Below are positions 1-64,000 of a stretch of 64,000 nt of DNA, one piece after another; positions within the stretch are counted from its first letter, which is position 1; each line of letters opens with the position of its first letter. Source of the DNA: Clostridium ljungdahlii DSM 13528 (lineage in GTDB: Bacteria; Bacillota; Clostridia; Clostridiales; Clostridiaceae); the NCBI RefSeq assembly GCF_000143685.1, contig NC_014328.1, forward strand, positions 3,224,001 to 3,288,000. Reading direction: 5' to 3'. The position numbers were made by a program, and so were the translations under genes. Under the pieces are notes generated by a model. The model made no database searches and was not told the DNA's origin. It saw nothing but the letters and a program-made list of their open reading frames with translations.

Positions 1-9
1 TACATCAAG

Positions 10-257
10 TGATTCTTAGGTTCAGGTGGAGTTTTCTTATAAGGAATACCTTTTCTGCATCTGAACCTTATTAACAGTATTCTTAGTGTCTTTAGCACTT
101 TAGAATACGTTATCCTTTAGGGGAAGAACTTATCCAGGCGCGTAGCAGTGCTTATCCCCCACTTTGAAGAAAAGCAGATATCCCAAATCTTTGATTTGGT
201 GATAGTCGCTTTCACAGAGTGCGATGGGGGTGTTAGCAATGGTAGCGATCGGATAAA
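10..257 (+). repeat. Structured intergenic repeat, copy A (long form)
   Basis: Member of a family found nine times in this window. The order is a 5' hairpin (GGTTCAGGTG pairing with CATCTGAACC), an extra module with the hairpin TTCTTAGTG/CACTTTAGAA, then TTATCC closing on a final GGATAA around a long inner hairpin. The inner hairpin is extended by a segment (about 165-220) that copy H also carries in the same place. Strand is given so that the element ends in GGATAA. Function unknown: a non-autonomous mobile element or a structured RNA are both possible. Confidence refers to family membership. Confidence 0.8.
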
Positions 258-260
258 ATA

Positions 261-306
261 AAAAAATAATATTGTGTAGAACTATCTACACAATATTATT
301 TTTTTA
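261..306. terminator. Strong bidirectional hairpin terminator
   Basis: A near-perfect stem of about 20 bp around TAATATTGTGTAGA and its complement, with a four-base loop, A-rich on the left and T-rich on the right. It lies just beyond the stop codon of the leftward receiver-domain gene and would end its transcript. Confidence 0.75.
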
Positions 307-320
307 TTGCCAGAAAAACA

Positions 321-1160
321 TTACTTTTCTTTATTTATTTTCATTTTCATTTTAATATTTAATTTATTCATTAAATAATTTTTATCTGTTCCATCATCAG
401 GAAAAATAACATAGCTGCATTTAAGATCATACTCACTATACTTTTCATTCATAATTTTTATTTTATTATAAACACATTCCATCTGATGAACAACTGAAAC
501 AACTTTTCTGTAATTACAGTCTGGAACTACACTTATAAACGTAGATAATCCGTATTTCTCAAATAAATCTGGTACCTTAAAAAGACTTCTCAACTTTTCA
601 TAAACCAAATCAAGTAAAATAAGATAACTGTCTTTTACTTCTATTTTCTCTTCTTGTTCTGTATAGTATTTTTTTACTAAGCTTACCATAATAATTGAAA
701 GCTTTTTATTTTGTGACCCACATTTCATGATTTGTCTGGCAATATACTCCTGAAAATTCAAGTATACTATTTCTTCTGGTCTATCTGAATTTCTACTAGA
801 TTTTATGAGTTTCATTATTCTTTTAACTAAATTTTTACTATTGAAAGGTTTTAATATATACTCTGAAGTACCTGCTTTTATGCCTTTTATAAATGCTTCT
901 CTAGAATTTAATTTTGTAAGTATCATTACAGGAATGTTTAATTTTTTAGCCTTTATCTTTTTAAGTACTTCAAATCCATCTTCAGTGCTTAATCCCACCT
1001 CAAGTATTATCAAATTTATTTCTTCTTTTTTATCATATAACCTATTAAAGAACTCAAAGGAATTTCCACATTCATATACCCCAATTCCAGCATCTTCTAA
1101 TACGCGTCTCACCCTATATCTTACATATATCATATCATCTAATATTATAACTTTGTTCAT
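321..1160 (-). CDS. Receiver-domain protein with Glu at the phospho-site and degenerate GGDEF-like domain
   Basis: Residues 1-120 form a CheY-like receiver domain. The acidic pair (D8, D9), the Thr in MILTK and the Lys in ILKPF are present, but the phospho-acceptor Asp is Glu (E54, in LIILEVGL). Residues about 130-270 look like a diguanylate cyclase fold in which the GGDEF signature has decayed: YGLSTFISVVPD stands where GGDEFAVVLPD is expected. It is therefore unlikely to make c-di-GMP. Glu may mimic the phosphorylated state, or phosphorylation may have been lost. Followed by a strong terminator; fabG and an MCP gene lie upstream on the same strand. Domain calls are by eye. Confidence 0.75.
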   Translation of the reverse strand: MNKVIILDDMIYVRYRVRRVLEDAGIGVYECGNSFEFFNRLYDKKEEINLIILEVGLSTEDGFEVLKKIKAKKLNIPVMILTKLNSREAFIKGIKAGTSEYILKPFNSKNLVKRIMKLIKSSRNSDRPEEIVYLNFQEYIARQIMKCGSQNKKLSIIMVSLVKKYYTEQEEKIEVKDSYLILLDLVYEKLRSLFKVPDLFEKYGLSTFISVVPDCNYRKVVSVVHQMECVYNKIKIMNEKYSEYDLKCSYVIFPDDGTDKNYLMNKLNIKMKMKINKEK

Positions 1161-1284
1161 AATTATTCATCCTATAACATCAATATTTTAACCATCCCTT
1201 TTATTAAAATTAATTTTTCCATATTCTATTTATCGTCCACTACTACTATTATTTTATATGTATATTACACTAAAGGTTCATTTC

Positions 1285-2028
1285 TCATATCATTCCACCA
1301 TCTACCGTTATTATCTGTCCTGTTATGTAGGCAGATGAATCACCTGCCAAAAAGCATACAGTTTTTGCTATATCTTTACATTGTCCAAATTTACCCATAG
1401 GTATATCTTCGATTAAACTTTTCTTCTCATCCTCTTTTAACCAGGAGTTCATTTCCGTATCAATTACCCCTGGTGCAACTGCATTTACCCTTATATTCGA
1501 AGGTGCCATTTCCTTTGCAATAGATTTTGTAAAAAGATTTATAGCTCCTTTAGATGCAGAATAAATGGATTCACAGGCAGCACCTACATTTCCCCACATA
1601 GAAGAAATATTTATTATAGATCCTGATTTTTTAGAAATCATATGTTTTAATACAGAGTGAGAACAGTTAAGTACACCCTTTAAATTCACATCTATAATAG
1701 AATTCCACTCATCTTCTTTCATATCTACAAAAAGTCCTATTTTAGAAATTCCTGCATTATTAACAAGTATATCTATTTTCCCCATTTTACTTAATGCATA
1801 TTGCACTATTCTTTCAGCATTACTATATAAACTAACATCCCCCTGTACTACCATTCCTACCGAACCGGCTTGTTTTATCATATCCAAGGTTTTATAGGCT
1901 TCTTTCTCATCTTTTTTATAATTTATTACTACATTTGCACCACATTTTGCTAAATTTATAGCAATACTTCTTCCTATTCCTCTAGAAGCTCCTGTTACTA
2001 TTGCTACTTTTCCGCCTAAATTTTCCAT
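1285..2028 (-). CDS. fabG: Short-chain dehydrogenase, 3-oxoacyl-ACP reductase type
   Basis: A classical SDR of 247 residues, the usual FabG length. It has the NAD(P)-binding TGASRGIG at residues 12-19, NNAG at 90-93, and the catalytic Ser142/143, Tyr156 and Lys160 in ISSMWG...YSASK. It ends in the common SDR C-terminus ITGQIITVDGG. The likely reaction is NADPH-dependent reduction of a 3-oxoacyl thioester or a similar ketone. No other fatty-acid genes are nearby, so this may be a paralogue with a different substrate rather than the housekeeping FabG. It starts about 50 bases after the MCP gene on the same strand. Confidence 0.8.
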   Translation of the reverse strand: MENLGGKVAIVTGASRGIGRSIAINLAKCGANVVINYKKDEKEAYKTLDMIKQAGSVGMVVQGDVSLYSNAERIVQYALSKMGKIDILVNNAGISKIGLFVDMKEDEWNSIIDVNLKGVLNCSHSVLKHMISKKSGSIINISSMWGNVGAACESIYSASKGAINLFTKSIAKEMAPSNIRVNAVAPGVIDTEMNSWLKEDEKKSLIEDIPMGKFGQCKDIAKTVCFLAGDSSAYITGQIITVDGGMI

Positions 2029-2078
2029 AATGATTTTATCCTTCCTACATTAACATAAAATTTACTTTTCAATTAATA

Positions 2079-4145
2079 TTATACATTAAATTTACTTAAA
2101 ATGTGAAGAAGCTCCTCAGACCCACTTGCATTTCTCATAGTATACAAAGATATGTCCCTATTTTCATTTGCTATTTCATCTATATTATCTGATATATCTA
2201 CGGATGCTTTAGTTCCATCATTTGATGACTCCACTATAATACACATTATTTTAGTTATTACTAAAAAAGACTCATCTATATTTTCCATAAGCCCACAAAC
2301 CTTTTTTAATACAGATTCAAATCTCATTCCATCCTCTTCATAATCTTTGCTTATGTCCACCATTTTTCTGTAATCCGACAAAATATTTTTCTCTAAAATT
2401 TTCAATACACTTTCAGCTGATTTGGAGAGTTTTTCTACCGATTTTAAAGCACTTTTTACATTTAATTGTATATTACTTACCATATCAGAAGATTGCATAG
2501 CTAATTTTCTTACCTCTTCTGCCACCACCATAAATCCCCTGCCATATTCGCCAGCCCTTGCGGCTTCTATATTGGCATTTAATGCTAATATATTTGTTCT
2601 ATCTGATATAGTTTTTATTTCTTCAGCCATTATAGAAATATTTTTTACTACTTTCACATTTTCCAGTGCATGTCTTAATTCATTACTATACTGTGTATAA
2701 TAATTTTCAAAGTCATGCTTTGAGCTTTCCGTATCTTTTTTAATATTTAAAGCCCTTTCCCTTATGTTTTTTGCAAGAGCCAAGCCTTGATTTGCCTCTT
2801 TTGCTGAGTTTTTTATTTCATGCTTTATATTTGATATCTTTTGGTTCACTTCTTCTATAGAAGATAAGTTCTCCTGCATATTAGAACATATTTGTGAAGA
2901 TTCATCTGAAACCAACTTTATTTCCGAATGCGATTTTTCAAACATTTTATTTACATTATCCGCAGCTTCCAAAGCTTCTCCGCTTTTTAGTTTTACTTGT
3001 TCTATAATATACTTTATTTCATTCATTGCATAATTTAATGCTGAAGCCGTATCTCCAAATTCATCTCTTTTGTCAATTTGTATTCTGTAGTTTAAATTAA
3101 ACTTTGATAATTCCAGGGCATACTTTCTTATTTTATGAAGTGGTTTTTTTATAGTTCCAGCTATAAATAACCCTATAAAGAATCCTATCAAAATAAATAG
3201 AACAGTTATCATAATTATTTTGTATTTTAACATATTTACTTCACTAAATATTTCACTCTTATCTATAGTAAGCCCCAGCGACCAATTTAAGTCAGCTATT
3301 GGTGCATAGGCCATAAACATATCTTCATTATCTTTTTTATAGTATCCCGAGCCACTTTTACCCATTATCATATTTTTTTCTAAAATTGACAGTTCACTTA
3401 AAGAATGATCTTTTTTTTCATCTTCTATAGTATTATCTTTATTTAGCACCAGTTTCAAATCCTTATGTGCTACCTTAACCCCTTCCTTATTTATTATAAA
3501 ACAGTATCCGCTTTTACCCAGTTTTTCATTTTGAACTAATTTATTTAAACTTTCCATACTTACATTTGAAAATAATACTCCTACAACTTTTTCATAAGAA
3601 TCTTTTATTGGAACTGCCACCGCCATTATCTGCTGCCCATCCGTATTCATCACTGGATCTGAAATAGACATTTTCCCACTTAACGCATTTTTAAGGTAGT
3701 AATTCTTGGTGTCCTCTAAATTAGCTTTAGTCTTTTCACCAGTTTGCATATAAATCATACCACTTGAATCCATCACATTTAAGTTCACATATCCTAATTG
3801 TTTTGCTCTCATCTTAAGAAGAGGTGTCTGTATTGAAGTATTCATGGATTTTATAATATCATTTGATGCTAACTCTTCAATTGCTTTAACATCCTGTTTT
3901 AAAGTTGCATCTATGAGTTTAGAAGACTCTATTGCTCTACTTTCAAGCGAAAATTTTATACTATCTTCCATAGCTCTATAAGCACTGTAATAAGATGTTA
4001 TTCCTAATATACTGCATATGAATATTATAAGTATTCCAATCTCACAAACTATTTTCACTCCCACACTGTTTAAAAAAGATAGATTAAACTTTTTCTTCTT
4101 ACCAAAAAATAACTTTGAGGCACTTAAAAATAATTTTTTTAACAT
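2079..4145 (-). CDS. Methyl-accepting chemotaxis protein (Cache-HAMP-MCP)
   Basis: A transmembrane chemoreceptor of 688 residues. It has a first membrane helix at about 32-54, an extracellular double-Cache-like sensor at about 55-305, a second membrane helix at about 308-332, HAMP to about 385, and a cytoplasmic signalling coiled coil. The signalling tip matches the family ([15 protein letters not shown], then [13 protein letters not shown]). It should bind a small ligand outside the cell and signal to CheA/CheW; the ligand is not predictable. Start supported by GGAGG eight bases before ATG. The neighbouring fabG may be cotranscribed. Confidence 0.9.
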
Positions 4146-4294
4146 AAAATTCCTCCAGTATATAAATTTACATTAATCATATCTTTTATTTTAATGTGGT
4201 ATTTTTAAGCTGTTGTTAAATAGAACTTTTTTTAACGTAAATTTAACCTATGATAACCAACATGGATATTCCAATGAAATTTACAATAATATAT

Positions 4295-4323
4295 TTGAAT
4301 TGGCTTTTTTAATATGATATAAT
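4295..4323 (+). promoter_or_regulatory. Sigma-A-type promoter of the glycine riboswitch transcript
   Basis: TTGAAT at 4295-4300, a 17-base spacer and TATAAT at 4318-4323, ending about 15 bases before the structured leader. Confidence 0.65.
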
Positions 4324-4338
4324 TGTGATAATTTAAAA

Positions 4339-4464
4339 GGGTCGGATGAAAATAATGGGATTAAATTTTTAAACCGTTATTAGACGAACCTCTGGAGAGA
4401 CTCTTATGAGCACCGAAGGGGAAAGCCAAAGTTGGGTGAAACTCTCAGGTACAAGGGACAGAGG
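4339..4464 (+). promoter_or_regulatory. Glycine riboswitch, single aptamer with upstream ghost-aptamer stem
   Basis: The aptamer core is clear: P1 CCTCTG (4389-4394) pairs with CAGAGG (4459-4464), and GGAGAGACTC, GCACCGAAGG and AACTCTCAGG match the gcvT RNA consensus. Upstream, AATAATGG and CCGTTATT form an 8-bp stem closed by GGGTC/GAACC. This looks like the ghost aptamer of a singlet glycine riboswitch. A terminator follows at 4529, so control is probably transcriptional and glycine-activated (inferred from the class, not shown). Confidence 0.85.
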
Positions 4465-4528
4465 ATTTTATACAAAATGATAATTATTGACTTAATTAAT
4501 AGTTATTGTTTAAAATCTTATTTTCCAG

Positions 4529-4557
4529 AGACTAATTTAATTTGGTCTTTTTTTTTA
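4529..4557 (+). terminator. Riboswitch expression-platform terminator
   Basis: AGACTAA and TTGGTCT form a 7-bp stem followed by nine T. It lies between the glycine aptamer and the ACT-domain gene, where ligand-dependent antitermination would act. Confidence 0.75.
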
Positions 4558-4614
4558 TAATTGCTAATAATAGAATTAATCAATACAAACTATTTAAAGG
4601 AGATGGATTATAAA

Positions 4615-4884
4615 ATGAAGTCATTTATAACTGTACTTGGAGAAGACAAAACTGGTATTATTTACAAGGTAACTTCTGTACTATTTGAAAATAACATAAA
4701 TATTTTGGACATAAACCAAACTCTCATAGAAGGCTATTTTACAATGGTAATGCTAGTTGATTTATCAAAAATGAAAACAGATTTTATAGAACTAAAAAAT
4801 CACCTTGAAAACAAAGCTAAAGAAATAGGAGTTGTCATTAAGCTTCAACGAGAAGACATATTCACTTCTATGCACCAAATTTAA
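4615..4884 (+). CDS. ACT domain protein, UPF0237 family
   Basis: 89 residues, the normal size for UPF0237. It is a single ACT fold (SFITVLGEDKTGIIYKVTS) of the kind that binds amino acids as a dimer. The ATG at 4615 is chosen over an upstream TTG at 4561 because AAAGGAG lies at 4596-4602 and the family starts at this Met. It precedes the UPF0210 gene by 18 bases, and this pair is conserved in many Firmicutes. A glycine riboswitch upstream suggests a glycine-linked role; the biochemical function of the family is not known to me. Confidence 0.85.
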   Translation: MKSFITVLGEDKTGIIYKVTSVLFENNINILDINQTLIEGYFTMVMLVDLSKMKTDFIELKNHLENKAKEIGVVIKLQREDIFTSMHQI

Positions 4885-4902
4885 ACTAAGGAGTTGAGTT
4901 AA

Positions 4903-6261
4903 ATGATAAATACTAAAGACATTATGGAAACCATAAACATGATTGACAAAGAAAACCTAGACATAAGAACCATAACTATGGGTGTCTCTCTTTTAGATTG
5001 TATAGATAGTGATGGAAAAAAAGCAAGAACTAAAATTTACGATAAAATAACTAAACAAGCTGAAAACCTAGTAAAAACTGCCAATGAGATTGAAACGGAA
5101 TATGGTATACCCATAATACATAAAAGAGTATCCGTTACACCTATTTCACTGATAGCCCAGGCAAGCTCTGATAAAAGTTATGTAGAATATGCCAAAATTT
5201 TAGATAAAGCTACCCAAACTTTAGGTATTGACTTTATTGGGGGTTTTTCAGCACTTGTACATAAAGGTTATACTAAAGGTGACAAAATACTTATAGAGTC
5301 CATTCCAGAATCTCTAGCTGTTACTGAAAAAGTCTGCTCCTCTGTAAATGTAGGAACTACAAAAGCAGGAATAAACATGGATGCAGTAAAAGATATGGGA
5401 AGAATAGTAAAGGAAACTGCCTATCTCACTAGAGAAAATGAGAGTATAGGTTGTGCAAAGTTAGTAATATTTTCAAACGCAGTAGAAGATAATCCTTTCA
5501 TGGCAGGAGCATTTCATGGAGTTGGAGAAGCTGATTCCATAATAAACGTAGGTGTTAGTGGTCCTGGCGTTGTAAAATGTGCTCTAGAAGAAGTTAAGGG
5601 GCAAAATTTCAATGTAGTTGCAGAAACAATAAAAAAGACAGCTTTTAAAATAACAAGAATGGGTCAATTAGTTGCTGGAGAAGCTTCAAAAAGATTAAGT
5701 GTTCCTTTTGGTATAGTAGATTTATCACTTGCACCTACACCTGCTGTAGGAGACAGTGTTGCAAGAGTTCTGGAAGAGATGGGCCTTGAAAGTTGTGGGT
5801 GCCCAGGTACTACTGCTGCTCTAGCATTATTAAATGATGCAGTCAAAAAAGGAGGCATAATGGCAGCATCTCAAGTTGGTGGATTAAGTGGTGCGTTTAT
5901 ACCTGTAAGTGAGGATGAGGGTATGATAAGTGCAGTAAATTCAGGGTCTCTTAATCTTGAAAAATTGGAAGCAATGACTTGTGTATGTTCTGTAGGTCTT
6001 GACATGATAGGTATACCTGGTGATACTCCTGAATCCACTATATCTGCCATAATAGCAGATGAATCTGCTATTGGAATGATTAATAATAAAACAACTGCCG
6101 TGAGGGTAATCCCTGTTTACGGGAAAAATGTCGGAGATGAAGCAAATTTTGGAGGACTTCTCGGAAAAGCACCTATAATGCCTGTAAGTAAATTTTCAAG
6201 TGAAAGTTTCATAGCTAGAGGTGGAAGAATTCCTGCTCCAATTCACAGCTTTAAGAATTAG
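4903..6261 (+). CDS. UPF0210 / PFL family protein (DUF711)
   Basis: 452 residues, full length for UPF0210. It opens with the family's typical N-terminus ([21 protein letters not shown]) and carries long Gly-rich stretches ([36 protein letters not shown]). The fold is related to pyruvate-formate-lyase-like barrels, but it lacks a glycyl-radical motif. SD AAGGAG lies before the ATG. It is cotranscribed with the ACT-domain gene behind the glycine riboswitch, so the two probably act together in glycine-responsive metabolism (inference). Confidence 0.88.
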
Positions 6262-6433
6262 ATTTTCCACTTAAAAGCCCCATATATTTTTAATGTTGAA
6301 TGCAAATTTAAATATAGGTATAAATAAAATTTAATTTTATTGTAAACATGTTTAGAAATACAATAATACTACGATAACATATACATAGTTACTATATATT
6401 GCTATTCTAATGATTTATATGAGGTGAGATAGT

Positions 6434-7492
6434 ATGTTGTCAAAAAAGAAATTAGTTCGAATAAGCGAATTAGAACCAGGAATGATATCAGCAAGTGATA
6501 TAACCTTTGAAAATAAAATGCTGTTAGCTAAAGATATTGCCATTACGGAATCGGCTATAGAAAAGCTAAAACAAAATATTATTGTGGACGAAGTAGAAAT
6601 TTACGTAGAAGATACTTCCGAGGATCCTTTAACTGCTAAAATAGAAACGGTACAAGAACTTGAGAATACTTTTAATGAATTTTCTTACAACTTGGAAAAT
6701 ATATTTGATACCATATCTAATTTAAAAGCTCCTGAAATAAAGGAAGTACGAACTTTTTCAGAAAAAATACAAGAAGAGTTTAACTCTACAGGCCTAGTTA
6801 TTAAAAATATAGTATTCCACGGAAGTGGCAATGATACCATTTACAGACACAGCGTAAACGTAGCAGCTGTAAGTTTTATACTTGGAAAATGGTTGGGGTT
6901 TAGCAAAAGGGATATAAATTTATTAACTTACTCAGCAGTACTACATGATTTTGGAAAAATCAAGATAAGTAAGGATGTTATAAATAAAGAGGGAAATCTC
7001 ACCCCAGAAGAATATAAAATTTTTAAAACTCATCCTGCCATAGGTTATAATTTTGTAAAAGAGATCCCCTATTTAGATTCTTCCGTAAGTTATGGTGTAT
7101 TAATGCATCATGAGAGAATGGATGGGTCTGGGTATCCATTAGGTATTAAAGAAGATAAAATTCATAAATTTGCTAGAGTAATAGCTATTGCAGATTTGTT
7201 TGATGATTTAAGCTCCAATAGATATTGTAAAGAACTAAGCGGTCCTTTTGAAGCTTTAGAAATTATTCAACAGCAAAGCCTTGGGAAACTCGATTGCCAA
7301 TATTGTACTATGTTTTTAAATCACATAGTAAACTACTATATGGGTGAAAATGTACTTTTAAATAATGAGCAATGTTGTAAAGTCATCCAAGTTGACATGA
7401 ATGATTTGAGAAATCCTCTTTTACTTGATGACAATGGATTCCTTGATTTAAAAAAAGAAAAAGATTTATATGTTAAAAAGCTGGTTATTTAA
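6434..7492 (+). CDS. HD-GYP domain c-di-GMP phosphodiesterase
   Basis: 352 residues. The HD-GYP domain covers about 125-300, with the metal motif LHDFGK and the signature HHERMDGSGYP, both intact. This predicts hydrolysis of cyclic di-GMP to pGpG or GMP. The N-terminal 110 residues (LVRISELEPGMISASDI) resemble the small domain that often precedes HD-GYP in Clostridia. No membrane segment, so cytoplasmic. GAGGTGAG precedes the ATG. The stop codon lies within a terminator hairpin, so it is probably monocistronic. Confidence 0.88.
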   Translation: MLSKKKLVRISELEPGMISASDITFENKMLLAKDIAITESAIEKLKQNIIVDEVEIYVEDTSEDPLTAKIETVQELENTFNEFSYNLENIFDTISNLKAPEIKEVRTFSEKIQEEFNSTGLVIKNIVFHGSGNDTIYRHSVNVAAVSFILGKWLGFSKRDINLLTYSAVLHDFGKIKISKDVINKEGNLTPEEYKIFKTHPAIGYNFVKEIPYLDSSVSYGVLMHHERMDGSGYPLGIKEDKIHKFARVIAIADLFDDLSSNRYCKELSGPFEALEIIQQQSLGKLDCQYCTMFLNHIVNYYMGENVLLNNEQCCKVIQVDMNDLRNPLLLDDNGFLDLKKEKDLYVKKLVI

Positions 7493-7505
7493 TAACCAGC
7501 TTTTT
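7475..7505 (+). terminator. Intrinsic terminator overlapping the HD-GYP stop codon
   Basis: AAAAAGCTGGTTAT and ATAACCAGCTTTTT form a perfect stem around a three-base loop. The stop codon at 7490-7492 lies in the hairpin. Confidence 0.85.
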
Positions 7506-7683
7506 GTTCACTTTTTATAACATTTTGTTTTACAGTTGTATACATTTACTAATAATTAGCGTCAGTTCCATATAATAATCACTAAATCCTTGCTTTTTAT
7601 ATACGATATAGTATTATAGACTATGGTTTAATTACTTTTTAACAAACTATTATTACATTATATAACATAGGAGGCTATTATTT

Positions 7684-8727
7684 ATGATAAAATTTACCGA
7701 TAATGATAAAATTGACTTAGATTCATTAGAAATACAGGATGTTTTGGATATTAATACACTTCAAAAATTTCAGGATAACTTTGCTGATAGTATGAATATT
7801 GCAAGTGTTACAGTTGACAAAAATGGACACCCTGTAACAAAACCAAGCTCTTACACTGACTTTTGTTTAAATCTCACCCAATCAACTTCCAAAGGAACTT
7901 CCCGCTGTGCAGAGTCACACCGCAGGGGAGGTGAAGAAGCAACAAGGACTGGCAAACCATATATTTATACTTGCCATGCGGGTTTGATTGATTTTGCTGC
8001 TCCTATAATAATAGAAGGCAAATCAATAGGAACAATACTTGGTGGACAAGTTGCTTATTCTAAAGTAGATGAATCAGTCGTTCGAAAAAATGCCGCAGAA
8101 ATGGGTATAAACGCTGATAGATATGTAGATGCATCGAACAAAGTCTATACAGTAAGTGAAAAAAGCGTAAGAGCAGCTGCTGAAGTTTTATTTATCGTGG
8201 CAAATGCACTTTCCAAAATAGGTTATGAGGCACTTTTACTTGGTGTATCTACTAAAAATTTATCTGAAAATTTCGGCCAAATTTCAGCAACTATGGAAGA
8301 GCTAGCTGCTTCAGCTGTAAATGTAAGCAACAATCAACATCTTTTAAATGAAGAAATAAGCAGAGTTAAAAATATATCTATGGATATAAATTCTATATTA
8401 AATTCCATAAAAAGTATTGCAGATCAAACAAAAATGCTTGGTTTAAATGCTTCTATAGAAGCAGCTAGAGCTGGAGAAGCTGGAAAAGGATTCAGTGTAG
8501 TAGCTGCAGAAATAAGAAAACTATCTCAGGATTCTAAAGAAACTGCTTCTAAAATAACAGATCTTACTAAAAAAATACAGGAATCTGTAGATAAGGCACT
8601 AGAAACTTCCAGTTCCACTTTTGAAACTACAGAACAACAGACATCTGCAATAGAAGAAGTATCTGCTAATGTCCAGGAAGTTTCCGTAGTAGCAGACACA
8701 TTAAGTAACATGGCAAATAAGAAATAG
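7684..8727 (+). CDS. Soluble chemoreceptor with PocR sensory domain
   Basis: 347 residues, no membrane helix. Residues about 20-180 are a PocR-type ligand-binding domain ([21 protein letters not shown]; conserved Cys in [14 protein letters not shown] and [14 protein letters not shown]). Residues about 200-345 are an MCP signalling domain with the tip sequence [20 protein letters not shown]. It lacks HAMP. PocR domains are known to bind small hydrocarbon-type ligands such as propanediol, so it probably senses an internal metabolite and signals to CheA. AGGAGG precedes the ATG. Confidence 0.88.
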
Positions 8728-8739
8728 TTATGAATTGGT

Positions 8740-8832
8740 AGTTAAGAATTAATAGTTATGGATGATTTTCTTACGCTTTTCACTATTAATTCTTAACTCT
8801 CTCATATATAAAATTTTTACTTAACATAAAAA
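8740..8832. repeat. Short palindromic intergenic element
   Basis: AGTTAAGAATTAATAGT (8740-8756) is repeated as its exact inverse at 8782-8798, a 17-bp stem with a 25-base loop. It is followed by ATATATAAAATTTTTACTTAA, a flank shared with the elements near 28.4 and 37.1 kb. Related sequence occurs at 13.69-13.9 kb. It looks like a small MITE-like element; no gene is visible. Confidence 0.55.
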
Positions 8833-8899
8833 AATTGTAAATTAATCAATTTACTTAGTGGATAGTGACAAGTGCTATATGGCAAGTGAATGAGTCTTT

Positions 8900-9427
8900 T
8901 TATTTTAAATCATATCTTTTTAATAATATCCACGTATTTTTATTCCACATATAAAGGGATATATTATCAAAATACTCGTCAAAATCACAGGGATATTTGT
9001 TCACATAATCCCATATTTCTTTAAATTTGTCCTGTATCCTCTTTGACACTATAGTACAATGAAATACCTTATTTTTACCCTCGTTGGATTTAAAATTTAT
9101 CCATGGGATTTTGCTAAGTTCATCTATAAGTTCATCATGTGTTTTCTTTGCCTCAGGTGACACCTTCACATTCATATAAATTACATCTTTCCTAAACTTA
9201 CCATATTCCTGGATTTTTATTTGGGTCTTATGATTGTTTTTTTGAAACTCTTGTAAAACCTTCAACATATCTTCAATTTTATCCGTTTCAAAAGGTGCCT
9301 TTATTGTAAAATGAGCCGGTAATTTAGCTTTCCTCTTTTTAAATTTATAGCATACATCATTTCTCAACTTTTCATGAAATTTTAGTGCATTACCACCTAT
9401 AGTACATACAAGAACATATCGTTCCAA
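8900..9427 (-). CDS. 2'-5' RNA ligase / 2H phosphoesterase family protein
   Basis: 175 residues with two HxT motifs (H39/T41 in AHFTIKAPF, H123/T125 in FHCTIVSK) set in the duplicated LigT-like fold. 2H enzymes act on 2'-5' or cyclic phosphodiester bonds in RNA or nucleotides; the substrate is unknown. The start is taken as TTG at 9427: AAAGGAGG sits seven bases before it and would be inside the coding region if the upstream ATG at 9445 were used. A structured repeat lies upstream. Confidence 0.78.
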   Translation of the reverse strand: MERYVLVCTIGGNALKFHEKLRNDVCYKFKKRKAKLPAHFTIKAPFETDKIEDMLKVLQEFQKNNHKTQIKIQEYGKFRKDVIYMNVKVSPEAKKTHDELIDELSKIPWINFKSNEGKNKVFHCTIVSKRIQDKFKEIWDYVNKYPCDFDEYFDNISLYMWNKNTWILLKRYDLK

Positions 9428-9506
9428 TTTTATGCCTCCTTTCAATGCAAATATTACATTATATTTTCACCATATTTAAAATTGAAATACCTAATTTTAT
9501 TTTTTT

Positions 9507-9638
9507 GTCCGATGACTACCTGCTCTAATACTCCCACTTCTCCAAGTGGTAGTAAAGAGCAGCTACGTCCCTGGATAACGATTTCTAAGCATCAGGTGGA
9601 GTCAAAAAACTCCATCTGATGCCAAGAACTCTGTTTAT
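9507..9638 (-). repeat. Structured intergenic repeat, copy B (short form)
   Basis: Read on the minus strand it begins ATAAACAGAGTTCTTGG, forms the hairpin CATCAGATGGAGT/ACTCCACCTGATG, then TTATCCAGGGACGTAGC, an inner hairpin (GCTCTTTACTACCACTT pairing with AGTGGGAGTATTAGAGC) and AGGTAGTCATCGGA. Its first bases overlap the stop codon of the membrane protein gene at 9638, so it forms that gene's 3' end in sense orientation. Confidence 0.85.
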
Positions 9639-10438
9639 CAATGCTTTATTACAGTTAAAACTAAACTTATTAAAAATGTTATTGCAGAAAGCAATACAGC
9701 TAAACTCAAAAAAACCGTTATGAGAACATTATATTTAACTATGTTTTCAATTGATAAATATTTTGTCCACCCAACAACATTAAACATTAACAATACTAAA
9801 AATATAGTAATTAATCCTCCTGAAGCCCCCCTAATATCCGCATAACTCAATGATATATGAGAACATATGCAGATTGCTATAAATAAAAACATGTAAAAGT
9901 ATATATTGTGAAAGTTAGCAGTAGAAAATATATTTTTTATCAAAACTTTATACATACTAAATATATGTACAGCTACAGCTTTGTTTATAACAGTTACATG
10001 GGAATTTACCTTTAAAATACTTATAAATTCATCATAAGCTCTAGGTATCATAAAACGCATTAGCGCAACTACAGACAAGATACCTCCAAATATAGGTGCA
10101 GTTCCTATAAAAAAATTTCCTACCTGCTGATAAATACTATTTTGATTATAACTGTGCTCTACATATCCCATTACCCCATTTTCATCAGGCTTTTGCAGAA
10201 GCTTTACAGCAGTTATTTTATGTCCAAAAATAGCTGCAAATATTGCATGACTCATTTCATGTACTGGAACCCCTATAAATCCCGTTATCATTATGGATTT
10301 CATGCCAAAACTTCTAGCAAAATTTTTTATAGTGTAGTTTCTCATAATTCCAAGTAGCATTCCAACTAGTATTATTATGCCTGTCAAATACACTGTTTCT
10401 ATACAGGTCCTAATTAACATTTGTATTAAAAATCTCAT
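9638..10438 (-). CDS. Membrane protein with HExxH metalloprotease-like motif
   Basis: 266 residues, largely hydrophobic with about six membrane helices. The sequence GVPVHEMSHAIFAAIFGHK carries HExxH (H60, E61, H64) at the end of a helix, as in M50-type intramembrane metalloproteases, and a GTAPIFGG loop follows. I did not find a clear NPDG-type third ligand, so protease activity is a suggestion only. ATG at 10438 is preferred to the upstream GTG because GGAG lies eight bases before it. Third in a leftward run after the glycosyltransferase and GNAT genes, 25 bases from the latter. Confidence 0.6.
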   Translation of the reverse strand: MRFLIQMLIRTCIETVYLTGIIILVGMLLGIMRNYTIKNFARSFGMKSIMITGFIGVPVHEMSHAIFAAIFGHKITAVKLLQKPDENGVMGYVEHSYNQNSIYQQVGNFFIGTAPIFGGILSVVALMRFMIPRAYDEFISILKVNSHVTVINKAVAVHIFSMYKVLIKNIFSTANFHNIYFYMFLFIAICICSHISLSYADIRGASGGLITIFLVLLMFNVVGWTKYLSIENIVKYNVLITVFLSLAVLLSAITFLISLVLTVIKH

Positions 10439-10463
10439 AATTGTCTCCACTTTCTATATTATT

Positions 10464-10883
10464 TCATAAACTTAAAGGTCTGTTAAACATATACTTATAA
10501 CAATCTTCTTCCTTAAAGCCGCATTTCAAATATACTTTTTCAGCATACTTTGTCCAAAGAAATTTACTTGTATCTTTTATAGCCGGATATTTATTTATAA
10601 ATTCAATTAGCTTTTTTCCCAATCCTCTTCTTCTATACTTTTCATCAATAATTACATCTAATATTAAGCTGTAAACAGCATAATCACTTACAACTCTTGC
10701 AAACCCAATTTGTATATCATTATGATAAATTGCAAAACAAAGGGAGTGCTTAATTGTCTTAGCAATAACTTCAGCAGGTCGGTTTTTAGCCCAATGAGAT
10801 TGTCTTAGTAAATTACAAACTTCTTCTAGTTTAATTTTATCAACATTATCTGTAAATATGTATTCACCATTTACTATTTCCAT
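10464..10883 (-). CDS. GNAT family N-acetyltransferase
   Basis: 139 residues, a single GNAT fold. The acetyl-CoA loop is seen as DEKYRRRGLGKKLIEFI, followed by the C-terminal strand FLWTKYAEKVYLKCGFKEED. It should transfer an acetyl group to an amine; the substrate is unknown. GGGAGA precedes the ATG. It lies 43 bases after the glycosyltransferase stop on the same strand and is probably cotranscribed. Confidence 0.85.
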   Translation of the reverse strand: MEIVNGEYIFTDNVDKIKLEEVCNLLRQSHWAKNRPAEVIAKTIKHSLCFAIYHNDIQIGFARVVSDYAVYSLILDVIIDEKYRRRGLGKKLIEFINKYPAIKDTSKFLWTKYAEKVYLKCGFKEEDCYKYMFNRPLSL

Positions 10884-10926
10884 TACAAATCTCCCTTCTA
10901 AAACTTCATTTTAATTTACCGCTTTT

Positions 10927-12255
10927 TTAAACACTATAAGACATGTTCTTTAATATATATTTCCATATTGCAACAGCAGAATTCTTCTTACCATCTACCC
11001 TATCCAAAACTTTTTTCAGTTCTTTTATACTTTCTTTATAAGAGGGATTTCCTGCTACAGTTTTTACTGCAGATTGTATGTTATTTGCATTCCATTTGTG
11101 TATGGGAATTCTTATTGCTCCACCTCTAGTTGCTACATTATCAAGATTTATCTGCTGTTCTGGCTGTATGGCAAATCCAACAATAGGTGTTCCACTTGCA
11201 ATGGCAGTCTGTATTGTACCCTGTCCACCATGAGATATAACCACATCTGCAAGTGAATTAACTAGTGGCGCTGGTACAAATGCATCTGTTATATAAATAT
11301 TTGAGCTATCTTTTGCACAGGCAATTGCTTCATCAATTGGACATACTGCCTTAGGAGCTAAAATTACTGCACTCCATTTCTTGCCTATACCTTGAGTTAA
11401 CGCCTTTATAGCCTCAAACAGATATTCCTTTTTTCCTGAACTTCCAAGAGTACAAAAAATTTTTAAGTTTTTATTATTATGGTTAAAAATTTTAAAAATA
11501 TTTTCATCTACTACTCTATCATTTAAAGAAGATGCATACAATGGTCCTACAATTTTAAAAGTATCTGGTAGCGTGATACCTTTATAAAATTCCTCAAAGT
11601 CATTTACAATTGTAAGGTCAGCTCTCAGCATATCAAATAAATTATTTATGGATTGTCCCTTGTAATTAAATTTTCTAAAAGCTTCTCTAATATTAGTTTG
11701 TACAAATGATGGATTTTTTAACATTAAAGATTTTGGTATAGATTTTATTATTTTTTTACGAAGCTTTAATGGTAGATATGTTAGAGGCCTTACCATGTCC
11801 GGAATATCTTTCATCAATTTATTAAGAGTGTCTTCATGTAAAGGTATTGGAAGATAGCAAATACCAAGCACTGGTTTATTAAGCATTCTACGTGCAATAC
11901 CTGCTATTGGGTAAAAACCATGTATAACTACATCAGGCTTTAATTCATTAAGTGCATCAATTTCTCCCTTAATCAATTCAAAAGCAAGTTTTTTATCACC
12001 GATTAAATTAAAACTAGTAGGTTTAAAATCTTGATGAAATCCTATTCCAGGAAGTTTAGGATTACACTTATAAATTTTAAATCCATTAGAAATTACTTTT
12101 TCTTCAAACCTACTCCCTGTAGATAAAAAAACTATGTCTACTTCATAGTTCTCAGGACAAAATTTCCTAATTCCATCTGCTATCTCAAGAGCACGCGTTG
12201 CTTCTCCAGCATCTGAAAGTATAACTGAAAAAGCAATAGTTAAATATTTTTTCAT
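10927..12255 (-). CDS. GT1-type (MGT-like) glycosyltransferase
   Basis: 442 residues. The C-terminal half contains the GT1 nucleotide-sugar signature (VISHGGQGTIQTAIASGTP, then QPEQQINLDNVATRGGA), as in macrolide or flavonoid glycosyltransferases. The N-terminal half is the acceptor domain, beginning ITIAFSVILSD-like. It should transfer a sugar from an NDP donor to a small hydrophobic acceptor. The start is ATG at 12255, preceded by GGAAGGAG; an upstream in-frame start at 12288 would bury that site. It heads an apparent three-gene run with GNAT and membrane-protein genes. Confidence 0.8.
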   Translation of the reverse strand: MKKYLTIAFSVILSDAGEATRALEIADGIRKFCPENYEVDIVFLSTGSRFEEKVISNGFKIYKCNPKLPGIGFHQDFKPTSFNLIGDKKLAFELIKGEIDALNELKPDVVIHGFYPIAGIARRMLNKPVLGICYLPIPLHEDTLNKLMKDIPDMVRPLTYLPLKLRKKIIKSIPKSLMLKNPSFVQTNIREAFRKFNYKGQSINNLFDMLRADLTIVNDFEEFYKGITLPDTFKIVGPLYASSLNDRVVDENIFKIFNHNNKNLKIFCTLGSSGKKEYLFEAIKALTQGIGKKWSAVILAPKAVCPIDEAIACAKDSSNIYITDAFVPAPLVNSLADVVISHGGQGTIQTAIASGTPIVGFAIQPEQQINLDNVATRGGAIRIPIHKWNANNIQSAVKTVAGNPSYKESIKELKKVLDRVDGKKNSAVAIWKYILKNMSYSV

Positions 12256-12380
12256 GCTTATATAGCTCCTTCCAATGTAATCTTCCACTTGATAAAACTT
12301 TAAATTTACCTCTGCAATTTTTTACTATATATAAGTAAATGATTATATTATACTATAAAAAAACTTAGGAGGATTTATAC

Positions 12381-12803
12381 ATGAACTGTACTGATAAAAA
12401 ATGCGTTATTATAATTGATAAAGAACTGCCTTTAGGATTAATTGCCAACACCTCAGCTATCTTAGGTTGTACCTTAGGTAAATCTATAGGGAGTATTGTT
12501 GGTGAAGATGTTTCTGATATAGGCAACTTTCCACATAAGGGAATTGTAAAAATACCAATACCAATACTATCATCAACCAAAAATAAAATAAGGGATTTAT
12601 ATACTATAGTAAAAGAAAAATACAGCAAAGAAATAACCATAATTGACTTTAATGACATAGCTCAAAAATGCAAAATATACGATGATTACATACAAAGATT
12701 ATCTTGCACTGATTCATCAGAATTAAACTATCTCGGAATTTGTTTATATGGTAGTAAAAAAACAATTACAAGCTTAACCGGAAGCTTGCCGACATTAAAA
12801 TAA
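12381..12803 (+). CDS. DUF2000 family protein
   Basis: 140 residues. It matches the DUF2000 pattern by eye: CVIIIDKELPLGLIANTSAILG at the start and a Gly-containing middle region (GIVKIPIPIL). These are small soluble proteins with a peptidyl-tRNA-hydrolase-like fold and no assigned function. AGGAGG precedes the ATG. It converges with an AraC-family regulator gene and shares a terminator with it. Confidence 0.75.
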   Translation: MNCTDKKCVIIIDKELPLGLIANTSAILGCTLGKSIGSIVGEDVSDIGNFPHKGIVKIPIPILSSTKNKIRDLYTIVKEKYSKEITIIDFNDIAQKCKIYDDYIQRLSCTDSSELNYLGICLYGSKKTITSLTGSLPTLK

Positions 12804-12816
12804 AAAAATTTCATTA

Positions 12817-12852
12817 ACAATAACTGCACCATTTATAGGCTGCAGTTATTGT
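12817..12852. terminator. Shared bidirectional terminator
   Basis: ACAATAACTGCA (12817-12828) and TGCAGTTATTGT (12841-12852) form a perfect 12-bp stem between the converging DUF2000 and AraC genes. The AraC stop codon at 12846-12848 lies within it. Confidence 0.8.
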
Positions 12853-13637
12853 TTATACATACCTGGTGTAACTCCTGTATAATCTTTAAAATATTTTATA
12901 AAATGACTTTGATCATAAAATCCAGATTCCAGCGCTGCATCCGTAAAACTTCTATTTTTTCTTATAAGCCTTTTGGCATAATTTATCCTTAGATTAGTTA
13001 TATACTTGTGTGGTGATATTCCATAACAATTCTCAAATTGTCTAACTACACAGTATTTACTCATATGTGACATTTCAGCTAAATCTTTCAACGTTAAATT
13101 ATTTAGATAATTTTTATCTATGTATTTTTTAATTTTTTCTAATTCAGCTAGATTGGAAACTTTAACGGCTTGCTCATTCCAATTTTTGTCCCTGTCATAT
13201 TCTAAAAAGGAAATATAATTTATAAGTTTAGTCTCATTTTCAATATTCATTATGTTATTTTCAATGTCTGCAAATAATTTGTAAGCATTTTTAAATGCAA
13301 TTTTATTTAATTTTATATATGAAAATTTTATACCTAAGTTATCTCTATTAAATACAGTTTTAAACCAATCTTCATTTATATAAATCATTCTAAAATTCCA
13401 ATTTTTATAGCTATAAGGAGTACATTTGTGAACTGTATTTTGTGGTATTATCAAAATTGTATTTTCCGAGATTTCATATTTTCCACTTTGCATTTTTGTA
13501 CTGCAACTTCCCTTTTCAACTAATCCAATAGAGATTTCATTATGGAAATGTTCTTTACATGAATGTATTGAGTTTTCACATTTTTTTATTTCTACATTTC
13601 CATTATAATCACTGAAATAATATCTTATTCCCTGCAT
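12846..13637 (-). CDS. AraC family transcriptional regulator
   Basis: 263 residues. The N-terminal cupin-like sensor (about 1-150) contains HFHNEISIGLVEKGSC and TILIIPQNTVHKCTP. The C-terminal double HTH (about 165-263) has LTLKDLAEMSHMSKYCVVRQF and ESGFYDQSHFIKYFKDYTGVTPGMY, both typical of the family. It probably controls nearby genes such as DUF2000 in response to a small ligand. GGAGG precedes the ATG. Confidence 0.88.
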   Translation of the reverse strand: MQGIRYYFSDYNGNVEIKKCENSIHSCKEHFHNEISIGLVEKGSCSTKMQSGKYEISENTILIIPQNTVHKCTPYSYKNWNFRMIYINEDWFKTVFNRDNLGIKFSYIKLNKIAFKNAYKLFADIENNIMNIENETKLINYISFLEYDRDKNWNEQAVKVSNLAELEKIKKYIDKNYLNNLTLKDLAEMSHMSKYCVVRQFENCYGISPHKYITNLRINYAKRLIRKNRSFTDAALESGFYDQSHFIKYFKDYTGVTPGMYKQ

Positions 13638-13675
13638 TTTTCCTCCACACTATTTTTTGTATACTCAACTTTAGC

Positions 13676-13925
13676 ACATATAAAATTTCTTTAGTTAATA
13701 GTTAAGAATTAAAAATCAATAGTTAATGTGGATTTTTTTCCGTTACACTATAAAAAATCTTTGATTAAGCTTTTCATCACTTGTTTCGCTAAAGCGAAGC
13801 ATTGCTGATTTATATAAATTAAAGATTTTTTGCGACAGCTAAAAATCATCCTTCACCATTAATTTTTCATTATTAATTCTTAACTTGCGAAGCTTTGATT
13901 CGCATTATTTTTAAACTGCAAAAGC
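13676..13925. repeat. Long imperfect palindrome in gene-free stretch
   Basis: The 13638-14071 interval has no gene. It holds nested inverted repeats: an outer pair around AGTTAAGAATTAAAAAT and ATTAATTCTTAACT, and an inner pair TAAAAAATCTTTGATTAA / TTAAAGATTTTTTG, plus CGCTAAAGCG at the centre. The outer arm and the GCACATATAAAATTT flank recur at 8.74 and 37.1 kb. It is probably a degenerate MITE-like element; the remainder of the interval shows nothing I can interpret. Confidence 0.5.
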
Positions 13926-14071
13926 TGAGTTATATATTATTTATAAGAATATTAATAAATAGTTGCCTTTAATTAACTACTAGTATATTTTATAGTATAG
14001 GTTACTTTTTTTAAGATTTCAATTGTATATACATAAAACTTATTTACAAAATTTATGGAGGTGATAAATAT

Positions 14072-14374
14072 ATGATAACTATTCAAGAAAAAGCCCTTAA
14101 ATATGCTAAAAAAATTCAAGGCTGTTTTTTAATTAGAACTCGTTCTAACTGTATAAGCTGCTGAACAAGTGAGATGACGAAAGTCACAAATCTCAGTGTT
14201 GAGGTTTTAAAATATTTTAATAAAGAAGAAATTTATGATGAATATGAATATTGTGGAATTAAAATTTATATATTGAGTAGTTTAATTTTAGAAGAAAACG
14301 TTAATATATTCATGCTTCCTAAAATTCCATTCATGAAACCTGCTTTCAGTGCAAGCGGGATAAAATATAATTAA
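14072..14374 (+). CDS. Selenoprotein, CC/Se-motif (HesB/IscA-like) family, in-frame UGA as Sec31
   Basis: ATG at 14072 follows GGAGGTG at the right distance. The frame reads 30 codons to CISC, meets TGA at 14162-14164, and continues in the same frame for 69 more codons to TAA: 100 residues if UGA is read as selenocysteine. The downstream part (EIYDEYEYCGIKIYI, then SLILEENVNIFM) has the shape of the small CC/Se-motif family, in which Cys-Cys alternates with Cys-Sec. A hairpin with a GAAA loop begins a few bases after the UGA. Conventional gene calling would start at the internal ATG 14174 and lose the redox motif. nifJ begins about 100 bases downstream. Function unknown, presumably redox or Fe-S related. 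Confidence 0.72.
14170..14195 (+). promoter_or_regulatory. Candidate bacterial SECIS element
   Basis: TGAGA/TCTCA forms the lower stem and TGAC/GTCA the upper stem, closing a GAAA loop 14 bases after the UGA, with CAAA bulged on the 3' side. The loop begins with G as in bacterial SECIS elements, though the UGA-to-loop distance is at the short end. Confidence 0.5.
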
Positions 14375-14475
14375 AAATTAATAGTTAAGGATTTAACCTA
14401 AATTCATGAATTCAATAGGCATACTTTGTAAATACTAAATATGTTAAAAATTATTTATAGAGGAGGAAGCATGAT

Positions 14476-17400
14476 ATGACAAAGAAATTAAAGACCATGG
14501 ATGGGAATCAAGCTGCTGCTGAAGCTTCCTATGCTTTCACAGATGTTGCAGCTGTTTATCCCATAACACCATCTACTCCGATGGCTGAACTTGTAGATGA
14601 TCTATCCTCCCATGGTAAAAAAAATATATTCGGTCAACCAGTTAAACTTGTTGAAATGCAATCCGAAGCTGGTGCTGCTGGAGCTGTCCACGGATCATTG
14701 GCTGCTGGTGCACTGACAACTACATACACTGCTTCACAAGGACTACTTCTTATGATACCTAATATGTATAAGATTGCAGGTGAACTGCTGCCTGGGGTAT
14801 TTCATGTAACTGCCCGTGCAATTGCAACTCATGCACTATCAATTTTTGGTGATCACCAGGATGTTATGGCAACAAGGCAAACTGGATTTGCGCTTTTAGC
14901 ATCATCAAGTGTTCAAGAAGTTATGGATTTAGCAAATATTGCCCACCTTTCTGCAATTAGAGCTAGCATTCCTTTTTTACATTTTTTTGATGGTTTCAGA
15001 ACATCTCATGAATATCAAAAAATTGAAGTAATTGACCATGAGGATGTGGCAAAATTAGTTGATTATAATGCAATCCAAAAATTTAGAGACAAATCTTTAA
15101 ATCCAGAACATCCTTCAGTTAGAGGAACTGCTCAAAATCCCGATATTTATTTTCAGCAAAGAGAATCTTCAAATAAGTTCTTTGATGCTGTTCCAGATAT
15201 TGTTGAAGGCTATATGAGAGAAATAGAAAAACTTACTGGAAGAGTATATCATCCATTTGATTACTATGGAGATCCAAATGCGGAATATATAATTGTTGCT
15301 ATGGGATCAGTTTGTGATACTGTAGAAGAAACTGTAGATTATTTAAGACAAAATAATGAAAAAGTAGGACTTATAAAAGTACACTTATACAGACCATTTT
15401 CTTCTTCTTACTTCTTTAAATATTTACCTAAAACAGTTAAAAAAATTGCTGTTTTAGATAGAACAAAAGAACCTGGTTCTACAGGAGAACCTCTTTATTT
15501 AGATGTAGTAAATTTATTTTATAATAATGCAGATAAACCTGTAATTGTTGGTGGAAGATATGGATTGGGTTCAAAAGATACAACACCTTCTCAAATTTTA
15601 GCTGTATTTAAAAATCTTAAAAATCCTAATTCAAAAAATAGATTTACAATCGGGATAGTTGATGATGTTACAAATACATCTCTGGCTGAGGAAGAAATAA
15701 TAGATACAACACCAGAAGGAACTATAAGATGCAAATTCTATGGTTTGGGATCAGATGGTACTGTAGGTGCAAATAAAACAGCAGTTAAGATCATAGGCGA
15801 TAAAACAAATTTATATTGTCAGGCTTATTTCTCCTACGACAGTAAAAAATCAGGTGGAAGTACAGTTTCTCATTTGAGATTTGGCAATAAACCAATAAAA
15901 TCACCTTATCTAGTTTATGAATCAGATTATACTGCTTGTCACAATAAATCCTTTATTTACAATATAAATGTATTAAAAGGATTGAAGAAAAATGGAGCAT
16001 TCGTTTTAAACTGCCCTTGGAGTGAAAACGAATTAGATGAACATCTTCCAGCTTCAATGAGACGGTATATTGCTGAAAATAACATACAATTTTATATAGT
16101 AGACGCAGTTTCAATAGCACAAAAAGTTGGATTAGGTTCTAGAATAAATATGATAATGCAAGCTGTATTCTTTAAACTAGCTAATATAATTCCTGTAGAT
16201 CAGGCAATCCAATACTTAAAAGACTCTGTAGAATACGCCTATGGTAAAAAAGGCGAAAATATAGTTAATGCAAACAAAGCAGCAATAGATGCAGGAGCAA
16301 ATGCTGCCCATAAAGTTACTGTACCAGAATCCTGGAAAAATGCTAAAGATCCAGATATGCCAAAAAAAGAATTTCCTGATTTTGTAAATAAAATTGAAAA
16401 ACCTATGGCAAGACATGAAGGAGATGAACTTCCAGTCAGCGCTTTTAATGGAATGGAAGATGGTTCTTACCCACTTGGTGTAACAGCCTACGAAAAGCGT
16501 GGGATTGCAGTTTTCATACCTGAATGGCAAATTGACAAATGTATTCAATGCAATCAATGTTCCTATGTTTGCCCTCACAGTGTAATAAGAGCCTGCTTAC
16601 TAGATGATAGAGAAAAAGAAAATGCTCCTGAAAATTTTCTAACAAAAAAACCTGTTGGTAAAGACCTTGAAAACTTACATTATCGTATTCAAATAAGTCC
16701 ACTCGATTGTACCGGATGTGGAAATTGTGCAGATATATGTCCTGCTCCAGGAAAAGCTTTGATAATGAAACCTGCAAAAGAAGAAATAGAAGAACAATCT
16801 GATAATTTTGAATATGCCATGAAAATTACTCCTAAAGAAGGATTAATGGATTTGCATACAGTAAAAGGAAGTCAATTTGCAAGGCCACTCCTGGAATTTA
16901 ACGGTGCCTGTCCTGGCTGTGGAGAAACTCCTTATATTAAACTTTTAACTCAACTTTATGGAGATAGAATGATGATAGCAAATGCAACAGGCTGTTCATC
17001 AATCTGGGGAGCAAGTGCACCTGCAATAGCCTACACTACAAATAATTTTGGCAAAGGTCCTTCCTGGGGTAATTCATTATTTGAAGATAATGCAGAATAC
17101 GGATATGGAATGTTCCTTGGTGTAAAACAAATGAGAGAACTATTAGCTGATTTGATGGAAACAGCCATGACAATGGACATTAATTCTGAACTGAAAGAAG
17201 CCTTTAAAGAATGGCTTGCAGGATTCAATGATGCAGATACTTCAAAAAGAGCTTCTGCAAAAATACTAAAAATCCTGAACAATGAAAGTTTAAAAAATAA
17301 TAGTATTTTAAATGAAATATTTATGAAGAAAGATTATTTAATCAAAAAATCTCATTGGCTAATCGGCGGTGATGGATGGGCCTATGACATTGGATTTGGC

Positions 17401-18000
17401 GGTGTAGATCAAGTACTTGCCTTAGGCGATGATGTAAATATATTTGTTATGGACACAGAAGTCTACTCAAACACTGGTGGTCAATCGTCAAAATCAACTC
17501 CTACAGGAGCAGTTGCGAAGCTCGCTGCCAGCGGTAAAAAAATAAGGAAAAAGGATCTTGGTTTGATGGCCATGACTTATGGATACGTATATGTAACTCA
17601 AATAGCCATGGGGGCAAACATGAACCATACCATTAAAGCAATTACAGAAGCAGAAGCTTATAAAGGTCCTTCTCTAATCATAGCCTATGCACCTTGTATA
17701 AACCATGGTATCAAAACTGGAATGGGTACTAGTATTGCAGAAGAGAAAAAGGCTGTTGAATCCGGTTACTGGCACCTATATAGGTATAATCCTCTATTAA
17801 AACAGGAAGGTAAAAATCCTTTTATATTAGACTCCAAAGAGCCTACAAAATCATATATAGACTTTATTAATGGAGAACTCCGTTATTCTTCATTAAAAAC
17901 TATCTTCCCTGATGCAGTTGAAAAAGCATTTAAAGAATCTGAAAATAATGCTCATGAAAGATATGATATTTACAAGAAATTATCATCAATAAAATATTGA
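14476..18000 (+). CDS. nifJ: Pyruvate:ferredoxin (flavodoxin) oxidoreductase
   Basis: 1174 residues, the full single-chain form. It converts pyruvate and CoA to acetyl-CoA, CO2 and reduced ferredoxin, and can run in reverse in acetogens. In order: the pyruvate-binding domain (VAAVYPITPSTPMAEL near the start), domain II/III, a two-cluster ferredoxin domain with CIQCNQCSYVCP at about 688 and CTGCGNCADICP at about 744, the ACPGCGETPY cluster ligands at about 810, and the thiamine diphosphate motif GGDGWAYDIGFGG at about 963. GGAGGA precedes the ATG. A selenoprotein gene lies just upstream and a structured repeat directly follows the stop. Confidence 0.97.
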   Translation: MTKKLKTMDGNQAAAEASYAFTDVAAVYPITPSTPMAELVDDLSSHGKKNIFGQPVKLVEMQSEAGAAGAVHGSLAAGALTTTYTASQGLLLMIPNMYKIAGELLPGVFHVTARAIATHALSIFGDHQDVMATRQTGFALLASSSVQEVMDLANIAHLSAIRASIPFLHFFDGFRTSHEYQKIEVIDHEDVAKLVDYNAIQKFRDKSLNPEHPSVRGTAQNPDIYFQQRESSNKFFDAVPDIVEGYMREIEKLTGRVYHPFDYYGDPNAEYIIVAMGSVCDTVEETVDYLRQNNEKVGLIKVHLYRPFSSSYFFKYLPKTVKKIAVLDRTKEPGSTGEPLYLDVVNLFYNNADKPVIVGGRYGLGSKDTTPSQILAVFKNLKNPNSKNRFTIGIVDDVTNTSLAEEEIIDTTPEGTIRCKFYGLGSDGTVGANKTAVKIIGDKTNLYCQAYFSYDSKKSGGSTVSHLRFGNKPIKSPYLVYESDYTACHNKSFIYNINVLKGLKKNGAFVLNCPWSENELDEHLPASMRRYIAENNIQFYIVDAVSIAQKVGLGSRINMIMQAVFFKLANIIPVDQAIQYLKDSVEYAYGKKGENIVNANKAAIDAGANAAHKVTVPESWKNAKDPDMPKKEFPDFVNKIEKPMARHEGDELPVSAFNGMEDGSYPLGVTAYEKRGIAVFIPEWQIDKCIQCNQCSYVCPHSVIRACLLDDREKENAPENFLTKKPVGKDLENLHYRIQISPLDCTGCGNCADICPAPGKALIMKPAKEEIEEQSDNFEYAMKITPKEGLMDLHTVKGSQFARPLLEFNGACPGCGETPYIKLLTQLYGDRMMIANATGCSSIWGASAPAIAYTTNNFGKGPSWGNSLFEDNAEYGYGMFLGVKQMRELLADLMETAMTMDINSELKEAFKEWLAGFNDADTSKRASAKILKILNNESLKNNSILNEIFMKKDYLIKKSHWLIGGDGWAYDIGFGGVDQVLALGDDVNIFVMDTEVYSNTGGQSSKSTPTGAVAKLAASGKKIRKKDLGLMAMTYGYVYVTQIAMGANMNHTIKAITEAEAYKGPSLIIAYAPCINHGIKTGMGTSIAEEKKAVESGYWHLYRYNPLLKQEGKNPFILDSKEPTKSYIDFINGELRYSSLKTIFPDAVEKAFKESENNAHERYDIYKKLSSIKY

Positions 18001-18005
18001 TTACA

Positions 18006-18134
18006 ATCAATGAATCTTACTTAGTGGGAGTTTGTTTCTCCCACTAAGTTTAGATGAATTATCTAGGGGCGTATCTACTGTTATCTTCCGCTTTGATAGA
18101 AGTGGAAGTGTTACAGTAGGTAGCCATCAGATAA
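18006..18134 (+). repeat. Structured intergenic repeat, copy C (second subfamily)
   Basis: Begins ATCAATGAATCTTA six bases after the nifJ stop codon, forms the perfect hairpin CTTAGTGGGAG/CTCCCACTAAG, then TTATCT, a long inner hairpin (CTACTGTTATCTTCC with GGAAGTGTTACAGTAG), and GGTAGCCATCAGATAA. Its closing helix is TTATCT/AGATAA where the first subfamily has TTATCC/GGATAA, a compensatory change. Nearly identical to copy F at 38.5 kb. Confidence 0.85.
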
Positions 18135-18163
18135 AAGACCTAACCAATCAGTTAGGTCTTTTA
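18133..18163. terminator. Bidirectional terminator after nifJ
   Basis: AAAAGACCTAAC and GTTAGGTCTTTT form a 12-bp stem with a six-base loop and A/T tracts on both sides, between nifJ and the convergent DUF3787 gene. Confidence 0.85.
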
Positions 18164-18172
18164 TAATAGGAA

Positions 18173-18340
18173 TTATTTTTCATTAGAATCTACATATTCT
18201 TTAGCATTCTTAACATCAAATTCACTTGGCACTGATACTTTTGAAACTGGTTTTTCCTTATGGATATTTGCCCATGCTGCAGTATCGTGTTTTTCAATTG
18301 GCAGTTCCATGGAACCATCTTTAGTTCTATCTCCTTCCAC
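18173..18340 (-). CDS. DUF3787 family (CDIF630_02480-like) spore protein
   Basis: 55 residues from a GTG start at 18340, chosen because AGAGGAGG lies seven to eight bases before it; the frame extends further upstream but without a binding site. The body PIEKHDTAAWANIHKEKPVS followed by VPSEFDVKNAKEYVD is the hallmark of DUF3787 proteins, described as spore surface proteins in Clostridia. It converges on nifJ and shares its terminator. Confidence 0.75.
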   Translation of the reverse strand: MEGDRTKDGSMELPIEKHDTAAWANIHKEKPVSKVSVPSEFDVKNAKEYVDSNEK

Positions 18341-18538
18341 AATAATTCCTCCTCTCATACATATTATCTTCAATTTTAAAAAATGTATGAAAAAATATGA
18401 ATTAATCAAATTATATTCACTAAAATTTTCACAGTATTACAGCTTTATTCATTAAAATATAATAACTTTTATATATTCTTTTAATAATCAGCTATTAAAA
18501 TGATATAAAATACTATTAATATACTAGGAGATGATCTA

Positions 18539-20317
18539 ATGAATAAAACTATAAATATTAAATTACTAAGCTTATTGTCAGGATTAATAGTTCTCGGTTC
18601 ATTATTTATAGGATGCAGCAGCGTAAATTCTAAGAGTATAAGTAATGAAACTATTAAGGATTCATCAGTACCTCAAAATTTAATAGTACCAACTTTAGCT
18701 TATAATGATAATAGCATTACTTTAGCATGGCACAAGCCAGACAATTACAAAGACATTACTAAATATAACATCTATTTGAATGGAAAATACATAGGTAATA
18801 CAAATAGTATATCATCCAAGTCCAAATCATTGGTTGATAACTTTTATAAAGATCCTAGTAATAATTCAGCCGTAAAAATAAGTGAGCATACTTATACTGT
18901 TACAGGACTTAAACCAAATACCACTTATAAATTTACTGTTAGATCTGTTAACAATAATGGAACTGAATCAAAGGACAGCAATACCATTATTGAAACTACA
19001 ACTAAAATACCAAAAATATTTGATGTAACTAGATATGGAGCTATTGGTGATGGACAATCCCTTGATACAAAGTCCATTCAAGCTGCTATTGATGCTTCTA
19101 CTAATGGTTCAGAAGTGATTCTTCCATCGGGAAAGACTTTTAAGTCAGGTGCACTTTGGTTGAAACCTGGTATTATTTTCAGAGTAGATGGAACTCTTAT
19201 TGGCTCAGATAACCCGGAGGATTATATAAAAACTGATGCTACATCAAAAGATACCAATAAAAGTAATGCTCTTATTAATGCTATTGGCACTAATAACAGC
19301 AAAGATTTAAAAATAATTGGAAGCGGCACAATAGACGGAAACGGATGGAAACAGGGTAACGCTGATGCCCTCACTGGATTCCCAAATTCTTTAAAAAGCA
19401 GCTTAAAAACAGTTTCAGGAAATGGTATCCTGGCAGCCAATCAATTTAAGTTAGCAAAAAATAATGGACTTTCTGATACTAAGGCCTATTCTACGAGATC
19501 AAATCTTGTTTCAATTAGCCATATAGATAATGTATATTTAGGTGACGGTCTTTCTTTTGAAAATCCTTCACAGCACACTATTGTAACAAGTCACTGCAAT
19601 AACACAGTTTTAAACGGTGCCCTTGTTAAAACTTTTGATTGTAATAACGCAGATGGTATCGATTTTGATTCAAATGGTTTAATCGTATTAAATAGTGTAT
19701 TTGATACTGGTGACGACGATATAAATTTTACGGCTGGAAAAGGTGCAGAAGATGAAAAAACTCGCAACCCGGTAGACAATGTATGGATATTTGATAATTA
19801 CTTTGCCCACGGTCATGGTGCTGTAGTAGCTGGAAGTAATACAGCTGCTTGGATAGAAAATATTCTTGCCGAAGACAATGTGTTAAATGGCACAGGTGCA
19901 GGCCTTAGATGTAAAACAACACCACAAACAGGTGGTGGTGCAAAAAATATAACCTTTCGTGATTCTGCACTCAAAAACATTACTGACAGCGAAGGTGAAC
20001 CTTTTACTTTCACATCCAATTATTCTGATTCAAATAAAGCTCAAGGCTTTAAACCAGCTTTAAATCTACCACAATTTAAAGATATTTCCGTTATCAATTG
20101 TAGCATAGACAGTTCGAAAAGTAATGCTATATTTGTGTCCGGACTAAAAGATTCCTATGATGACAACATAAATTTTGCAGACACATCATTTAAAAATACA
20201 AAACCTGCTAGTATAAATTATCTTAGTAATAGTACATTTAAAAATATAACATTTGATGCTAATATAAAAAATCCTTGGATTACAAGTAACTCTAAAAATC
20301 TTGTTTTTGAAAAGTAG
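18539..20317 (+). CDS. Lipoprotein polygalacturonase (FN3 + GH28)
   Basis: 592 residues. A lipoprotein signal ends at LFIGC (Cys26). A fibronectin type III domain covers about 43-152 (TLAWHKPDNYKDITKYNIYL), followed by a right-handed beta-helix GH28 domain from about 158 (FDVTRYGAIGDGQSLDTKSI). The GH28 active-site motifs are recognisable: NADGIDFDS, TGDDDINF with catalytic Asp at about 392-394, HGHGAVVAGS and a later RCK. It should cleave polygalacturonate outside the cell, probably as an exo-enzyme. It stands alone with its own terminator, and no other pectin genes are in view. Confidence 0.85.
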   Translation: MNKTINIKLLSLLSGLIVLGSLFIGCSSVNSKSISNETIKDSSVPQNLIVPTLAYNDNSITLAWHKPDNYKDITKYNIYLNGKYIGNTNSISSKSKSLVDNFYKDPSNNSAVKISEHTYTVTGLKPNTTYKFTVRSVNNNGTESKDSNTIIETTTKIPKIFDVTRYGAIGDGQSLDTKSIQAAIDASTNGSEVILPSGKTFKSGALWLKPGIIFRVDGTLIGSDNPEDYIKTDATSKDTNKSNALINAIGTNNSKDLKIIGSGTIDGNGWKQGNADALTGFPNSLKSSLKTVSGNGILAANQFKLAKNNGLSDTKAYSTRSNLVSISHIDNVYLGDGLSFENPSQHTIVTSHCNNTVLNGALVKTFDCNNADGIDFDSNGLIVLNSVFDTGDDDINFTAGKGAEDEKTRNPVDNVWIFDNYFAHGHGAVVAGSNTAAWIENILAEDNVLNGTGAGLRCKTTPQTGGGAKNITFRDSALKNITDSEGEPFTFTSNYSDSNKAQGFKPALNLPQFKDISVINCSIDSSKSNAIFVSGLKDSYDDNINFADTSFKNTKPASINYLSNSTFKNITFDANIKNPWITSNSKNLVFEK

Positions 20318-20344
20318 TTGTACCTTGTTTTCTATTTAAAAATA

Positions 20345-20396
20345 AATCACTTGAGGCAATAAGAATTTTTTATCTATTCTATTGCCCAAGTGATTT
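20345..20396. terminator. Terminator after the polygalacturonase gene
   Basis: AATCACTTGAGGCAATA and TATTGCCCAAGTGATTTTA pair with one mismatch around a loop of about 15 bases, followed by T-rich sequence. It could also serve the convergent ATPase gene. Confidence 0.7.
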
Positions 20397-20414
20397 TATT
20401 ATAGTCACTTTACC

Positions 20415-21164
20415 TCACTTGTCATTTATAAGTATGTCCATCATCTTATCTGTATTATTTAAAAAACTCTTCATCACTTGATAGTGTTCTGTTTCTTCAT
20501 ATCTAACTTTTTTAATAGAGTCCTTTATCTCATATATAACTGCGTCAGGATATGCCATTATAATTGGAGAATGAGTTGCTATGATAAACTGTGAATCTTT
20601 TTCTATAAGTTCATGTATTTTTGAAATCATAGCCATCTGCCTGGATGGAGATAGTGCTGCTTCTGGTTCATCTAATATGTACAATCCCTTTCCACTAAAC
20701 CTATTTATAAATACTGAAAAGAAAGACTCTCCATGAGACTGCTTATGTAATGAACGTCCACCATAATACGATAAAAGTCCTGGAGTTTGTTTTTCAAGAT
20801 CATCAATATTTGTTGCAAGATTATAAAAACTTTCTGCCCTTAAAAAGAATCCATCCTTCGGAGCTCTAATACCCTTAATCAATCTAATGTAATTATATAA
20901 TTTCGAATGAGTATCACAGGTTGCAAAATTAAAATTTTTAGTTCCCCCTTCAGCATTAAATCCAGATAAAACAGCAATTGCCTCAAGAATTGTAGATTTA
21001 CCAGTCCCATTTTCTCCTACAATAAATGTAACCTTAGGATGGAACTTTAAACTGGATAAATTTTTTATAACTGGTAAACAAAATGGGTATGTTGAAAAAG
21101 ATTTTATCTTATCTCTCCTAAGCTCTATACTTCTTAAATACTGATTAACATCCGTTCTTTCCAT
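20415..21164 (-). CDS. AAA/ABC-type ATPase (COG3910-like)
   Basis: 249 residues. It has Walker A GENGTGKST (G50-T58), a long insertion, the ABC-like signature region around YYGGRSLHKQSHGES, Walker B LYILDEPEAAL and the switch IIATHSP. No membrane partner is encoded next to it, so this is a soluble SMC/RecF-like ATPase rather than a transporter subunit; its role is unknown. It starts 18 bases after the IclR-family gene and is probably cotranscribed with it. Confidence 0.8.
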   Translation of the reverse strand: MERTDVNQYLRSIELRRDKIKSFSTYPFCLPVIKNLSSLKFHPKVTFIVGENGTGKSTILEAIAVLSGFNAEGGTKNFNFATCDTHSKLYNYIRLIKGIRAPKDGFFLRAESFYNLATNIDDLEKQTPGLLSYYGGRSLHKQSHGESFFSVFINRFSGKGLYILDEPEAALSPSRQMAMISKIHELIEKDSQFIIATHSPIIMAYPDAVIYEIKDSIKKVRYEETEHYQVMKSFLNNTDKMMDILINDK

Positions 21165-21182
21165 AACTTCTTCACAACCACC

Positions 21183-21968
21183 CTAATATGTAATATTAAT
21201 TCCTAGTACTTTCACTTTCTCACTGATCTTATTTGCTACATTTTTTAACTCATTTTCAATATACTTTATACCTTTAAACCTCATGCGGCTAATAGGTCCT
21301 GAAACACTTATCCCTGCTGCAATCTTTCCTTTACTATTATATATTGGTGCAGAAATACATCCTAAACCATATTCATACTCTTCTATATCGTAAGAAATTT
21401 GCTCTGCTATTATCTTTTTTCTTTCTAACAAAAAATCCTCATAATTTGATATAGTGTTTACTGTTCTTTTTTGATTATGCCTTTTAAAATAAGCTTTAAT
21501 CATTTCGTCATCCTGATAACTAAGAAATATTTTTCCCATAGATGAACAATGCAGAGGAGATACGGGTATTAATCTTGAAACAAGTACTGAACTTTCTCCA
21601 TTTACACTGGAAATTGTCACTACATTATCCTCATCTAATATTCCCAAATTTGTAGATTCTCCAGTTTTTGCAGAAAGATCAACCATAAAAGGTTTTGCAA
21701 TCAAATTTAAGTCAACTTTGGATTTCACTTTTTCACTATACTGAATAAAGATTAACCCTAAACCATATTTCCCATTTTTATCTTTTTCTATAATAGAATT
21801 TTGAAAAAGGGTATTTAAAATTCTATATACTGTTGCTTTAGGTAAGTCAAGATTAGAAGATATTTCGGAAACACCAATAGGAACCTCTGATTTATATATT
21901 TCATTTATAATTTGAATCGCTCTATCAACCATAGAAATACTATCATAATTTTGTGAATTATTAGTCAA
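21183..21968 (-). CDS. IclR family transcriptional regulator
   Basis: 261 residues. A winged HTH lies at the N-terminus (VPIGVSEISSNLDLPKATVYRILNTL), with an IclR effector domain after residue 80 (CSSMGKIFLSY, YGLGCISAPIYN, AAGISVSGPISRM). It starts with TTG, with GAGGAGGG upstream. It diverges from an aminotransferase gene, whose promoter carries a 15-bp palindrome that could be its operator. The inducer is unknown. Confidence 0.88.
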   Translation of the reverse strand: MTNNSQNYDSISMVDRAIQIINEIYKSEVPIGVSEISSNLDLPKATVYRILNTLFQNSIIEKDKNGKYGLGLIFIQYSEKVKSKVDLNLIAKPFMVDLSAKTGESTNLGILDEDNVVTISSVNGESSVLVSRLIPVSPLHCSSMGKIFLSYQDDEMIKAYFKRHNQKRTVNTISNYEDFLLERKKIIAEQISYDIEEYEYGLGCISAPIYNSKGKIAAGISVSGPISRMRFKGIKYIENELKNVANKISEKVKVLGINITY

Positions 21969-22037
21969 AAGGGACTCCCTCCTCTATTACACTATGTTAA
22001 TATAATAATATTATCTATAAATTACGTCAATTTATTA

Positions 22038-22069
22038 TTGAATATTTATAAACATTGTTGAATATTTAT
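22038..22069. promoter_or_regulatory. Direct repeats 20 bp apart in IclR/aminotransferase control region
   Basis: TTGAATATTTAT occurs at 22038-22049 and again at 22058-22069, spaced by two DNA turns, immediately upstream of the aminotransferase -35 box. It may be an activator or cooperative repressor site. Confidence 0.45.
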
Positions 22070-22096
22070 TGAAAATATTTTGATACATGCTATAAT
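22069..22096 (+). promoter_or_regulatory. Promoter of the aminotransferase gene
   Basis: TTGAAA at 22069-22074, a 16-base spacer and TATAAT at 22091-22096. A palindrome follows at the expected transcription start. Confidence 0.7.
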
Positions 22097-22102
22097 AGTT
22101 TT

Positions 22103-22117
22103 TGAAACACCGTTTCA
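22103..22117. promoter_or_regulatory. Candidate IclR operator
   Basis: The palindrome TGAAACACCGTTTCA has perfect 6-bp arms and a 3-bp spacer, placed six bases after the -10 box. The form resembles known IclR-family operators, and the regulator gene is divergent. Confidence 0.55.
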
Positions 22118-22150
22118 GAATCAATTTTCATTATAAGGAGATAATTTAGC

Positions 22151-23332
22151 ATGAAAAATAAATTTTTATCTAAAAGATATTGGAATAGTATATCCACTCC
22201 AATGGGTGAAAGTAATGATCTTTTAAAAAAATTTGATGATATTATTGATTTCAGTCTCGGAGATCCTGATATTACAACTAGTGAAATTATAATAAAAAAA
22301 GCATTTGAAGATGCCATGAATGGCCATACACACTATACAGACTCTTTAGGTGATCCAGAACTTCGTAAAGAAATACGCAAATTTTACTTAAATAAATATG
22401 ATTATAACGTTAAAAGTGATGAATGCATGATCACTACAAGTGGATGTCATGCAATGTGGTTGACTCTAGAAGCCATTCTCGATGATGGAGATGAAGTCAT
22501 AATACATGATCCTTATTTTACTCCATATCCACAGCAAATAAAACTAGCTAGAGGTATTCCTGTACATCTTGAAACCTTTGAAGAAGAAGGATTTCAAGTA
22601 AATCCTAAAAGATTAGAAAACTTAATTACTAATAGAACAAAAGCGATAATAATAAATACACCAAACAACCCTTCAGGAACATGTTTTAAAAAGGAAACAC
22701 TTAAAGAAATTGCAGAAATTGCTATTAAATATGATTTAATCGTAATTGCGGATGATATTTATACACTATTTAGCTACGAAGAACCATTTATTCCAATTAC
22801 TACTCTTGAAAAAATGCGTGAGCGTACAATTACAATTGGCAGTTTCTCCAAAAACTATGCCATGACAGGATGGAGAATAGGCTACCTTATTGCACCTTCA
22901 TTTATCATTCAAACTGCTAAAGATATAAATGAAAATAATGTGTTTGCCTCACCTTCAATATCCCAGCGTGCTGCGATTCATGCACTTAAAAATAGAGATA
23001 AAATACAACCGCAGATTGCTTGCGAATATAAAAAGAGGATTTTTTACGCCTATGATAGAATTTGTTCAATTCCAAATATGTCAGTTTTAAAGCCACGGGG
23101 TAGTATTTACCTTTTTGTCAATATAAAAGCTACAGGACTTAGTTCAAAAGAAGTAGCAGATAAAATGCTAAATGAGGCTCATGTTCTTGTACTTCCTGGT
23201 AATGCTTTCGGTAAATGTGGTGAAGGATACATACGACTTGCCATGACAGTAAATACCAAAAAAATGAATGAAGCATTTAATCGTATAGAAAAAATGAACA
23301 TTTTTAATAAATGCATGGTATCTGCCTTGTAA
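22151..23332 (+). CDS. Class I/II pyridoxal-phosphate aminotransferase
   Basis: 393 residues of the aspartate-aminotransferase fold. It has TTSGCHAMWLTLEA at the PLP phosphate site, NTPNNPSGT, and the Schiff-base Lys234 in SFSKNYAMTGWRIGY. Substrate not predictable; the divergent IclR regulator suggests a catabolic amino acid. AAGGAG precedes the ATG. Confidence 0.88.
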   Translation: MKNKFLSKRYWNSISTPMGESNDLLKKFDDIIDFSLGDPDITTSEIIIKKAFEDAMNGHTHYTDSLGDPELRKEIRKFYLNKYDYNVKSDECMITTSGCHAMWLTLEAILDDGDEVIIHDPYFTPYPQQIKLARGIPVHLETFEEEGFQVNPKRLENLITNRTKAIIINTPNNPSGTCFKKETLKEIAEIAIKYDLIVIADDIYTLFSYEEPFIPITTLEKMRERTITIGSFSKNYAMTGWRIGYLIAPSFIIQTAKDINENNVFASPSISQRAAIHALKNRDKIQPQIACEYKKRIFYAYDRICSIPNMSVLKPRGSIYLFVNIKATGLSSKEVADKMLNEAHVLVLPGNAFGKCGEGYIRLAMTVNTKKMNEAFNRIEKMNIFNKCMVSAL

Positions 23333-23336
23333 CAGA

Positions 23337-23353
23337 GGGCTTCTTTGAAGCCC
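23337..23353 (+). terminator. Hairpin after the aminotransferase gene
   Basis: GGGCTTC and GAAGCCC form a 7-bp stem with a three-base loop five bases after the stop codon. The following sequence is not T-rich, so termination may be weak. Confidence 0.4.
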
Positions 23354-23383
23354 TACAATATACTACTTTGTAATTTGTAATAT

Positions 23384-24202
23384 TTACTTCCAGCGTATAT
23401 CTGCTTTTCTCCTTGGTACAGTTCTTAGATATTTCACATTAGGATATCCAACTATCATGAAAGTTACAACCTTTCTCCCTTTCTTAACTCCAAGAAACTT
23501 ACTTATTTTTTCATCCATTTGGGCAGCCACAGCAGAAAAACCACTAAACAACGTTCCAAGTCCTAAAGAATTAATCATAAGTTCCATATTTGAAGATGCT
23601 AAAGCTCCATTTACTTCCTGTCTTGCCGTAACAACTATTACTACTGGAGCATTAAAAAATAATCTATCGTTTTTAGGGTTTTCTTTATATTCCTTATACA
23701 TATCAATCCATATTTTAGCATATCTTTGATAAAGTATATTTTTTTCATTTGTATCTTTAAGTATTTTTTCTCCAACTTGATTTAAACTTTCAATTATTAA
23801 TTTTCTTAAATCCTGTATTCCATCTCTTACAACTATATAAGATACATCCTGCATATTGCTTGCTGTTTGGGTAAATCTTCCGGCTTCTATAATTTTAAGA
23901 ATTTTTTCATCTTCTATTTTTTTATCCTTAAACTGTCTTATAGTTCTTCTGAACTTGATAAAATTTAATAAAGTATCAGCATCTACGGAAAAATCTTCTT
24001 TATTGTATTCTTTTATATCTTCCATGTTATATTCGTCTGTTGATACTGCACTTTTAGGACACACCGCAATACAGTGCCCGCATTTTATGCAAGTAATATT
24101 ATTTATTTTAGCTTTACCATCTATTATCTCTATGTCTCTTGCAAAACAATCTTTAACACATTGTCCGCATCCTATACACTTTTCACTATTTACATTCATC
24201 AT
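23384..24202 (-). CDS. Nitroreductase family protein with N-terminal 2[4Fe-4S] ferredoxin domain
   Basis: 272 residues. The first 60 carry two CxxCxxCxxxC clusters (CIGCGQCVKDC and CIKCGHCIAVCP). The rest is an FMN-binding nitroreductase fold beginning FIKFRRTIRQFKDKKIEDE, with TQTASNMQ in the flavin region. It should use ferredoxin-level electrons to reduce a nitro compound or other oxidant. AAAGGAG precedes the ATG. A structured repeat lies immediately upstream. Confidence 0.88.
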   Translation of the reverse strand: MMNVNSEKCIGCGQCVKDCFARDIEIIDGKAKINNITCIKCGHCIAVCPKSAVSTDEYNMEDIKEYNKEDFSVDADTLLNFIKFRRTIRQFKDKKIEDEKILKIIEAGRFTQTASNMQDVSYIVVRDGIQDLRKLIIESLNQVGEKILKDTNEKNILYQRYAKIWIDMYKEYKENPKNDRLFFNAPVVIVVTARQEVNGALASSNMELMINSLGLGTLFSGFSAVAAQMDEKISKFLGVKKGRKVVTFMIVGYPNVKYLRTVPRRKADIRWK

Positions 24203-24230
24203 AAAGTCTCTACTCCTTTTTCAATGTAAT

Positions 24231-24367
24231 TTTATCCGATGACTATCTACTCTTAATATTCGCCTTTCTCTAAGTGAAAGTATTAAGAGTAGTTACATCC
24301 CTGGATAACGATCTCTAAGCATTATGTGGAATCAAAACTCCATCTGATGCCAAGAATTCTGTTTATA
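24231..24367 (-). repeat. Structured intergenic repeat, copy D (short form)
   Basis: Same layout as copy B on the minus strand, but the inner hairpin is CTACTCTTAATACTTTC with an A/T-rich complement ending ATTAAGAGTAG. The helix is kept although many bases differ from copies B, G and I. Lies between the hot-dog protein gene and the nitroreductase gene. Confidence 0.85.
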
Positions 24368-24384
24368 CTTTCTTTATTCATATT

Positions 24385-24918
24385 TTAAAGCAGGGTTGCT
24401 TTAAAACATAATATACCATTACTAAAACCTTTAATGAGATTTCCCTCATATTTTATATAAACCGGATTACCACTATAAACAGGATGAACATACTTTACTT
24501 CTATTTCATTGGTTTGAGATGTATCACAAAGTTCTTTCAGTATAAATAATCCTTGTACAACAGGATTTTCCGTGAGATGAATAGAATTTGTATCTCCTGT
24601 AAGATGACTAAAATCTGCAATTTCTTTTTTTGAAAAATTACGCCATAAAGTACCCACATCTTTGATAGATTCTAATTGAGTAGCTTCTTTAACTGTAGCA
24701 TTCATCATTAAATAAACTGTTAATGTTTCTACAACTTCATTATTAACATATCCACTACAGTTGATTACAGAAAGTCGTCTATTGCTTTTTATAATCTCAT
24801 TTTTATAAGTTTCTTTATCTGATTTTGATTGAAATCGTTGATATTTTACCTTGGCAATAAATGCACCATCATAAAAAAAATCATCCTTTGTAGCAAATGC
24901 TCTAAATAAATCTATCAT
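24385..24918 (-). CDS. Hot-dog fold (MaoC-like) protein
   Basis: 177 residues. The C-terminal half carries FSKKEIADFSHLTGDTNSIHL, the hydratase-type motif of MaoC/R-hydratase proteins (Asp and His of the active site are present), then NPVVQGLFIL and a final beta sheet. The N-terminal half (about 1-85) may be a second, degenerate hot-dog repeat. Possible enoyl-CoA hydratase or thioesterase-like activity; substrate unknown. TetR upstream on the same strand may be its regulator. Confidence 0.6.
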   Translation of the reverse strand: MIDLFRAFATKDDFFYDGAFIAKVKYQRFQSKSDKETYKNEIIKSNRRLSVINCSGYVNNEVVETLTVYLMMNATVKEATQLESIKDVGTLWRNFSKKEIADFSHLTGDTNSIHLTENPVVQGLFILKELCDTSQTNEIEVKYVHPVYSGNPVYIKYEGNLIKGFSNGILCFKATLL

Positions 24919-24966
24919 TTTATTCCCACCTTATAAATACTTTATACAATATATCTAAGCTATTTT

Positions 24967-25151
24967 TCATCCGATGGCTAGCTACCAGCCGTAATACCCT
25001 TCTTATAAAGTGGGGAATAACGGCTGCTACGACTCTGGATAAAGATTTCCCCTAAAGGATAACGTCTTCTAAGTGCTAAAGCACTAAGAATCCTGTTAAT
25101 AAGTTTCAGATGGAGAAAAAACTCTACCTGAAACCAAGAACTCTGTTTATA
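24967..25151 (-). repeat. Structured intergenic repeat, copy E (long form)
   Basis: On the minus strand: ATAAACAGAGTTCTTGG, hairpin TTTCAGGTAGAG/CTCCATCTGAAA, the extra module with TTCTTAGTGC/GCACTTAGAA found also in A and H, then TTATCC, an inner hairpin starting CAGCCGTTATTCCCC and ending GGTATTACGGCTG, and CATCGGATGAA. Lies between the TetR and hot-dog genes. Confidence 0.85.
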
Positions 25152-25191
25152 TTTTCTATTTGTGACTTATATTTAAGATATAGCAATAGTT

Positions 25192-25815
25192 TTACTTAGT
25201 GTATTCTGTAAGTAATCTTTTAAATCCATCATAATTGTATTTAAACGCAAATCTCACCACATTTCTTCGTTCATCCCCATTCATATCACCTTCCAGGGAA
25301 TCCAGTAACATATTAAGCATATTGTAAAACACCATTCTTATTACTTTATAATTTTGAGTTGTCCTACAGTTATCTGCAAAATTATATTTTTGCAGATAAC
25401 TACATTCCCGCTGTATTATATTTTCTAATATCTCTTCTTTCAAATTTTCATATTTTGTACCTTTGCTGCACCTTAATAATATTAACAATCTTTTACGATT
25501 TGCTATTAAATCCTCTACCTGTTTATGATTTGGAACATACCTTTCTAAATCTTGTTCATTATTAAAAAAGGCTTTTGTTAATATTGGAAATATATTAGAA
25601 TTATAATTTCTAAAAGCATCTACAAAAGATTGTGGTAAAACAGTATAAAATAAATTTTCTTTGTTTTTAAAATAAATATAAATATTTCCTACTGATATAT
25701 TTGCTTTTTCAGAAATATCCTTCATTTTTGTGTTAAGATACCCTTTTTCTAAAAATATATCTATCGCCGAACTTTCAATTGCCTGCCTAATTTTGTCTTT
25801 TTTTATTTGAGCCAT
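25192..25815 (-). CDS. TetR/AcrR family transcriptional regulator
   Basis: 207 residues. The N-terminal HTH reads IDIFLEKGYLNTKMKDISEKANISVGNIYIYFKNKENL, typical of TetR. The C-terminal ligand domain is not recognisable to a subfamily. Divergent from the MocR gene and upstream of the hot-dog gene; either may be its target. Confidence 0.85.
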   Translation of the reverse strand: MAQIKKDKIRQAIESSAIDIFLEKGYLNTKMKDISEKANISVGNIYIYFKNKENLFYTVLPQSFVDAFRNYNSNIFPILTKAFFNNEQDLERYVPNHKQVEDLIANRKRLLILLRCSKGTKYENLKEEILENIIQRECSYLQKYNFADNCRTTQNYKVIRMVFYNMLNMLLDSLEGDMNGDERRNVVRFAFKYNYDGFKRLLTEYTK

Positions 25816-25983
25816 TTTATCCCCGCCAATATAAAACTGAATATGTAATTCATTTTATAATATGATAGTTTATTTGTCAATAAAGTCTGGATGGTATTAT
25901 AAATATTTAAACTGGATGTTTTTGAAATACACTCAAGTTGATATAATAAGTTTAAGAACAACCTTAGCTAAGCGAGTGATTAT

Positions 25984-27438
25984 ATGGAAATTAAAATAAA
26001 CAGGAAAAGTAAAATTGCTTTATACATTCAAATTGAAAACCAAATAAAAAATATGATTTATTCCAAAATACTTCCTAAAAACTACATATTACCATCTGAA
26101 AGACAACTTGCAAATACATTAAAAGTTAATAGAAGTACCATAATTAAAGCTTATGAAGAGCTCAAAGAAAAAGGTCTCATTGATTCAAATGCTAGAAGAG
26201 GCACTTATATTAGCTTTTACGATAACCATGAGGAAAATGATCATAAAAAGTACTTGTTTTGGGACGAAATATACAGCAAAAGTTCAAATAATAATTTTGA
26301 CAATACAATAACTAAAATTATGAATACCGATATCAATAGCAAAATGATTTCCTTTGGTGGTGGTATGCCATCACCAGATCTATTTCCTCAATTGGAATTT
26401 CAGAAAATACAAATTGATTTATTAAAAAATGAAGCAAAGAACATGTTTTTTCAAAGTCCAGTATCTGGAAACAAAGATTTAAAAAATGAAATTAAAAAAC
26501 TTATGTTAAATAGAGAAGTTAGAATATCTACAAGCGACATAATTGTTACTTCTGGTTCTCAGCAGGGGTTGGATTTAGTTGTAAGAACTTTTGTAAATTA
26601 TAATGATGTAATATTAGTGGAAAACCCAACGTTCTTCGGAGCTATCCAACTTCTTCAGACACTGGGTGCTAAAATCATAAGTATTCCTATGGATAAATGC
26701 GGTATGAAAGTTGATGTGCTAGAATATTTAATTAACGAATTTAACCCAAAATTTATTTATACCATACCAAATTTTCAAAATCCAACAGGAATCACTATGA
26801 GTCTTGAAAGAAGATATGATCTCATTAAAATTTCAGAAAAATATGGAATTCCCATAATTGAAGATGATCCCTATGGTGAACTCAGATATGAAGGTAACTA
26901 TCTTCCGCCTTTAAAAGCATTAGATAAAAGTGGTTATGTAATATATTTAAGTACCTTTTCAAAAGTAATTTCTCTCGGTTTAAGAGTGGGCTGGATCGCT
27001 GCTCCAGAAAGGGTAATAGCTAAACTGAGTTTGTTTAAGCAACTTACTGATTTACATGTAAATACCTTAAGTCAGCATATTGTATGTGAATTTTTAAGAC
27101 AGGGCTATTATAAAAAGCATGTTAAAAAAATAAGAAAAAGCTATTCTCTAAAAAGAGATTTGATGTCTGAAAAACTTACAAGCAATATTAGAAGTATAAA
27201 GTTTTTTAAACCTGAAGGTGGCTTTTACATTTGGTGTAAGCTTCCAGATAATATTTGCTTAAAGTCACTTTTAAAAAGGTCTTTAAAAAATGGAGTAAAT
27301 TATGTCACTGGAGACTCCTTCTACATTAAAAAAGATGAAAAAGGTAATTTTATAAGGTTAAATTTTACTTATCCTAAAAATGAAGAAATTATAAAAGGTA
27401 TAAAGTTATTGCAACTTAGTATATCTGAAATAATTTAA
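25984..27438 (+). CDS. MocR-type GntR regulator / PLP aminotransferase fusion
   Basis: 484 residues. A GntR winged HTH at about 10-75 (LPSERQLANTLKVNRSTIIKAYEEL) is joined to an aminotransferase-fold domain with the PLP lysine K327 in STFSKVISLGLRVGW. Proteins of this build (PdxR, GabR, and others) are transcription factors that sense PLP or an amino-acid adduct. It lies 14 bases before a racemase gene on the same strand, so it may control amino-acid racemisation or D-amino-acid use. Confidence 0.88.
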   Translation: MEIKINRKSKIALYIQIENQIKNMIYSKILPKNYILPSERQLANTLKVNRSTIIKAYEELKEKGLIDSNARRGTYISFYDNHEENDHKKYLFWDEIYSKSSNNNFDNTITKIMNTDINSKMISFGGGMPSPDLFPQLEFQKIQIDLLKNEAKNMFFQSPVSGNKDLKNEIKKLMLNREVRISTSDIIVTSGSQQGLDLVVRTFVNYNDVILVENPTFFGAIQLLQTLGAKIISIPMDKCGMKVDVLEYLINEFNPKFIYTIPNFQNPTGITMSLERRYDLIKISEKYGIPIIEDDPYGELRYEGNYLPPLKALDKSGYVIYLSTFSKVISLGLRVGWIAAPERVIAKLSLFKQLTDLHVNTLSQHIVCEFLRQGYYKKHVKKIRKSYSLKRDLMSEKLTSNIRSIKFFKPEGGFYIWCKLPDNICLKSLLKRSLKNGVNYVTGDSFYIKKDEKGNFIRLNFTYPKNEEIIKGIKLLQLSISEII

Positions 27439-27452
27439 AGGAGATGTTTAAC

Positions 27453-28145
27453 TTGAAAAAAATTGGTTTAATAGGCGGTATGAGTTTTGAATCCACTTTG
27501 GAATATTACAGAATTATAAATGAAACTGTTAAAAAAACTTTAGGAGGACTTCATTCAGCTGAATGTATATTATATTCGGTAGACTTTAATGAAATAGAAA
27601 TTCTTCAACATCAAAATAAGTGGGAGGAATTATCAAATATAATGGTTAATGCTGCTCAAAGTCTTAAAAAAGGTGGCGCTGATTTTATCATAATATGTAC
27701 TAATACAATGCATAAACTAGCTCCTGATATAGAAAGTAAAGTTGGAATCAAGGTTTTACATATAGCAGAAGCTGCAGGTAAAAAAATAATTGAAAAAAAT
27801 ATAAAAACTGTAGGACTCCTTGGAACAAAATTTACTATGGAAGAGGATTTTTATAAAAAAGTGCTGAAAGATAAATTCAATATAAACGTAAGTATTCCAG
27901 ATGAAAATGATAGAGAAGTTATTCACCAAATCATATACAATGAATTATGCAAAGGTATAATAAAGGATCCATCAAGAGAAAAATATAAAAAAATAATAAA
28001 CAAGTTATCTTTAAATGGTGCTGAGGGAATAGTTCTTGGCTGCACTGAAATACCTCTTTTGATAAAACAAAAGGATGTAAACATTCCAATATTTGATACA
28101 ACAGCAATTCATGCTGTTTCTGCTGTTGAGTTTGCCTTAGATTAA
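27453..28145 (+). CDS. Aspartate/glutamate racemase family protein
   Basis: 230 residues. The paired catalytic cysteines are C82 (IICTNTMHKL) and C197 (LGCTEIPLL), with the N-terminal IGLIGGMSFESTLEYY of the Asp/Glu racemase superfamily. It probably interconverts L- and D-aspartate or a related amino acid without a cofactor. TTG at 27453 is chosen because AAAGGAG at 27437-27443 touches the ATG at 27444 directly, which is too close. Likely cotranscribed with the MocR gene. Confidence 0.85.
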   Translation: MKKIGLIGGMSFESTLEYYRIINETVKKTLGGLHSAECILYSVDFNEIEILQHQNKWEELSNIMVNAAQSLKKGGADFIIICTNTMHKLAPDIESKVGIKVLHIAEAAGKKIIEKNIKTVGLLGTKFTMEEDFYKKVLKDKFNINVSIPDENDREVIHQIIYNELCKGIIKDPSREKYKKIINKLSLNGAEGIVLGCTEIPLLIKQKDVNIPIFDTTAIHAVSAVEFALD

Positions 28146-28182
28146 ATGGCATAGACAAAATCTATTATTTACAGACTCAACT

Positions 28183-28407
28183 TTCTCAGTTTAAGAACTT
28201 TGTGAAGCAAAGTTTTTGAAAATAACAAAGTTCAAATAACAAAGAACAGATAAAGATGATTTCCATCGTACCTCAGGAAATCTATAATTTTAATATTTCC
28301 TGACGTTAGGAAGAAAATTATCCTTATTTGATATTTGAACTTTGAACTTTGTTCTTTAAAATATTGCTCCGCAATATTTTTACATTAAGTCAAAATTTTA
28401 TATATGC
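28183..28407 (-). repeat. MITE-like repeat, left member of inverted pair
   Basis: About 225 bp, a near-identical inverse copy of 37138-37364. The core holds ATTTCCTGACGTTAGGAAG and AGGAAATCTATAATTTT, and the arms (CAAAGTTCAAATAACAAAGAACAG against CTTTGAACTTTGTTCTTT) make it a long imperfect palindrome. The right flank CAAAATTTTATATATG is shared with 8.8 kb. The gap 28146-28492 contains nothing else recognisable. Confidence 0.85.
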
Positions 28408-28492
28408 AAAAATTAAGTAATAGATTTTAAGATATCCATGACAACAATATCAAAATTTTCTCAGACAATGGTAATATAACTATATCAGGCAA

Positions 28493-29938
28493 CTAATTTG
28501 TTTTAACTACAGCATTTCCACATGGTGCTGCAGACTTTCCACGCATAAATGATAATACTATTGCTGATATAACACATATTGCTGCTACAATACATGTAAC
28601 CTTAGTTGAAAACCTAAATTCTGCTTGCCACAGCAATGTACTTTTCAACCCCTTTGATATGAATGCAGCTGCTGACTTGTTCATACTAAAAGCAATAAGT
28701 GCTGCAGAAATTGCCTCCCCTGACATCATCCCAAAAGTTCTCATTGTACCAAGAGCTGCTGAGGCAACTCCCCTTCTATCTGCAGTTACACTTCCCATTA
28801 CTGCACTGGTATTTGGAGTTTGAAAAAATCCTCCTCCTAACCCATATATAAAGAAAACTACAGCTAACATCCAAATTGGTGTTGAAGCATTAAATCCTCC
28901 AACGAATAAAGTAGCTAATGCCATTACTGCAAGTCCAATACATCCTATATAGCGGCTATCAAAATTATCTGAGATTGTACCACTTAACGGAGCTGCTATA
29001 ATCATAGCTATTGACATAGGCAACATCATTACTCCAGACATAAAAGGAGTAAGCATTCTCATCTTTTGCAAATAATAAGGCGCTAGAAAAACTAAAATAA
29101 ATTCTCCCATGTAAAAAAACATAGCTGCAAAAGTACTTCCTGTAAAAACTCTATTTTTAAAAAGCTCCATATTAAGTATTGGATGCTTAGATTTCTTTTC
29201 AAATGCAATAAACAATAAAAGTACAAAAATACCTCCTAAAAAAGAAACAATGCTTCCAATATTAAAATAAGATTTACTTAAAAGGTTTAATGGAAGTAAT
29301 ATTAAGAAGATCGCGGCAATAATTAATGTACTTCCTGCAAAATCAAACTGAACTTCATTTCTTCTTTTATCATCTTTTTTAATAACTTTAATAGCTAATA
29401 TAGAGACAACTATACCAATTGGAACATTTATAAAAAATATACTGCTCCAACCTGCCCTAGAAGCCAAAAGTCCTCCTAATGCTGGACCTGTACAAACAGC
29501 CACGGCTACAGAAATGGCTATCATTCCTAAGGATTTCCCCCTATTTTTAGGTTCTACTGCATCAATTATAATTGGACTGCCGCTGGAAGAAATCATAGAA
29601 GCTCCAGTTGCTTGAGTGATTCTAAAAATAATCAACATGACAATAGACGTTGATAGTGCACAAAAAAGGGAACTTATTGTAAATAACATTAAACCAGCTA
29701 CATAAATTTTCTTATGTCCAAACATATCGGAAAGCCTTCCAAATGTAAGCTGTGTTGCACCAAGCACCATTAAATAACCTACTATTATCCATTCTATAGA
29801 CGACATACCGGCATGAAAATACGACTGCATTATTGGCAGAGCGGTATTTACAACATTTATATCAAAACTAGATATAAATGTACCAAGCATAATTATAATT
29901 ACTGTACTTACTCCTGTTTTACTTTTCACTGAATTCAT
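28493..29938 (-). CDS. MFS drug efflux transporter, DHA2 (EmrB/QacA) type
   Basis: 481 residues with about 14 membrane helices. The H+-antiporter motifs are present (GRLSDMFGHKKIY in loop 2-3; GPALGGLLASRAGW in helix 5). The start is ATG at 29938, with GGAGGC eight bases before it. Divergent from a TetR gene, the usual arrangement for substrate-induced multidrug export. The substrate is unknown. Confidence 0.88.
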   Translation of the reverse strand: MNSVKSKTGVSTVIIIMLGTFISSFDINVVNTALPIMQSYFHAGMSSIEWIIVGYLMVLGATQLTFGRLSDMFGHKKIYVAGLMLFTISSLFCALSTSIVMLIIFRITQATGASMISSSGSPIIIDAVEPKNRGKSLGMIAISVAVAVCTGPALGGLLASRAGWSSIFFINVPIGIVVSILAIKVIKKDDKRRNEVQFDFAGSTLIIAAIFLILLPLNLLSKSYFNIGSIVSFLGGIFVLLLFIAFEKKSKHPILNMELFKNRVFTGSTFAAMFFYMGEFILVFLAPYYLQKMRMLTPFMSGVMMLPMSIAMIIAAPLSGTISDNFDSRYIGCIGLAVMALATLFVGGFNASTPIWMLAVVFFIYGLGGGFFQTPNTSAVMGSVTADRRGVASAALGTMRTFGMMSGEAISAALIAFSMNKSAAAFISKGLKSTLLWQAEFRFSTKVTCIVAAICVISAIVLSFMRGKSAAPCGNAVVKTN

Positions 29939-30052
29939 ATTTACAGCCTCCAAATCAGAATGTGAATGTTTATTCTTGTTTATGTTGATTATATTACGCC
30001 AAGTTTATCCATAAGTCAATATATAAATAAGAACTTTTATTCATATTTTTTA

Positions 30053-30081
30053 TTGACAACATATTATTATTTTTTTAAAAT
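30053..30081 (+). promoter_or_regulatory. Promoter of the TetR gene next to the MFS transporter
   Basis: TTGACA at 30053-30058, a 17-base spacer and TAAAAT at 30076-30081, 24 bases before the start codon. Confidence 0.65.
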
Positions 30082-30104
30082 GTTGATATAAGGGATGTGA
30101 TAAC

Positions 30105-30743
30105 ATGATAAATGAACGTAAAATAAGAGAACCCCAGCAAAAAAGAAGTATAGAAAAAAAGGATAAAATACTTAAAGCCGGCTATAAACTGATTTGTAAA
30201 AATGGGTATTACAAGACAACAACCTCAGAAATAGCAACTGAGGCTGGTGTTTCAATAGGATGTCTTTATTCTTACTTTAAAGATAAACATACAATTTTTT
30301 TAGACATTCTTAAAAAATATCAGGCACAATTTGATAAACTTCGAGATGAATTTATGAATAAAATGCTGCTTTTTAAATCACCAGAAGAATGTTTCCGTGA
30401 ATTCATGTTAATACTTATAGATATTCATGATAAATCTGTGGATTTTCAAAGAGAAGTAAGAACACTTTACTACTATGATCCAGAGGTTGCAGCACTTTCA
30501 GATGATCAAAGACAAAAAATACAAGATGCTGCACTTTATTCTATAAAACTATATAAAGAATACATTGATATAGACGATTATGAAGCTGCCGCCATAGTTA
30601 CATCACTTATTATAAATTCTGTAGTAGACGATGTTTCTCTTTATAAAAGCTCAATTGACAGGAATCGTATTTTAGATGAAACTGTTAAAGCTTTATGTAG
30701 ATATTTAAAAATGAAGCCAATAAATCACTTAAATAAGTACTAA
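30105..30743 (+). CDS. TetR/AcrR family transcriptional regulator
   Basis: 212 residues. The HTH reads KAGYKLICKNGYYKTTTSEIATEAGVSIGCLYSYFKDKH. The C-terminal domain is of the AcrR-like type. It diverges from the MFS exporter gene over a 166-base region and probably represses it. It ends at a strong terminator. Confidence 0.85.
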   Translation: MINERKIREPQQKRSIEKKDKILKAGYKLICKNGYYKTTTSEIATEAGVSIGCLYSYFKDKHTIFLDILKKYQAQFDKLRDEFMNKMLLFKSPEECFREFMLILIDIHDKSVDFQREVRTLYYYDPEVAALSDDQRQKIQDAALYSIKLYKEYIDIDDYEAAAIVTSLIINSVVDDVSLYKSSIDRNRILDETVKALCRYLKMKPINHLNKY

Positions 30744-30773
30744 TACCTGCCATTATAGCTAAAATGGCAGGTA
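30744..30773. terminator. Terminator between TetR and SEC-C genes
   Basis: TACCTGCCATT and AATGGCAGGTA form a perfect 11-bp stem between convergent genes. The downstream T-tract is weak. Confidence 0.7.
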
Positions 30774-30795
30774 TATATACTCTTATTTGAAGATT

Positions 30796-32007
30796 TTATC
30801 CTCTACCACAACACTTTTTATACTTCTTTCCACTTCCACAAGGACAAGGATCATTTCTTCCTATCTTTTTTTTGTTAACTGCAGTAGGCTGACTAAGTTC
30901 CATAGGGGTATATCCTTTTATAGTCCACTGCCTTATATTATTAGCAAATTTAATAACTTCACTTCCAATAAAATTTGATTCATCAACATTCGAAAGCTGA
31001 AAGTTACTTAAGAAATCTGAAATAGCATCAGAAATTTTTTCATCATTTTTAATATCTGCCTCTAAGGAAAATATTAAATCTTCTGCTACATTAACATCTA
31101 TATCAAAATTATTTATTAAAAAGCTATGAAATTTCTTATATGCTTTTGTTTTATCCTGAAAATCTGCTCTTGCTGCTGCCAACAATTCTTCTTTTTTGAA
31201 AGGATAAAAATCCAAATCAATTCTTTTACGCTGCTTTAAAAATATATCATCCACATTATCAACTAAAACATCATTACCTATATTCCTATCATACTCAAAT
31301 TCATTATAATAAGCTGCTCCATTTTCTAATACAATTTTAAGATCCATACTTGATAAATCAAAATCAATATATTTTTTTATTAATTGCTTAAAATCATCAA
31401 TATGAATAACACCATAATAATTACACATTCCCCAAAATAGTTTTATAACTTGTCCGTTATTTTTCATTCTATCTCTCAAACTTTTGTTATCTTTATTTAA
31501 AACTATTTTTTGCAATTCTTCTGGCATAATAATGACATCTTCTTCATTTAGTATTCCTGTAAAAAGAAATGCCATATCCCTAAAATAACCAATATCATTT
31601 ATTTGTATATCTGTATATCGAACTTTACAAAATTTTTTTCTTGCAAGGTCAATTAAGAATTCAAATCTTTCAACATCTATATTTTCTATAAGAAAATATG
31701 ACTTTTCCTCGTATAATTCTAATATTCTATTTTTTAGTTCCTCTTTCTTTAGACTTGAAATTTTATTTATATAGAGATTTCTGGCTATATTCAGCAATTC
31801 AACTTTTGTTAGTCTATTTAAATGATATTCCAGTGAAAAGTCTTCTTCAATAGGCTTCCAACTTTTAAGTTCTTTCTTTAATTCAGTTTTCATTATCTTG
31901 TCTTCATCTTCATAAGAAAACTCCTCAAATTCATCCTCCTTTCTTACACATGCAATTTTGTTTGCGGCATTTACTTTTAAATATGTATTATCTTTAGTTT
32001 CCTCCAA
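30796..32007 (-). CDS. SEC-C zinc-motif protein with Rho-N/SAP-like segment
   Basis: 403 residues. The C-terminus is a SEC-C zinc-binding motif ([21 protein letters not shown]). A helical segment ([32 protein letters not shown]) resembles SAP or Rho-N nucleic-acid binding repeats. The central part is not recognised. The start may be TTG at 32007, which has AGAGGTG at a fair distance, or GTG at 32019. Role unknown, perhaps nucleic-acid or ribosome associated. Confidence 0.7.
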
Positions 32008-32150
32008 TATATAAAACACCTCTTAAAAATTATAAATTAAATTTACTACACCATAATATGTCTTTACCTGAAAATTTTATATCATTTATAGAAATAATGC
32101 AACATTCTCTTTTATTCCTCTCATTCCCAAAACATTTATTGAATTAATTT

Positions 32151-32513
32151 TTATTTACTAAAAATTAATTTAACAGCTATTAACATCATTAAAATACCAA
32201 ATAATTTTCTCATAATACCTACTGGTATTACATGAGACATTTTAGCTCCTAAAACTGAGCCTATAACTAAAAATATGCATATTAATATTCCTGCTAAAAT
32301 ATTGACATTTCCATTTTTATAGTAATCCATAAATGCAAGTATGCCTACCGGAGGTAATAAAATTGCAAGAGATGTGCCTTGGGCTTTTAACTGGGTAAAT
32401 CCACATAGATAAATTAATGCAGGTACTATTATAATTCCTCCACCTATACCAAATAATCCGCTCAAAATACCTGCGATACATCCAATAACAATAAATAAAA
32501 CAATATTACTCAC
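32151..32513 (-). CDS. TSUP/TauE-SafE family permease, half-size
   Basis: 120 residues, four membrane helices, with the N-terminal TSUP motif GILSGLFGIGGGIIIVPALIY. Full TSUP proteins are about 250 residues, so this is one half; no second half is adjacent, and it may work as a homodimer. The family moves sulfite, thiosulfate, sulfoacetate or similar anions. It is the last gene of the leftward sulfur/selenium run, 66 bases after the CoA-disulfide reductase gene. Confidence 0.75.
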   Translation of the reverse strand: MSNIVLFIVIGCIAGILSGLFGIGGGIIIVPALIYLCGFTQLKAQGTSLAILLPPVGILAFMDYYKNGNVNILAGILICIFLVIGSVLGAKMSHVIPVGIMRKLFGILMMLIAVKLIFSK

Positions 32514-32578
32514 TTATTTAACCTCCTTGTCTCGTTATATAAATTACAGAGCACATCTATGGCAATTGATAAATAATT

Positions 32579-35098
32579 TTATATAAACAAATTAACGTTA
32601 GAATCTTCTGCTTCTCCTAAATAGTATCCTACACCACCTACTTTAACTCCATCTATTAGCTCTTCTTGTTTAAGTCCCATTACATCCATACTCATCTGAC
32701 ATGCAACTATTTCTATTCCACTATCAATAGCTGCTTTAATTAGCTCATCTAGTGAAGAAACATTTTTATTTCTCATTACCATTTTCATCATTTTTGTACC
32801 CATTCCAAGCATATTCATTTTGGAAAGCTTTAATCTTTTAGCTCCTCTTGGCATCATAAATCCAAACATCTTATCCATAAATCCCTTTGAGACACTAACT
32901 TTTTCATGCTTTCTTAAAATATTAAGTCCCCAAAATGTAAAAAACATTGTAACTTTTTTACCCATAGCCGCTGCTCCGTTAGCTATTATAAAGGATGCTA
33001 AAGCTTTATCCAAATCTCCACTAAACACAACTAATGTTTTATTGTCTTTCTGTGCAATGGTACCATTATTAACTGAATTACTGTTTGAAACTGCTTGTTT
33101 TTTATTGCCTTTTTTTATAAAAGCTATTATATTACCTTTTTCCTTTTTCCTGTCAAGGAGTTCATTATTAGTTCTTTCACACCAAGATTTTATATCCTCA
33201 TAAAATCCCTGATCTGATGCCGTTACCTTTAATACTTCTCCTTCTTTCATATCCTGTATATTACTATTAACACGCATTAAAGGTCCTGGGCAGCATATTC
33301 CACAAGCATCAAGGTTTTTGTCAAAGTCTCCTTTTTTATATGCTTCATCAGCTTCTTTATATTCATTTAAATTGCTCTCTAAACTTACATTAGATTTTTT
33401 CCCTCTTAAATCCATAGAACCGCCTTCACCACTATTATTCATTACAACATCTCTTGGTTTAAACTTACCCATAGTATAGGTTTTATATCCACCTGTTAGA
33501 TTTTTGACTTTAAATCCATTTGACCTTAAAATTCTTGCAACTATATACCCTCTAAGTCCTACCTGACAATAAATTAATATTTCTTTGCTTTTATCCAGTT
33601 CATTCATTCTAGCTCTTATATCTTCTGAAGGTATATTTATAGCTCCTTCTATGATTCCATTGCTGCATTCTAATTCAGTTCTTACATCAACAAGTTGTGT
33701 TTTATCCTTATCTCTATTATCTATGTCCTCTGTAAGTATTATTTCATCTTTGCCAGTTAAGACATTTTCCGCAATAAACCCAGCCATATTTACAGGATCT
33801 TTAGCTGAAGAATAAGGCGGTGCATATGCAAGTTCCAATTCTGTTAAATCATAAACCGTTCCACCAAGCCTCATAGTAATAGCTATATCATCAATTCTCT
33901 TATCTACCCCAGCATATCCAAAGGCTTGAGCTCCTAGTATCTTTCCTTCATCATTGAAAATAAGCTTTATTGTCATTGGTGCTGCACCTGGGTAGTAGCC
34001 AGCACTTGAATTAGGATGAAGATATATAGCCTTATATTGTATGTTCTTTGATTTTAATGTTCTCTCGTTGTTCCCTGTGCTTGAACCTGTCAATCCAAAT
34101 ACTTTAATAATTGCTGTTCCCATTGTTCCTTTATAAATTGAATTTAAACCACATATATTATCTGCTGCAATCCTTCCCTGCTTATTTGCTGGTCCAGCAA
34201 GTGCAATAGCAGTTTTACTTTCATTTACAAAATCAACTACTTCAATAGCATCTCCTACTGCATATACCCCTTCCACTTTAGTTTCCATTTTATTATTTAC
34301 TATTATATGACCTTTAGTTCCAAACTCTATTCCTGAATCCTTTAAAAAGGCAGTATCCGGTTTTACTCCTATAGCAAGTATAATCATATCTGCATACAAA
34401 ATTTTCCCACTGTTTAGAATTACATTTACTCCTGTTCCATCTTCTTTAAATTCCTTAACCCCATCATTTAATACAATTCCTACGCCGTTATCCTCTAATT
34501 CTTTTTCTGCAAAAGTTACCATTTCTGAATCAAAAGGTGCTAATATATGTGGTGCCGCTTCAACTAAAGCTGTATTTAAGGCTCTTTCTTTAAGATTCTC
34601 AGCCATTTCAACTCCTATATATCCTCCACCAATAACAATTGCATTTTTTACATTTTCTTTATCCACATAAGCTTTTATTTTATCAGTATCAGGTACATTT
34701 CTTAGTGTAAATATCTTGTCACTTTGTATTCCAGGAATAGGGGGTTTAATAGGAGTTGCCCCAGGTGATAAAATTAAATAATCATAGTTTTCTTCATACT
34801 CTCCCTTGTCTTTACTACTAACCCTTACTTTTTTACTTTTAGTATCTACTGTTATTACTTCACTATTTACTCTAATATCAATATTAAAACTTGCCTTCAT
34901 GGCCTCAGGAGTTTGCACTAACAGCTTTTCTCTTTCTTTTATGGTTTCCCCAATATAATAAGGTAATCCACAATTTGCAAAAGATATATATTCACCTTTT
35001 TCAAACAATATTATTTCTGCATTTTCATCAAGTCTTCTAAGTCTTGCAGCAGCTGATGCTCCTCCAGCTACTCCTCCAACTATCACTATTTTTTTCAT
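32579..35098 (-). CDS. CoA-disulfide reductase / rhodanese / TusA / DsrE-like four-domain protein
   Basis: 839 residues. Residues 1-445 form an FAD/NAD(P) disulfide reductase of the CoA-disulfide/persulfide reductase type, with the single active Cys43 in FANCGLPYYIG. About 460-550 is a rhodanese with Cys511 (IYCQVGLRGY). About 595-665 is a TusA/SirA-like domain with Cys602-Cys603 (CGICCPGPLMRVN). About 685-839 is a DsrE-type domain (LVVFSGDLDKALASFIIANG). Together these can carry sulfur as persulfide and reduce it with NAD(P)H. ATG at 35098 has GGAGG before it. It is part of the run with the persulfide-sensor-like ArsR and the HesB-like selenoprotein. Confidence 0.9.
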   Translation of the reverse strand: MKKIVIVGGVAGGASAAARLRRLDENAEIILFEKGEYISFANCGLPYYIGETIKEREKLLVQTPEAMKASFNIDIRVNSEVITVDTKSKKVRVSSKDKGEYEENYDYLILSPGATPIKPPIPGIQSDKIFTLRNVPDTDKIKAYVDKENVKNAIVIGGGYIGVEMAENLKERALNTALVEAAPHILAPFDSEMVTFAEKELEDNGVGIVLNDGVKEFKEDGTGVNVILNSGKILYADMIILAIGVKPDTAFLKDSGIEFGTKGHIIVNNKMETKVEGVYAVGDAIEVVDFVNESKTAIALAGPANKQGRIAADNICGLNSIYKGTMGTAIIKVFGLTGSSTGNNERTLKSKNIQYKAIYLHPNSSAGYYPGAAPMTIKLIFNDEGKILGAQAFGYAGVDKRIDDIAITMRLGGTVYDLTELELAYAPPYSSAKDPVNMAGFIAENVLTGKDEIILTEDIDNRDKDKTQLVDVRTELECSNGIIEGAINIPSEDIRARMNELDKSKEILIYCQVGLRGYIVARILRSNGFKVKNLTGGYKTYTMGKFKPRDVVMNNSGEGGSMDLRGKKSNVSLESNLNEYKEADEAYKKGDFDKNLDACGICCPGPLMRVNSNIQDMKEGEVLKVTASDQGFYEDIKSWCERTNNELLDRKKEKGNIIAFIKKGNKKQAVSNSNSVNNGTIAQKDNKTLVVFSGDLDKALASFIIANGAAAMGKKVTMFFTFWGLNILRKHEKVSVSKGFMDKMFGFMMPRGAKRLKLSKMNMLGMGTKMMKMVMRNKNVSSLDELIKAAIDSGIEIVACQMSMDVMGLKQEELIDGVKVGGVGYYLGEAEDSNVNLFI

Positions 35099-35322
35099 AT
35101 ATATTTCCTCCAATCATTACATTCTCCGTTATCTAAAAGGCCTTTTTCTATACAACCAAATGTGATAATAATTTAAGTATCTCAGCAGTTGCATTATATT
35201 TATTAGAATTCTTATCTATAATCTTTCCCTTCTCTTCAAATACCATGTATGATTATTGCATTCATATATTGAGATATAACGATATAATTGTCAATAATTT
35301 TTACTAAAACATATCTTTTTCA

Positions 35323-35883
35323 TTATATTTTAAATTTTAATCCATAATGTTCAGTATTAATATTTACTTCCTCTAAAAATGTAAAATCTAAAGTTTCAAC
35401 TAAATTTCTTACTTCTTCTTTTGATATTCTTTCATTTGCAGGTGGTCCATCTTTCATATCTCTTTTATCCCAATCAATTATATAAACATATCCTTTATCT
35501 TTTAGTACTCTTTTTGCTTCAGTGAAAAATCTTACCTTATCCTCTATTTCATGAACAACATTACATACAAAAACATAATCAATAGAACTATCTTCTACTG
35601 GAAAAGAATATTCTTCACTTTTTTTAAATTCTATATTAGATATATCTCCTGCTTTTTCTCGCGCAATATCAAGAATTTCTGTCATTATATCTACACCAAT
35701 TACATTTCCATTAGTAATAATTTTTGATGCTGGTATAGTAAAATAACCTATGCCGCAACCTATATCAATCAATGTACCTTTATCCCCTATTTTAAACTTT
35801 TTTAAAGTTTCTTCAGGAGGCATACTCTCTCTTCTTTTTAGATTATCCAATTTCTCTAACTTTTTAATATCAAATTTATGCAT
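35323..35883 (-). CDS. Class I SAM-dependent methyltransferase
   Basis: 186 residues. SAM-binding motif I is IDIGCGIGYFTIPA, the acidic motif II GVDIM follows, and a post-II segment VFVCNVVHEIED. The C-terminus is short. The target is unknown; because of its neighbours (selenoprotein, rhodanese/TusA) a thiol, selenol or metalloid acceptor is conceivable, but this is inference. GGGAGTG precedes the ATG. Confidence 0.82.
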   Translation of the reverse strand: MHKFDIKKLEKLDNLKRRESMPPEETLKKFKIGDKGTLIDIGCGIGYFTIPASKIITNGNVIGVDIMTEILDIAREKAGDISNIEFKKSEEYSFPVEDSSIDYVFVCNVVHEIEDKVRFFTEAKRVLKDKGYVYIIDWDKRDMKDGPPANERISKEEVRNLVETLDFTFLEEVNINTEHYGLKFKI

Positions 35884-35919
35884 TTAACCACTCCCTTCAT
35901 TCCACAGTTATTTATATTT

Positions 35920-36219
35920 TTAACATGAAGAAGAATTTGGACTACTTATAGTGAATCCTGGGCTAAACCAATTATTTGAATAATCAATAACTGATCCATT
36001 TACATATGTTTCAAGATCCAAATTATAAACAATACTCATCCCTTCTACTTTAACAAGTATATCGTCATTATTTTTTAACTCATCCAGAGCTAATTGTAAT
36101 TTGGGGCCACCTCAGCCATAACCTCCAAAACTAATTCTTAACATTGCATTTAACATATTTTCATCTTTTTGCTTAATTTTATTAAACTTTTCAACCGCCC
36201 GCTTAGTAACCTTAACCAT
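35920..36219 (-). CDS. HesB-like selenoprotein (IscA-type fold), in-frame UGA as Sec36
   Basis: Start ATG at 36219. The frame runs 35 codons to FGGYG, meets TGA at 36114-36112, and continues GGPKLQLALDEL to TAA at 35920: 99 residues in all. The motif GGYG-U-GGP is that of HesB-like proteins, where Cys or Sec occupies this place; HesB-like proteins are a known bacterial selenoprotein family. A hairpin of 7 bp with loop UGGAU lies 18 bases after the UGA. Without Sec the gene would look like a 35-codon fragment and is easily missed. It sits between a C_GCAxxG_C_C gene and a methyltransferase gene on the same strand. Likely a redox or chalcogen carrier. Confidence 0.85.
36075..36093 (-). promoter_or_regulatory. 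Candidate bacterial SECIS element of the HesB-like gene
   Basis: On the minus strand UUAGCUC and GAGUUAA pair (7 bp with one G-U) around the loop UGGAU. The loop begins 25 bases after the UGA and has G in its second position, which fits the bacterial SECIS model. Confidence 0.65.
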
Positions 36220-36344
36220 AGTAAATTCACCTTTCTTTAATATTTTTATCTTAACTTATATTTATATAACAAATTATTTTTTAAGTTAAATTTATATTGC
36301 TATATTTAAATATAGCAATATAATAGTTAAAAAAATTTTTCCTA

Positions 36345-36707
36345 TTATTTATTTAAAATATGATTTAAACCTTCAAAAGTATGTTCTATAATTTCTGCAC
36401 ACCCTATACCATTCCTCTTTAAATCTTTACATGTTTCTGTGCCATATTTTTGTTTTACATCTTGCATTAATTCTCTTGTAAGTCCTCTTGCTTCATTTTT
36501 CTCTGTACCGTTCTCTCTTCCCCTTATAAAACCTATAATTACAGCTGCAGCTCCAACAGCTCCACATGTGCTTCCAACAGTAAACCCTGCACCCATGCCA
36601 CTGCCAAGGCTTATTGGAATGCTAGTACCATTTTTTTCATTATACACCTTAATTATAGCTTCTCCACAGGTATATCCTTGCTTATGATATTCTGATGCCT
36701 TTGTCAT
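36345..36707 (-). CDS. C_GCAxxG_C_C family redox protein
   Basis: 120 residues. The conserved cysteines are placed as the family name states: Cys in GYTCGEA, then STCGAVGAAAV, TCKDL and GIGCAEII. These proteins are thought to bind a metal cluster or act in thiol redox chemistry, and often lie with selenium or sulfur genes. GGAGGG precedes the ATG. Second gene of the leftward run after the ArsR regulator. Confidence 0.85.
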   Translation of the reverse strand: MTKASEYHKQGYTCGEAIIKVYNEKNGTSIPISLGSGMGAGFTVGSTCGAVGAAAVIIGFIRGRENGTEKNEARGLTRELMQDVKQKYGTETCKDLKRNGIGCAEIIEHTFEGLNHILNK

Positions 36708-36807
36708 AATGTTACCCTCCTAATAAATATATAATAACTTTCTTATATACTTATATTAAGATGCCATTTTATTTTTGTCAATATGCAAATTACATTTATC
36801 ACAAATT

Positions 36808-37095
36808 TTATTTACAATAGTTTTCCTTCAATACTTGAATTATATTAACTATCCTTTCGTCTTTAATAAAATAAGTTATTGTCAATCCACTTTTATTTGA
36901 ATCCAATATTCTGTTAGCTTTAAGTATTGATAAATGTTGGGACAAAGCTGGTTGAGTTAAATAGCTCATTTTTTCATGAAGTTCGCTTACTGTCATAGGT
37001 TTTTCTATTAAATAGCACACTATTACCAATCTATTTTCATTAGACAATACTCTTAGTAGTTTTGATATTATTTTAGCCTTTTCTATTTCTTGCAT
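36808..37095 (-). CDS. ArsR-family regulator resembling persulfide sensors BigR/YgaV/SqrR
   Basis: 95 residues, one winged HTH (LTQPALSQHLSILKANRIL). Two cysteines only: C27 in NRLVIVCYLIE and C94 in VLKENYCK. These match the two cysteines that form a polysulfide bridge in BigR, YgaV and SqrR (from memory, the RLxxxC stretch and the end LKNVYC of YgaV). It lacks the metal motif CVC seen in the second ArsR gene at 38953. It heads the sulfur/selenium run and probably represses it until persulfide accumulates (inference). Confidence 0.82.
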   Translation of the reverse strand: MQEIEKAKIISKLLRVLSNENRLVIVCYLIEKPMTVSELHEKMSYLTQPALSQHLSILKANRILDSNKSGLTITYFIKDERIVNIIQVLKENYCK

Positions 37096-37137
37096 TTATA
37101 CCCTCCCATATTTTTGTGTATAACTATATTAAATTTG

Positions 37138-37364
37138 GCACATATAAAATTTTGACTTAATATAAAAACATTGCGAAGCAATTTTTTAAAGAACAAGGTT
37201 CAAAGTTCAAATATCAAATAAGGATAATTTTCTTCCTAACGTCAGGAAATATTAAAATTATAGATTTCCTGAGGTACGATGGAAATCATCTTTATCTGTT
37301 CTTTGTTATTTGAACTTTGTTATTTTCAAAAGCTTTGCTTTGCAAAGTTTATAAACTGTGAAAG
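37138..37364 (+). repeat. MITE-like repeat, right member of inverted pair
   Basis: Near-identical inverse copy of 28183-28407, beginning GCACATATAAAATTTTGAC. Differences are scattered single bases. It separates the ArsR gene from the permease gene. Outside it, the gene-free gap 37096-37475 shows only AT-rich sequence. Confidence 0.85.
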
Positions 37365-37475
37365 TATTATAACTATATAAGAACATTACTATATAATTAT
37401 AATACCTATATTATTGTTTTACTTAAATTTTGTCAATATGTGCATAGTGCAGATCTATTTCGTTGCTTTTTTAAT

Positions 37476-38444
37476 TTATCTTATTACAAAATTAAACAAA
37501 TAACCAGTAAATACTATTCCGAGTGCTACTACCCCAAAGAATACTGCTAATAATTTAGGCTTTAAAACCCTTCTTAAAAGAATTGCCTCTGGCAAACTAA
37601 GTGCTGTAACTGCCATCATAAATGCTAGCGATGTTCCCATTGCAACTCCAGCTCTTGTAAGTTCACTAACTAATGGAATTACTCCAGCAGCATTTGAATA
37701 CAATGGAACTCCAATTACAACTGCTACAAATACTGCAAATGGATTACTCTTTCCTGCATATTTTGCTAATGCTCCTGCTGGAATCCATCCATGTATAAAG
37801 CCACCTATAGCAATACCGATTATTACGTACAGCCATATTTTCTTTATCAAATCTCTTGTAAAATTCCAGGAATCAATTAATCTTTCCTTTGTAGTTGGAT
37901 CCGGCAATTCCAAATCAGAATTCATTTGCATTTTATAAACATATCCTTCCACATACTTTTCCATTTTTAATTTTCCAATTATAATACCACTTATTATCGC
38001 AATTATTTCACCAGAAACTACATAAATCACAGCTATTTTTATTCCAAACAGACCATAAAGAAGTCCTAATGCAACTTCATTTACCATTGGCGCAGCTATT
38101 AGAAAGGAAAATGTAACTCCAAGAGGTACTCCTGCTTCAACAAAGCCAATAAAAAGCGGCACTGCAGAACATGAACAAAATGGTGTTACAATTCCAAGCA
38201 ATGCTGCAAGAACATGCCCAATAAATGTACTTCCTTTACTCTTTGCAAGTATCTTTTTCGTTTTTTCCGGCGGAAAGAAGCTTCTTATAAAAGTTATTAC
38301 ATAAATTATAATTAATAGTAAAATAAATATCTTTATTGTATCAAATACAAAGAAATTTAAAGCACTGCCAATTCTACTTTCTTTAACAATTCCAAATACA
38401 TTATAAATAAGCCAATCAGCAAAAATTTGTAATGGTGTAAACAT
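37476..38444 (-). CDS. Permease of the DUF318/YraQ (ArsP-like) family
   Basis: 322 residues, about eight to nine membrane helices. It has the family's duplicated motif regions (GIVTPFCSCSAVPLFIGFVEAG with the CSCS cysteines, and VIGVPLYSNAAGVIPLV). Members export organoarsenicals or other soft metal species. Upstream on the same strand are a small thioredoxin and an ArsR with a CVC metal site, the common arrangement for a metalloid-responsive unit. A structured repeat splits it from those genes. Confidence 0.83.
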   Translation of the reverse strand: MFTPLQIFADWLIYNVFGIVKESRIGSALNFFVFDTIKIFILLLIIIYVITFIRSFFPPEKTKKILAKSKGSTFIGHVLAALLGIVTPFCSCSAVPLFIGFVEAGVPLGVTFSFLIAAPMVNEVALGLLYGLFGIKIAVIYVVSGEIIAIISGIIIGKLKMEKYVEGYVYKMQMNSDLELPDPTTKERLIDSWNFTRDLIKKIWLYVIIGIAIGGFIHGWIPAGALAKYAGKSNPFAVFVAVVIGVPLYSNAAGVIPLVSELTRAGVAMGTSLAFMMAVTALSLPEAILLRRVLKPKLLAVFFGVVALGIVFTGYLFNFVIR

Positions 38445-38464
38445 GGTATCTCTCCCTTCAAATT

Positions 38465-38593
38465 ATCAATGAATCTTACTTAGTGGGAGTTTGTTTCTCC
38501 CACTAAGTTTAGATGAATTATCTAGGGGCGTAGCTACTGTTAGCTCCCACTTTGATAAAAGTGGGAGTGTTACAGTAGGTAGCCATCAGATAA
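38465..38593 (+). repeat. Structured intergenic repeat, copy F (second subfamily)
   Basis: Nearly identical to copy C at 18.0 kb: ATCAATGAATCTTA, hairpin CTTAGTGGGAG/CTCCCACTAAG, TTATCT, inner hairpin CTACTGTTAGCTCCCAC/GTGGGAGTGTTACAGTAG, and CATCAGATAA. Where copy F has CTCCCAC/GTGGGAG, copy C has CTTCCGC/GTGGAAG, a paired change in one stem. It lies within the presumed ArsR-thioredoxin-permease operon, antisense to it. Confidence 0.88.
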
Positions 38594-38684
38594 CTTTATA
38601 ATTAAATACTTATATTCTCTTTTAAAATATTGGACTTTAATCCTATTAAAATAGGGTCAAGTCCCGTTTTAACATAGTTTATTT

Positions 38685-38924
38685 TTATTTTTCATCATTA
38701 ATATATTTTTTAATTTCGTCAACACCTGAAACCTTTCCAACCATTTTAACCTTTTCATTGATAACTATAGCAGGTGTTCTCATAACTCCATATTTCATAA
38801 TATCCTTAATATCCTCTACCTTTGTAATTTTAACATCTCCATTGAACTCTTTAGCAGCCTCCCTGGCATTCGCTTCAAGTTTCTTACAATTTGAGCACCC
38901 TGTTCCTAAAATTTTTATTTCCAT
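38685..38924 (-). CDS. Small thioredoxin family protein (redox-active disulfide protein 2)
   Basis: 79 residues, a minimal thioredoxin fold with the active site GTGCSNCKKLE (C10, C13) and the cis-Pro region VMRTPAIVINEKV. Such proteins often accompany ArsR and permease genes. GGAGG precedes the ATG. It starts 28 bases after the ArsR stop. Confidence 0.88.
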   Translation of the reverse strand: MEIKILGTGCSNCKKLEANAREAAKEFNGDVKITKVEDIKDIMKYGVMRTPAIVINEKVKMVGKVSGVDEIKKYINDEK

Positions 38925-38952
38925 AATTAAACCTCCTGAATTTATTTATATT

Positions 38953-39246
38953 TTATTTTAAATCGTGCAAATAACTCACAGCAAATTTATCAACACTATC
39001 AATAATACTTTTTATTTCTTCACTACTTATCTTGTAATGAATATTCATGCCAACTTTTTCAGATGATAATATACCGGCTTCCTTAAGTATTTTTAAATGC
39101 TGGGATAAATTAGCTTGACTAAATTCTATATGTTCATTTAATTTACATACACATTTGGGTCCATCATATAAAAACTTAACTATTTTATATCTTATAGGAT
39201 GCCCCAATGCTTTAAAAATTCTAACACTCACTTCTTGTTGATTCAT
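38953..39246 (-). CDS. ArsR family regulator with CVC metal-binding motif
   Basis: 97 residues from ATG at 39246 (GGAGGAAA before it). The winged HTH reads FSQANLSQHLKILKEAGIL. The motif KCVCKLNEH matches the alpha3 CVC site that binds arsenite in ArsR. It probably represses itself, the thioredoxin and the permease genes, and releases on metalloid binding. Confidence 0.85.
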   Translation of the reverse strand: MNQQEVSVRIFKALGHPIRYKIVKFLYDGPKCVCKLNEHIEFSQANLSQHLKILKEAGILSSEKVGMNIHYKISSEEIKSIIDSVDKFAVSYLHDLK

Positions 39247-39425
39247 GATTTTCCTCCGCAAGATAATAACCTTATAATTAAATGCTTATATGCTTATAAT
39301 ATATATTAATATGTATCATGTCAATATATATTAAGTAATTTAAAAGCAGTATATTATCACTTACCAACCATTTTTCTTTCATTTCTTTGCTTTTACTGAA
39401 ACATTTAGCCTGGCATAGAATACGT

Positions 39426-40112
39426 CTAGTCTTTTAATATTTCATTCAAATCCTTAAGTATTACTATTTTTCCTCTTTCTAATCTTATATATCCTCTTTT
39501 TTCAAGACCTTTTAGTTTTCTGCTAACAACTTCTCTAACCGAATCAACCTCAAATGCTAATTGACTGTGTGTTGTATAAATTATATTACTATCTTTATTA
39601 ATAAGTAACCTGATAAGCCTTGATTCTAAAGATTCATGAATTATTCTTTCCTTGTTCTCTATAACAATATTAAATTTATTATATAAGTCTTTATACATAT
39701 ATGATAAAAACTCATTATTCTCTATAAGGTACTTTTCGACTATGTTAAATGGAATTATACATAGTTCAGAATTCTGAATCGCCTTACCTACTATTTTTAA
39801 AGATTTCAAGTTTGACAAACAACTCAAAGCTTCATGACAAAATTCTCCTTGCTCTATGTTATAAAGATTAGTTTCATCTCCATCTTCATTAATTTTTTGT
39901 ATTTTTATTGTACCTTTTATGACAAATGGTACTCCTTCACATGTTTCCTCTATTAATTTTGCATACTCATTAAAATGTATAATTTTAAAAATTGCTTTTC
40001 TTTTTAATATTCCATTATTATTTATATCGATTTTCTCTAATACTGGATATGCTTTATATAAAGATTTTATACTTTTTAACCTATTGCTTAAATTTTCATC
40101 ACGATTAACCAT
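39426..40112 (-). CDS. Crp/Fnr family transcriptional regulator
   Basis: 228 residues. A cyclic-nucleotide-binding-like beta barrel (about 20-140) is followed by a Crp-type HTH (THSQLAFEVDSVREVVSRKLKGLEKRGYI). The Fnr N-terminal Cys cluster is absent; three internal Cys (in EETCEG, EFCHEALSC) are not in an Fe-S pattern. Could respond to redox state, a small ligand or haem. Separated from the upstream polyferredoxin gene by a terminator. Confidence 0.85.
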   Translation of the reverse strand: MVNRDENLSNRLKSIKSLYKAYPVLEKIDINNNGILKRKAIFKIIHFNEYAKLIEETCEGVPFVIKGTIKIQKINEDGDETNLYNIEQGEFCHEALSCLSNLKSLKIVGKAIQNSELCIIPFNIVEKYLIENNEFLSYMYKDLYNKFNIVIENKERIIHESLESRLIRLLINKDSNIIYTTHSQLAFEVDSVREVVSRKLKGLEKRGYIRLERGKIVILKDLNEILKD

Positions 40113-40190
40113 TTATTTTCCTCCACGATTTTGCCATATATAAATTTTTAACAAATATATTTTATTTGGCAACACATATAATATATCAAA

Positions 40191-40225
40191 AAAAGAGGAT
40201 GAATTACTATACAGCATCCCCTCTT
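40191..40225 (-). terminator. Terminator between polyferredoxin and Crp/Fnr genes
   Basis: AAAAGAGGATG and CATCCCCTCTTT pair around a 12-base loop. On the minus strand it ends in CTCTTTTTTT, so it terminates the polyferredoxin transcript. Confidence 0.7.
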
Positions 40226-40239
40226 TAATACAATTACAA

Positions 40240-40896
40240 TTATTTTAAGTCAATCTTATTATGTCCTATTGCCTTTCTAGGACATACACTTACACATTTT
40301 TCACATTGTATGCAATCAGGATGACTCAGAAGATCACCTTTGTATTCATAAGGGACTATTCCTAATGAACACTTTTTTTCGCATATTTTACAAGAAACAC
40401 AATTCGATGATACTTGTAGTACTTTTTTATTAGTTCTAAATTTTGATATAATTGATGCTATAGTTCCCATGGGACAAAAATTACACCAGGTTCTATGATT
40501 ATAGAACAAAGATAATACTATACCAATTATTGTCGTTACAACAATAATCCTATAAAATACCATTCCAATACCATAAAAATTTCCCCAATTTCGTTTAATT
40601 CCTAATGTAAACATAGTCATCATAAATACTACAACTAAAATCCTAAAATAATAAGATTTTAAAAGCTTAGGCACTTTTCTTTTATTACTAAATTTAGAAA
40701 CTATATTATCATAAAAACTTCCTCTTGGACATAAATTACCACACCAAAATCTTCCTTTAAATATAGAAACGATTATAGGTGCTGCCATACAGATGACCGC
40801 TACTACTGAGAATCTCAGGTCAATTAATCCTAATAATACAAATGCAATTAATAATATAAATGAATACTTTTTCCACAATTTAAAAATTTCTTTCAT
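40240..40896 (-). CDS. NapH/MauN-like membrane polyferredoxin
   Basis: 218 residues, about four membrane helices with two NapH-type Cys-Pro motifs (WCGNLCPRGS and WCNFCPMGT) and a C-terminal 2[4Fe-4S] domain (CVSCKICEKKC, CIQCEKCVSVCP). It should pass electrons across or along the membrane; the partner is unknown. It lies beside a Crp/Fnr gene, and a second polyferredoxin of this type lies at 44.6 kb. Confidence 0.83.
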   Translation of the reverse strand: MKEIFKLWKKYSFILLIAFVLLGLIDLRFSVVAVICMAAPIIVSIFKGRFWCGNLCPRGSFYDNIVSKFSNKRKVPKLLKSYYFRILVVVFMMTMFTLGIKRNWGNFYGIGMVFYRIIVVTTIIGIVLSLFYNHRTWCNFCPMGTIASIISKFRTNKKVLQVSSNCVSCKICEKKCSLGIVPYEYKGDLLSHPDCIQCEKCVSVCPRKAIGHNKIDLK

Positions 40897-40994
40897 AAAA
40901 CCCCTCCGTCAGCTTAGTTCTTATGAATTTATTATAAATTAATTATTTAAATATCTAAGTGACTTAGTCACACTAACACTTCCTGAAAATAAAA

Positions 40995-41046
40995 AGATAG
41001 TATAATACATTAGATTTGCAACCAAAAATCAATGTATTATACTATT
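40995..41046 (-). terminator. Terminator after the secreted DUF2680 gene
   Basis: AGATAGTATAATACATT and AATGTATTATACTAT pair over 15 bp or more with a loop of about 18 bases; the minus strand continues in TTTTTATTTTC. Confidence 0.75.
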
Positions 41047-41052
41047 TCTCAT

Positions 41053-41493
41053 TTACTTATGCCCTTTTCCTCTCATACCATTTCCCTGCATATGACCAGT
41101 ATTACCATTACAGCTGTTTATATTATTCTTTATATTTTCTTTTAAAGAATCACCCTGCTCTTTTGTAATTGTTCCCTTTGATACTGCTTCATCAATAGAT
41201 TTTGACTTTTCTTTAATTAGTGCTGCTTTGAATTCGTCAATAGTCATACCCTTGTCTTTTGCCAAATCATACATGGTCTTTCCTGAATTTAAGCCATCGG
41301 TTATTTCCTTGTCCGTCATTCCAAGTTTGTCCTTTAATACAGAAGATACATAATCATAGCCTCTCATGGAAGTTATTCTTCCAAATCCTAATCCATGATT
41401 TGTATAATTAGTTGTTGTTTCTGCATAAACGGTGGCGCTTGCTCCTACTACCAATACCACCGCCAATGCTGCTAAAAAATTCTTTCCTTTCAC
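41053..41493 (-). CDS. Secreted DUF2680-like protein
   Basis: 146 residues. The signal peptide (ALAVVLVVGASATVYAE) is cleaved near residue 25. The mature part contains helices (VLKDKLGMTDKEITDGLN, TIDEFKAALIKEKSKSIDEAV) like DUF2680 secreted proteins of Clostridia, ending in a Gly/His/Lys-rich tail. GTG start with AAGGAGG eight bases before it. Divergent from the two-component system, possibly a target or stress reporter of it. Confidence 0.68.
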   Translation of the reverse strand: MKGKNFLAALAVVLVVGASATVYAETTTNYTNHGLGFGRITSMRGYDYVSSVLKDKLGMTDKEITDGLNSGKTMYDLAKDKGMTIDEFKAALIKEKSKSIDEAVSKGTITKEQGDSLKENIKNNINSCNGNTGHMQGNGMRGKGHK

Positions 41494-41713
41494 TTTTCAT
41501 TCCTCCTTAATTTTACTTTCAATTTGTTGGGTATACTATGATAATAAATAAATTTCAATATAAAAAAGTGTCCTAATTGTGTTATATTTATTAAAATTTA
41601 CTTGAATATGTTTACAATTAAATCACAATCATAACAAATATAGTCCACAATTATTTCACACTTCTAATTATTACGGATGATATAATCTAACCAAGATAAC
41701 GAGGTGATACAAG

Positions 41714-42406
41714 ATGGATAAAAATATTTTAATTGCTGATGATAATATAGAAATTATTAAAATCTTAAAGCCTTATATAGAAAAAGAGGGCTTTACCGTA
41801 ATTTTTGCCCTTGATGGAGAAGAAGCATTATTAAAATTTAACCATTATAATCCACAGTTAATCTTACTTGACATTATGATGCCCTTAATGGATGGAATTG
41901 AGGTTTGCAATAAAATAAGAGAAAAATCAAATACTCCAATAATAATGATAACAGCCAAAAGTGAAGATGCCGACAAAATTTTAGGGTTAAATTCCGGCGC
42001 TGATGATTATATTGTAAAGCCATTTAGCCCTGGAGAAGTAGTAGCAAGGATAAAGGCTGTCTTAAGAAGAATTACTTTTCCTGAAAGTAATAAAATGTCA
42101 CTAATTAAATATGAATCTCTTGAATTAGACATTGACAATTACTCAGTTAAACTAAAAGGTAAGAATATTAATCTTACTAAAAAAGAAATTGAGGTTTTAT
42201 GGATGCTCTCAAGTTCACCTAACAAAATAGTTTCAAGGGATGATTTACTGGACAACATATGGGGTGTGGATTACTTTGGAGACCCAAGGACAGTAGATAC
42301 CCATATAAAAAGGATAAGGTCAAAACTTCACCTTAATGGGCAATATAACTGGGACATTAAAACTATTTGGGCTATAGGATATAAATTTGAGGTGAAAGAT
42401 GTTTAA
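41714..42406 (+). CDS. OmpR-family response regulator
   Basis: 230 residues. The receiver has the phospho-Asp in LLDIMMPL and KPFSPGE. The C-terminal winged helix (EIEVLWMLSSSPNKIVSRDDLL, RTVDTHIKRIRSKL) is OmpR type. Its gene overlaps the histidine kinase gene by eight bases, and two further genes follow without gaps. Confidence 0.93.
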   Translation: MDKNILIADDNIEIIKILKPYIEKEGFTVIFALDGEEALLKFNHYNPQLILLDIMMPLMDGIEVCNKIREKSNTPIIMITAKSEDADKILGLNSGADDYIVKPFSPGEVVARIKAVLRRITFPESNKMSLIKYESLELDIDNYSVKLKGKNINLTKKEIEVLWMLSSSPNKIVSRDDLLDNIWGVDYFGDPRTVDTHIKRIRSKLHLNGQYNWDIKTIWAIGYKFEVKDV

Positions 42407-44201
42407 AAAAAATATTACTTTTAAGCTTACCCTTGGCTTTTTAACAATTGTTATCGTTTCAACTCTTTTAATTGGAATTATTGCATTAAATGTATTTAAA
42501 AACAATATCTATGAAATCAAAAGAAATAATATGAAAAAACATGCTTTAGAAATTTCAAATACTATTAGGCCTTATATGTCTCAAAGCACTAAAGAAAAAA
42601 GTTTTGTAAATATTATAAATTTAATAGACTCCATTGATAACGCAAAACTTTGGATACTAGATTCCAATAAAAATATTATAAGTGCGTCAAATAATAAAGA
42701 TACTGCTCTCACTTACATTAACGATGCAGATGTAAAAAAAACATACAATTCTATTACTAAAAAAGTATTCACTGGTTCAGAAACATACGGTGAGATATAC
42801 AACCCTTACTATAAAGAATACATGATGACTACAGCAGTTCCAATAAAAAATAGCAGCAGCACTGTAATAGGTGCAGTAATTCTTAATTCTTCTTTATATG
42901 ATTTATCAAATTCTATGAACAAATTTTTTATATATATAGTTTTAACTCTTATAGGCGAAATATGCCTTGCTGGATTTATGGGATATTATTTTTCCAAAAA
43001 TATATCTAAACCATTAAAAAAAATAAATTCATCTGCACTTGAACTGGCAAGAGGTCACTATGGAATAAAGACAAATATATATCATAAAGATGAAATTGGA
43101 GAATTATCAAATTCATTTGATTTATTATCTCTAAAACTTCAGTACACCATAGGCAAACTTTTTGAAGAAAAAACTAAGTTAAGTAATGTACTAACAAGTA
43201 TGAGCGAGGGTATTTTATCTCTAGATACAAATTTTCATATTATAAATATTAATCACTCTACCTTAGAACTGCTGTCTTTAAAGAACATTGAATCAGACAC
43301 AAAAGTTAATGAAATATTACTAAATTTAAATATAATTGAAGAGTTTAATTTTACTATATCAAATGATACTAAAAAATCTACAGTAAAAGAATATCTAAAT
43401 AAAGTATTAAATTTCTCTATATCTCCTATAAAAAATAATTTAAATCAAGTTATAGGTGGTGTAATTCTTATTCAAGATGTAAGTGAAAAAGAAAAACTTG
43501 AACAAATGCGAAAAGACTTTATTTCAAATGTTTCACATGAATTTAGAACTCCTTTAACAGTCATAAAAGGCAACTTAGAATCTATTGTAGATGGAATAAC
43601 TCAACCAGAATGTATACAAGATACCTGTATTACACTCCTAAATGAAACTAACAGGCTTGAAAGAATGGTTAAAGATTTGCTTAATTTAAGCAAATTAGAA
43701 TCCGGTAAATTAGAGATTGATTTTAATGAACTAGATATCAATATGCTAGTTAATGACACCATACGAAGTATTAAGCCCCTAATAGATGCTAAATCCATAG
43801 ATTTGCAGCTATCTTTACAGAATAATTTACCACCATTATTTAGTGACTATGACAAGTTGAAGCAATTACTCATAATATTTTTAGATAATGGAATTAAATT
43901 TTCACAAAATAAAGGTAAGTTAAAGATATCCTCATGTTCTGATAATGAAAATATTTGTATAACTATTGAAGACAATGGAATTGGTATACCCGAAGATGAA
44001 ATTCAGTATTTAGGTGAAAAATTTTTCAAAGCTGACAAATCAAGAACTTCAAACGCTGGTGGAACTGGACTTGGACTTTCAATTGCAAAAAGATTAGTAA
44101 AAGTTTTAAATGGACATTTTTCTATAGAAAGTGAACTTACAAAAGGAACAAGAATAACTATTTCTTTTCCAGCAAAGTCTAAAAATGAGGTGAAATTATG
44201 A
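42399..44201 (+). CDS. Sensor histidine kinase (two TM, HAMP, PAS, HisKA, HATPase)
   Basis: 600 residues. Membrane helices at about 8-30 and 175-198 flank an extracellular Cache-like sensor. Then HAMP, a PAS region (LTSMSEGILSLDTNFHIININ), the phospho-His in NVSHEFRTPLTVIKGN, and G boxes DNGIGIPEDE and GTGLGLSIA. Cognate to the preceding response regulator. The signal is unknown; the downstream membrane polyferredoxin suggests redox or envelope state. Confidence 0.92.
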   Translation: MFKKNITFKLTLGFLTIVIVSTLLIGIIALNVFKNNIYEIKRNNMKKHALEISNTIRPYMSQSTKEKSFVNIINLIDSIDNAKLWILDSNKNIISASNNKDTALTYINDADVKKTYNSITKKVFTGSETYGEIYNPYYKEYMMTTAVPIKNSSSTVIGAVILNSSLYDLSNSMNKFFIYIVLTLIGEICLAGFMGYYFSKNISKPLKKINSSALELARGHYGIKTNIYHKDEIGELSNSFDLLSLKLQYTIGKLFEEKTKLSNVLTSMSEGILSLDTNFHIININHSTLELLSLKNIESDTKVNEILLNLNIIEEFNFTISNDTKKSTVKEYLNKVLNFSISPIKNNLNQVIGGVILIQDVSEKEKLEQMRKDFISNVSHEFRTPLTVIKGNLESIVDGITQPECIQDTCITLLNETNRLERMVKDLLNLSKLESGKLEIDFNELDINMLVNDTIRSIKPLIDAKSIDLQLSLQNNLPPLFSDYDKLKQLLIIFLDNGIKFSQNKGKLKISSCSDNENICITIEDNGIGIPEDEIQYLGEKFFKADKSRTSNAGGTGLGLSIAKRLVKVLNGHFSIESELTKGTRITISFPAKSKNEVKL

Positions 44202-44623
44202 TGAGACATGGATATCATATGGGACTAGGGTTTTATGGTTCTTATATTTTAATATTTCTTCTATTAATTATTTCAGTCTTAATATTTTTAGTATTAAAAA
44301 GTAAGCCTTCTTTAAATTCCTTTATAATAAGGCTTCTAGATATACTTAAAGAAGAATATGCTTCTGGTGCCCTTACTGCCGATGAATTTATAGAAAGGAA
44401 ATCTATTATTGAAGATATTAAATATTCAAATTCTTATACCCCTATACTTATTGAAAGATATGCAAAATGTGAAATAACTACAAAAGAATTTTTAAATATC
44501 AAAAATGAAATTGAAAGTAATAATTATAATGCTTCTATATGTGAAGAACTTGCAAAGGGGAAACTTTCCTATGATAAATTTAAATTAAAAATATCAGGAG
44601 GACAAATGAATGAAAAGCAATAA
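44198..44623 (+). CDS. Membrane-anchored protein with three SHOCT-like repeats
   Basis: 141 residues. One N-terminal membrane helix (SYILIFLLLIISVLIFLVL) is followed by three short helical-hairpin repeats of SHOCT type: EEYASGALTADEFIERKSII, ERYAKCEITTKEFLNIKNEI and EELAKGKLSYDKFKLKI. SHOCT units are thought to mediate oligomerisation or membrane targeting. It overlaps the kinase gene by four bases and the next gene by 14, so it is translationally coupled to both. Confidence 0.75.
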   Translation: MMRHGYHMGLGFYGSYILIFLLLIISVLIFLVLKSKPSLNSFIIRLLDILKEEYASGALTADEFIERKSIIEDIKYSNSYTPILIERYAKCEITTKEFLNIKNEIESNNYNASICEELAKGKLSYDKFKLKISGGQMNEKQ

Positions 44624-45758
44624 ATTATTAAAAAGCTTACGCTACTTTTTACTTGCAGTGTTCTTGATACTTATTACAATTGAAGCTTACCTCCATCAAC
44701 TGCTTGGAGGCAGCAAATCACCATCTATACATGCACTGTGTCCCTATGGAGCCTTAGAATCACTTTACAGCTTGATCTTTGGCGGAACATTTATACAAAA
44801 AATATTTTCAGGTACACTTATTCTCCTTATCATAACATTATTAATCGCACTGATCTTCAGGAAAAGCTTTTGTGGGCTTATATGTCCTTTTGGTGCTCTT
44901 CAAGAGTTCTTTGGGATTATAGGCAAAAAAATATTTAAAACGAGACTTACTGTACCATCAAATATAGACAAGCCTTTAAGATACCTTAAGTACATTGTCC
45001 TTGCAATAACACTATATTTCGCATGGAAAACTGCTGGTTTGTGGATGAATCCCTATGACCCCTGGGCAGCATATGGGCATATATCTGAAGGCATATCTTC
45101 CCTTACTGGCGAATACCTAATTGCTTTTATTATACTAATAGTCACTATAATTGGCTCTTTATTATATGACAGATTCTTTTGTAAATACCTTTGTCCTATG
45201 GGTGCATTTTACGGCATAATTTCAAGAATAAGTCCAGCAAAAATAGTAAGAAATAATGATACCTGTATTAATTGTGGTCTATGCAGCAAAAATTGTCCTG
45301 TTAATATTAAAGTTTCTGAGCTTAAAGAAATTAAATCTGCTGAATGTATTAATTGTCAAACTTGTATACTATCTTGTCCTGAAAAAAATGCCTTAGAATT
45401 TAAAATTAAAAATAAATCCGTTAAACCAGTATTTATTTTAAGCTTTGTAATTTTATTGTTCTTTGGAGGAATAGGCATTACTAAACTTACAGGAATATAC
45501 CAGGATACGCCTCCTAAAATATCTCTTGAAACTACAACTGCCTCTGGCACTAAAACTTCTGAAATTAAAATAAATCCTGAAGAAATAAAAGGTTATATGA
45601 CTTTGCAAGAAGTATCTGAAGCATTTAAAGTTGATTTAAACGAATTGTATAAAAAACTTAATATACCTAATTCCATTCCAAAGGATACAAAATTAAAAGA
45701 CATTAAAAACTTTATTGCCGATTTTAAAGTGGAAAAAGCTAGAGAAGCACTGAAGTAA
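44610..45758 (+). CDS. NapH/YccM-like membrane polyferredoxin with extra C-terminal domain
   Basis: 382 residues. Five to six membrane helices hold CP motifs (ALCPYGALES, GLICPFGALQ, KYLCPMGAFY), then 2[4Fe-4S] (CINCGLCSKNCP, CINCQTCILSCP), a further helix, and an outer C-terminal domain (MTLQEVSEAFKVDLNELYKKLNIP) with a helical motif like those of the DUF2680 protein at 41.1 kb. Fourth gene of the two-component operon, where such a protein is unusual. Confidence 0.82.
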   Translation: MKSNKLLKSLRYFLLAVFLILITIEAYLHQLLGGSKSPSIHALCPYGALESLYSLIFGGTFIQKIFSGTLILLIITLLIALIFRKSFCGLICPFGALQEFFGIIGKKIFKTRLTVPSNIDKPLRYLKYIVLAITLYFAWKTAGLWMNPYDPWAAYGHISEGISSLTGEYLIAFIILIVTIIGSLLYDRFFCKYLCPMGAFYGIISRISPAKIVRNNDTCINCGLCSKNCPVNIKVSELKEIKSAECINCQTCILSCPEKNALEFKIKNKSVKPVFILSFVILLFFGGIGITKLTGIYQDTPPKISLETTTASGTKTSEIKINPEEIKGYMTLQEVSEAFKVDLNELYKKLNIPNSIPKDTKLKDIKNFIADFKVEKAREALK

Positions 45759-45781
45759 GCTATCATATACTGAGAAAAGAT

Positions 45782-45807
45782 AAACCGAGAGTCAAAACTC
45801 CCGGTTT
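45782..45807 (+). terminator. Terminator of the two-component/polyferredoxin operon
   Basis: AAACCGAGAGT and ACTCCCGGTTT pair with one mismatch around CAAA, followed by ATTGATTTTT. Confidence 0.7.
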
Positions 45808-46003
45808 ATTGATTTTTCGTTTCTAATTCTTTAATTATCAGGTCATCAACATATTCATCACAATTTTTGCAATAATATTTTATCTCTATTTCTTTTCCAC
45901 ACTTCTCATGACATACTGTTCTTTTGCAACTTTTTAAATATTTATTTGCCCATATAATAATCGAATTAAACACATGCTTAAAGTCTCTTCCCTTTTCTGT
46001 CAC
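45806..46003 (-). pseudogene. HxlR-family regulator, 5'-truncated remnant
   Basis: Only the C-terminal 65 codons remain (TEKGRDFKHVFNSIIIWANKY, then a Cys-rich tail with CHEKCGK and CKNCDEY), matching the end of HxlR winged-helix regulators, which normally have 100-120 residues. The frame begins right where a fragment of the structured repeat family ends, with no SD and no HTH. The HTH part has been lost at the repeat junction, so the fragment is probably non-functional. Confidence 0.7.
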
Positions 46004-46041
46004 CCTACTGTAACGCTCCCTCTAAGTAAGATTCATTGATA
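46004..46041 (-). repeat. Collapsed remnant of the structured repeat (second subfamily)
   Basis: CCTACTGTAACGCTCCC matches the 3' arm of copies C and F in inverse orientation, and it runs straight into CTAAGTAAGATTCATTGAT, the inverse of their 5' end. The middle of the element is missing, as if deleted between the two CTCCC stretches. It abuts the truncated HxlR gene. Confidence 0.75.
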
Positions 46042-46079
46042 ATAAAAAAAGATGTAAATTTAGAAATCTACATCTTTTT

Positions 46080-46211
46080 TTATCCGATGACTACCTGCTC
46101 TAATACTCACACTTTTCCAAGTGGGAGTAAAGAGCCGCTAAGTCCCTGGATAACGATTTCTAAGCATCAGGTGGAGTCAAAACTCCATCTGATGCCAAGA
46201 ACTCTGTTTAT
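46080..46211 (-). repeat. Structured intergenic repeat, copy G (short form)
   Basis: On the minus strand it begins ATAAACAGAGTTCTTGG directly after the stop codon of the M24 peptidase gene, with hairpin CATCAGATGGAGT/ACTCCACCTGATG, TTATCCAGGGAC, the inner hairpin GGCTCTTTACTCCCACTT/AAGTGTGAGTATTAGAGC and CATCGGATAA. Very close to copy B. Confidence 0.88.
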
Positions 46212-47287
46212 TACTCAACCACTATAATATCTTTGCTGTATTTATTTAAAACTTCACAGCCATCTTCCGTAACAAGTACTAAATCCTCTATTCTAACTCC
46301 TATCTCACCTGGTATGTAGATACCCGGTTCAATTGAAAATATCATACCAGGTTGTACCTTATCGCTATTTGCAGAAGAAACATCACCTAAATCATGACAT
46401 TCTATTCCTATAGAGTGCCCCGTTCTATGTGTAAAGTACTTACCATAACCTTTCCCATCTATATAATCTCTTGCAGCTTTATCTATATCGCAAAATCTTA
46501 CCCCAGGTTTAACTGCTTCAATTCCCCTTTTATTAGCTTCTAAAACTATATTATATACATTCTTACTATTTTCAGGAACATATTTATAAAATACAGTTCT
46601 CGTCATGTCAGAACAATAGGAATCTTTAACACATCCAATGTCTATAGTTACAGCTTCTCCTTCTTTAAGTATAGAATTATCTGTCTCATGATGAGGGTCA
46701 GCTGCATTTATTCCATAAGCCACAATAGGATCAAAAGAAAAACCTTCTGCTCCTAAACTTTCATATATATTTTCTAAAGCTTTTCCCATCTTCTTTTCCG
46801 TATAACCTTCAGGAATCAGTTTTATTAACTTGTCTATAGCCTCATCATTAAGCCTGGATGCTTCTCTCATTAAACTTCTTTCATCATTATCTTTACACAT
46901 TCTTATTCTATCAATTATTTCAGAACCATTTACAAAATTGCTGCTAGCTTTCAATTCCATTAATCTCAAAAGAAATCTGGCCGGCCAATTCTTGTCTATA
47001 CCTATAGGTGAATTTTTGTCCGTATATTTTGAGATTATTTCCACAGCATCATCTGTATCCTTATACCAAATTTTCTCTACCCCTATATCTTCTTCTAAAG
47101 TAAATAACTCATTTATAAACAGCTTCTTATCCCCATTTATATTTAAATAAAGTACAAGTAATCTTTCCCCTGGATGTATCCACTTTCCAGTTAAATAAAA
47201 TATGGATGCTGGATCTGATACAATAAGCTGCGGTACATTTTGAGATTTCATTTTTCCCAATACTTTGTTTAGTCTATTTACTTTCAT
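46211..47287 (-). CDS. Xaa-Pro aminopeptidase / M24 family peptidase
   Basis: 358 residues. The N-terminal creatinase-like domain covers about 1-125, and the pita-bread domain holds the metal ligands (VTIDIGCVKDSYCSDMTRT, RTGHSIGIECHD, SIEPGIYIPGEIGVRIEDL). It removes N-terminal residues before proline using two metal ions. The stop codon touches repeat copy G. GGGGATG precedes the ATG. Confidence 0.9.
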   Translation of the reverse strand: MKVNRLNKVLGKMKSQNVPQLIVSDPASIFYLTGKWIHPGERLLVLYLNINGDKKLFINELFTLEEDIGVEKIWYKDTDDAVEIISKYTDKNSPIGIDKNWPARFLLRLMELKASSNFVNGSEIIDRIRMCKDNDERSLMREASRLNDEAIDKLIKLIPEGYTEKKMGKALENIYESLGAEGFSFDPIVAYGINAADPHHETDNSILKEGEAVTIDIGCVKDSYCSDMTRTVFYKYVPENSKNVYNIVLEANKRGIEAVKPGVRFCDIDKAARDYIDGKGYGKYFTHRTGHSIGIECHDLGDVSSANSDKVQPGMIFSIEPGIYIPGEIGVRIEDLVLVTEDGCEVLNKYSKDIIVVE

Positions 47288-47379
47288 GTCAATTTCATCC
47301 CCTATATTTTTAATTATAATTATATGTCCTATATAATTATAGATTTCTTTTATTCTAAAAACAACAAAAATACATCTAT

Positions 47380-47958
47380 TTAACTATACTGTACTATATT
47401 TGAATTAACTATTATTTTAGCTATTTCATTATGAATCTCTTTTGACACATGTATTCCATCATCTAAGAAATGTTCTTTCATTTTCCCATTTTCAGCTAAA
47501 ATAGTTCCTACATCTATAACTTCAATATTTTTCTTTTTGCCATATTCAACTAACAGTTCCCGCAATTTGCCTAAATAGTCATTAACCTCTTTATAATCCC
47601 TATCTTTAAACCATGTCTTTTCTACAATATCATCTTTAACCGGCAGTGGTGTTAAAATTATAGGAACAAATTTATTTTTTTCACATATCTCAACCATCAT
47701 ATCTATGTTTTTTAAAATATCATTAATACTTGTCTTTAAAAATACATCATTTGTTCCCCCCATAATTAGAACTTTCGATGGTTTAAACTCAACAACATCT
47801 TTTTCAAATCTTTCTTTCATTTCGCCTGTTGTATTACCTGGTATACCTTTATTAATAATGTTTTCTTTTATTTCCTTAGATAACACACTAACCCAACTCT
47901 CTGTTTTACGAACTCTAAAACCAAAAGTTATGCTGTCTCCAATACATACAATACTCAT
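47380..47958 (-). CDS. SGNH/GDSL hydrolase
   Basis: 192 residues. Block I is VCIGDSITFGF, the Gly block KGIPGNT, block III GGTNDVF and the final DDGIHVS (Asp-x-x-His). Probably a cytoplasmic esterase or lysophospholipase of the TesA type; no signal peptide. It lies 18 bases after trmB on the same strand. Confidence 0.88.
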   Translation of the reverse strand: MSIVCIGDSITFGFRVRKTESWVSVLSKEIKENIINKGIPGNTTGEMKERFEKDVVEFKPSKVLIMGGTNDVFLKTSINDILKNIDMMVEICEKNKFVPIILTPLPVKDDIVEKTWFKDRDYKEVNDYLGKLRELLVEYGKKKNIEVIDVGTILAENGKMKEHFLDDGIHVSKEIHNEIAKIIVNSNIVQYS

Positions 47959-47976
47959 TTTATTTTCCCCTTCCTC

Positions 47977-48612
47977 TTACAACATTTTTGCTATTAAAAA
48001 CATAGTTTTCATTCCAAGGGAAGTGAATTTTTCCTCATATTCTGTAACTACATTTTCAGCAAAATCACTACTGTGAAGATCATAAGTAAGGTACTTTATC
48101 TCAAAATCATTTTCCTTGAAATATTCCTGAGATTCTTCAAAAAGTTCCCTGTCATCTGTTTTAAACCATATTTCACTACCTAGTTTTAAAAACTTTCTAT
48201 ACCTGTTTAGAAATACAGTATGGGTAAGTCTTCTTTTCTTTTGTCTTCTCTTAGGCCATGGATTACAAAAATTTATATATATCCTGCTTATCTCGTCTTT
48301 ATCAAAAACTTCCTCAATTTGAGCTATGTTCATAGGCATTATCCTGGCATTTGTAACCTCAGCTTCTTGAAGCTTTTTAAGTGCATATATTAAAACTTCA
48401 TCTTTTAAATCAATACCTATATAATTTATATTAGTATTGTTTAACGCCTGAGTATACAAGAATTTTCCCCTTCCGCAGCCTAACTCCAAATATATATCAT
48501 TCTGATTTTTAAACTCTTCTTTCCATTTTCCCTTATACTTTTGTGGTTCTGTTATAGTTAAAGAACTAGCCTCCATTTCAGGTCTAGCCCACCATTTTTT
48601 TCTAAGTCTCAT
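47977..48612 (-). CDS. trmB: tRNA (guanine-N7-)-methyltransferase
   Basis: 211 residues, full length. Characteristic sequences are [12 protein letters not shown] at the start, [10 protein letters not shown] for SAM binding, [18 protein letters not shown] for tRNA/catalysis, and [13 protein letters not shown]. It methylates G46 in the variable loop of tRNA. Confidence 0.95.
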
Positions 48613-48779
48613 ATTCTAAATTCCTTTCCAAATTTTTAATCACAAAATAAATTATCTATTTAAATTACAAAACTGTCAATGCTATTATATAAATATTGTT
48701 TTCTATACATTATTAAAGTTTTTTCTACAATATACGATAATAATAAGTAAAATATTATACTATTCAGGTTGTGAAAATT

Positions 48780-49928
48780 ATGGATTACTTTATAGAAGAA
48801 CTAAAAAACAAAAAGATAATTAACACTGATGATATAAAAACAATGCAAGAATACATTAATAAAAAATATTTTAAGATTCCATCCAGCGAAAAGGCAAAAA
48901 TGCTTTCCAACACCATACACCATATTTTAGATACAAATCTAAAGGAACTACCAGAAAATTATAGACAAACTGTAAAAATAAACACTTTAAAAAATACCTT
49001 TTCTAAAAATAAAGCCTCAATTTTCATGTATGATATATTTCTCTGCTGTATTAAAATCGAACCTTTAAAGAAAAATTTTACAAAAGAAATTACCCGCTGG
49101 ATAAATGCAAATATAGAAAGTTCAGTTGAAGAAAAAGATTTAAACAACTATTTAGGGATAACAAATCCAAAAATGAATCCTGTTACAGATGAAAACCTAA
49201 ACAACAAAATAACTGAGCCTGTTAGCCCCAATAGAACTATTGAAACTACAGCTGCTCCAGCTATACCTTTCAAGTTAAAATTTAATAAAAAACTTTTAAT
49301 ATTTTCCTCAATTATATTTTTTGTTTTAATTTCTCAGGTATTAGGACAAGTTTTTTTTCAAAAAAGCCTATTTAAAATTCCTTTTTATATAGCCAGTACT
49401 TCTGAAAGTGGGAATAGCTATTTAAAAGATCTGGTTGACCAAGTAACTCTAAAAAATGCTAAAAAGAATTTTCCGAATGTATATCTTCCTGAATATTTAA
49501 AATATCAAACAATAGATGAAGATAAATTGAAATCCTACTTAAGCAGCCGCAATTCGCTCCTAGGCAAAGATCCATATTTTTCTACTATAATGAGTACTGC
49601 AAGAGAGTTTAATTTAAATCCAATTTTATTATTTGCTATAACAGGACAAGAACAGGACTTCGTACCTGTAAATACTCCAAGTGCCTCTAAAATAGCTAAC
49701 AACCCTTTTAACGTATATCACAGTTGGCAGGAATATAATACTGATATAAAAGATTCTTCAAGAATAGCTGCACGAACTATTATAAATCTATCGGAAAACA
49801 TGCCAAAGGAAAACAACCCTTTTATGTGGATAGGCAAAGAATATGCAGAAGATTCAAATTGGGGAAATGGAGTCCAAGCCATATTTGAAGAAATAAACAA
49901 TTACTTTGCACTTCACAGCAAAAAATAA
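48780..49928 (+). CDS. Membrane-anchored glucosaminidase-like protein
   Basis: About 382 residues. The N-terminal 115 resemble DUF1836-like helices (helical, cytosolic), followed by a linker, one membrane helix (LLIFSSIIFFVLISQVLG) and an outer C-terminal domain. That domain (LLFAITGQEQDFVPVN, ANNPFNVYHSWQEY) has the look of a glucosaminidase/lysozyme-like domain with Glu near the start. It may trim peptidoglycan or be a sensory relative of such enzymes. GTG at 48771 is an alternative start; neither has a strong SD. Confidence 0.6.
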   Translation: MDYFIEELKNKKIINTDDIKTMQEYINKKYFKIPSSEKAKMLSNTIHHILDTNLKELPENYRQTVKINTLKNTFSKNKASIFMYDIFLCCIKIEPLKKNFTKEITRWINANIESSVEEKDLNNYLGITNPKMNPVTDENLNNKITEPVSPNRTIETTAAPAIPFKLKFNKKLLIFSSIIFFVLISQVLGQVFFQKSLFKIPFYIASTSESGNSYLKDLVDQVTLKNAKKNFPNVYLPEYLKYQTIDEDKLKSYLSSRNSLLGKDPYFSTIMSTAREFNLNPILLFAITGQEQDFVPVNTPSASKIANNPFNVYHSWQEYNTDIKDSSRIAARTIINLSENMPKENNPFMWIGKEYAEDSNWGNGVQAIFEEINNYFALHSKK

Positions 49929-49930
49929 TA

Positions 49931-49968
49931 GGAAGATTGTAAATAAAAAACAATTTTACAATCTTCCT
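49931..49968 (+). terminator. Terminator
   Basis: GGAAGATTGTAAA and TTTTACAATCTTCC form a 13-bp stem with a loop of about 10 bases just after the stop codon. Confidence 0.75.
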
Positions 49969-49971
49969 CTG

Positions 49972-50208
49972 TTTATCCGATGACTACTCGCTATAATACT
50001 CCCACGCACACAGCGAAAGCGACTATCACCAAATCAAAGATTTGGGATATCTGCTTTTCTTCAAGTTGGAGTAAAGAACGACTATGTCCCTGGATAACGA
50101 TTTTCTCCTAAAGGATAACGCCTTCTAAGTGCTGAAGCACTAAGAATCCTGTTAATAAGCATCAGGTGGAGTTAAAACTCCATCTGATGCCAAGAACTCT
50201 GTTTATCT
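49972..50208 (-). repeat. Structured intergenic repeat, copy H (long form with extended inner hairpin)
   Basis: On the minus strand it begins ATAAACAGAGTTCTTGG overlapping the TAA stop of the M50 protease gene. It has the extra TTCTTAGTGCTTCAGCAC module of copies A and E and the extended inner hairpin of copy A (TTGAAGAAAAGCAGATATCCC and beyond). The sequence ATAAACAGAG is present at both ends, so a target duplication is possible. Confidence 0.88.
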
Positions 50209-50847
50209 GATTATACTATTGGCAATGGCCATAAGTTTAGAGTATATGGCCATTGACGGAATACCTACTACATAGTTTGCAATTGGTGTAGCTACAAATA
50301 TAAGAAGTATAATAAGCTGATACCTATATAAAGTATCTGATATATTATAGTAAAAGGAAGGAAACAAATCCCTTAGTATATGAAATCCATCTAATCCAGG
50401 TATAGGTATTAAATTGAACACAAACAACATACAATTTATATTTACTACATACAATACAATTTTAACTACTATATTTGAAACTAAATTATAATTACTAGAT
50501 GAAAAGATAAATTTATATAAAAACACTGTCAAGAGTGCAGCTAAAAATGCTGTTATTAAATTAGCCAAAGGACCTGCCGCAGAAACTTTTAAATCATCTT
50601 TATTTCTATTTTTAAAGGCATTTGGATTGATCTCAACAGGCTTTGCCCATCCAAACCCTACAAGTAATATCATTATAAAACCTATAATATCTATATGTGC
50701 AAATGGATTTAAAGTAAGTCTTCCTTGAAATTTAGCTGTTTTATCTCCTAATCTATCTGCCACAAAGGCGTGAGCAAATTCATGGAATGTAAGCCCTATA
50801 AGTATTCCTGGTATAATAAGTATCTTATCCAATATCATTTCATTCAA
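50203..50847 (-). CDS. Site-2 protease family (M50) zinc metalloprotease
   Basis: 214 residues, five or six membrane helices. The zinc site HEFAH is at H22-H26, with the third ligand in LIPIPGLDGFH. It is of the small rhomboid-like YwhC/YdgP type, which cleaves within membranes; substrate unknown. The start appears to be TTG at 50847 with GAGGGG upstream. The stop codon lies in repeat copy H. Probably cotranscribed with the beta-propeller protein gene. Confidence 0.88.
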   Translation of the reverse strand: MNEMILDKILIIPGILIGLTFHEFAHAFVADRLGDKTAKFQGRLTLNPFAHIDIIGFIMILLVGFGWAKPVEINPNAFKNRNKDDLKVSAAGPLANLITAFLAALLTVFLYKFIFSSSNYNLVSNIVVKIVLYVVNINCMLFVFNLIPIPGLDGFHILRDLFPSFYYNISDTLYRYQLIILLIFVATPIANYVVGIPSMAIYSKLMAIANSIIR

Positions 50848-50869
50848 ATAATTTCATCCCCTCATTTTA

Positions 50870-51895
50870 CTAATTTAACGTTACTTTTTGTAACTTTCCA
50901 TCATTTATCGATGCAATTCCGCCTTCATATATTTGTACAAAATTTCCTTTATATACATACTGCTTTCCACTTGTAATTTCCGTAACAATTCCTTTTAAAT
51001 TGTCATTTATATATATTTTGCCCGATGGCATGACAAACACGTCATCCTTATTCACAGATTGGCCCAAATTTATGTTTTGATAATTACTTCCGCTGTCATT
51101 TATAGTTCCACAGTAGATATTTGATATTTTATTGTCCTTTTCATCACCTATGTATATTTTATCATTTTCATCTACTCCTACCCAAACAGGATTTTCTACC
51201 CCATTTATCATAAGTGACCTATCATCACCTGTAACATATATCTTACCATATACTTTATCTTCATATATAAGTTTATCATCTAAAGATAATATTCCCATAT
51301 TACCTACCATATAAGATCTTGTAGTTACTTTTTGTATTTCATTCATTATATCAATTCTATATATATTTGTCCTTTCCCCACTGCTTTCCATCTTAACGTA
51401 TATAACATTGGTATAAGGAGATTCTTCTATATCATCAATTTTAGCTTTTTCATATGTCGAATCCAATGATTTTATGTTTTCTTTTATATCTTTACCAGCT
51501 TCATAATATGATAATTCAAATTTTGAACCGTCATCAGAACTTTCTTTTTCTGCTATAAGTATTCTATCCCTATCGTTTTGCCATTTATAAAAAGATACCT
51601 TGACTCCATCCCTAAATTCTATATTTTTTTCATTTCCATTCTTTGTATCCACCACTTTCAAAACATTTGATTCACAATATGCCAGATACCTACCATCAAA
51701 GGAAACACTAATATTATTAGCATCTTCTGGTACCTTTATAACAACATCTGCTTTTTTTGGCTCGCTCTTTACAATTTTTTTTGTTTTTATCTCTGTTTGA
51801 GAGGATAAAAAATAATTATTTATATAAAACAATCCTGCAAACTGTACTACAAGAGATATAATTATCCAAATAGTAATTTTCTTAAAAATTTTCAT
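50870..51895 (-). CDS. Membrane-anchored beta-propeller-like protein
   Basis: 341 residues. An N-terminal membrane helix (IWIIISLVVQFAGLFYI) is followed by an extracytoplasmic region with repeated blade-like strands (ISVSFDGRYLAYCESNVLKVVD, KVSFYKWQNDRDRILIAE). It looks like a six- to seven-bladed WD40/TolB-like propeller, with no catalytic motif. Transcribed with the phosphodiester glycosidase gene upstream (35 bases) and the M50 gene downstream (22 bases). Envelope-associated, function unknown. Confidence 0.6.
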   Translation of the reverse strand: MKIFKKITIWIIISLVVQFAGLFYINNYFLSSQTEIKTKKIVKSEPKKADVVIKVPEDANNISVSFDGRYLAYCESNVLKVVDTKNGNEKNIEFRDGVKVSFYKWQNDRDRILIAEKESSDDGSKFELSYYEAGKDIKENIKSLDSTYEKAKIDDIEESPYTNVIYVKMESSGERTNIYRIDIMNEIQKVTTRSYMVGNMGILSLDDKLIYEDKVYGKIYVTGDDRSLMINGVENPVWVGVDENDKIYIGDEKDNKISNIYCGTINDSGSNYQNINLGQSVNKDDVFVMPSGKIYINDNLKGIVTEITSGKQYVYKGNFVQIYEGGIASINDGKLQKVTLN

Positions 51896-51930
51896 TCGTT
51901 ACTCCCCTTTAATAATTATCTTATAACCTT

Positions 51931-52941
51931 CTATGGTTTTACGTAAATAGCTGATGGCACTGATCTCTCACCTAAGGGATCACAAGTGTTGTTTATTACA
52001 TCTCCCTCATAGTACATAGTTGAAGAAGACCCTCCATCTAAATTTGTAGCATTTACTGCGCCATATTGAAGCATTATATTTTGAACATCCTTCAAGGAAG
52101 CACCAATACTTTTAGCTTGTCGTCCGTCTATAACTAGCAATAAAATAGCACCATCTGACCTTTGTCCTATCGCAGTTCTAGGAGCTATTCCCCAGCCACC
52201 ATCACCGGATATCATTCCTTCTCCACCCACTACTAAGGCAGGCTCAAAAGATATGGCTTCTGTAACATTTCTCTCTTTCAGTTCATTTAAGCTGTGATGT
52301 CCTACTATAAGCTCTCCTTTATTTGTAAGTGCCATTACACTTTTTGATTTATCATCAGGATCAGTTATATCATTAGCAACAATCTGGCCATCACTCATAA
52401 GTATACCTGTAGGTTTCCCTCCTGTACCCGTCCACTTATTGTCACTATCACTAGAAGAACTGTCTGTAAAAGCTCCTCCATTTATAGCAGCTACAGCATT
52501 ATGATCTTTTGCTATTTGACTTGTAAGTTCTCCAGCTACCCCTAATTTTTTACTGTATCCTACTTTAACTCTAGTAGGATCGTGTATTATAAGCATATAA
52601 CCTTTAAATTTTCTTCCATCACTTATTTCTTCTCTTTCTATACTACTATCATGCTTATTTTCAAATTTTAAAGGTGAATTATCTTTTTCTATATTTTTAG
52701 GTTTGTCTTCACTTAGTATTTTTTGTATTTCACTATCTGATAAAAATATTTTTGCTATGTACTGATGACTTAAAGTAGTCATGGCTGCGCCTACTACTGT
52801 TTTCTTTACATTTTCAAAAGGACCGTAAAATACTAAAAATGGAGCAGTCATTCCAGTAAATATAAACTCAAATAATATGAAATACAGTATGAGTTTCCAA
52901 ACTGGCCGTTTCTTTTTGCCTTCAATTTTCCCCTTCTTCAT
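51931..52941 (-). CDS. Phosphodiester glycosidase (NAGPA/DUF2233) family protein
   Basis: 336 residues. The start is ATG at 52941 after GGAAAGG; the in-frame start 51 bases upstream has no binding site. A membrane helix (LILYFILFEFIFTGMTAPFLVFYG) precedes the NAGPA domain with AINGGAFTD, GIAPRTAIGQ, LLVIDGRQAKS and the final NLDGGSSSTMYYEG. The family removes GlcNAc from phosphodiester linkages, and in bacteria acts on wall polymers or exopolysaccharide. First gene of a three-gene envelope run. Confidence 0.85.
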   Translation of the reverse strand: MKKGKIEGKKKRPVWKLILYFILFEFIFTGMTAPFLVFYGPFENVKKTVVGAAMTTLSHQYIAKIFLSDSEIQKILSEDKPKNIEKDNSPLKFENKHDSSIEREEISDGRKFKGYMLIIHDPTRVKVGYSKKLGVAGELTSQIAKDHNAVAAINGGAFTDSSSSDSDNKWTGTGGKPTGILMSDGQIVANDITDPDDKSKSVMALTNKGELIVGHHSLNELKERNVTEAISFEPALVVGGEGMISGDGGWGIAPRTAIGQRSDGAILLLVIDGRQAKSIGASLKDVQNIMLQYGAVNATNLDGGSSSTMYYEGDVINNTCDPLGERSVPSAIYVKP

Positions 52942-53050
52942 ACGTTGAAACCTTTCCTTTCTAAAAAAAATACATCCTTCAACATTGTACAATAAATGAT
53001 AAAATTTTTAAATAGAAATAATTATGAACATACTAAAAACTTTATATAAT

Positions 53051-53188
53051 ATAAACAGATTTCTAAGCATCAGATGGAGTTTTAAACTCCATTTGATGCT
53101 TAGAAATCGTTATCCAGGGACATAGCATAGCCGCTCTTTATCCCCACTTGGAGAAGTGGAAGTATTAGAGCGGGTAGTCATCGGATAA
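53051..53188 (+). repeat. Structured intergenic repeat, copy I (short form)
   Basis: ATAAACAGATTTCTAAGCATCAGATGGAG pairs back over 20 bp with CTCCATTTGATGCTTAGAAA, the most perfect 5' hairpin of the family. Then TTATCCAGGGACATAGC, the inner hairpin CCGCTCTTTATCCCCACTT/AAGTGGAAGTATTAGAGCGG, and CATCGGATAA. Antisense to the flanking leftward genes. Confidence 0.88.
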
Positions 53189-53206
53189 AGGACTAAATAA
53201 AAAAAT

Positions 53207-53250
53207 CACTCTGGTGTTCAGTATACAATCCATTATCTAACACCAAAGTG
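53207..53250 (-). terminator. Terminator after the PhoH gene
   Basis: CACTCTGGTGTT and AACACCAAAGTG pair with one mismatch around a 20-base loop; on the minus strand it is followed by ATTTTTTTATTTA. Confidence 0.65.
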
Positions 53251-53323
53251 CTCTTGTATAAAGTTTCAAATTATAAATAAGTTTTTCCAATTTTCGATCT
53301 ATTTTAAAAATTATATTTCCTAT

Positions 53324-54706
53324 TTACAGTCTCTTTGAGGCTTCATATGCAAGAGGAGACCTCTCACATTCATCATGTTTCAAAGTTATTTGATAACATA
53401 ACTTGCTTCCTTTCATCTTTTCTGAAGCATAACACAACCCATTCGATCTTGAATCTAAAAAAGCTTGATCTATTTGCTCTGGATCCCCTACTAAAAGTAG
53501 TTTTGTACCCGATCCAACTCTCGTTATAATTGCTTTTACCTGTTTTGGAGTTAGATTCTGGGCTTCGTCAATTACAAGCCAGTTTTTTACAATAGATCTT
53601 CCTCTTAAATAACCTACCGCCTCTGTAGTTATAATTCCCCTGTCAAATAATTCTCTTATTTTATCAGCTAATTCCTTTTCGTTTTTATATCTTTCTTTTT
53701 CATCGGAATCCACTAATATTTCTAGATTATCTAATATCGGTCTCATAAAAGGCGATATCTTTTCCTGTTCTGTACCTGGAAGAAATCCTATATCTTCATC
53801 CATGGTAACATTAGGTCTGCATACCAGCATCTTTCTATATTTTCCTTTATCTTCTTCCATTATACTATGGAGACCTACTGCCAGTGAAAATAAAGTTTTT
53901 GCCGTTCCTGCAGGACCTTTTATTATCACAATTGGAGCCTTTTCTGCATTTGTTAAAAGTGCCTCCAACATAAATTTCTGTCCCACATTTCTTGGAACTA
54001 TTCCAAGAGGTGTACTATCCTTAAAACAAAGTGAAACTATTTCTTTACCGTCAAATCTTCCAAGGGCAGTCTGTTTAGGATTACTTAAACAATGTATTAT
54101 AATAAACTCGTTTACATAAAGAGGTGGATCAAAGTATTCTGCATTGTCCTCATTATAACAAGTTATTTTATCAACTTTCATATATTTGTTACTATAAAAT
54201 TCTGTTATATCCTTTTCAGAAGCATATACATCTATCCTTCCTGTATACTGACTTTCATCTTCGGGAACAACTTTTTCATAGAAATCTTCTACCTCTATAT
54301 TTATTATATCAGCCTTAATTCTTTCAAATATGTCCTTTGTTATCAAACATACATTTTCACCACTTTCTTTAAGGCCTTTACACACCTGTATTATTCTGTT
54401 ATCCGGTTTGCTTTTGTCCCAAGCCGGGGGCATCTGTACATCATAGTGGTTCATTTCAACCCTTAACTTTCCACCACCTGGCAAGTCCACTCCTTGGTTA
54501 AGCTTACCGCTTTTCCTAAAGTCATCTATAAGCCTAGCTGCATACCTAGCATTGGCACCAAGATCATTTTTATTCTTTTTAAATCCATCTAGCTCTTCCA
54601 GTACTACTTCAGGTATAACCACATCTCCATCATCAAAAGTCAATATAGCCCCTGGTGAATACAAAATAACATTGGTGTCTAAAACATAAGTTTTTTTCAA
54701 AGCCAT
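53324..54706 (-). CDS. PhoH-family protein with N-terminal PIN domain (YlaK-like)
   Basis: 460 residues. A PIN nuclease-like domain at about 5-140 (YVLDTNVILYSPGAI, IPEVVLEELDGFKKN) is joined to a PhoH ATPase. The Walker A is GPAGTAKT at about 256-263; the usual glycine before Lys is Ala here. Walker B is LVIDEAQNLTP. A likely RNA-acting ATPase/nuclease of the PhoH2 type. GAGGAATGG start region with GGGGAGG. A short terminator follows. Confidence 0.85.
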   Translation of the reverse strand: MALKKTYVLDTNVILYSPGAILTFDDGDVVIPEVVLEELDGFKKNKNDLGANARYAARLIDDFRKSGKLNQGVDLPGGGKLRVEMNHYDVQMPPAWDKSKPDNRIIQVCKGLKESGENVCLITKDIFERIKADIINIEVEDFYEKVVPEDESQYTGRIDVYASEKDITEFYSNKYMKVDKITCYNEDNAEYFDPPLYVNEFIIIHCLSNPKQTALGRFDGKEIVSLCFKDSTPLGIVPRNVGQKFMLEALLTNAEKAPIVIIKGPAGTAKTLFSLAVGLHSIMEEDKGKYRKMLVCRPNVTMDEDIGFLPGTEQEKISPFMRPILDNLEILVDSDEKERYKNEKELADKIRELFDRGIITTEAVGYLRGRSIVKNWLVIDEAQNLTPKQVKAIITRVGSGTKLLLVGDPEQIDQAFLDSRSNGLCYASEKMKGSKLCYQITLKHDECERSPLAYEASKRL

Positions 54707-55072
54707 TCCTCCCCTCTACCATTATTATAATATATTCATTTAAATATATAAATGAATTAAATTTCATAAACTTTGAAAATATATTTTGAATTATTTGCAT
54801 AAAAGATAGGCACTAGTAATAACTAGTGCCTATTTTCCATAATATAATAATTGGGGATCAAAATATTATGCTATCTTTGTTTCATCGGTATATTGTTAAT
54901 ATTAACTATATTATGTGACAATATGGTGTCAAATATATTAAATATTTATTTACTTTTTTAATACTTTATGAATTAAAATGTTGTTAACTTAAGTATATGG
55001 AACAAAGTAACAAGTCAAAGACGCAAAATAAGCTAGCATACTGACTAGTTATTTTTTCAATATGTCTTGATT
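54707..55072. other. Gene-free interval with two hairpins
   Basis: No open frame is convincing. At 54796-54833 GATAGGCACTAGT pairs with ACTAGTGCCTAT; it lies in the leader of the PhoH gene. The rest is AT-rich (including GACAATATGGTGTCA near 54918, partly echoed in inverse at about 55603). A terminator-like hairpin for a rightward transcript lies at 55027-55057. No riboswitch was recognised. Confidence 0.4.
55027..55057 (+). terminator. Orphan rightward terminator
   Basis: AATAAGCTAG and CTAGTTATT pair with one bulge and are followed by six T on the + strand. No gene on the + strand lies upstream, so it may end a small RNA. Confidence 0.5.
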
Positions 55073-55080
55073 CTAATAAA

Positions 55081-55110
55081 AAATCTGTACCCTAATTTAG
55101 GTACAGATTT
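55081..55110. terminator. Terminator after the SASP gene
   Basis: AAATCTGTACC and GGTACAGATTT form an 11-bp stem with an eight-base loop and T-tracts on both strands, 13 bases beyond the SASP stop codon. Confidence 0.85.
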
Positions 55111-55122
55111 TTTATCATATAT

Positions 55123-55317
55123 TTACTTTAAATTCTGTTCATAAGCCTCAATCATTTTCTTAACCATATTTCCACCTACAGAGCCTGCTTCTCTTGAAGT
55201 TAAGTCTCCATTATAACCATTCTTTAAATTTACTCCAACTTCTTTAGCTGACTCCATTTTGAATTGATCTAATGCTGCTTTAGCTTGTGGAACTACTGGA
55301 TTATTACTGTTTGTCAT
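55123..55317 (-). CDS. Alpha/beta-type small acid-soluble spore protein
   Basis: 64 residues from ATG at 55317 (AAAGGAGTGAG before it). It contains the two conserved regions of alpha/beta SASPs: an N-terminal helix with ALDQFKMESAKEVGV and the GPR protease and DNA-binding segment (TSREAGSVGGNMVKKMIEAYEQ). It coats and protects spore DNA and is degraded at germination. Expected to be under sigma-G, though I could not confirm a promoter by eye. Confidence 0.93.
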   Translation of the reverse strand: MTNSNNPVVPQAKAALDQFKMESAKEVGVNLKNGYNGDLTSREAGSVGGNMVKKMIEAYEQNLK

Positions 55318-55772
55318 AGTACTCACTCCTTTTTATAGTAAACTTTACTGCTTACATTTAAAGTTTCTACATTTTTAAAAAAATTACTCCAGGTAATTGA
55401 ATGAATATTTAGTACTTGTTGCAATATAAGTTAATAAGCATAAATGCTTTTAAATTTTTTACTGCTTTGTAATAAGAAAGTAAGCACTGTTAGCTACCAG
55501 CACTTACCTCTTTCAATAGATACATATAATTATACTATCCTCATTTTCGCTAAGGTCATTTCCCTAGGACACTATTATATTACCCAATATCTCTAACAAT
55601 ATGACACCATATACATTATGTAAATATTCATAAAAAAATAATCTGGATAAAAAATAATGATTTTCATAATAACAGACTTTATACCAGATTTTATAAGTTG
55701 TGAAGATACTAGATTACAATTACAATTAAATTAGGTACACTATTTAGAATCAATTATAAGGAGCATTGTAAA
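55318..55772. other. Gene-free interval upstream of the surface protein gene
   Basis: Contains the leftward SASP promoter region and the leader of the rightward CWB2 gene. A hairpin-like stretch lies at about 55488-55515 (GTAAGCACTG against CAGCACTTAC). I looked for a c-di-GMP riboswitch before the surface protein and found no match. No open frame of substance. Confidence 0.4.
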
Positions 55773-58700
55773 ATGTGGAAAACTTATGGAAGGTTTATAA
55801 TAAATAGCATATTTGTATTCCTAATTTGTTTCTTAATCTTAATACCAAAATCAGTTCAAGCTGCTTCTGGACAGGTTTCTAGGATCGGAGAATTTAATAG
55901 ATATGCGACTGCTGCTAAAAGTGCAACTACAAATTGGACTAGCAGTAAAAATGTAGTATTGGTGTGTGGTGAAATATATGCAGATGCAGTAAGTGGTGTA
56001 ACCCTTGCAAAAAAGTTAGATGCTCCTATCCTTTTAACTACTTCTAACTTACTTAATTCATATACTAAATCTGCATTAGACACCTTAAAACCCCAAAACA
56101 TATATATTATAGGAGGAGTCTCCTGTGTATCACAAAATATAAGAGATGAACTTAAAAGTTATGGTTACAATTTAATAGAATTAGGTGGAAAAAGTAGATA
56201 CGAAACCAATGTATCTGTTGCTAATGAATTGGTCAAATTAGGTGTTAATGCCCTGGATGTAATGCTTGTCTCAGGAAAAGGATTTTCAGATGCCCTATCA
56301 GCTGCGCCTATAGCAGCAGCTAAAGGACAAATTCTTTTACTCGGAAATAATGATGACGACTCAATGGAACCAGTTTTAACCTTTATTAGAAATAACAATT
56401 CAAATGTTACAGTTATTGGTACACAAAACGTATTAAATGACAATATGTATAATAAAATAGGTGCTGTGAAAAGAGTAAATGGTGGAGCTAACAGATTTGA
56501 AACCAATTTAAATATGTTAAATGAATACCAGGATATATTAAAAAATGATAAGCTGTTTATAGCAAATGCAGGTGGAGAAGATTTTCCAGATCCTCTTATA
56601 GCCTCTTCTTTAGCTGGTAAATGGTCATCACCATTAGTGCTTGTAGATGGTGATAATTCCCAATCTACAGAGGAAGCATTAAACTACATAAAAAATAAAG
56701 CAACTAATTTAACAGACTTAAATGCCATAGGTGGAAAAAACGTTATTTCTGATAATATTATCTCAAAGATAAATAATGCAATTTCTAATGACATTGTTTC
56801 AATAACTACAAATGGACTAAATCAAATTAAAATTACATTCAATACTGAAATCAATAAAGAAACAGCTGAATTTGTTGGGAATTATCAAATTGACGGAATT
56901 GACCTTACCACCAATATATCTTCAGCTTCGCTGCAAGATGATAATAGAACTGTACTAGTTACCCTTGCAAACCCGTATTCACAATATAAAAACATAATTT
57001 TTACTGTAAAAAGCACTGTGCTAGATAAGGATTTAAATGTGATGATACCTAAAATTGAAAAAGAAATTACCTTTTTAGACATCACTGCACCTAAAATACA
57101 AGCACTAACACTGTATGGAAGTAATAAATTAGTGCTTAAATTTTTAGAGCCAATAAGGATAAGTACAAATAATTTATCTTCCATGAAAATCAATGGTCAA
57201 AGTATAGTAGGCCTTGGATTAAATACATCCTTAAGTACTTTTTATGAAAAATCAGGCGTATGGTCAATGGAAGTAGTACTTTATTTTGATACACCCCTTA
57301 AAGAAGGTGTCAATACTTTTAAAATTTCCCGGGGAATCTCAGGTGAACAGTTCGATGACGCTGCAGGATTTCCTATAGAAGAAACTTCTATAAATTTTAA
57401 TATTAATTCATTAAAGGATAATCCTCAAATTGCAAAAGCTAATTATACTACAGATGGAATTATTTATGTAACTTACAATAGATCTATGGATACTAAAACC
57501 ACACTTAATATAAATAATTATAAAATAAATGGAAATACAATAACGCCCTCCTCCATAGATTTTTGTCAGGGATCAAATGATAAAGTTGTTAAAATAAAAA
57601 TTATAAATTCTTTACTTAATATTGGAAGTAATATTATAAGTGTCTCAAACAATATTAAAGACGCCTATGGCAATAATATATATGACAATTCCAGTACGAG
57701 TTTTGAAGTTGAAGATAATACTGTAAAACCACAAATTACACGATTTAAAATACTCGACAGTCAAACAATAAACATAAAATTCAACCAATATGTAATGAAT
57801 ATATATGCAACCAATAAATCAAATTATAAATTGCTTGATTCTGATGGAACAGACATAACCTATAAAATTGATGAAATAATGCCTGCTACTGGTGTTAACA
57901 ATGACAATACAAATACCTATAATATAAAATTTATAAGAGATAATGCCTTAGCAGATGTAACATACACTTTAGTTATTAAAAATATCATTGATACTAACTT
58001 AAAGCCTAATGTGATGGATGATTATACTATAACTTTCAATGGAATAGATAACATAGATCCCAAAGTTACAGCTATAGTTGAAAAATTAGATAATCCTCAA
58101 GAAATAGTTATTTTTTTCAATGAACCCATGGATATAGATTCACTAAAAAATTCTTCAAATTATTATTTTTTAGATGGTACAGGTGATACTGAAACATTGC
58201 CTTATAATGCAGTGATTACTCCTGGTGAAGATAATACTTATGTTCTAATTAAATTTCCATCTAATTATATATTAAGCTATGGGACTTCAGAAAATAATGT
58301 ACTCAAAGTAGGTGTAGAATATGTTAAAGATAAATCTCTAAATACTTTATCAGGAATAGCCTATGTTGATAACATAAGTAGAGATTATAGTACAGGGCCA
58401 TCTCTTGTTTCAAATACTGTAAAATTTTTTTACAATGGTGATGACCTAAAGGTACAGTTTATTCTAACTTCTAATCTGGACAATTTAAACCTAAATGACT
58501 TTAAAGTTGCAGGGATGACTCCTGATGGTGGTACTGTATACGGAAGTAAAGTAATTCTTACTTTTTCTAGTGGAATTCAAGATAATGTAAAAATCAACAC
58601 GGTGAAGTCAGCTGGAGTTAATGCATTATTTACAATTGAAAATTCAATTTCTAAAGATATAGCAGGACGTACACTGAAAGAAGGATTGGATAAGGTATAC

Positions 58701-59072
58701 AGTATGATGCTTCCTCCAAGAACTAATTCCAGTTTGTGGTTTGCAAGCAGCACCACGGGAAATAGCTCTGTAACAATAGCATTTGATGAAGATATCGACG
58801 ATAGTATTTATGGACTGTACTGTGATGATTTTATATTTACAAATGAGAGCACTGGCGGAAAACTGAATCCTACATCTGTATCCGTAAGTGGTAAAAATGT
58901 AACCTATAAATTTGAAGACGGCTCTATAAAGCCTGGAGATAAAATTGACATTCATGCTGCGTTGTCTTCTGCAGATATTAACATAAGAAGTAAAAAAGAT
59001 GCCAGTGGAGAAAATTCTGTTTACATTCCGTCAAAATATGATTTGAGAATAAATACAGTGATTTCCAATTAA
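55773..59072 (+). CDS. Surface protein with three CWB2 repeats and Ig-like modules
   Basis: 1099 residues. The signal peptide ends near PKSVQAASG (about 31). Three cell-wall-binding repeats type 2 follow at about 33-330 (RYATAAKS, GKSRYETNVSVA, GGANRFETNLNMLN), which bind wall polymer. The remaining 770 residues form about six to seven SbsA/SbsC-like Ig modules (motifs such as YKINGNTITPSS and VKFNQYVMN-like strands). Likely an S-layer-associated protein. Its long, non-enzymatic repeats do not tell what it binds. Confidence 0.85.
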   Translation: MWKTYGRFIINSIFVFLICFLILIPKSVQAASGQVSRIGEFNRYATAAKSATTNWTSSKNVVLVCGEIYADAVSGVTLAKKLDAPILLTTSNLLNSYTKSALDTLKPQNIYIIGGVSCVSQNIRDELKSYGYNLIELGGKSRYETNVSVANELVKLGVNALDVMLVSGKGFSDALSAAPIAAAKGQILLLGNNDDDSMEPVLTFIRNNNSNVTVIGTQNVLNDNMYNKIGAVKRVNGGANRFETNLNMLNEYQDILKNDKLFIANAGGEDFPDPLIASSLAGKWSSPLVLVDGDNSQSTEEALNYIKNKATNLTDLNAIGGKNVISDNIISKINNAISNDIVSITTNGLNQIKITFNTEINKETAEFVGNYQIDGIDLTTNISSASLQDDNRTVLVTLANPYSQYKNIIFTVKSTVLDKDLNVMIPKIEKEITFLDITAPKIQALTLYGSNKLVLKFLEPIRISTNNLSSMKINGQSIVGLGLNTSLSTFYEKSGVWSMEVVLYFDTPLKEGVNTFKISRGISGEQFDDAAGFPIEETSINFNINSLKDNPQIAKANYTTDGIIYVTYNRSMDTKTTLNINNYKINGNTITPSSIDFCQGSNDKVVKIKIINSLLNIGSNIISVSNNIKDAYGNNIYDNSSTSFEVEDNTVKPQITRFKILDSQTINIKFNQYVMNIYATNKSNYKLLDSDGTDITYKIDEIMPATGVNNDNTNTYNIKFIRDNALADVTYTLVIKNIIDTNLKPNVMDDYTITFNGIDNIDPKVTAIVEKLDNPQEIVIFFNEPMDIDSLKNSSNYYFLDGTGDTETLPYNAVITPGEDNTYVLIKFPSNYILSYGTSENNVLKVGVEYVKDKSLNTLSGIAYVDNISRDYSTGPSLVSNTVKFFYNGDDLKVQFILTSNLDNLNLNDFKVAGMTPDGGTVYGSKVILTFSSGIQDNVKINTVKSAGVNALFTIENSISKDIAGRTLKEGLDKVYSMMLPPRTNSSLWFASSTTGNSSVTIAFDEDIDDSIYGLYCDDFIFTNESTGGKLNPTSVSVSGKNVTYKFEDGSIKPGDKIDIHAALSSADINIRSKKDASGENSVYIPSKYDLRINTVISN

Positions 59073-59146
59073 AATAATTATATTTTATTAACAAATTTGC
59101 AATTTAACCATAGTATATAATATAAATATTTTCACGGAGGTATTAC

Positions 59147-59452
59147 ATGAATATCAATTCTACTAGCGACAGCAGTAGCAAAGAAAGCGCTGAAAACTTC
59201 GATGTTTCTCAAAATATATGTCCATATTACTCAATGTCTTATTATGATGAACCAATAGATGATGAGTACGAGGACGAAGATCCTGATGAATATGACTTTG
59301 ATCCTGAAGATGATGGATATAGGCACGGGAGACCTAGAAGAAGACGACGTAGAAGACCCAGACGTAGAAGAAGACGTAGAATGATGCATAGACCTTTCAT
59401 GCCATTCGTATTCCCTGTAATCATGTATGGTGATTATGACGACTGGTATTAA
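59147..59452 (+). CDS. Acidic/poly-arginine bipartite small protein
   Basis: 101 residues, not a known family to me. The first 60 are strongly acidic (DEPIDDEYEDEDPDEYDFDPEDD). Residues about 60-79 are almost pure arginine (RPRRRRRRRPRRRRRRR), followed by MMHRPFMPFVFPVIMYGDYDDWY. A good SD (GGAGGTATTAC) precedes the ATG and a strong terminator follows, so it is a real gene. Such opposed charge blocks suggest a spore-coat or nucleic-acid-binding protein; spore genes lie on both sides. Confidence 0.72.
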   Translation: MNINSTSDSSSKESAENFDVSQNICPYYSMSYYDEPIDDEYEDEDPDEYDFDPEDDGYRHGRPRRRRRRRPRRRRRRRMMHRPFMPFVFPVIMYGDYDDWY

Positions 59453-59470
59453 TATTAAAATATAATATTA

Positions 59471-59500
59471 GATAGGTACTAGCAATTTGCTAGTACCTAT
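59471..59500 (+). terminator. Terminator after the acidic/poly-Arg gene
   Basis: ATAGGTACTAGCAA and TTGCTAGTACCTAT form a 14-bp stem with a short loop. Confidence 0.8.
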
Positions 59501-59553
59501 TATAATTATGTATTTTTTAGTAAATCTATATTTCATATAATTAAGACTTGTCT

Positions 59554-60117
59554 CTAACAAGTAAAAGAAATACTCATGCCAAGATTTTCGGCTTTTTCTA
59601 AAGCATTAGTATTAGCAATATCACCCTTATCTGCGACTCCCGGAACAGTAATTATTCCTAGATTGTTCCACTTCAGATAATCAATAATACCTTTGTAAGT
59701 TTCAATTGCTCCATTAAACATACCATCTTCGTTACCTTCTCCACAAATCATAAGTACACTTTCCTTTATTTTAAGTGGACGTTTGCAATTAGGTGATACA
59801 TAAGCATATAGTCTATCTATTGGTGCTTTTATTTGTGATGACATACCAGACCAATATAAAGGTGTTACAAATACAATCACATCTGCACTTTCAAGTAGTG
59901 GTTCTAATTCACTAAAGTCATCCTGAAATGAACAGGCGCTGCCCTTACTCCAGCAGGTATTACAAGCCTTACAACCATTAATATTTTTCATTGCTGTTTC
60001 AAATTTTGTTACAATATGCCCTTTGGCCCTAGCACCTTTAATAAATGCATCTGCCATCATTTCACTGTTACCATTTTTTCTTGGGCTTCCTGTAAGTACT
60101 AAAATATTTTTAACCAT
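59554..60117 (-). CDS. Flavodoxin-fold NADPH-dependent FMN reductase
   Basis: 187 residues starting at ATG 60117 (AAGGAG before it). The flavin phosphate loop is TGSPRKNGNSEMMADAF, with a Cys-containing segment GCKACNTCWSKGSAC and FVTPLYWSGMSSQIKAPIDRL. Iron-sulfur-flavoprotein-like or simple FMN reductases share this form. Possibly a quinone or flavin reductase; the exact substrate is unknown. Confidence 0.87.
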   Translation of the reverse strand: MVKNILVLTGSPRKNGNSEMMADAFIKGARAKGHIVTKFETAMKNINGCKACNTCWSKGSACSFQDDFSELEPLLESADVIVFVTPLYWSGMSSQIKAPIDRLYAYVSPNCKRPLKIKESVLMICGEGNEDGMFNGAIETYKGIIDYLKWNNLGIITVPGVADKGDIANTNALEKAENLGMSISFTC

Positions 60118-60208
60118 TTTTATCACTCCTTGTAAACATTAACAACTGGTTTTATCTTCTTCTTTATCCAATTATATAGTCAGATTAAATGGTTGTAAAG
60201 CATTAAAA

Positions 60209-61432
60209 TTACTGCAGGTTACCATATATAATGTCTCCAATATATTTATAACCCTTGTCACTAGGATGTGCTGTATTTGTTCCACTTCCGCCTGAATAAT
60301 CGTTTCTAGCCATTCCAAACAAACCTTCCTTTTGTGCAGTAGTATAATCCTTATAATAAGCTTTATAAATGTCTATAACACCTGTATTATAAGCATCTGC
60401 TATTTCGTATAAAGACATAACATAAGCAGACCAATTTGTTGTCCATGTCTCAGCAGGCATTTGATTTGACACCAAGCATACATCACTGCCTCTTTCTTTC
60501 CAATAGCTTACTAAGTTTATCATGCTTTCCTTGTAAGCTTGAACAGAAATACCTCGTCCTGCTTCATTAATCCCAAAAGATAGTAATACTAAATCCGGCT
60601 TTGATAATACATTCCAAATTTTCTTTGTGGTATCTGTAGTAAAATAACTTGCCGTTTTACTAGAAATTGCTATCTTGTCTACCTCAATTCCTGTAGTACT
60701 TGATGAGGCAATTGCACCTTCTATAAAAATATTGGATATTGTATTTGGAGTTATTACTAATGTATGCCTTGTATTAGTTAAGCCTGAATAAGAAACTTTG
60801 TGTGAAAAGCTTTCTGTTTCTCCTAAACAATCTATAGAACCTACTTTTTTGCCATCTATAGTTACAACAGCTGTACCTCCATCCTTTCCTTTAGAATACA
60901 GCAAATCCAAACTTGTTCCAGTAAAAACCAAAGTTGCCGGTGAAATACTTTTATTAGAAATTCCAAAGCATCCACCAAAACCACCAACATTAGAAGTAAA
61001 TTCTTTAGAGGCCCCAAAAACACTCCAACCTGTTCCTAGTTTCCATCTAGGTTTAGTACCAGAAGGAAGGGCACCTTCATAAATACTAATAAAGCCTTCT
61101 CCTGCATTTCCAAATTGATTTTGCAGTGATGACTTCATTACACCAACCCAAGATTTGTTTATCTCATCGCTGGAATATTCTCCTCTTGTATTGGACTCAC
61201 CTATACAATATATTCTTACCTTTTGGGTACTTGTATTTTTCAATTTATTTTTATATTTTAACAAACCTGCATTTATATTATATCCATACTTTTCATAAGG
61301 TGATTCTTTATGAATTACTTTTTTAGGGGTTGGTTTAATTTTCTTTATTACATTAATTTTTGCCGAACTTACAAAAAGCATGACAAAATATGCAAATACA
61401 GCAGAAACAATGATTAATATCTTTTGACGCAT
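60209..61432 (-). CDS. Membrane-anchored SGNH/GDSL-type hydrolase
   Basis: 407 residues. An N-terminal membrane anchor (ILIIVSAVFAYFVMLFVSS) is followed by an SGNH-like domain. Visible landmarks are YCIGESNTRGEYSSDE (block I region, with GES instead of GDS), LLSFGINEAGRG (block III with Asn) and the final HPSDKGYKYIGDII. A beta-rich insert at about 150-265 resembles a carbohydrate-binding module. May deacetylate or esterify surface glycans. Confidence 0.72.
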   Translation of the reverse strand: MRQKILIIVSAVFAYFVMLFVSSAKINVIKKIKPTPKKVIHKESPYEKYGYNINAGLLKYKNKLKNTSTQKVRIYCIGESNTRGEYSSDEINKSWVGVMKSSLQNQFGNAGEGFISIYEGALPSGTKPRWKLGTGWSVFGASKEFTSNVGGFGGCFGISNKSISPATLVFTGTSLDLLYSKGKDGGTAVVTIDGKKVGSIDCLGETESFSHKVSYSGLTNTRHTLVITPNTISNIFIEGAIASSSTTGIEVDKIAISSKTASYFTTDTTKKIWNVLSKPDLVLLSFGINEAGRGISVQAYKESMINLVSYWKERGSDVCLVSNQMPAETWTTNWSAYVMSLYEIADAYNTGVIDIYKAYYKDYTTAQKEGLFGMARNDYSGGSGTNTAHPSDKGYKYIGDIIYGNLQ

Positions 61433-61581
61433 ATTAATACTCCTTTACCTATTTTTAATGTTTCTCTTTAATATATGTAGAAATCATACACCAAATACAT
61501 TGTAAAATACGTAATTGTGAATATATTTATACTTTTGTAAAATAATAAATCTATGATATCACAAAAGTAGGTGAAATAATT

Positions 61582-62043
61582 ATGATAGTCATATATCATG
61601 ACGTGGGAGGTGCCCACTCTACTGCCGTAGCAGCCAATATACATATTGGGAACCTGCCAATGGATAGAATACCAAGTAAAAAAGAATTACTTGATTTACC
61701 GACCTTTGATAAAATGGAAAAAAAGGATCTTGGACGGCTAATTTATATTGGAAAAGATGAATTTAACGCAGACGTATACACTTTAGCTAGAAAATATGCT
61801 CCAGACATAGTAATACCTGCTATTATGGATATGTACTCTATTTTTAACAAAAATACTGATGAACTTATTATTGTAGACACCAAACCAACTGTCAATTTAC
61901 TTATGAATATAGGAGGATATACTTCAAGAAAACTTCATTGGGTAAGTTTTGGAAGACCAATAGTAACAAAAGGTACACAACAAGCTTATATGAATATAGT
62001 CAACATGGTTACAGGTGTTAAAAATAATTTGAAAAATAGGTAA
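61582..62043 (+). CDS. DUF3189 family protein
   Basis: 153 residues, matching the DUF3189 pattern: IVIYHDVGGAHSTAVAANIHIG at the start, YIGKDEFNADVYTLARKYAP in the middle, and GGYTSRKLHWVSFGRPIVTKGTQQAY near the end. These proteins are common in spore-forming Firmicutes, function unknown. AGGTGAA precedes the ATG. Confidence 0.8.
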   Translation: MIVIYHDVGGAHSTAVAANIHIGNLPMDRIPSKKELLDLPTFDKMEKKDLGRLIYIGKDEFNADVYTLARKYAPDIVIPAIMDMYSIFNKNTDELIIVDTKPTVNLLMNIGGYTSRKLHWVSFGRPIVTKGTQQAYMNIVNMVTGVKNNLKNR

Positions 62044-62052
62044 TATGTCAAA

Positions 62053-62101
62053 AGAGGGATATTTCATATGTAAACTTTTCACACAAATAAAAGATCCCTC
62101 T
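62053..62101. terminator. Possible shared terminator
   Basis: AGAGGGAT and ATCCCTCT pair over 8 bp, but the loop is over 30 bases, between the convergent DUF3189 and SOD-like genes. Confidence 0.4.
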
Positions 62102-62125
62102 ACCCTTCTAGCAGCATTCTTTTAA

Positions 62126-62665
62126 TTACATCATTGCCTTAATAACACCACAGGCTAGCATTTTACCAGATGCTCCAGCAGGCTGAGTTCTATAATCATC
62201 TGGACTTTCATGTATGATTACCGATTTTCCAATAATCTGAGCAACATTAAACTTATTTGTAAAAAAGGTCATTCTACAATAACCATTATTTGAAAAAAGA
62301 ACTGGAAAATCTCCTGCATGATTGCCATGAGGCTGATTGGTTGGATTCCAATGTCCTCCTGCAGCTTTAAATGGTTCTTCAGGATTACCAACAGCACATG
62401 TACCGTTTTGGTGGATATGAAATCCATGAGGTCCAATTTGTGGATTTCCATTCATAGCAGGTCTATAAGGAGGTAATCCATTTACTTCTACAGAAACCTC
62501 AGTTCCTCCACGTACCTGAGTAAAAGTTACAGTACCTCTTATATTAGGAGCTAAAGGTCCTCCAGTTATATGAGCTACAGCTTTTGTGGCATGCATATTC
62601 ATATCACCCCTATATCCACAATAATTGTGATTTATAAAGGGACATTCATATTCGTCAAAATGCAT
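62126..62665 (-). CDS. Cu/Zn superoxide dismutase family protein, no signal peptide
   Basis: 179 residues. Metal ligands are visible: GFHIH (two His), GGHWNP (bridging His), HGNHAGDFP (two His and Asp) and VIIHE. The structural cysteines (in NGTCAVG and LACGVI) are present. The conserved active-site Arg appears to be Met (GASGKMLACGVI against GNAGSRLACGVI). Unlike most bacterial SodC it has no signal or lipobox, and it starts with a Cys-rich segment. The neighbouring coat protein suggests a spore role. ATG at 62665, GGAGG before it. Confidence 0.82.
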   Translation of the reverse strand: MHFDEYECPFINHNYCGYRGDMNMHATKAVAHITGGPLAPNIRGTVTFTQVRGGTEVSVEVNGLPPYRPAMNGNPQIGPHGFHIHQNGTCAVGNPEEPFKAAGGHWNPTNQPHGNHAGDFPVLFSNNGYCRMTFFTNKFNVAQIIGKSVIIHESPDDYRTQPAGASGKMLACGVIKAMM

Positions 62666-62724
62666 AATATCCTCCAAATTAAATACTTCAATTTATGTTA
62701 TGTAAAACTTTAAAAATAGTTACA

Positions 62725-62760
62725 AAAAGATCAGCGTATTAAATAGCACGCTGATCTTTT
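62725..62760. terminator. Terminator after the spore coat gene
   Basis: AAAAGATCAGCGT and ACGCTGATCTTTT form a 13-bp stem around a 10-base loop with A/T tracts on both ends. Confidence 0.85.
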
Positions 62761-62764
62761 AAAA

Positions 62765-63328
62765 CTAAACTAATGAAGGTTGACGAACTTCCTTATATAT
62801 AGATGACATTGTATTTATTGTACTTTCAGGTGCCGGCTCTAGTGGATAATATCCTTTTTTCACCATGTACTGCCAAACTTCATAAGCATGATTGCAGCTC
62901 ATAGTAAACGCATCCTTTAAAAATTCTCTCACGCCAGGGTTACTAGCTTCCATAGCAGACCACGCATATTCCCTTCCTGCCCTTTTTAGAGTTAAAAGAT
63001 ATGCAGTTGCTATTTCTCTATCGTTCATCTGCTGAATATCCGTTCTTGGTGTAATTGATGGAAAATTATTAGTTGGTGACTTAGTATAATCTTGCAAAGT
63101 TTTAACCAAAGATGGTACATTTAACTTTTGTGTAGGACCTGTAGTTTTACTTAAATATTCAACCTTTATATTATAATCTTGAATATGTGCTGGGAAGTGT
63201 GCTTGAATCATAGATTTTAATTCCTGGTCCTGAACTGCATTTATAAACATAGCCATATTTGTTATAGAATTTACGCAACTTATAGTTAATTCATGTAGAT
63301 CATGTATTTCATGAGCAGCCAATTGCAT
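62765..63328 (-). CDS. CotF-like spore coat protein (ferritin-like fold)
   Basis: 187 residues, mainly helical. The N-terminal helix pair (LAAHEIHDLHELTISCVNSITNMAMF) and the C-terminal helices (YLLTLKRAGREYAWSAMEASNPGVREFLKDAFTMSCNHAYEVWQYMVKKGYY) match the CotF coat family. Such proteins assemble in the inner coat. AGGAGG precedes the ATG. Confidence 0.82.
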   Translation of the reverse strand: MQLAAHEIHDLHELTISCVNSITNMAMFINAVQDQELKSMIQAHFPAHIQDYNIKVEYLSKTTGPTQKLNVPSLVKTLQDYTKSPTNNFPSITPRTDIQQMNDREIATAYLLTLKRAGREYAWSAMEASNPGVREFLKDAFTMSCNHAYEVWQYMVKKGYYPLEPAPESTINTMSSIYKEVRQPSLV

Positions 63329-63606
63329 AATATTACCTCCTATTGAAATTTTACTTATTTTAAAATCATTACTACAGTAAATAATTTTCCACTAGAATAT
63401 CTATTTTATACTATAGCATTTTTAGTTTTCTATACTAAGCTTTCAATCTATATATAAATTTGTATTTTCCTCTTCTGGGAAATAGTCATTAATATTCTAT
63501 AGTATATATTACTGCCGCAAGGACAAAATATTAAAGTAGCATAATTCAATATGAATTAAACCTAAAATGTTTATATAATCCCATTAGACTAAAGGAGGAT
63601 ACTATT

Positions 63607-64000
63607 ATGAATAAAAATGATAAAAATCTTCAAGAAGCAAAAAAATTGAATAAACAATCCAAACAGGGAAATATGTCAAGTGCTGCTAGCACTACCAGTT
63701 ATAATAGCCCAGATCTTCAAGAAGCTAGACAATTAAACTCACAGGTTTCAGGCAAAAGTTCATCTTCTTTTTCAAATGTTTCAAATAACAGTGATTTAGA
63801 TGAAGCAAAAAAATTGAATCAACAATCTAAACAGGGAAATATGTCAAGTGCTGCTAGCACTACCGGTTATAATAGCCCAGATCTTCAAGAAGCTAGACAA
63901 TTAAACTCACAGGTTTCAGGCAAAAGTTCATCTTCTTTTTCAAATGTTTCAAATAACAGTGATTTAGATGAAGCTAAGAAATTAAATCAACAATCTAGGC
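63607..64000 (+). CDS. Gamma-type SASP-like repeat protein, 3' end outside the window
   Basis: ATG at 63607 follows AAAGGAGG. The frame runs to the window end without a stop. It consists of 56-residue repeats with an exact 168-bp period (AKKLNQQSKQGNMSSAAS, then NSPDLQEARQLNSQVSG, then SFSNVSNNSD), the DNA of successive units being almost identical. The Gln/Asn/Ser-rich AKKLNxQSKQG resembles gamma-type small acid-soluble spore proteins, a nitrogen reserve in spores. Incomplete here. Confidence 0.7.
   Translation, partial: MNKNDKNLQEAKKLNKQSKQGNMSSAASTTSYNSPDLQEARQLNSQVSGKSSSSFSNVSNNSDLDEAKKLNQQSKQGNMSSAASTTGYNSPDLQEARQLNSQVSGKSSSSFSNVSNNSDLDEAKKLNQQSR

Follow-up and report, generated by a model that had tools for sequence, protein, structure and literature searches.

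IS608 inserts 3′ of a fixed tetranucleotide, which is kept in the left flank and, as described for that element, is recognised by guide pairing (PMC5934647). Group A IStrons are reported to insert after TTGAT, ATTAT or TTTAT and to carry TCAG at the end (PMC4227781). The PATEs of Haloquadratum are described as resembling IS605-type elements, and small repeats termed SMR-A insert inside haloarchaeal PATE palindromes (PMC3119063, PMC7290912). REPs are given as 20–40 nt in length (PMC3733652). Here we describe folded repeats from a 64-kb window (the whole stretch of clostridial DNA that was analysed) that very probably constitute a gene-less, PATE-like single-strand DNA transposon working by IS200/IS605 logic.

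Repeat copies in the window and in the order

Sequence inspection and model matches place nine repeat copies and a degenerate tenth in the window (Table 1). The nine had been listed in an initial annotation of this DNA as dispersed structured repeats; all of them exist, with strands and ends corrected here, and the tenth is new. The minus strand carries five copies (9507, 24231, 24967, 46080 and 49972), and the plus strand the other four. Elements are about 110–230 nt long and contain no ORFs. Instead of the two subfamilies previously claimed, we find three left-end types: type 1 (ATAAACAG; six copies in the window), type 2 (ATCAATG; at 18006 and 38465) and type 3 (ATCAAGTG; at 4). The hairpin loops hold exchangeable modules, of which Y and Z lie within loops, and module X duplicates part of the 5′ domain. 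The left end of copy G overlaps the stop codon of the upstream gene (46211–47287).

Table 1. Repeat copies and adjoining pentamers in the window. Element ends were set by inspection; the ATAAA-like pentamer after each end is host target.
Feature	Position	Strand	Description	Support
Copy A	4..252	+	type 3 left end; modules X (about 71-126) and Y (about 172-222)	R1 match 70-256
ATAAA target pentamer, copy A	253..257	+		analogy with empty sites elsewhere
Copy B	9509..9638	-	type 1, without modules	150.1 bits
ACAAA target pentamer, copy B	9504..9508	-		ACAAA also at G004 empty site (L011)
Copy C	18006..18130	+	type 2; ATCAATG left end, AG preceding target	89.3 bits
ATAAA target pentamer, copy C	18131..18135	+		sequence
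Copy D	24236..24366	-	type 1; inner hairpin diverged	111.7 bits
ATAAA target pentamer, copy D	24231..24235	-		sequence
Copy E	24971..25150	-	type 1; module X (about 25047-25099)	45.5 bits
ATGAA right-flank pentamer (variant), copy E	24966..24970	-		sequence
Copy F	38465..38589	+	type 2	94.7 bits
ATAAC right-flank pentamer (variant), copy F	38590..38594	+		sequence
Degenerate tenth copy	about 45998..46041	-	type 2 left end, internal deletion, right end lost	inspection
Copy G	46084..46211	-	type 1	154.1 bits; empty in G004 and G005 (site L008)
ATAAA target pentamer, copy G	46079..46083	-		empty site L008
Copy H	49977..50206	-	type 1; modules X (about 50105-50157) and Y (about 50006-50057)	60.8 bits
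ATAAA target pentamer, copy H	49972..49976	-		sequence
Copy I	53051..53184	+	type 1; 5′ hairpin near-perfect	128.8 bits
ATAAA target pentamer, copy I	53185..53189	+		sequence

A model search of the genome and of Clostridia, as the initial annotation had proposed, finds the repeat at at least 138 separate places in its own genome (146 matches minus 5 overlapping shadows and 3 merged split copies). This is a low count, since the search returned eight of the nine window copies, and the weakest matches (E up to 6e-4) may be fragments. Within the order, 88 of the 225 genomes examined are carriers, belonging to 25 of the 56 genera examined and with Haloimpatiens among them, with 66 matches in G003 and at least 15 in G177. 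Further copies were taken from 100 of 111 further matches. End statistics rest on 114 copies, 16 of 130 having been left out for want of a recognised end; two rows labelled type 3 (L109 and L170) are module X starts misread as left ends. Phage and plasmid collections gave no blastn match to a query of one copy, viral contigs held no exact 19-mer match, and full-text literature searches with short element strings returned, among the matches listed, what look like chance primer strings.

Target and empty sites

Of 16 sites tested in two close relatives, G004 and G005, 10 are cleanly empty in one or both; 3 of the others are ambiguous and 3 are only filled or internally deleted, and at L118 unrelated sequence occupies G005 in place of an empty site. 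At nine of the clean sites the junction is a single ATAAA and at the tenth a single ACAAA; none of the ten has a target duplication. This pre-existing pentamer becomes the right flank of the element after insertion: at L011 both the right flank and the empty site read ACAAA, and the copies at L140 and L125, one of type 2 and one of type 3 in that order, have ATCAA at the left and ATAAA in the empty site. These three empty sites show that the right pentamer is host DNA. The earlier proposal of a TTATCC/GGATAA helix holds, except that the four bases at the end of the helix, ATAA, belong to the host target and not to the element. In 108 of 114 copies the GATAA-like end is followed by an A, and tandem copies with one common ATAAA (L005, L025 and L060) fit insertion at the end of another copy.

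Read on the opposite strand, the element lies exactly 3′ of TTTAT, terminates in TTTAT or TTGAT and has a hairpin near each end; inspection revealed no terminal inverted repeats. With the origin assumed near coordinate 0, no bias towards the lagging-strand template was found (62 of 138 places, p = 0.27). We also considered a stop-codon role for the element's own TAA, which ends an upstream reading frame in 9 of 83 type 1 copies and 0 of 31 other copies, and set it aside because the difference is not significant (p = 0.11).

Structure and covariation

Both hairpins covary, as the initial annotation had claimed for the helices. When 109 sequences drawn from many genomes are placed on a tree, at least one double compensatory change is seen at 29 of 49 pairs, with 73 such events against a mean of 3.3 (maximum 12) for random column pairs and 3–7 for slid partners; in a 33-copy alignment, double changes occur in 21 of 49 pairs against 5.8 in shuffles. 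Covariation of the helices exceeds chance on these counts, although a stricter simulated null retains just 2 column pairs out of 8,256 (E ≤ 0.05), both within the structure. The 109 sequences were selected for a length of 112–152, an ATxAA end and an ATAA-like end, which conditions columns 1, 2, 4 and 5 of the alignment. Folded as RNA, six copies have z-scores of −5.0 to −12.2; folded as DNA, the opposite strand of three copies scores −7.1 to −9.9. At Rfam gathering thresholds, a comparison proposed earlier, no family matches the repeats, and the window has only a glycine riboswitch.

Pairing of a putative guide with both ends

By inspection, a single central putative guide lies between the two hairpins (GTTATCC, ATTATCT or ACTTATCC on the strand drawn in the initial annotation; GGATAAC, AGATAAT or GGATAAGT on the presumed active strand); the hairpins do not each carry one of their own at the 5′ base. 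Of 109 sequences, 107 are complementary at the guide/left-end pair 6 × 58 (CG 80, GC 16, TA 9, GT 1, TG 1), a count that we prefer to an earlier 162 of 174, which includes opposite-strand shadow matches. This pair ranks 8th of the 8,256 column pairs, the first outside the nested structure, and one parsimony reconstruction assigns it four compensatory double changes. The guide/right-junction pair 64 × 127 shows three double events. A further correlation, 3 × 57, involves a non-standard pair and may reflect subfamily history alone. One built-in guide apparently recognises both element ends, and the covariation suggests the pairing of a guide with both cleavage sites that is expected of an IS200/IS605-type element.

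Search for a transposase or parent element

The initial annotation noted no transposase in the window, and for one family, Y1_Tnp (PF01797), this holds across the whole host genome. G003, G007 and G177 likewise have no Y1_Tnp match, and G003 and G177 hold many copies of the repeat. PF04986, for Y2 (IS91-type) transposases, matched in none of five genomes, but its control matched nowhere either, which makes this search uninformative. Many carriers do have Y1 transposases and TnpB genes. At 60 of 97 Y1 matches (30 of 54 and 30 of 43) and at all 22 TnpB loci, the gene was never bracketed by a model match or a pair of end motifs, and TnpB partners were rejected because none has the ends of the repeat; copies near the examined Y1 and TnpB genes look like chance neighbours. 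A survey for a long element with the same ends, using motifs tuned to type 1 in 487 partly redundant loci of mostly 2–8 kb, gave 299 end pairs within 300 nt and 0 at 300–4,000 nt.

Alternative explanations

The initial annotation had offered two readings of the repeats: an RNA, and a hairpin of single-strand DNA that serves an IS200/IS605-type transposase. Empty sites, lack of duplication, the retained pentanucleotide, subterminal hairpins and guide/end covariation support the DNA option. The RNA option, a structured 3′-UTR or small RNA under selection and spread by duplication or an unrelated mechanism, fares weakly and we consider it very unlikely: its strong covarying structure and low z-scores as RNA speak for it, as do upstream neighbours that end towards the element in 64 of 114 cases and start away from it in 48, and a modest excess of G-U over A-C in two fitted alignments (104:80 and 126:81), but among non-Watson–Crick cells of the sense strand this ratio is just 38:33 on the unfitted alignment. 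Gene orientation around copies is mildly biased yet mixed (43 sense/sense, 30 anti/anti, 20 convergent, 16 divergent and 5 incomplete), Rfam gives no family at gathering thresholds, and close relatives differ in the presence or absence of copies with precise joints. The evidence points to mobile DNA over a conserved RNA gene, with the empty sites and the G-U/A-C balance disfavouring the latter.

The repeats could also be nothing more than the decayed ends of a surviving IS200/IS605 element or IStron of these genomes, which we judge unlikely. TTTAT and TTGAT are documented targets of group A IStrons (PMC4227781) and many carriers have the relevant genes, but the Y1 and TnpB loci above lack bracketing ends, and the two multi-copy insertion sequences of G010 and G009 were rejected as parents because their mapped ends differ. 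Slightly less probable even than an RNA is that a REP-associated tyrosine transposase (RAYT) moves the repeats, as it does REPs. The inner hairpin has GTAG-like bases on its flanks, and a copy lies close to each of two RAYT-like genes (L269 in G006, L340 in G196). Against this, PF01797 is absent from the host genome, RAYT-like genes of G004 and G005 are flanked, by inspection, by another palindrome (GTGCCTGTCAC), two copies near 60 transposase loci do not exceed our own estimate from copy density, and the length and fixed pentamer target are unlike those of REPs. To a conventional double-strand MITE we give almost no credence: the repeats are small, non-coding, palindromic and present in high copy number, but we rejected this reading because the ten clean empty sites have no target duplication, and terminal inverted repeats are likewise absent by inspection.

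Proposed mechanism

For a single-strand DNA transposon, the active strand would be the complement of the strand drawn in the initial annotation. On it, the element would lie directly 3′ of a pre-existing TTTAT, start with CCGATGACTACC and have TTTAT at its end in type 1, TTGAT in types 2 and 3. A trans-acting transposase, presumably of Y1 type, would bind both subterminal hairpins and cleave the strand 3′ of TTTAT and 3′ of the terminal TTxAT, while the central guide would pair with both the target/left junction and the terminal end. The donor flanks would be precisely joined and resealed to one ATAAA, and a single-strand circle (predicted junction GGATAAACAG) would be inserted after another TTTAT. 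Several observations count against this model: Y1_Tnp matches are lacking in the host genome and in G003, G007 and G177, insertions show no lagging-template bias, a single guide replaces the two of IS608, and the survey of 487 loci gave no long element with type 1 ends.

Such a transposon would explain a repeat family of 88 genomes, gas-fermenting clostridia included, and would let guide-based target choice be tested in natural evolution, guide and end having changed together in separate lineages. It raises the question of which enzyme moves an IS200/IS605-like element where a Y1 transposase is undetected. We are doubtful of a bolder reading, in which the end-recognition layout is new (one guide for both ends and the target, with guide and left end co-evolved to new pairings about four times), the mover is not a recognisable Y1 transposase, and modules Y and Z form a second tier of mobile hairpins entering loops. 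If one guide does serve two ends, the repeat would be a minimal gene-free substrate for studies of programmable single-strand insertion.

Comparison with known systems

Like BOX elements of Streptococcus pneumoniae, the repeats are numerous, small, folded and modular with variable inner modules (PMC3049150); in the repeats, by contrast, empty sites define both the target and the ends, which indicate IS200/IS605 logic, while Y and Z are located within hairpin loops and X duplicates part of the 5′ domain. With the described REP/RAYT systems they share single-strand hairpins, GTAG-like bases and guide-based choice of cleavage site (PMC8266576), but they are longer, have defined ends and target, and have no linked RAYT in their own genome. 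Group A IStrons such as CdISt1 count Clostridia among their reported hosts and use the same targets (PMC4227781), whereas the repeats are short, with no ORFs and no Rfam group I intron match; the terminal TCAG of group A IStrons is a further difference.

IS608 and ISDra2 resemble the repeats in 3′ insertion at a fixed oligonucleotide kept at the left, a hairpin at each end and guide–cleavage-site pairing (PMC5934647). IS608 has two guides, one at the 5′ base of each hairpin, whereas the repeats have one shared guide between hairpins; they also have no tnpA or tnpB and no replication strand bias. Encoding no Y1 TnpA, they would not count as insertion sequences of the IS200/IS605 family. They also resemble the PATEs of Haloquadratum walsbyi and the PATE-like element of Halanaerobium, which are described as having no gene, near-terminal palindromes, a fixed short target and presence/absence differences between close strains (PMC3119063, PMC7290912). 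The repeats are similarly transposase-free, with near-terminal palindromes and neither inverted repeats nor target duplication; a known IS605-type transposon with related ends, a further PATE trait, was not found among 60 of 97 Y1 and 22 of 22 TnpB matches. They differ from PATEs, as so far described, in having no parent found, in one guide that covaries with both ends and in their spread over 25 of 56 genera examined in one order. Module Y in hairpin loops recalls SMR-A inside PATE palindromes, and this resemblance suggests that nesting into palindromes may be general.

Copies in the window and the host genome

The nine structured repeats that the initial annotation described are all real and belong to a single family, and a tenth copy, a degenerate type-2 remnant, follows the copy at 46080. 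On the strand as first drawn, the element runs from a left end through a 5′ hairpin, a guide (TTATCC or TTATCT, preceded by one or two distinct bases), a long inner hairpin and GG or AG to ATAAA. Of the 114 copies in which both ends could be recognised, 83 have a type 1 left end, 21 have type 2 (ATCAATG) and 10 have type 3, the last including two misread module starts. Three optional modules occur: X, which repeats the 5′ domain in shortened form (19 copies); Y, a roughly 51-nt hairpin that sits in the inner-hairpin loop or, as a type 2 alternative, in the 5′-hairpin loop (34 copies); and Z (2 copies). Module content varies by species at one locus, L104, which is without X in the host genome and with X in Clostridium ljungdahlii ERI-2. 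Module Y, for example at window positions 172–222, terminates in a small hairpin that comes in three interchangeable versions, GCTGTGTGC, ACAGAGTGC and CTCTTTAGAG, the last being the variant seen when Y is placed in the type-2 5′ hairpin. Internal deletions were seen in the orthologous ERI-2 copies L253 and L245; L253, of type 2, has collapsed between a pair of GTGGGAG repeats and retains both ends.

Features of the window (starts only for element copies)
Feature	Position	Strand	Remarks
Element copies	9507, 24231, 24967, 46080, 49972	−	Five of the nine
Element copies	10, 18006, 38465, 53051		
Glycine riboswitch aptamer (RF00504)	4382–4471	+	61 bits; one aptamer; upstream of open frame 4903–6261
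Open frame containing a direct repeat (two in-frame units of 168 nt, 93% identity)	63609–64000	+	From sequence; presumably resembles a gamma-type small acid-soluble spore protein

The covariance-model search of the host genome that had been proposed at the outset (model from 33 copies, E ≤ 0.001, best 150 of 2,985 candidates scored) gave at least 146 matches on the single contig of 4,630,065 bases, at least 141 once overlapping shadows were removed and at least 138 separate places once split copies were joined. These are under-counts, since scoring was limited to 150 candidates and the search overlooked one of the nine copies in the window.

Spread among related genomes

Model matches extend to at least 88 of 225 genomes and at least 25 of 56 genera of the order, with no more than the best 15 candidates scored in each genome. 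Genomes of the genus hold 0, 0, 1, 1, 12, 23, 30, 33, 66, 87, 125, 146 and 150 matches (best 150 candidates scored per genome, shadows included, so that the high counts are lower bounds). An exact 20-mer scan of genome contigs found at least 117 stretches; the 80 listed include Clostridium carboxidivorans, C. simiarum, C. sulfidigenes, Haloimpatiens lingqiaonensis and Hathewaya massiliensis, and two metagenome bins labelled Acholeplasmataceae and Anaerocolumna. Many equal-scoring copies in two genomes (G196 and G197) suggest recent amplification there. At three loci (L394, L398 and L408) copies lie about 130 nt apart, and in some loci neighbouring copies have an ATAAA in common. By eye, copies L040, L046 and L052, from genomes G009, G012 and G008, lie at an apparent type I restriction locus, L040 between hsdS-like and hsdM-like genes.

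Covariation of the structure and the guide

The structure of the element is maintained through compensatory change. In the 33-copy alignment, 95.2% of cells are paired, and double changes occur at 21 of the 49 pairs, compared with 5.8 in column shuffles. In a set of 109 sequences drawn from many genomes, double compensatory change is placed at least once on the tree for 29 of the 49 pairs. The total of 73 events, where random column pairs average 3.3 (at most 12 in 200 draws) and a slid-partner control gives 3–7, bears out the covarying helices of the initial annotation, with mild circularity in that the same data supplied the consensus structure. Seven of the top ten covarying column pairs out of 8,256 fall in the structure (0.06 expected). 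A strict, custom-made substitution-shuffling null with 30 simulated alignments is passed by only two pairs (E ≤ 0.05), each of them part of the structure.

In 107 of the 109 sequences, the guide base preceding TTAT is the complement of base 6 of the left end; one parsimony reconstruction places four double events on this pair, two from C-G to T-A and two from C-G to G-C. The guide's final base covaries with the base preceding the target (three double events). Since the guide covaries with both, one central guide fits both ends, and this covariation suggests that both pairings would form during movement. A further correlation, between positions 3 and 57 (A with C 80, C with A 22), largely tracks subfamilies.

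Empty sites and polarity of insertion

The family is mobile DNA. Sixteen copies were queried by their left flanks against Clostridium ragsdalei P11 and C. ljungdahlii ERI-2, at flank identities of mostly 92–100% (one at 88%). For ten (L002, L007, L008, L009, L011, L104, L107, L118, L125 and L140), at least one of the two genomes shows a clean empty site; for L118 it was found in P11, ERI-2 having unrelated sequence at that place. Three sites (L095, L160 and L163) are ambiguous, and three copies have only filled or internally deleted orthologues (L019, by coordinates; L093; and L181, seen in P11 only). At every clean empty site both flanks of the filled site are joined at a single ATAAA (ACAAA for L011), and none of the ten has a target duplication. 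In L011 the right-hand pentamer is ACAAA in filled and empty site alike; L125 (type 3) and L140 (type 2) begin with ATCAA and their empty sites read ATAAA. These comparisons assign the right pentamer to the host and the left one to the element. Read on the complementary strand, the insertion point is therefore directly 3′ of TTTAT, and the element's own last bases are TTTAT or TTGAT.

DNA or RNA, and the search for an enzyme

The initial annotation had left two readings, an RNA or a single-strand DNA hairpin of the IS200/IS605 type. Empty sites without duplication favour DNA. A sense-strand RNA under selection is expected to show a much clearer preference for G-U than was found: among pairs with a Watson–Crick consensus, non-Watson–Crick cells number 38 G-U and 33 A-C in the unfitted alignment, and 104:80 and 126:81 in two model-fitted ones, a balance that speaks against RNA. 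Relative to the nearest open reading frames, copies stand in every arrangement: 43 sense/sense, 30 anti/anti, 20 convergent and 16 divergent, with 5 incomplete.

For the DNA reading, the lack of a transposase already remarked in the window extends, for the Y1 family, to the whole host genome, where PF01797 has no match. The domain is present in 10 of 13 genomes of the genus and 8 of 9 high-copy genomes of other genera; G177, a genome with many element copies, has no match. No gene is bracketed by a model match or end-motif pair among the loci inspected (60 of 97 Y1 matches and all 22 TnpB matches), and copies near five of them (L269, L340, L359, L360 and L367) look like chance neighbours. Across 487 loci, many redundant, there are no end pairs 300–4,000 nt apart, against 299 left/right pairs within 300 nt. 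The enzyme is thus lost, elsewhere or not of a recognised kind. Copies show no lagging-template bias (62 of 138 places, p = 0.27), which, the origin position being assumed, counts against the simplest IS608-like picture; the negative GC skew of the window is consistent with the assumed origin.

Separately, RAYT-like Y1 transposase genes in ERI-2 (L276) and P11 (L277) are flanked by a different palindrome family (GTGCCTGTCAC). The host genome's sole PF07282 (TnpB/Cas12f-like) match, L354 (48,233–48,448), lies within a 506-aa open frame; by eye, the stretch immediately downstream may be a guide RNA scaffold.

Comparison with known elements

A full-text literature search, with most subscription journals outside its reach, found no description of the family. 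IS608, as a passage of PMC5934647 describes it, inserts 3′ of a fixed tetranucleotide that is kept in the left flank and recognised via guide pairing. IS200/IS605 elements make no target duplication according to a passage of PMC7290912, and part of PMC4227781 gives TTGAT, ATTAT or TTTAT as targets of group A IStrons. The element is not assigned to any named IS, because no parent was found, strand bias was not seen and its guide layout differs. It very probably works like IS200/IS605 and like palindrome-associated transposable elements (PATEs), whose core deletions the internal deletions of L253 and L245 resemble.
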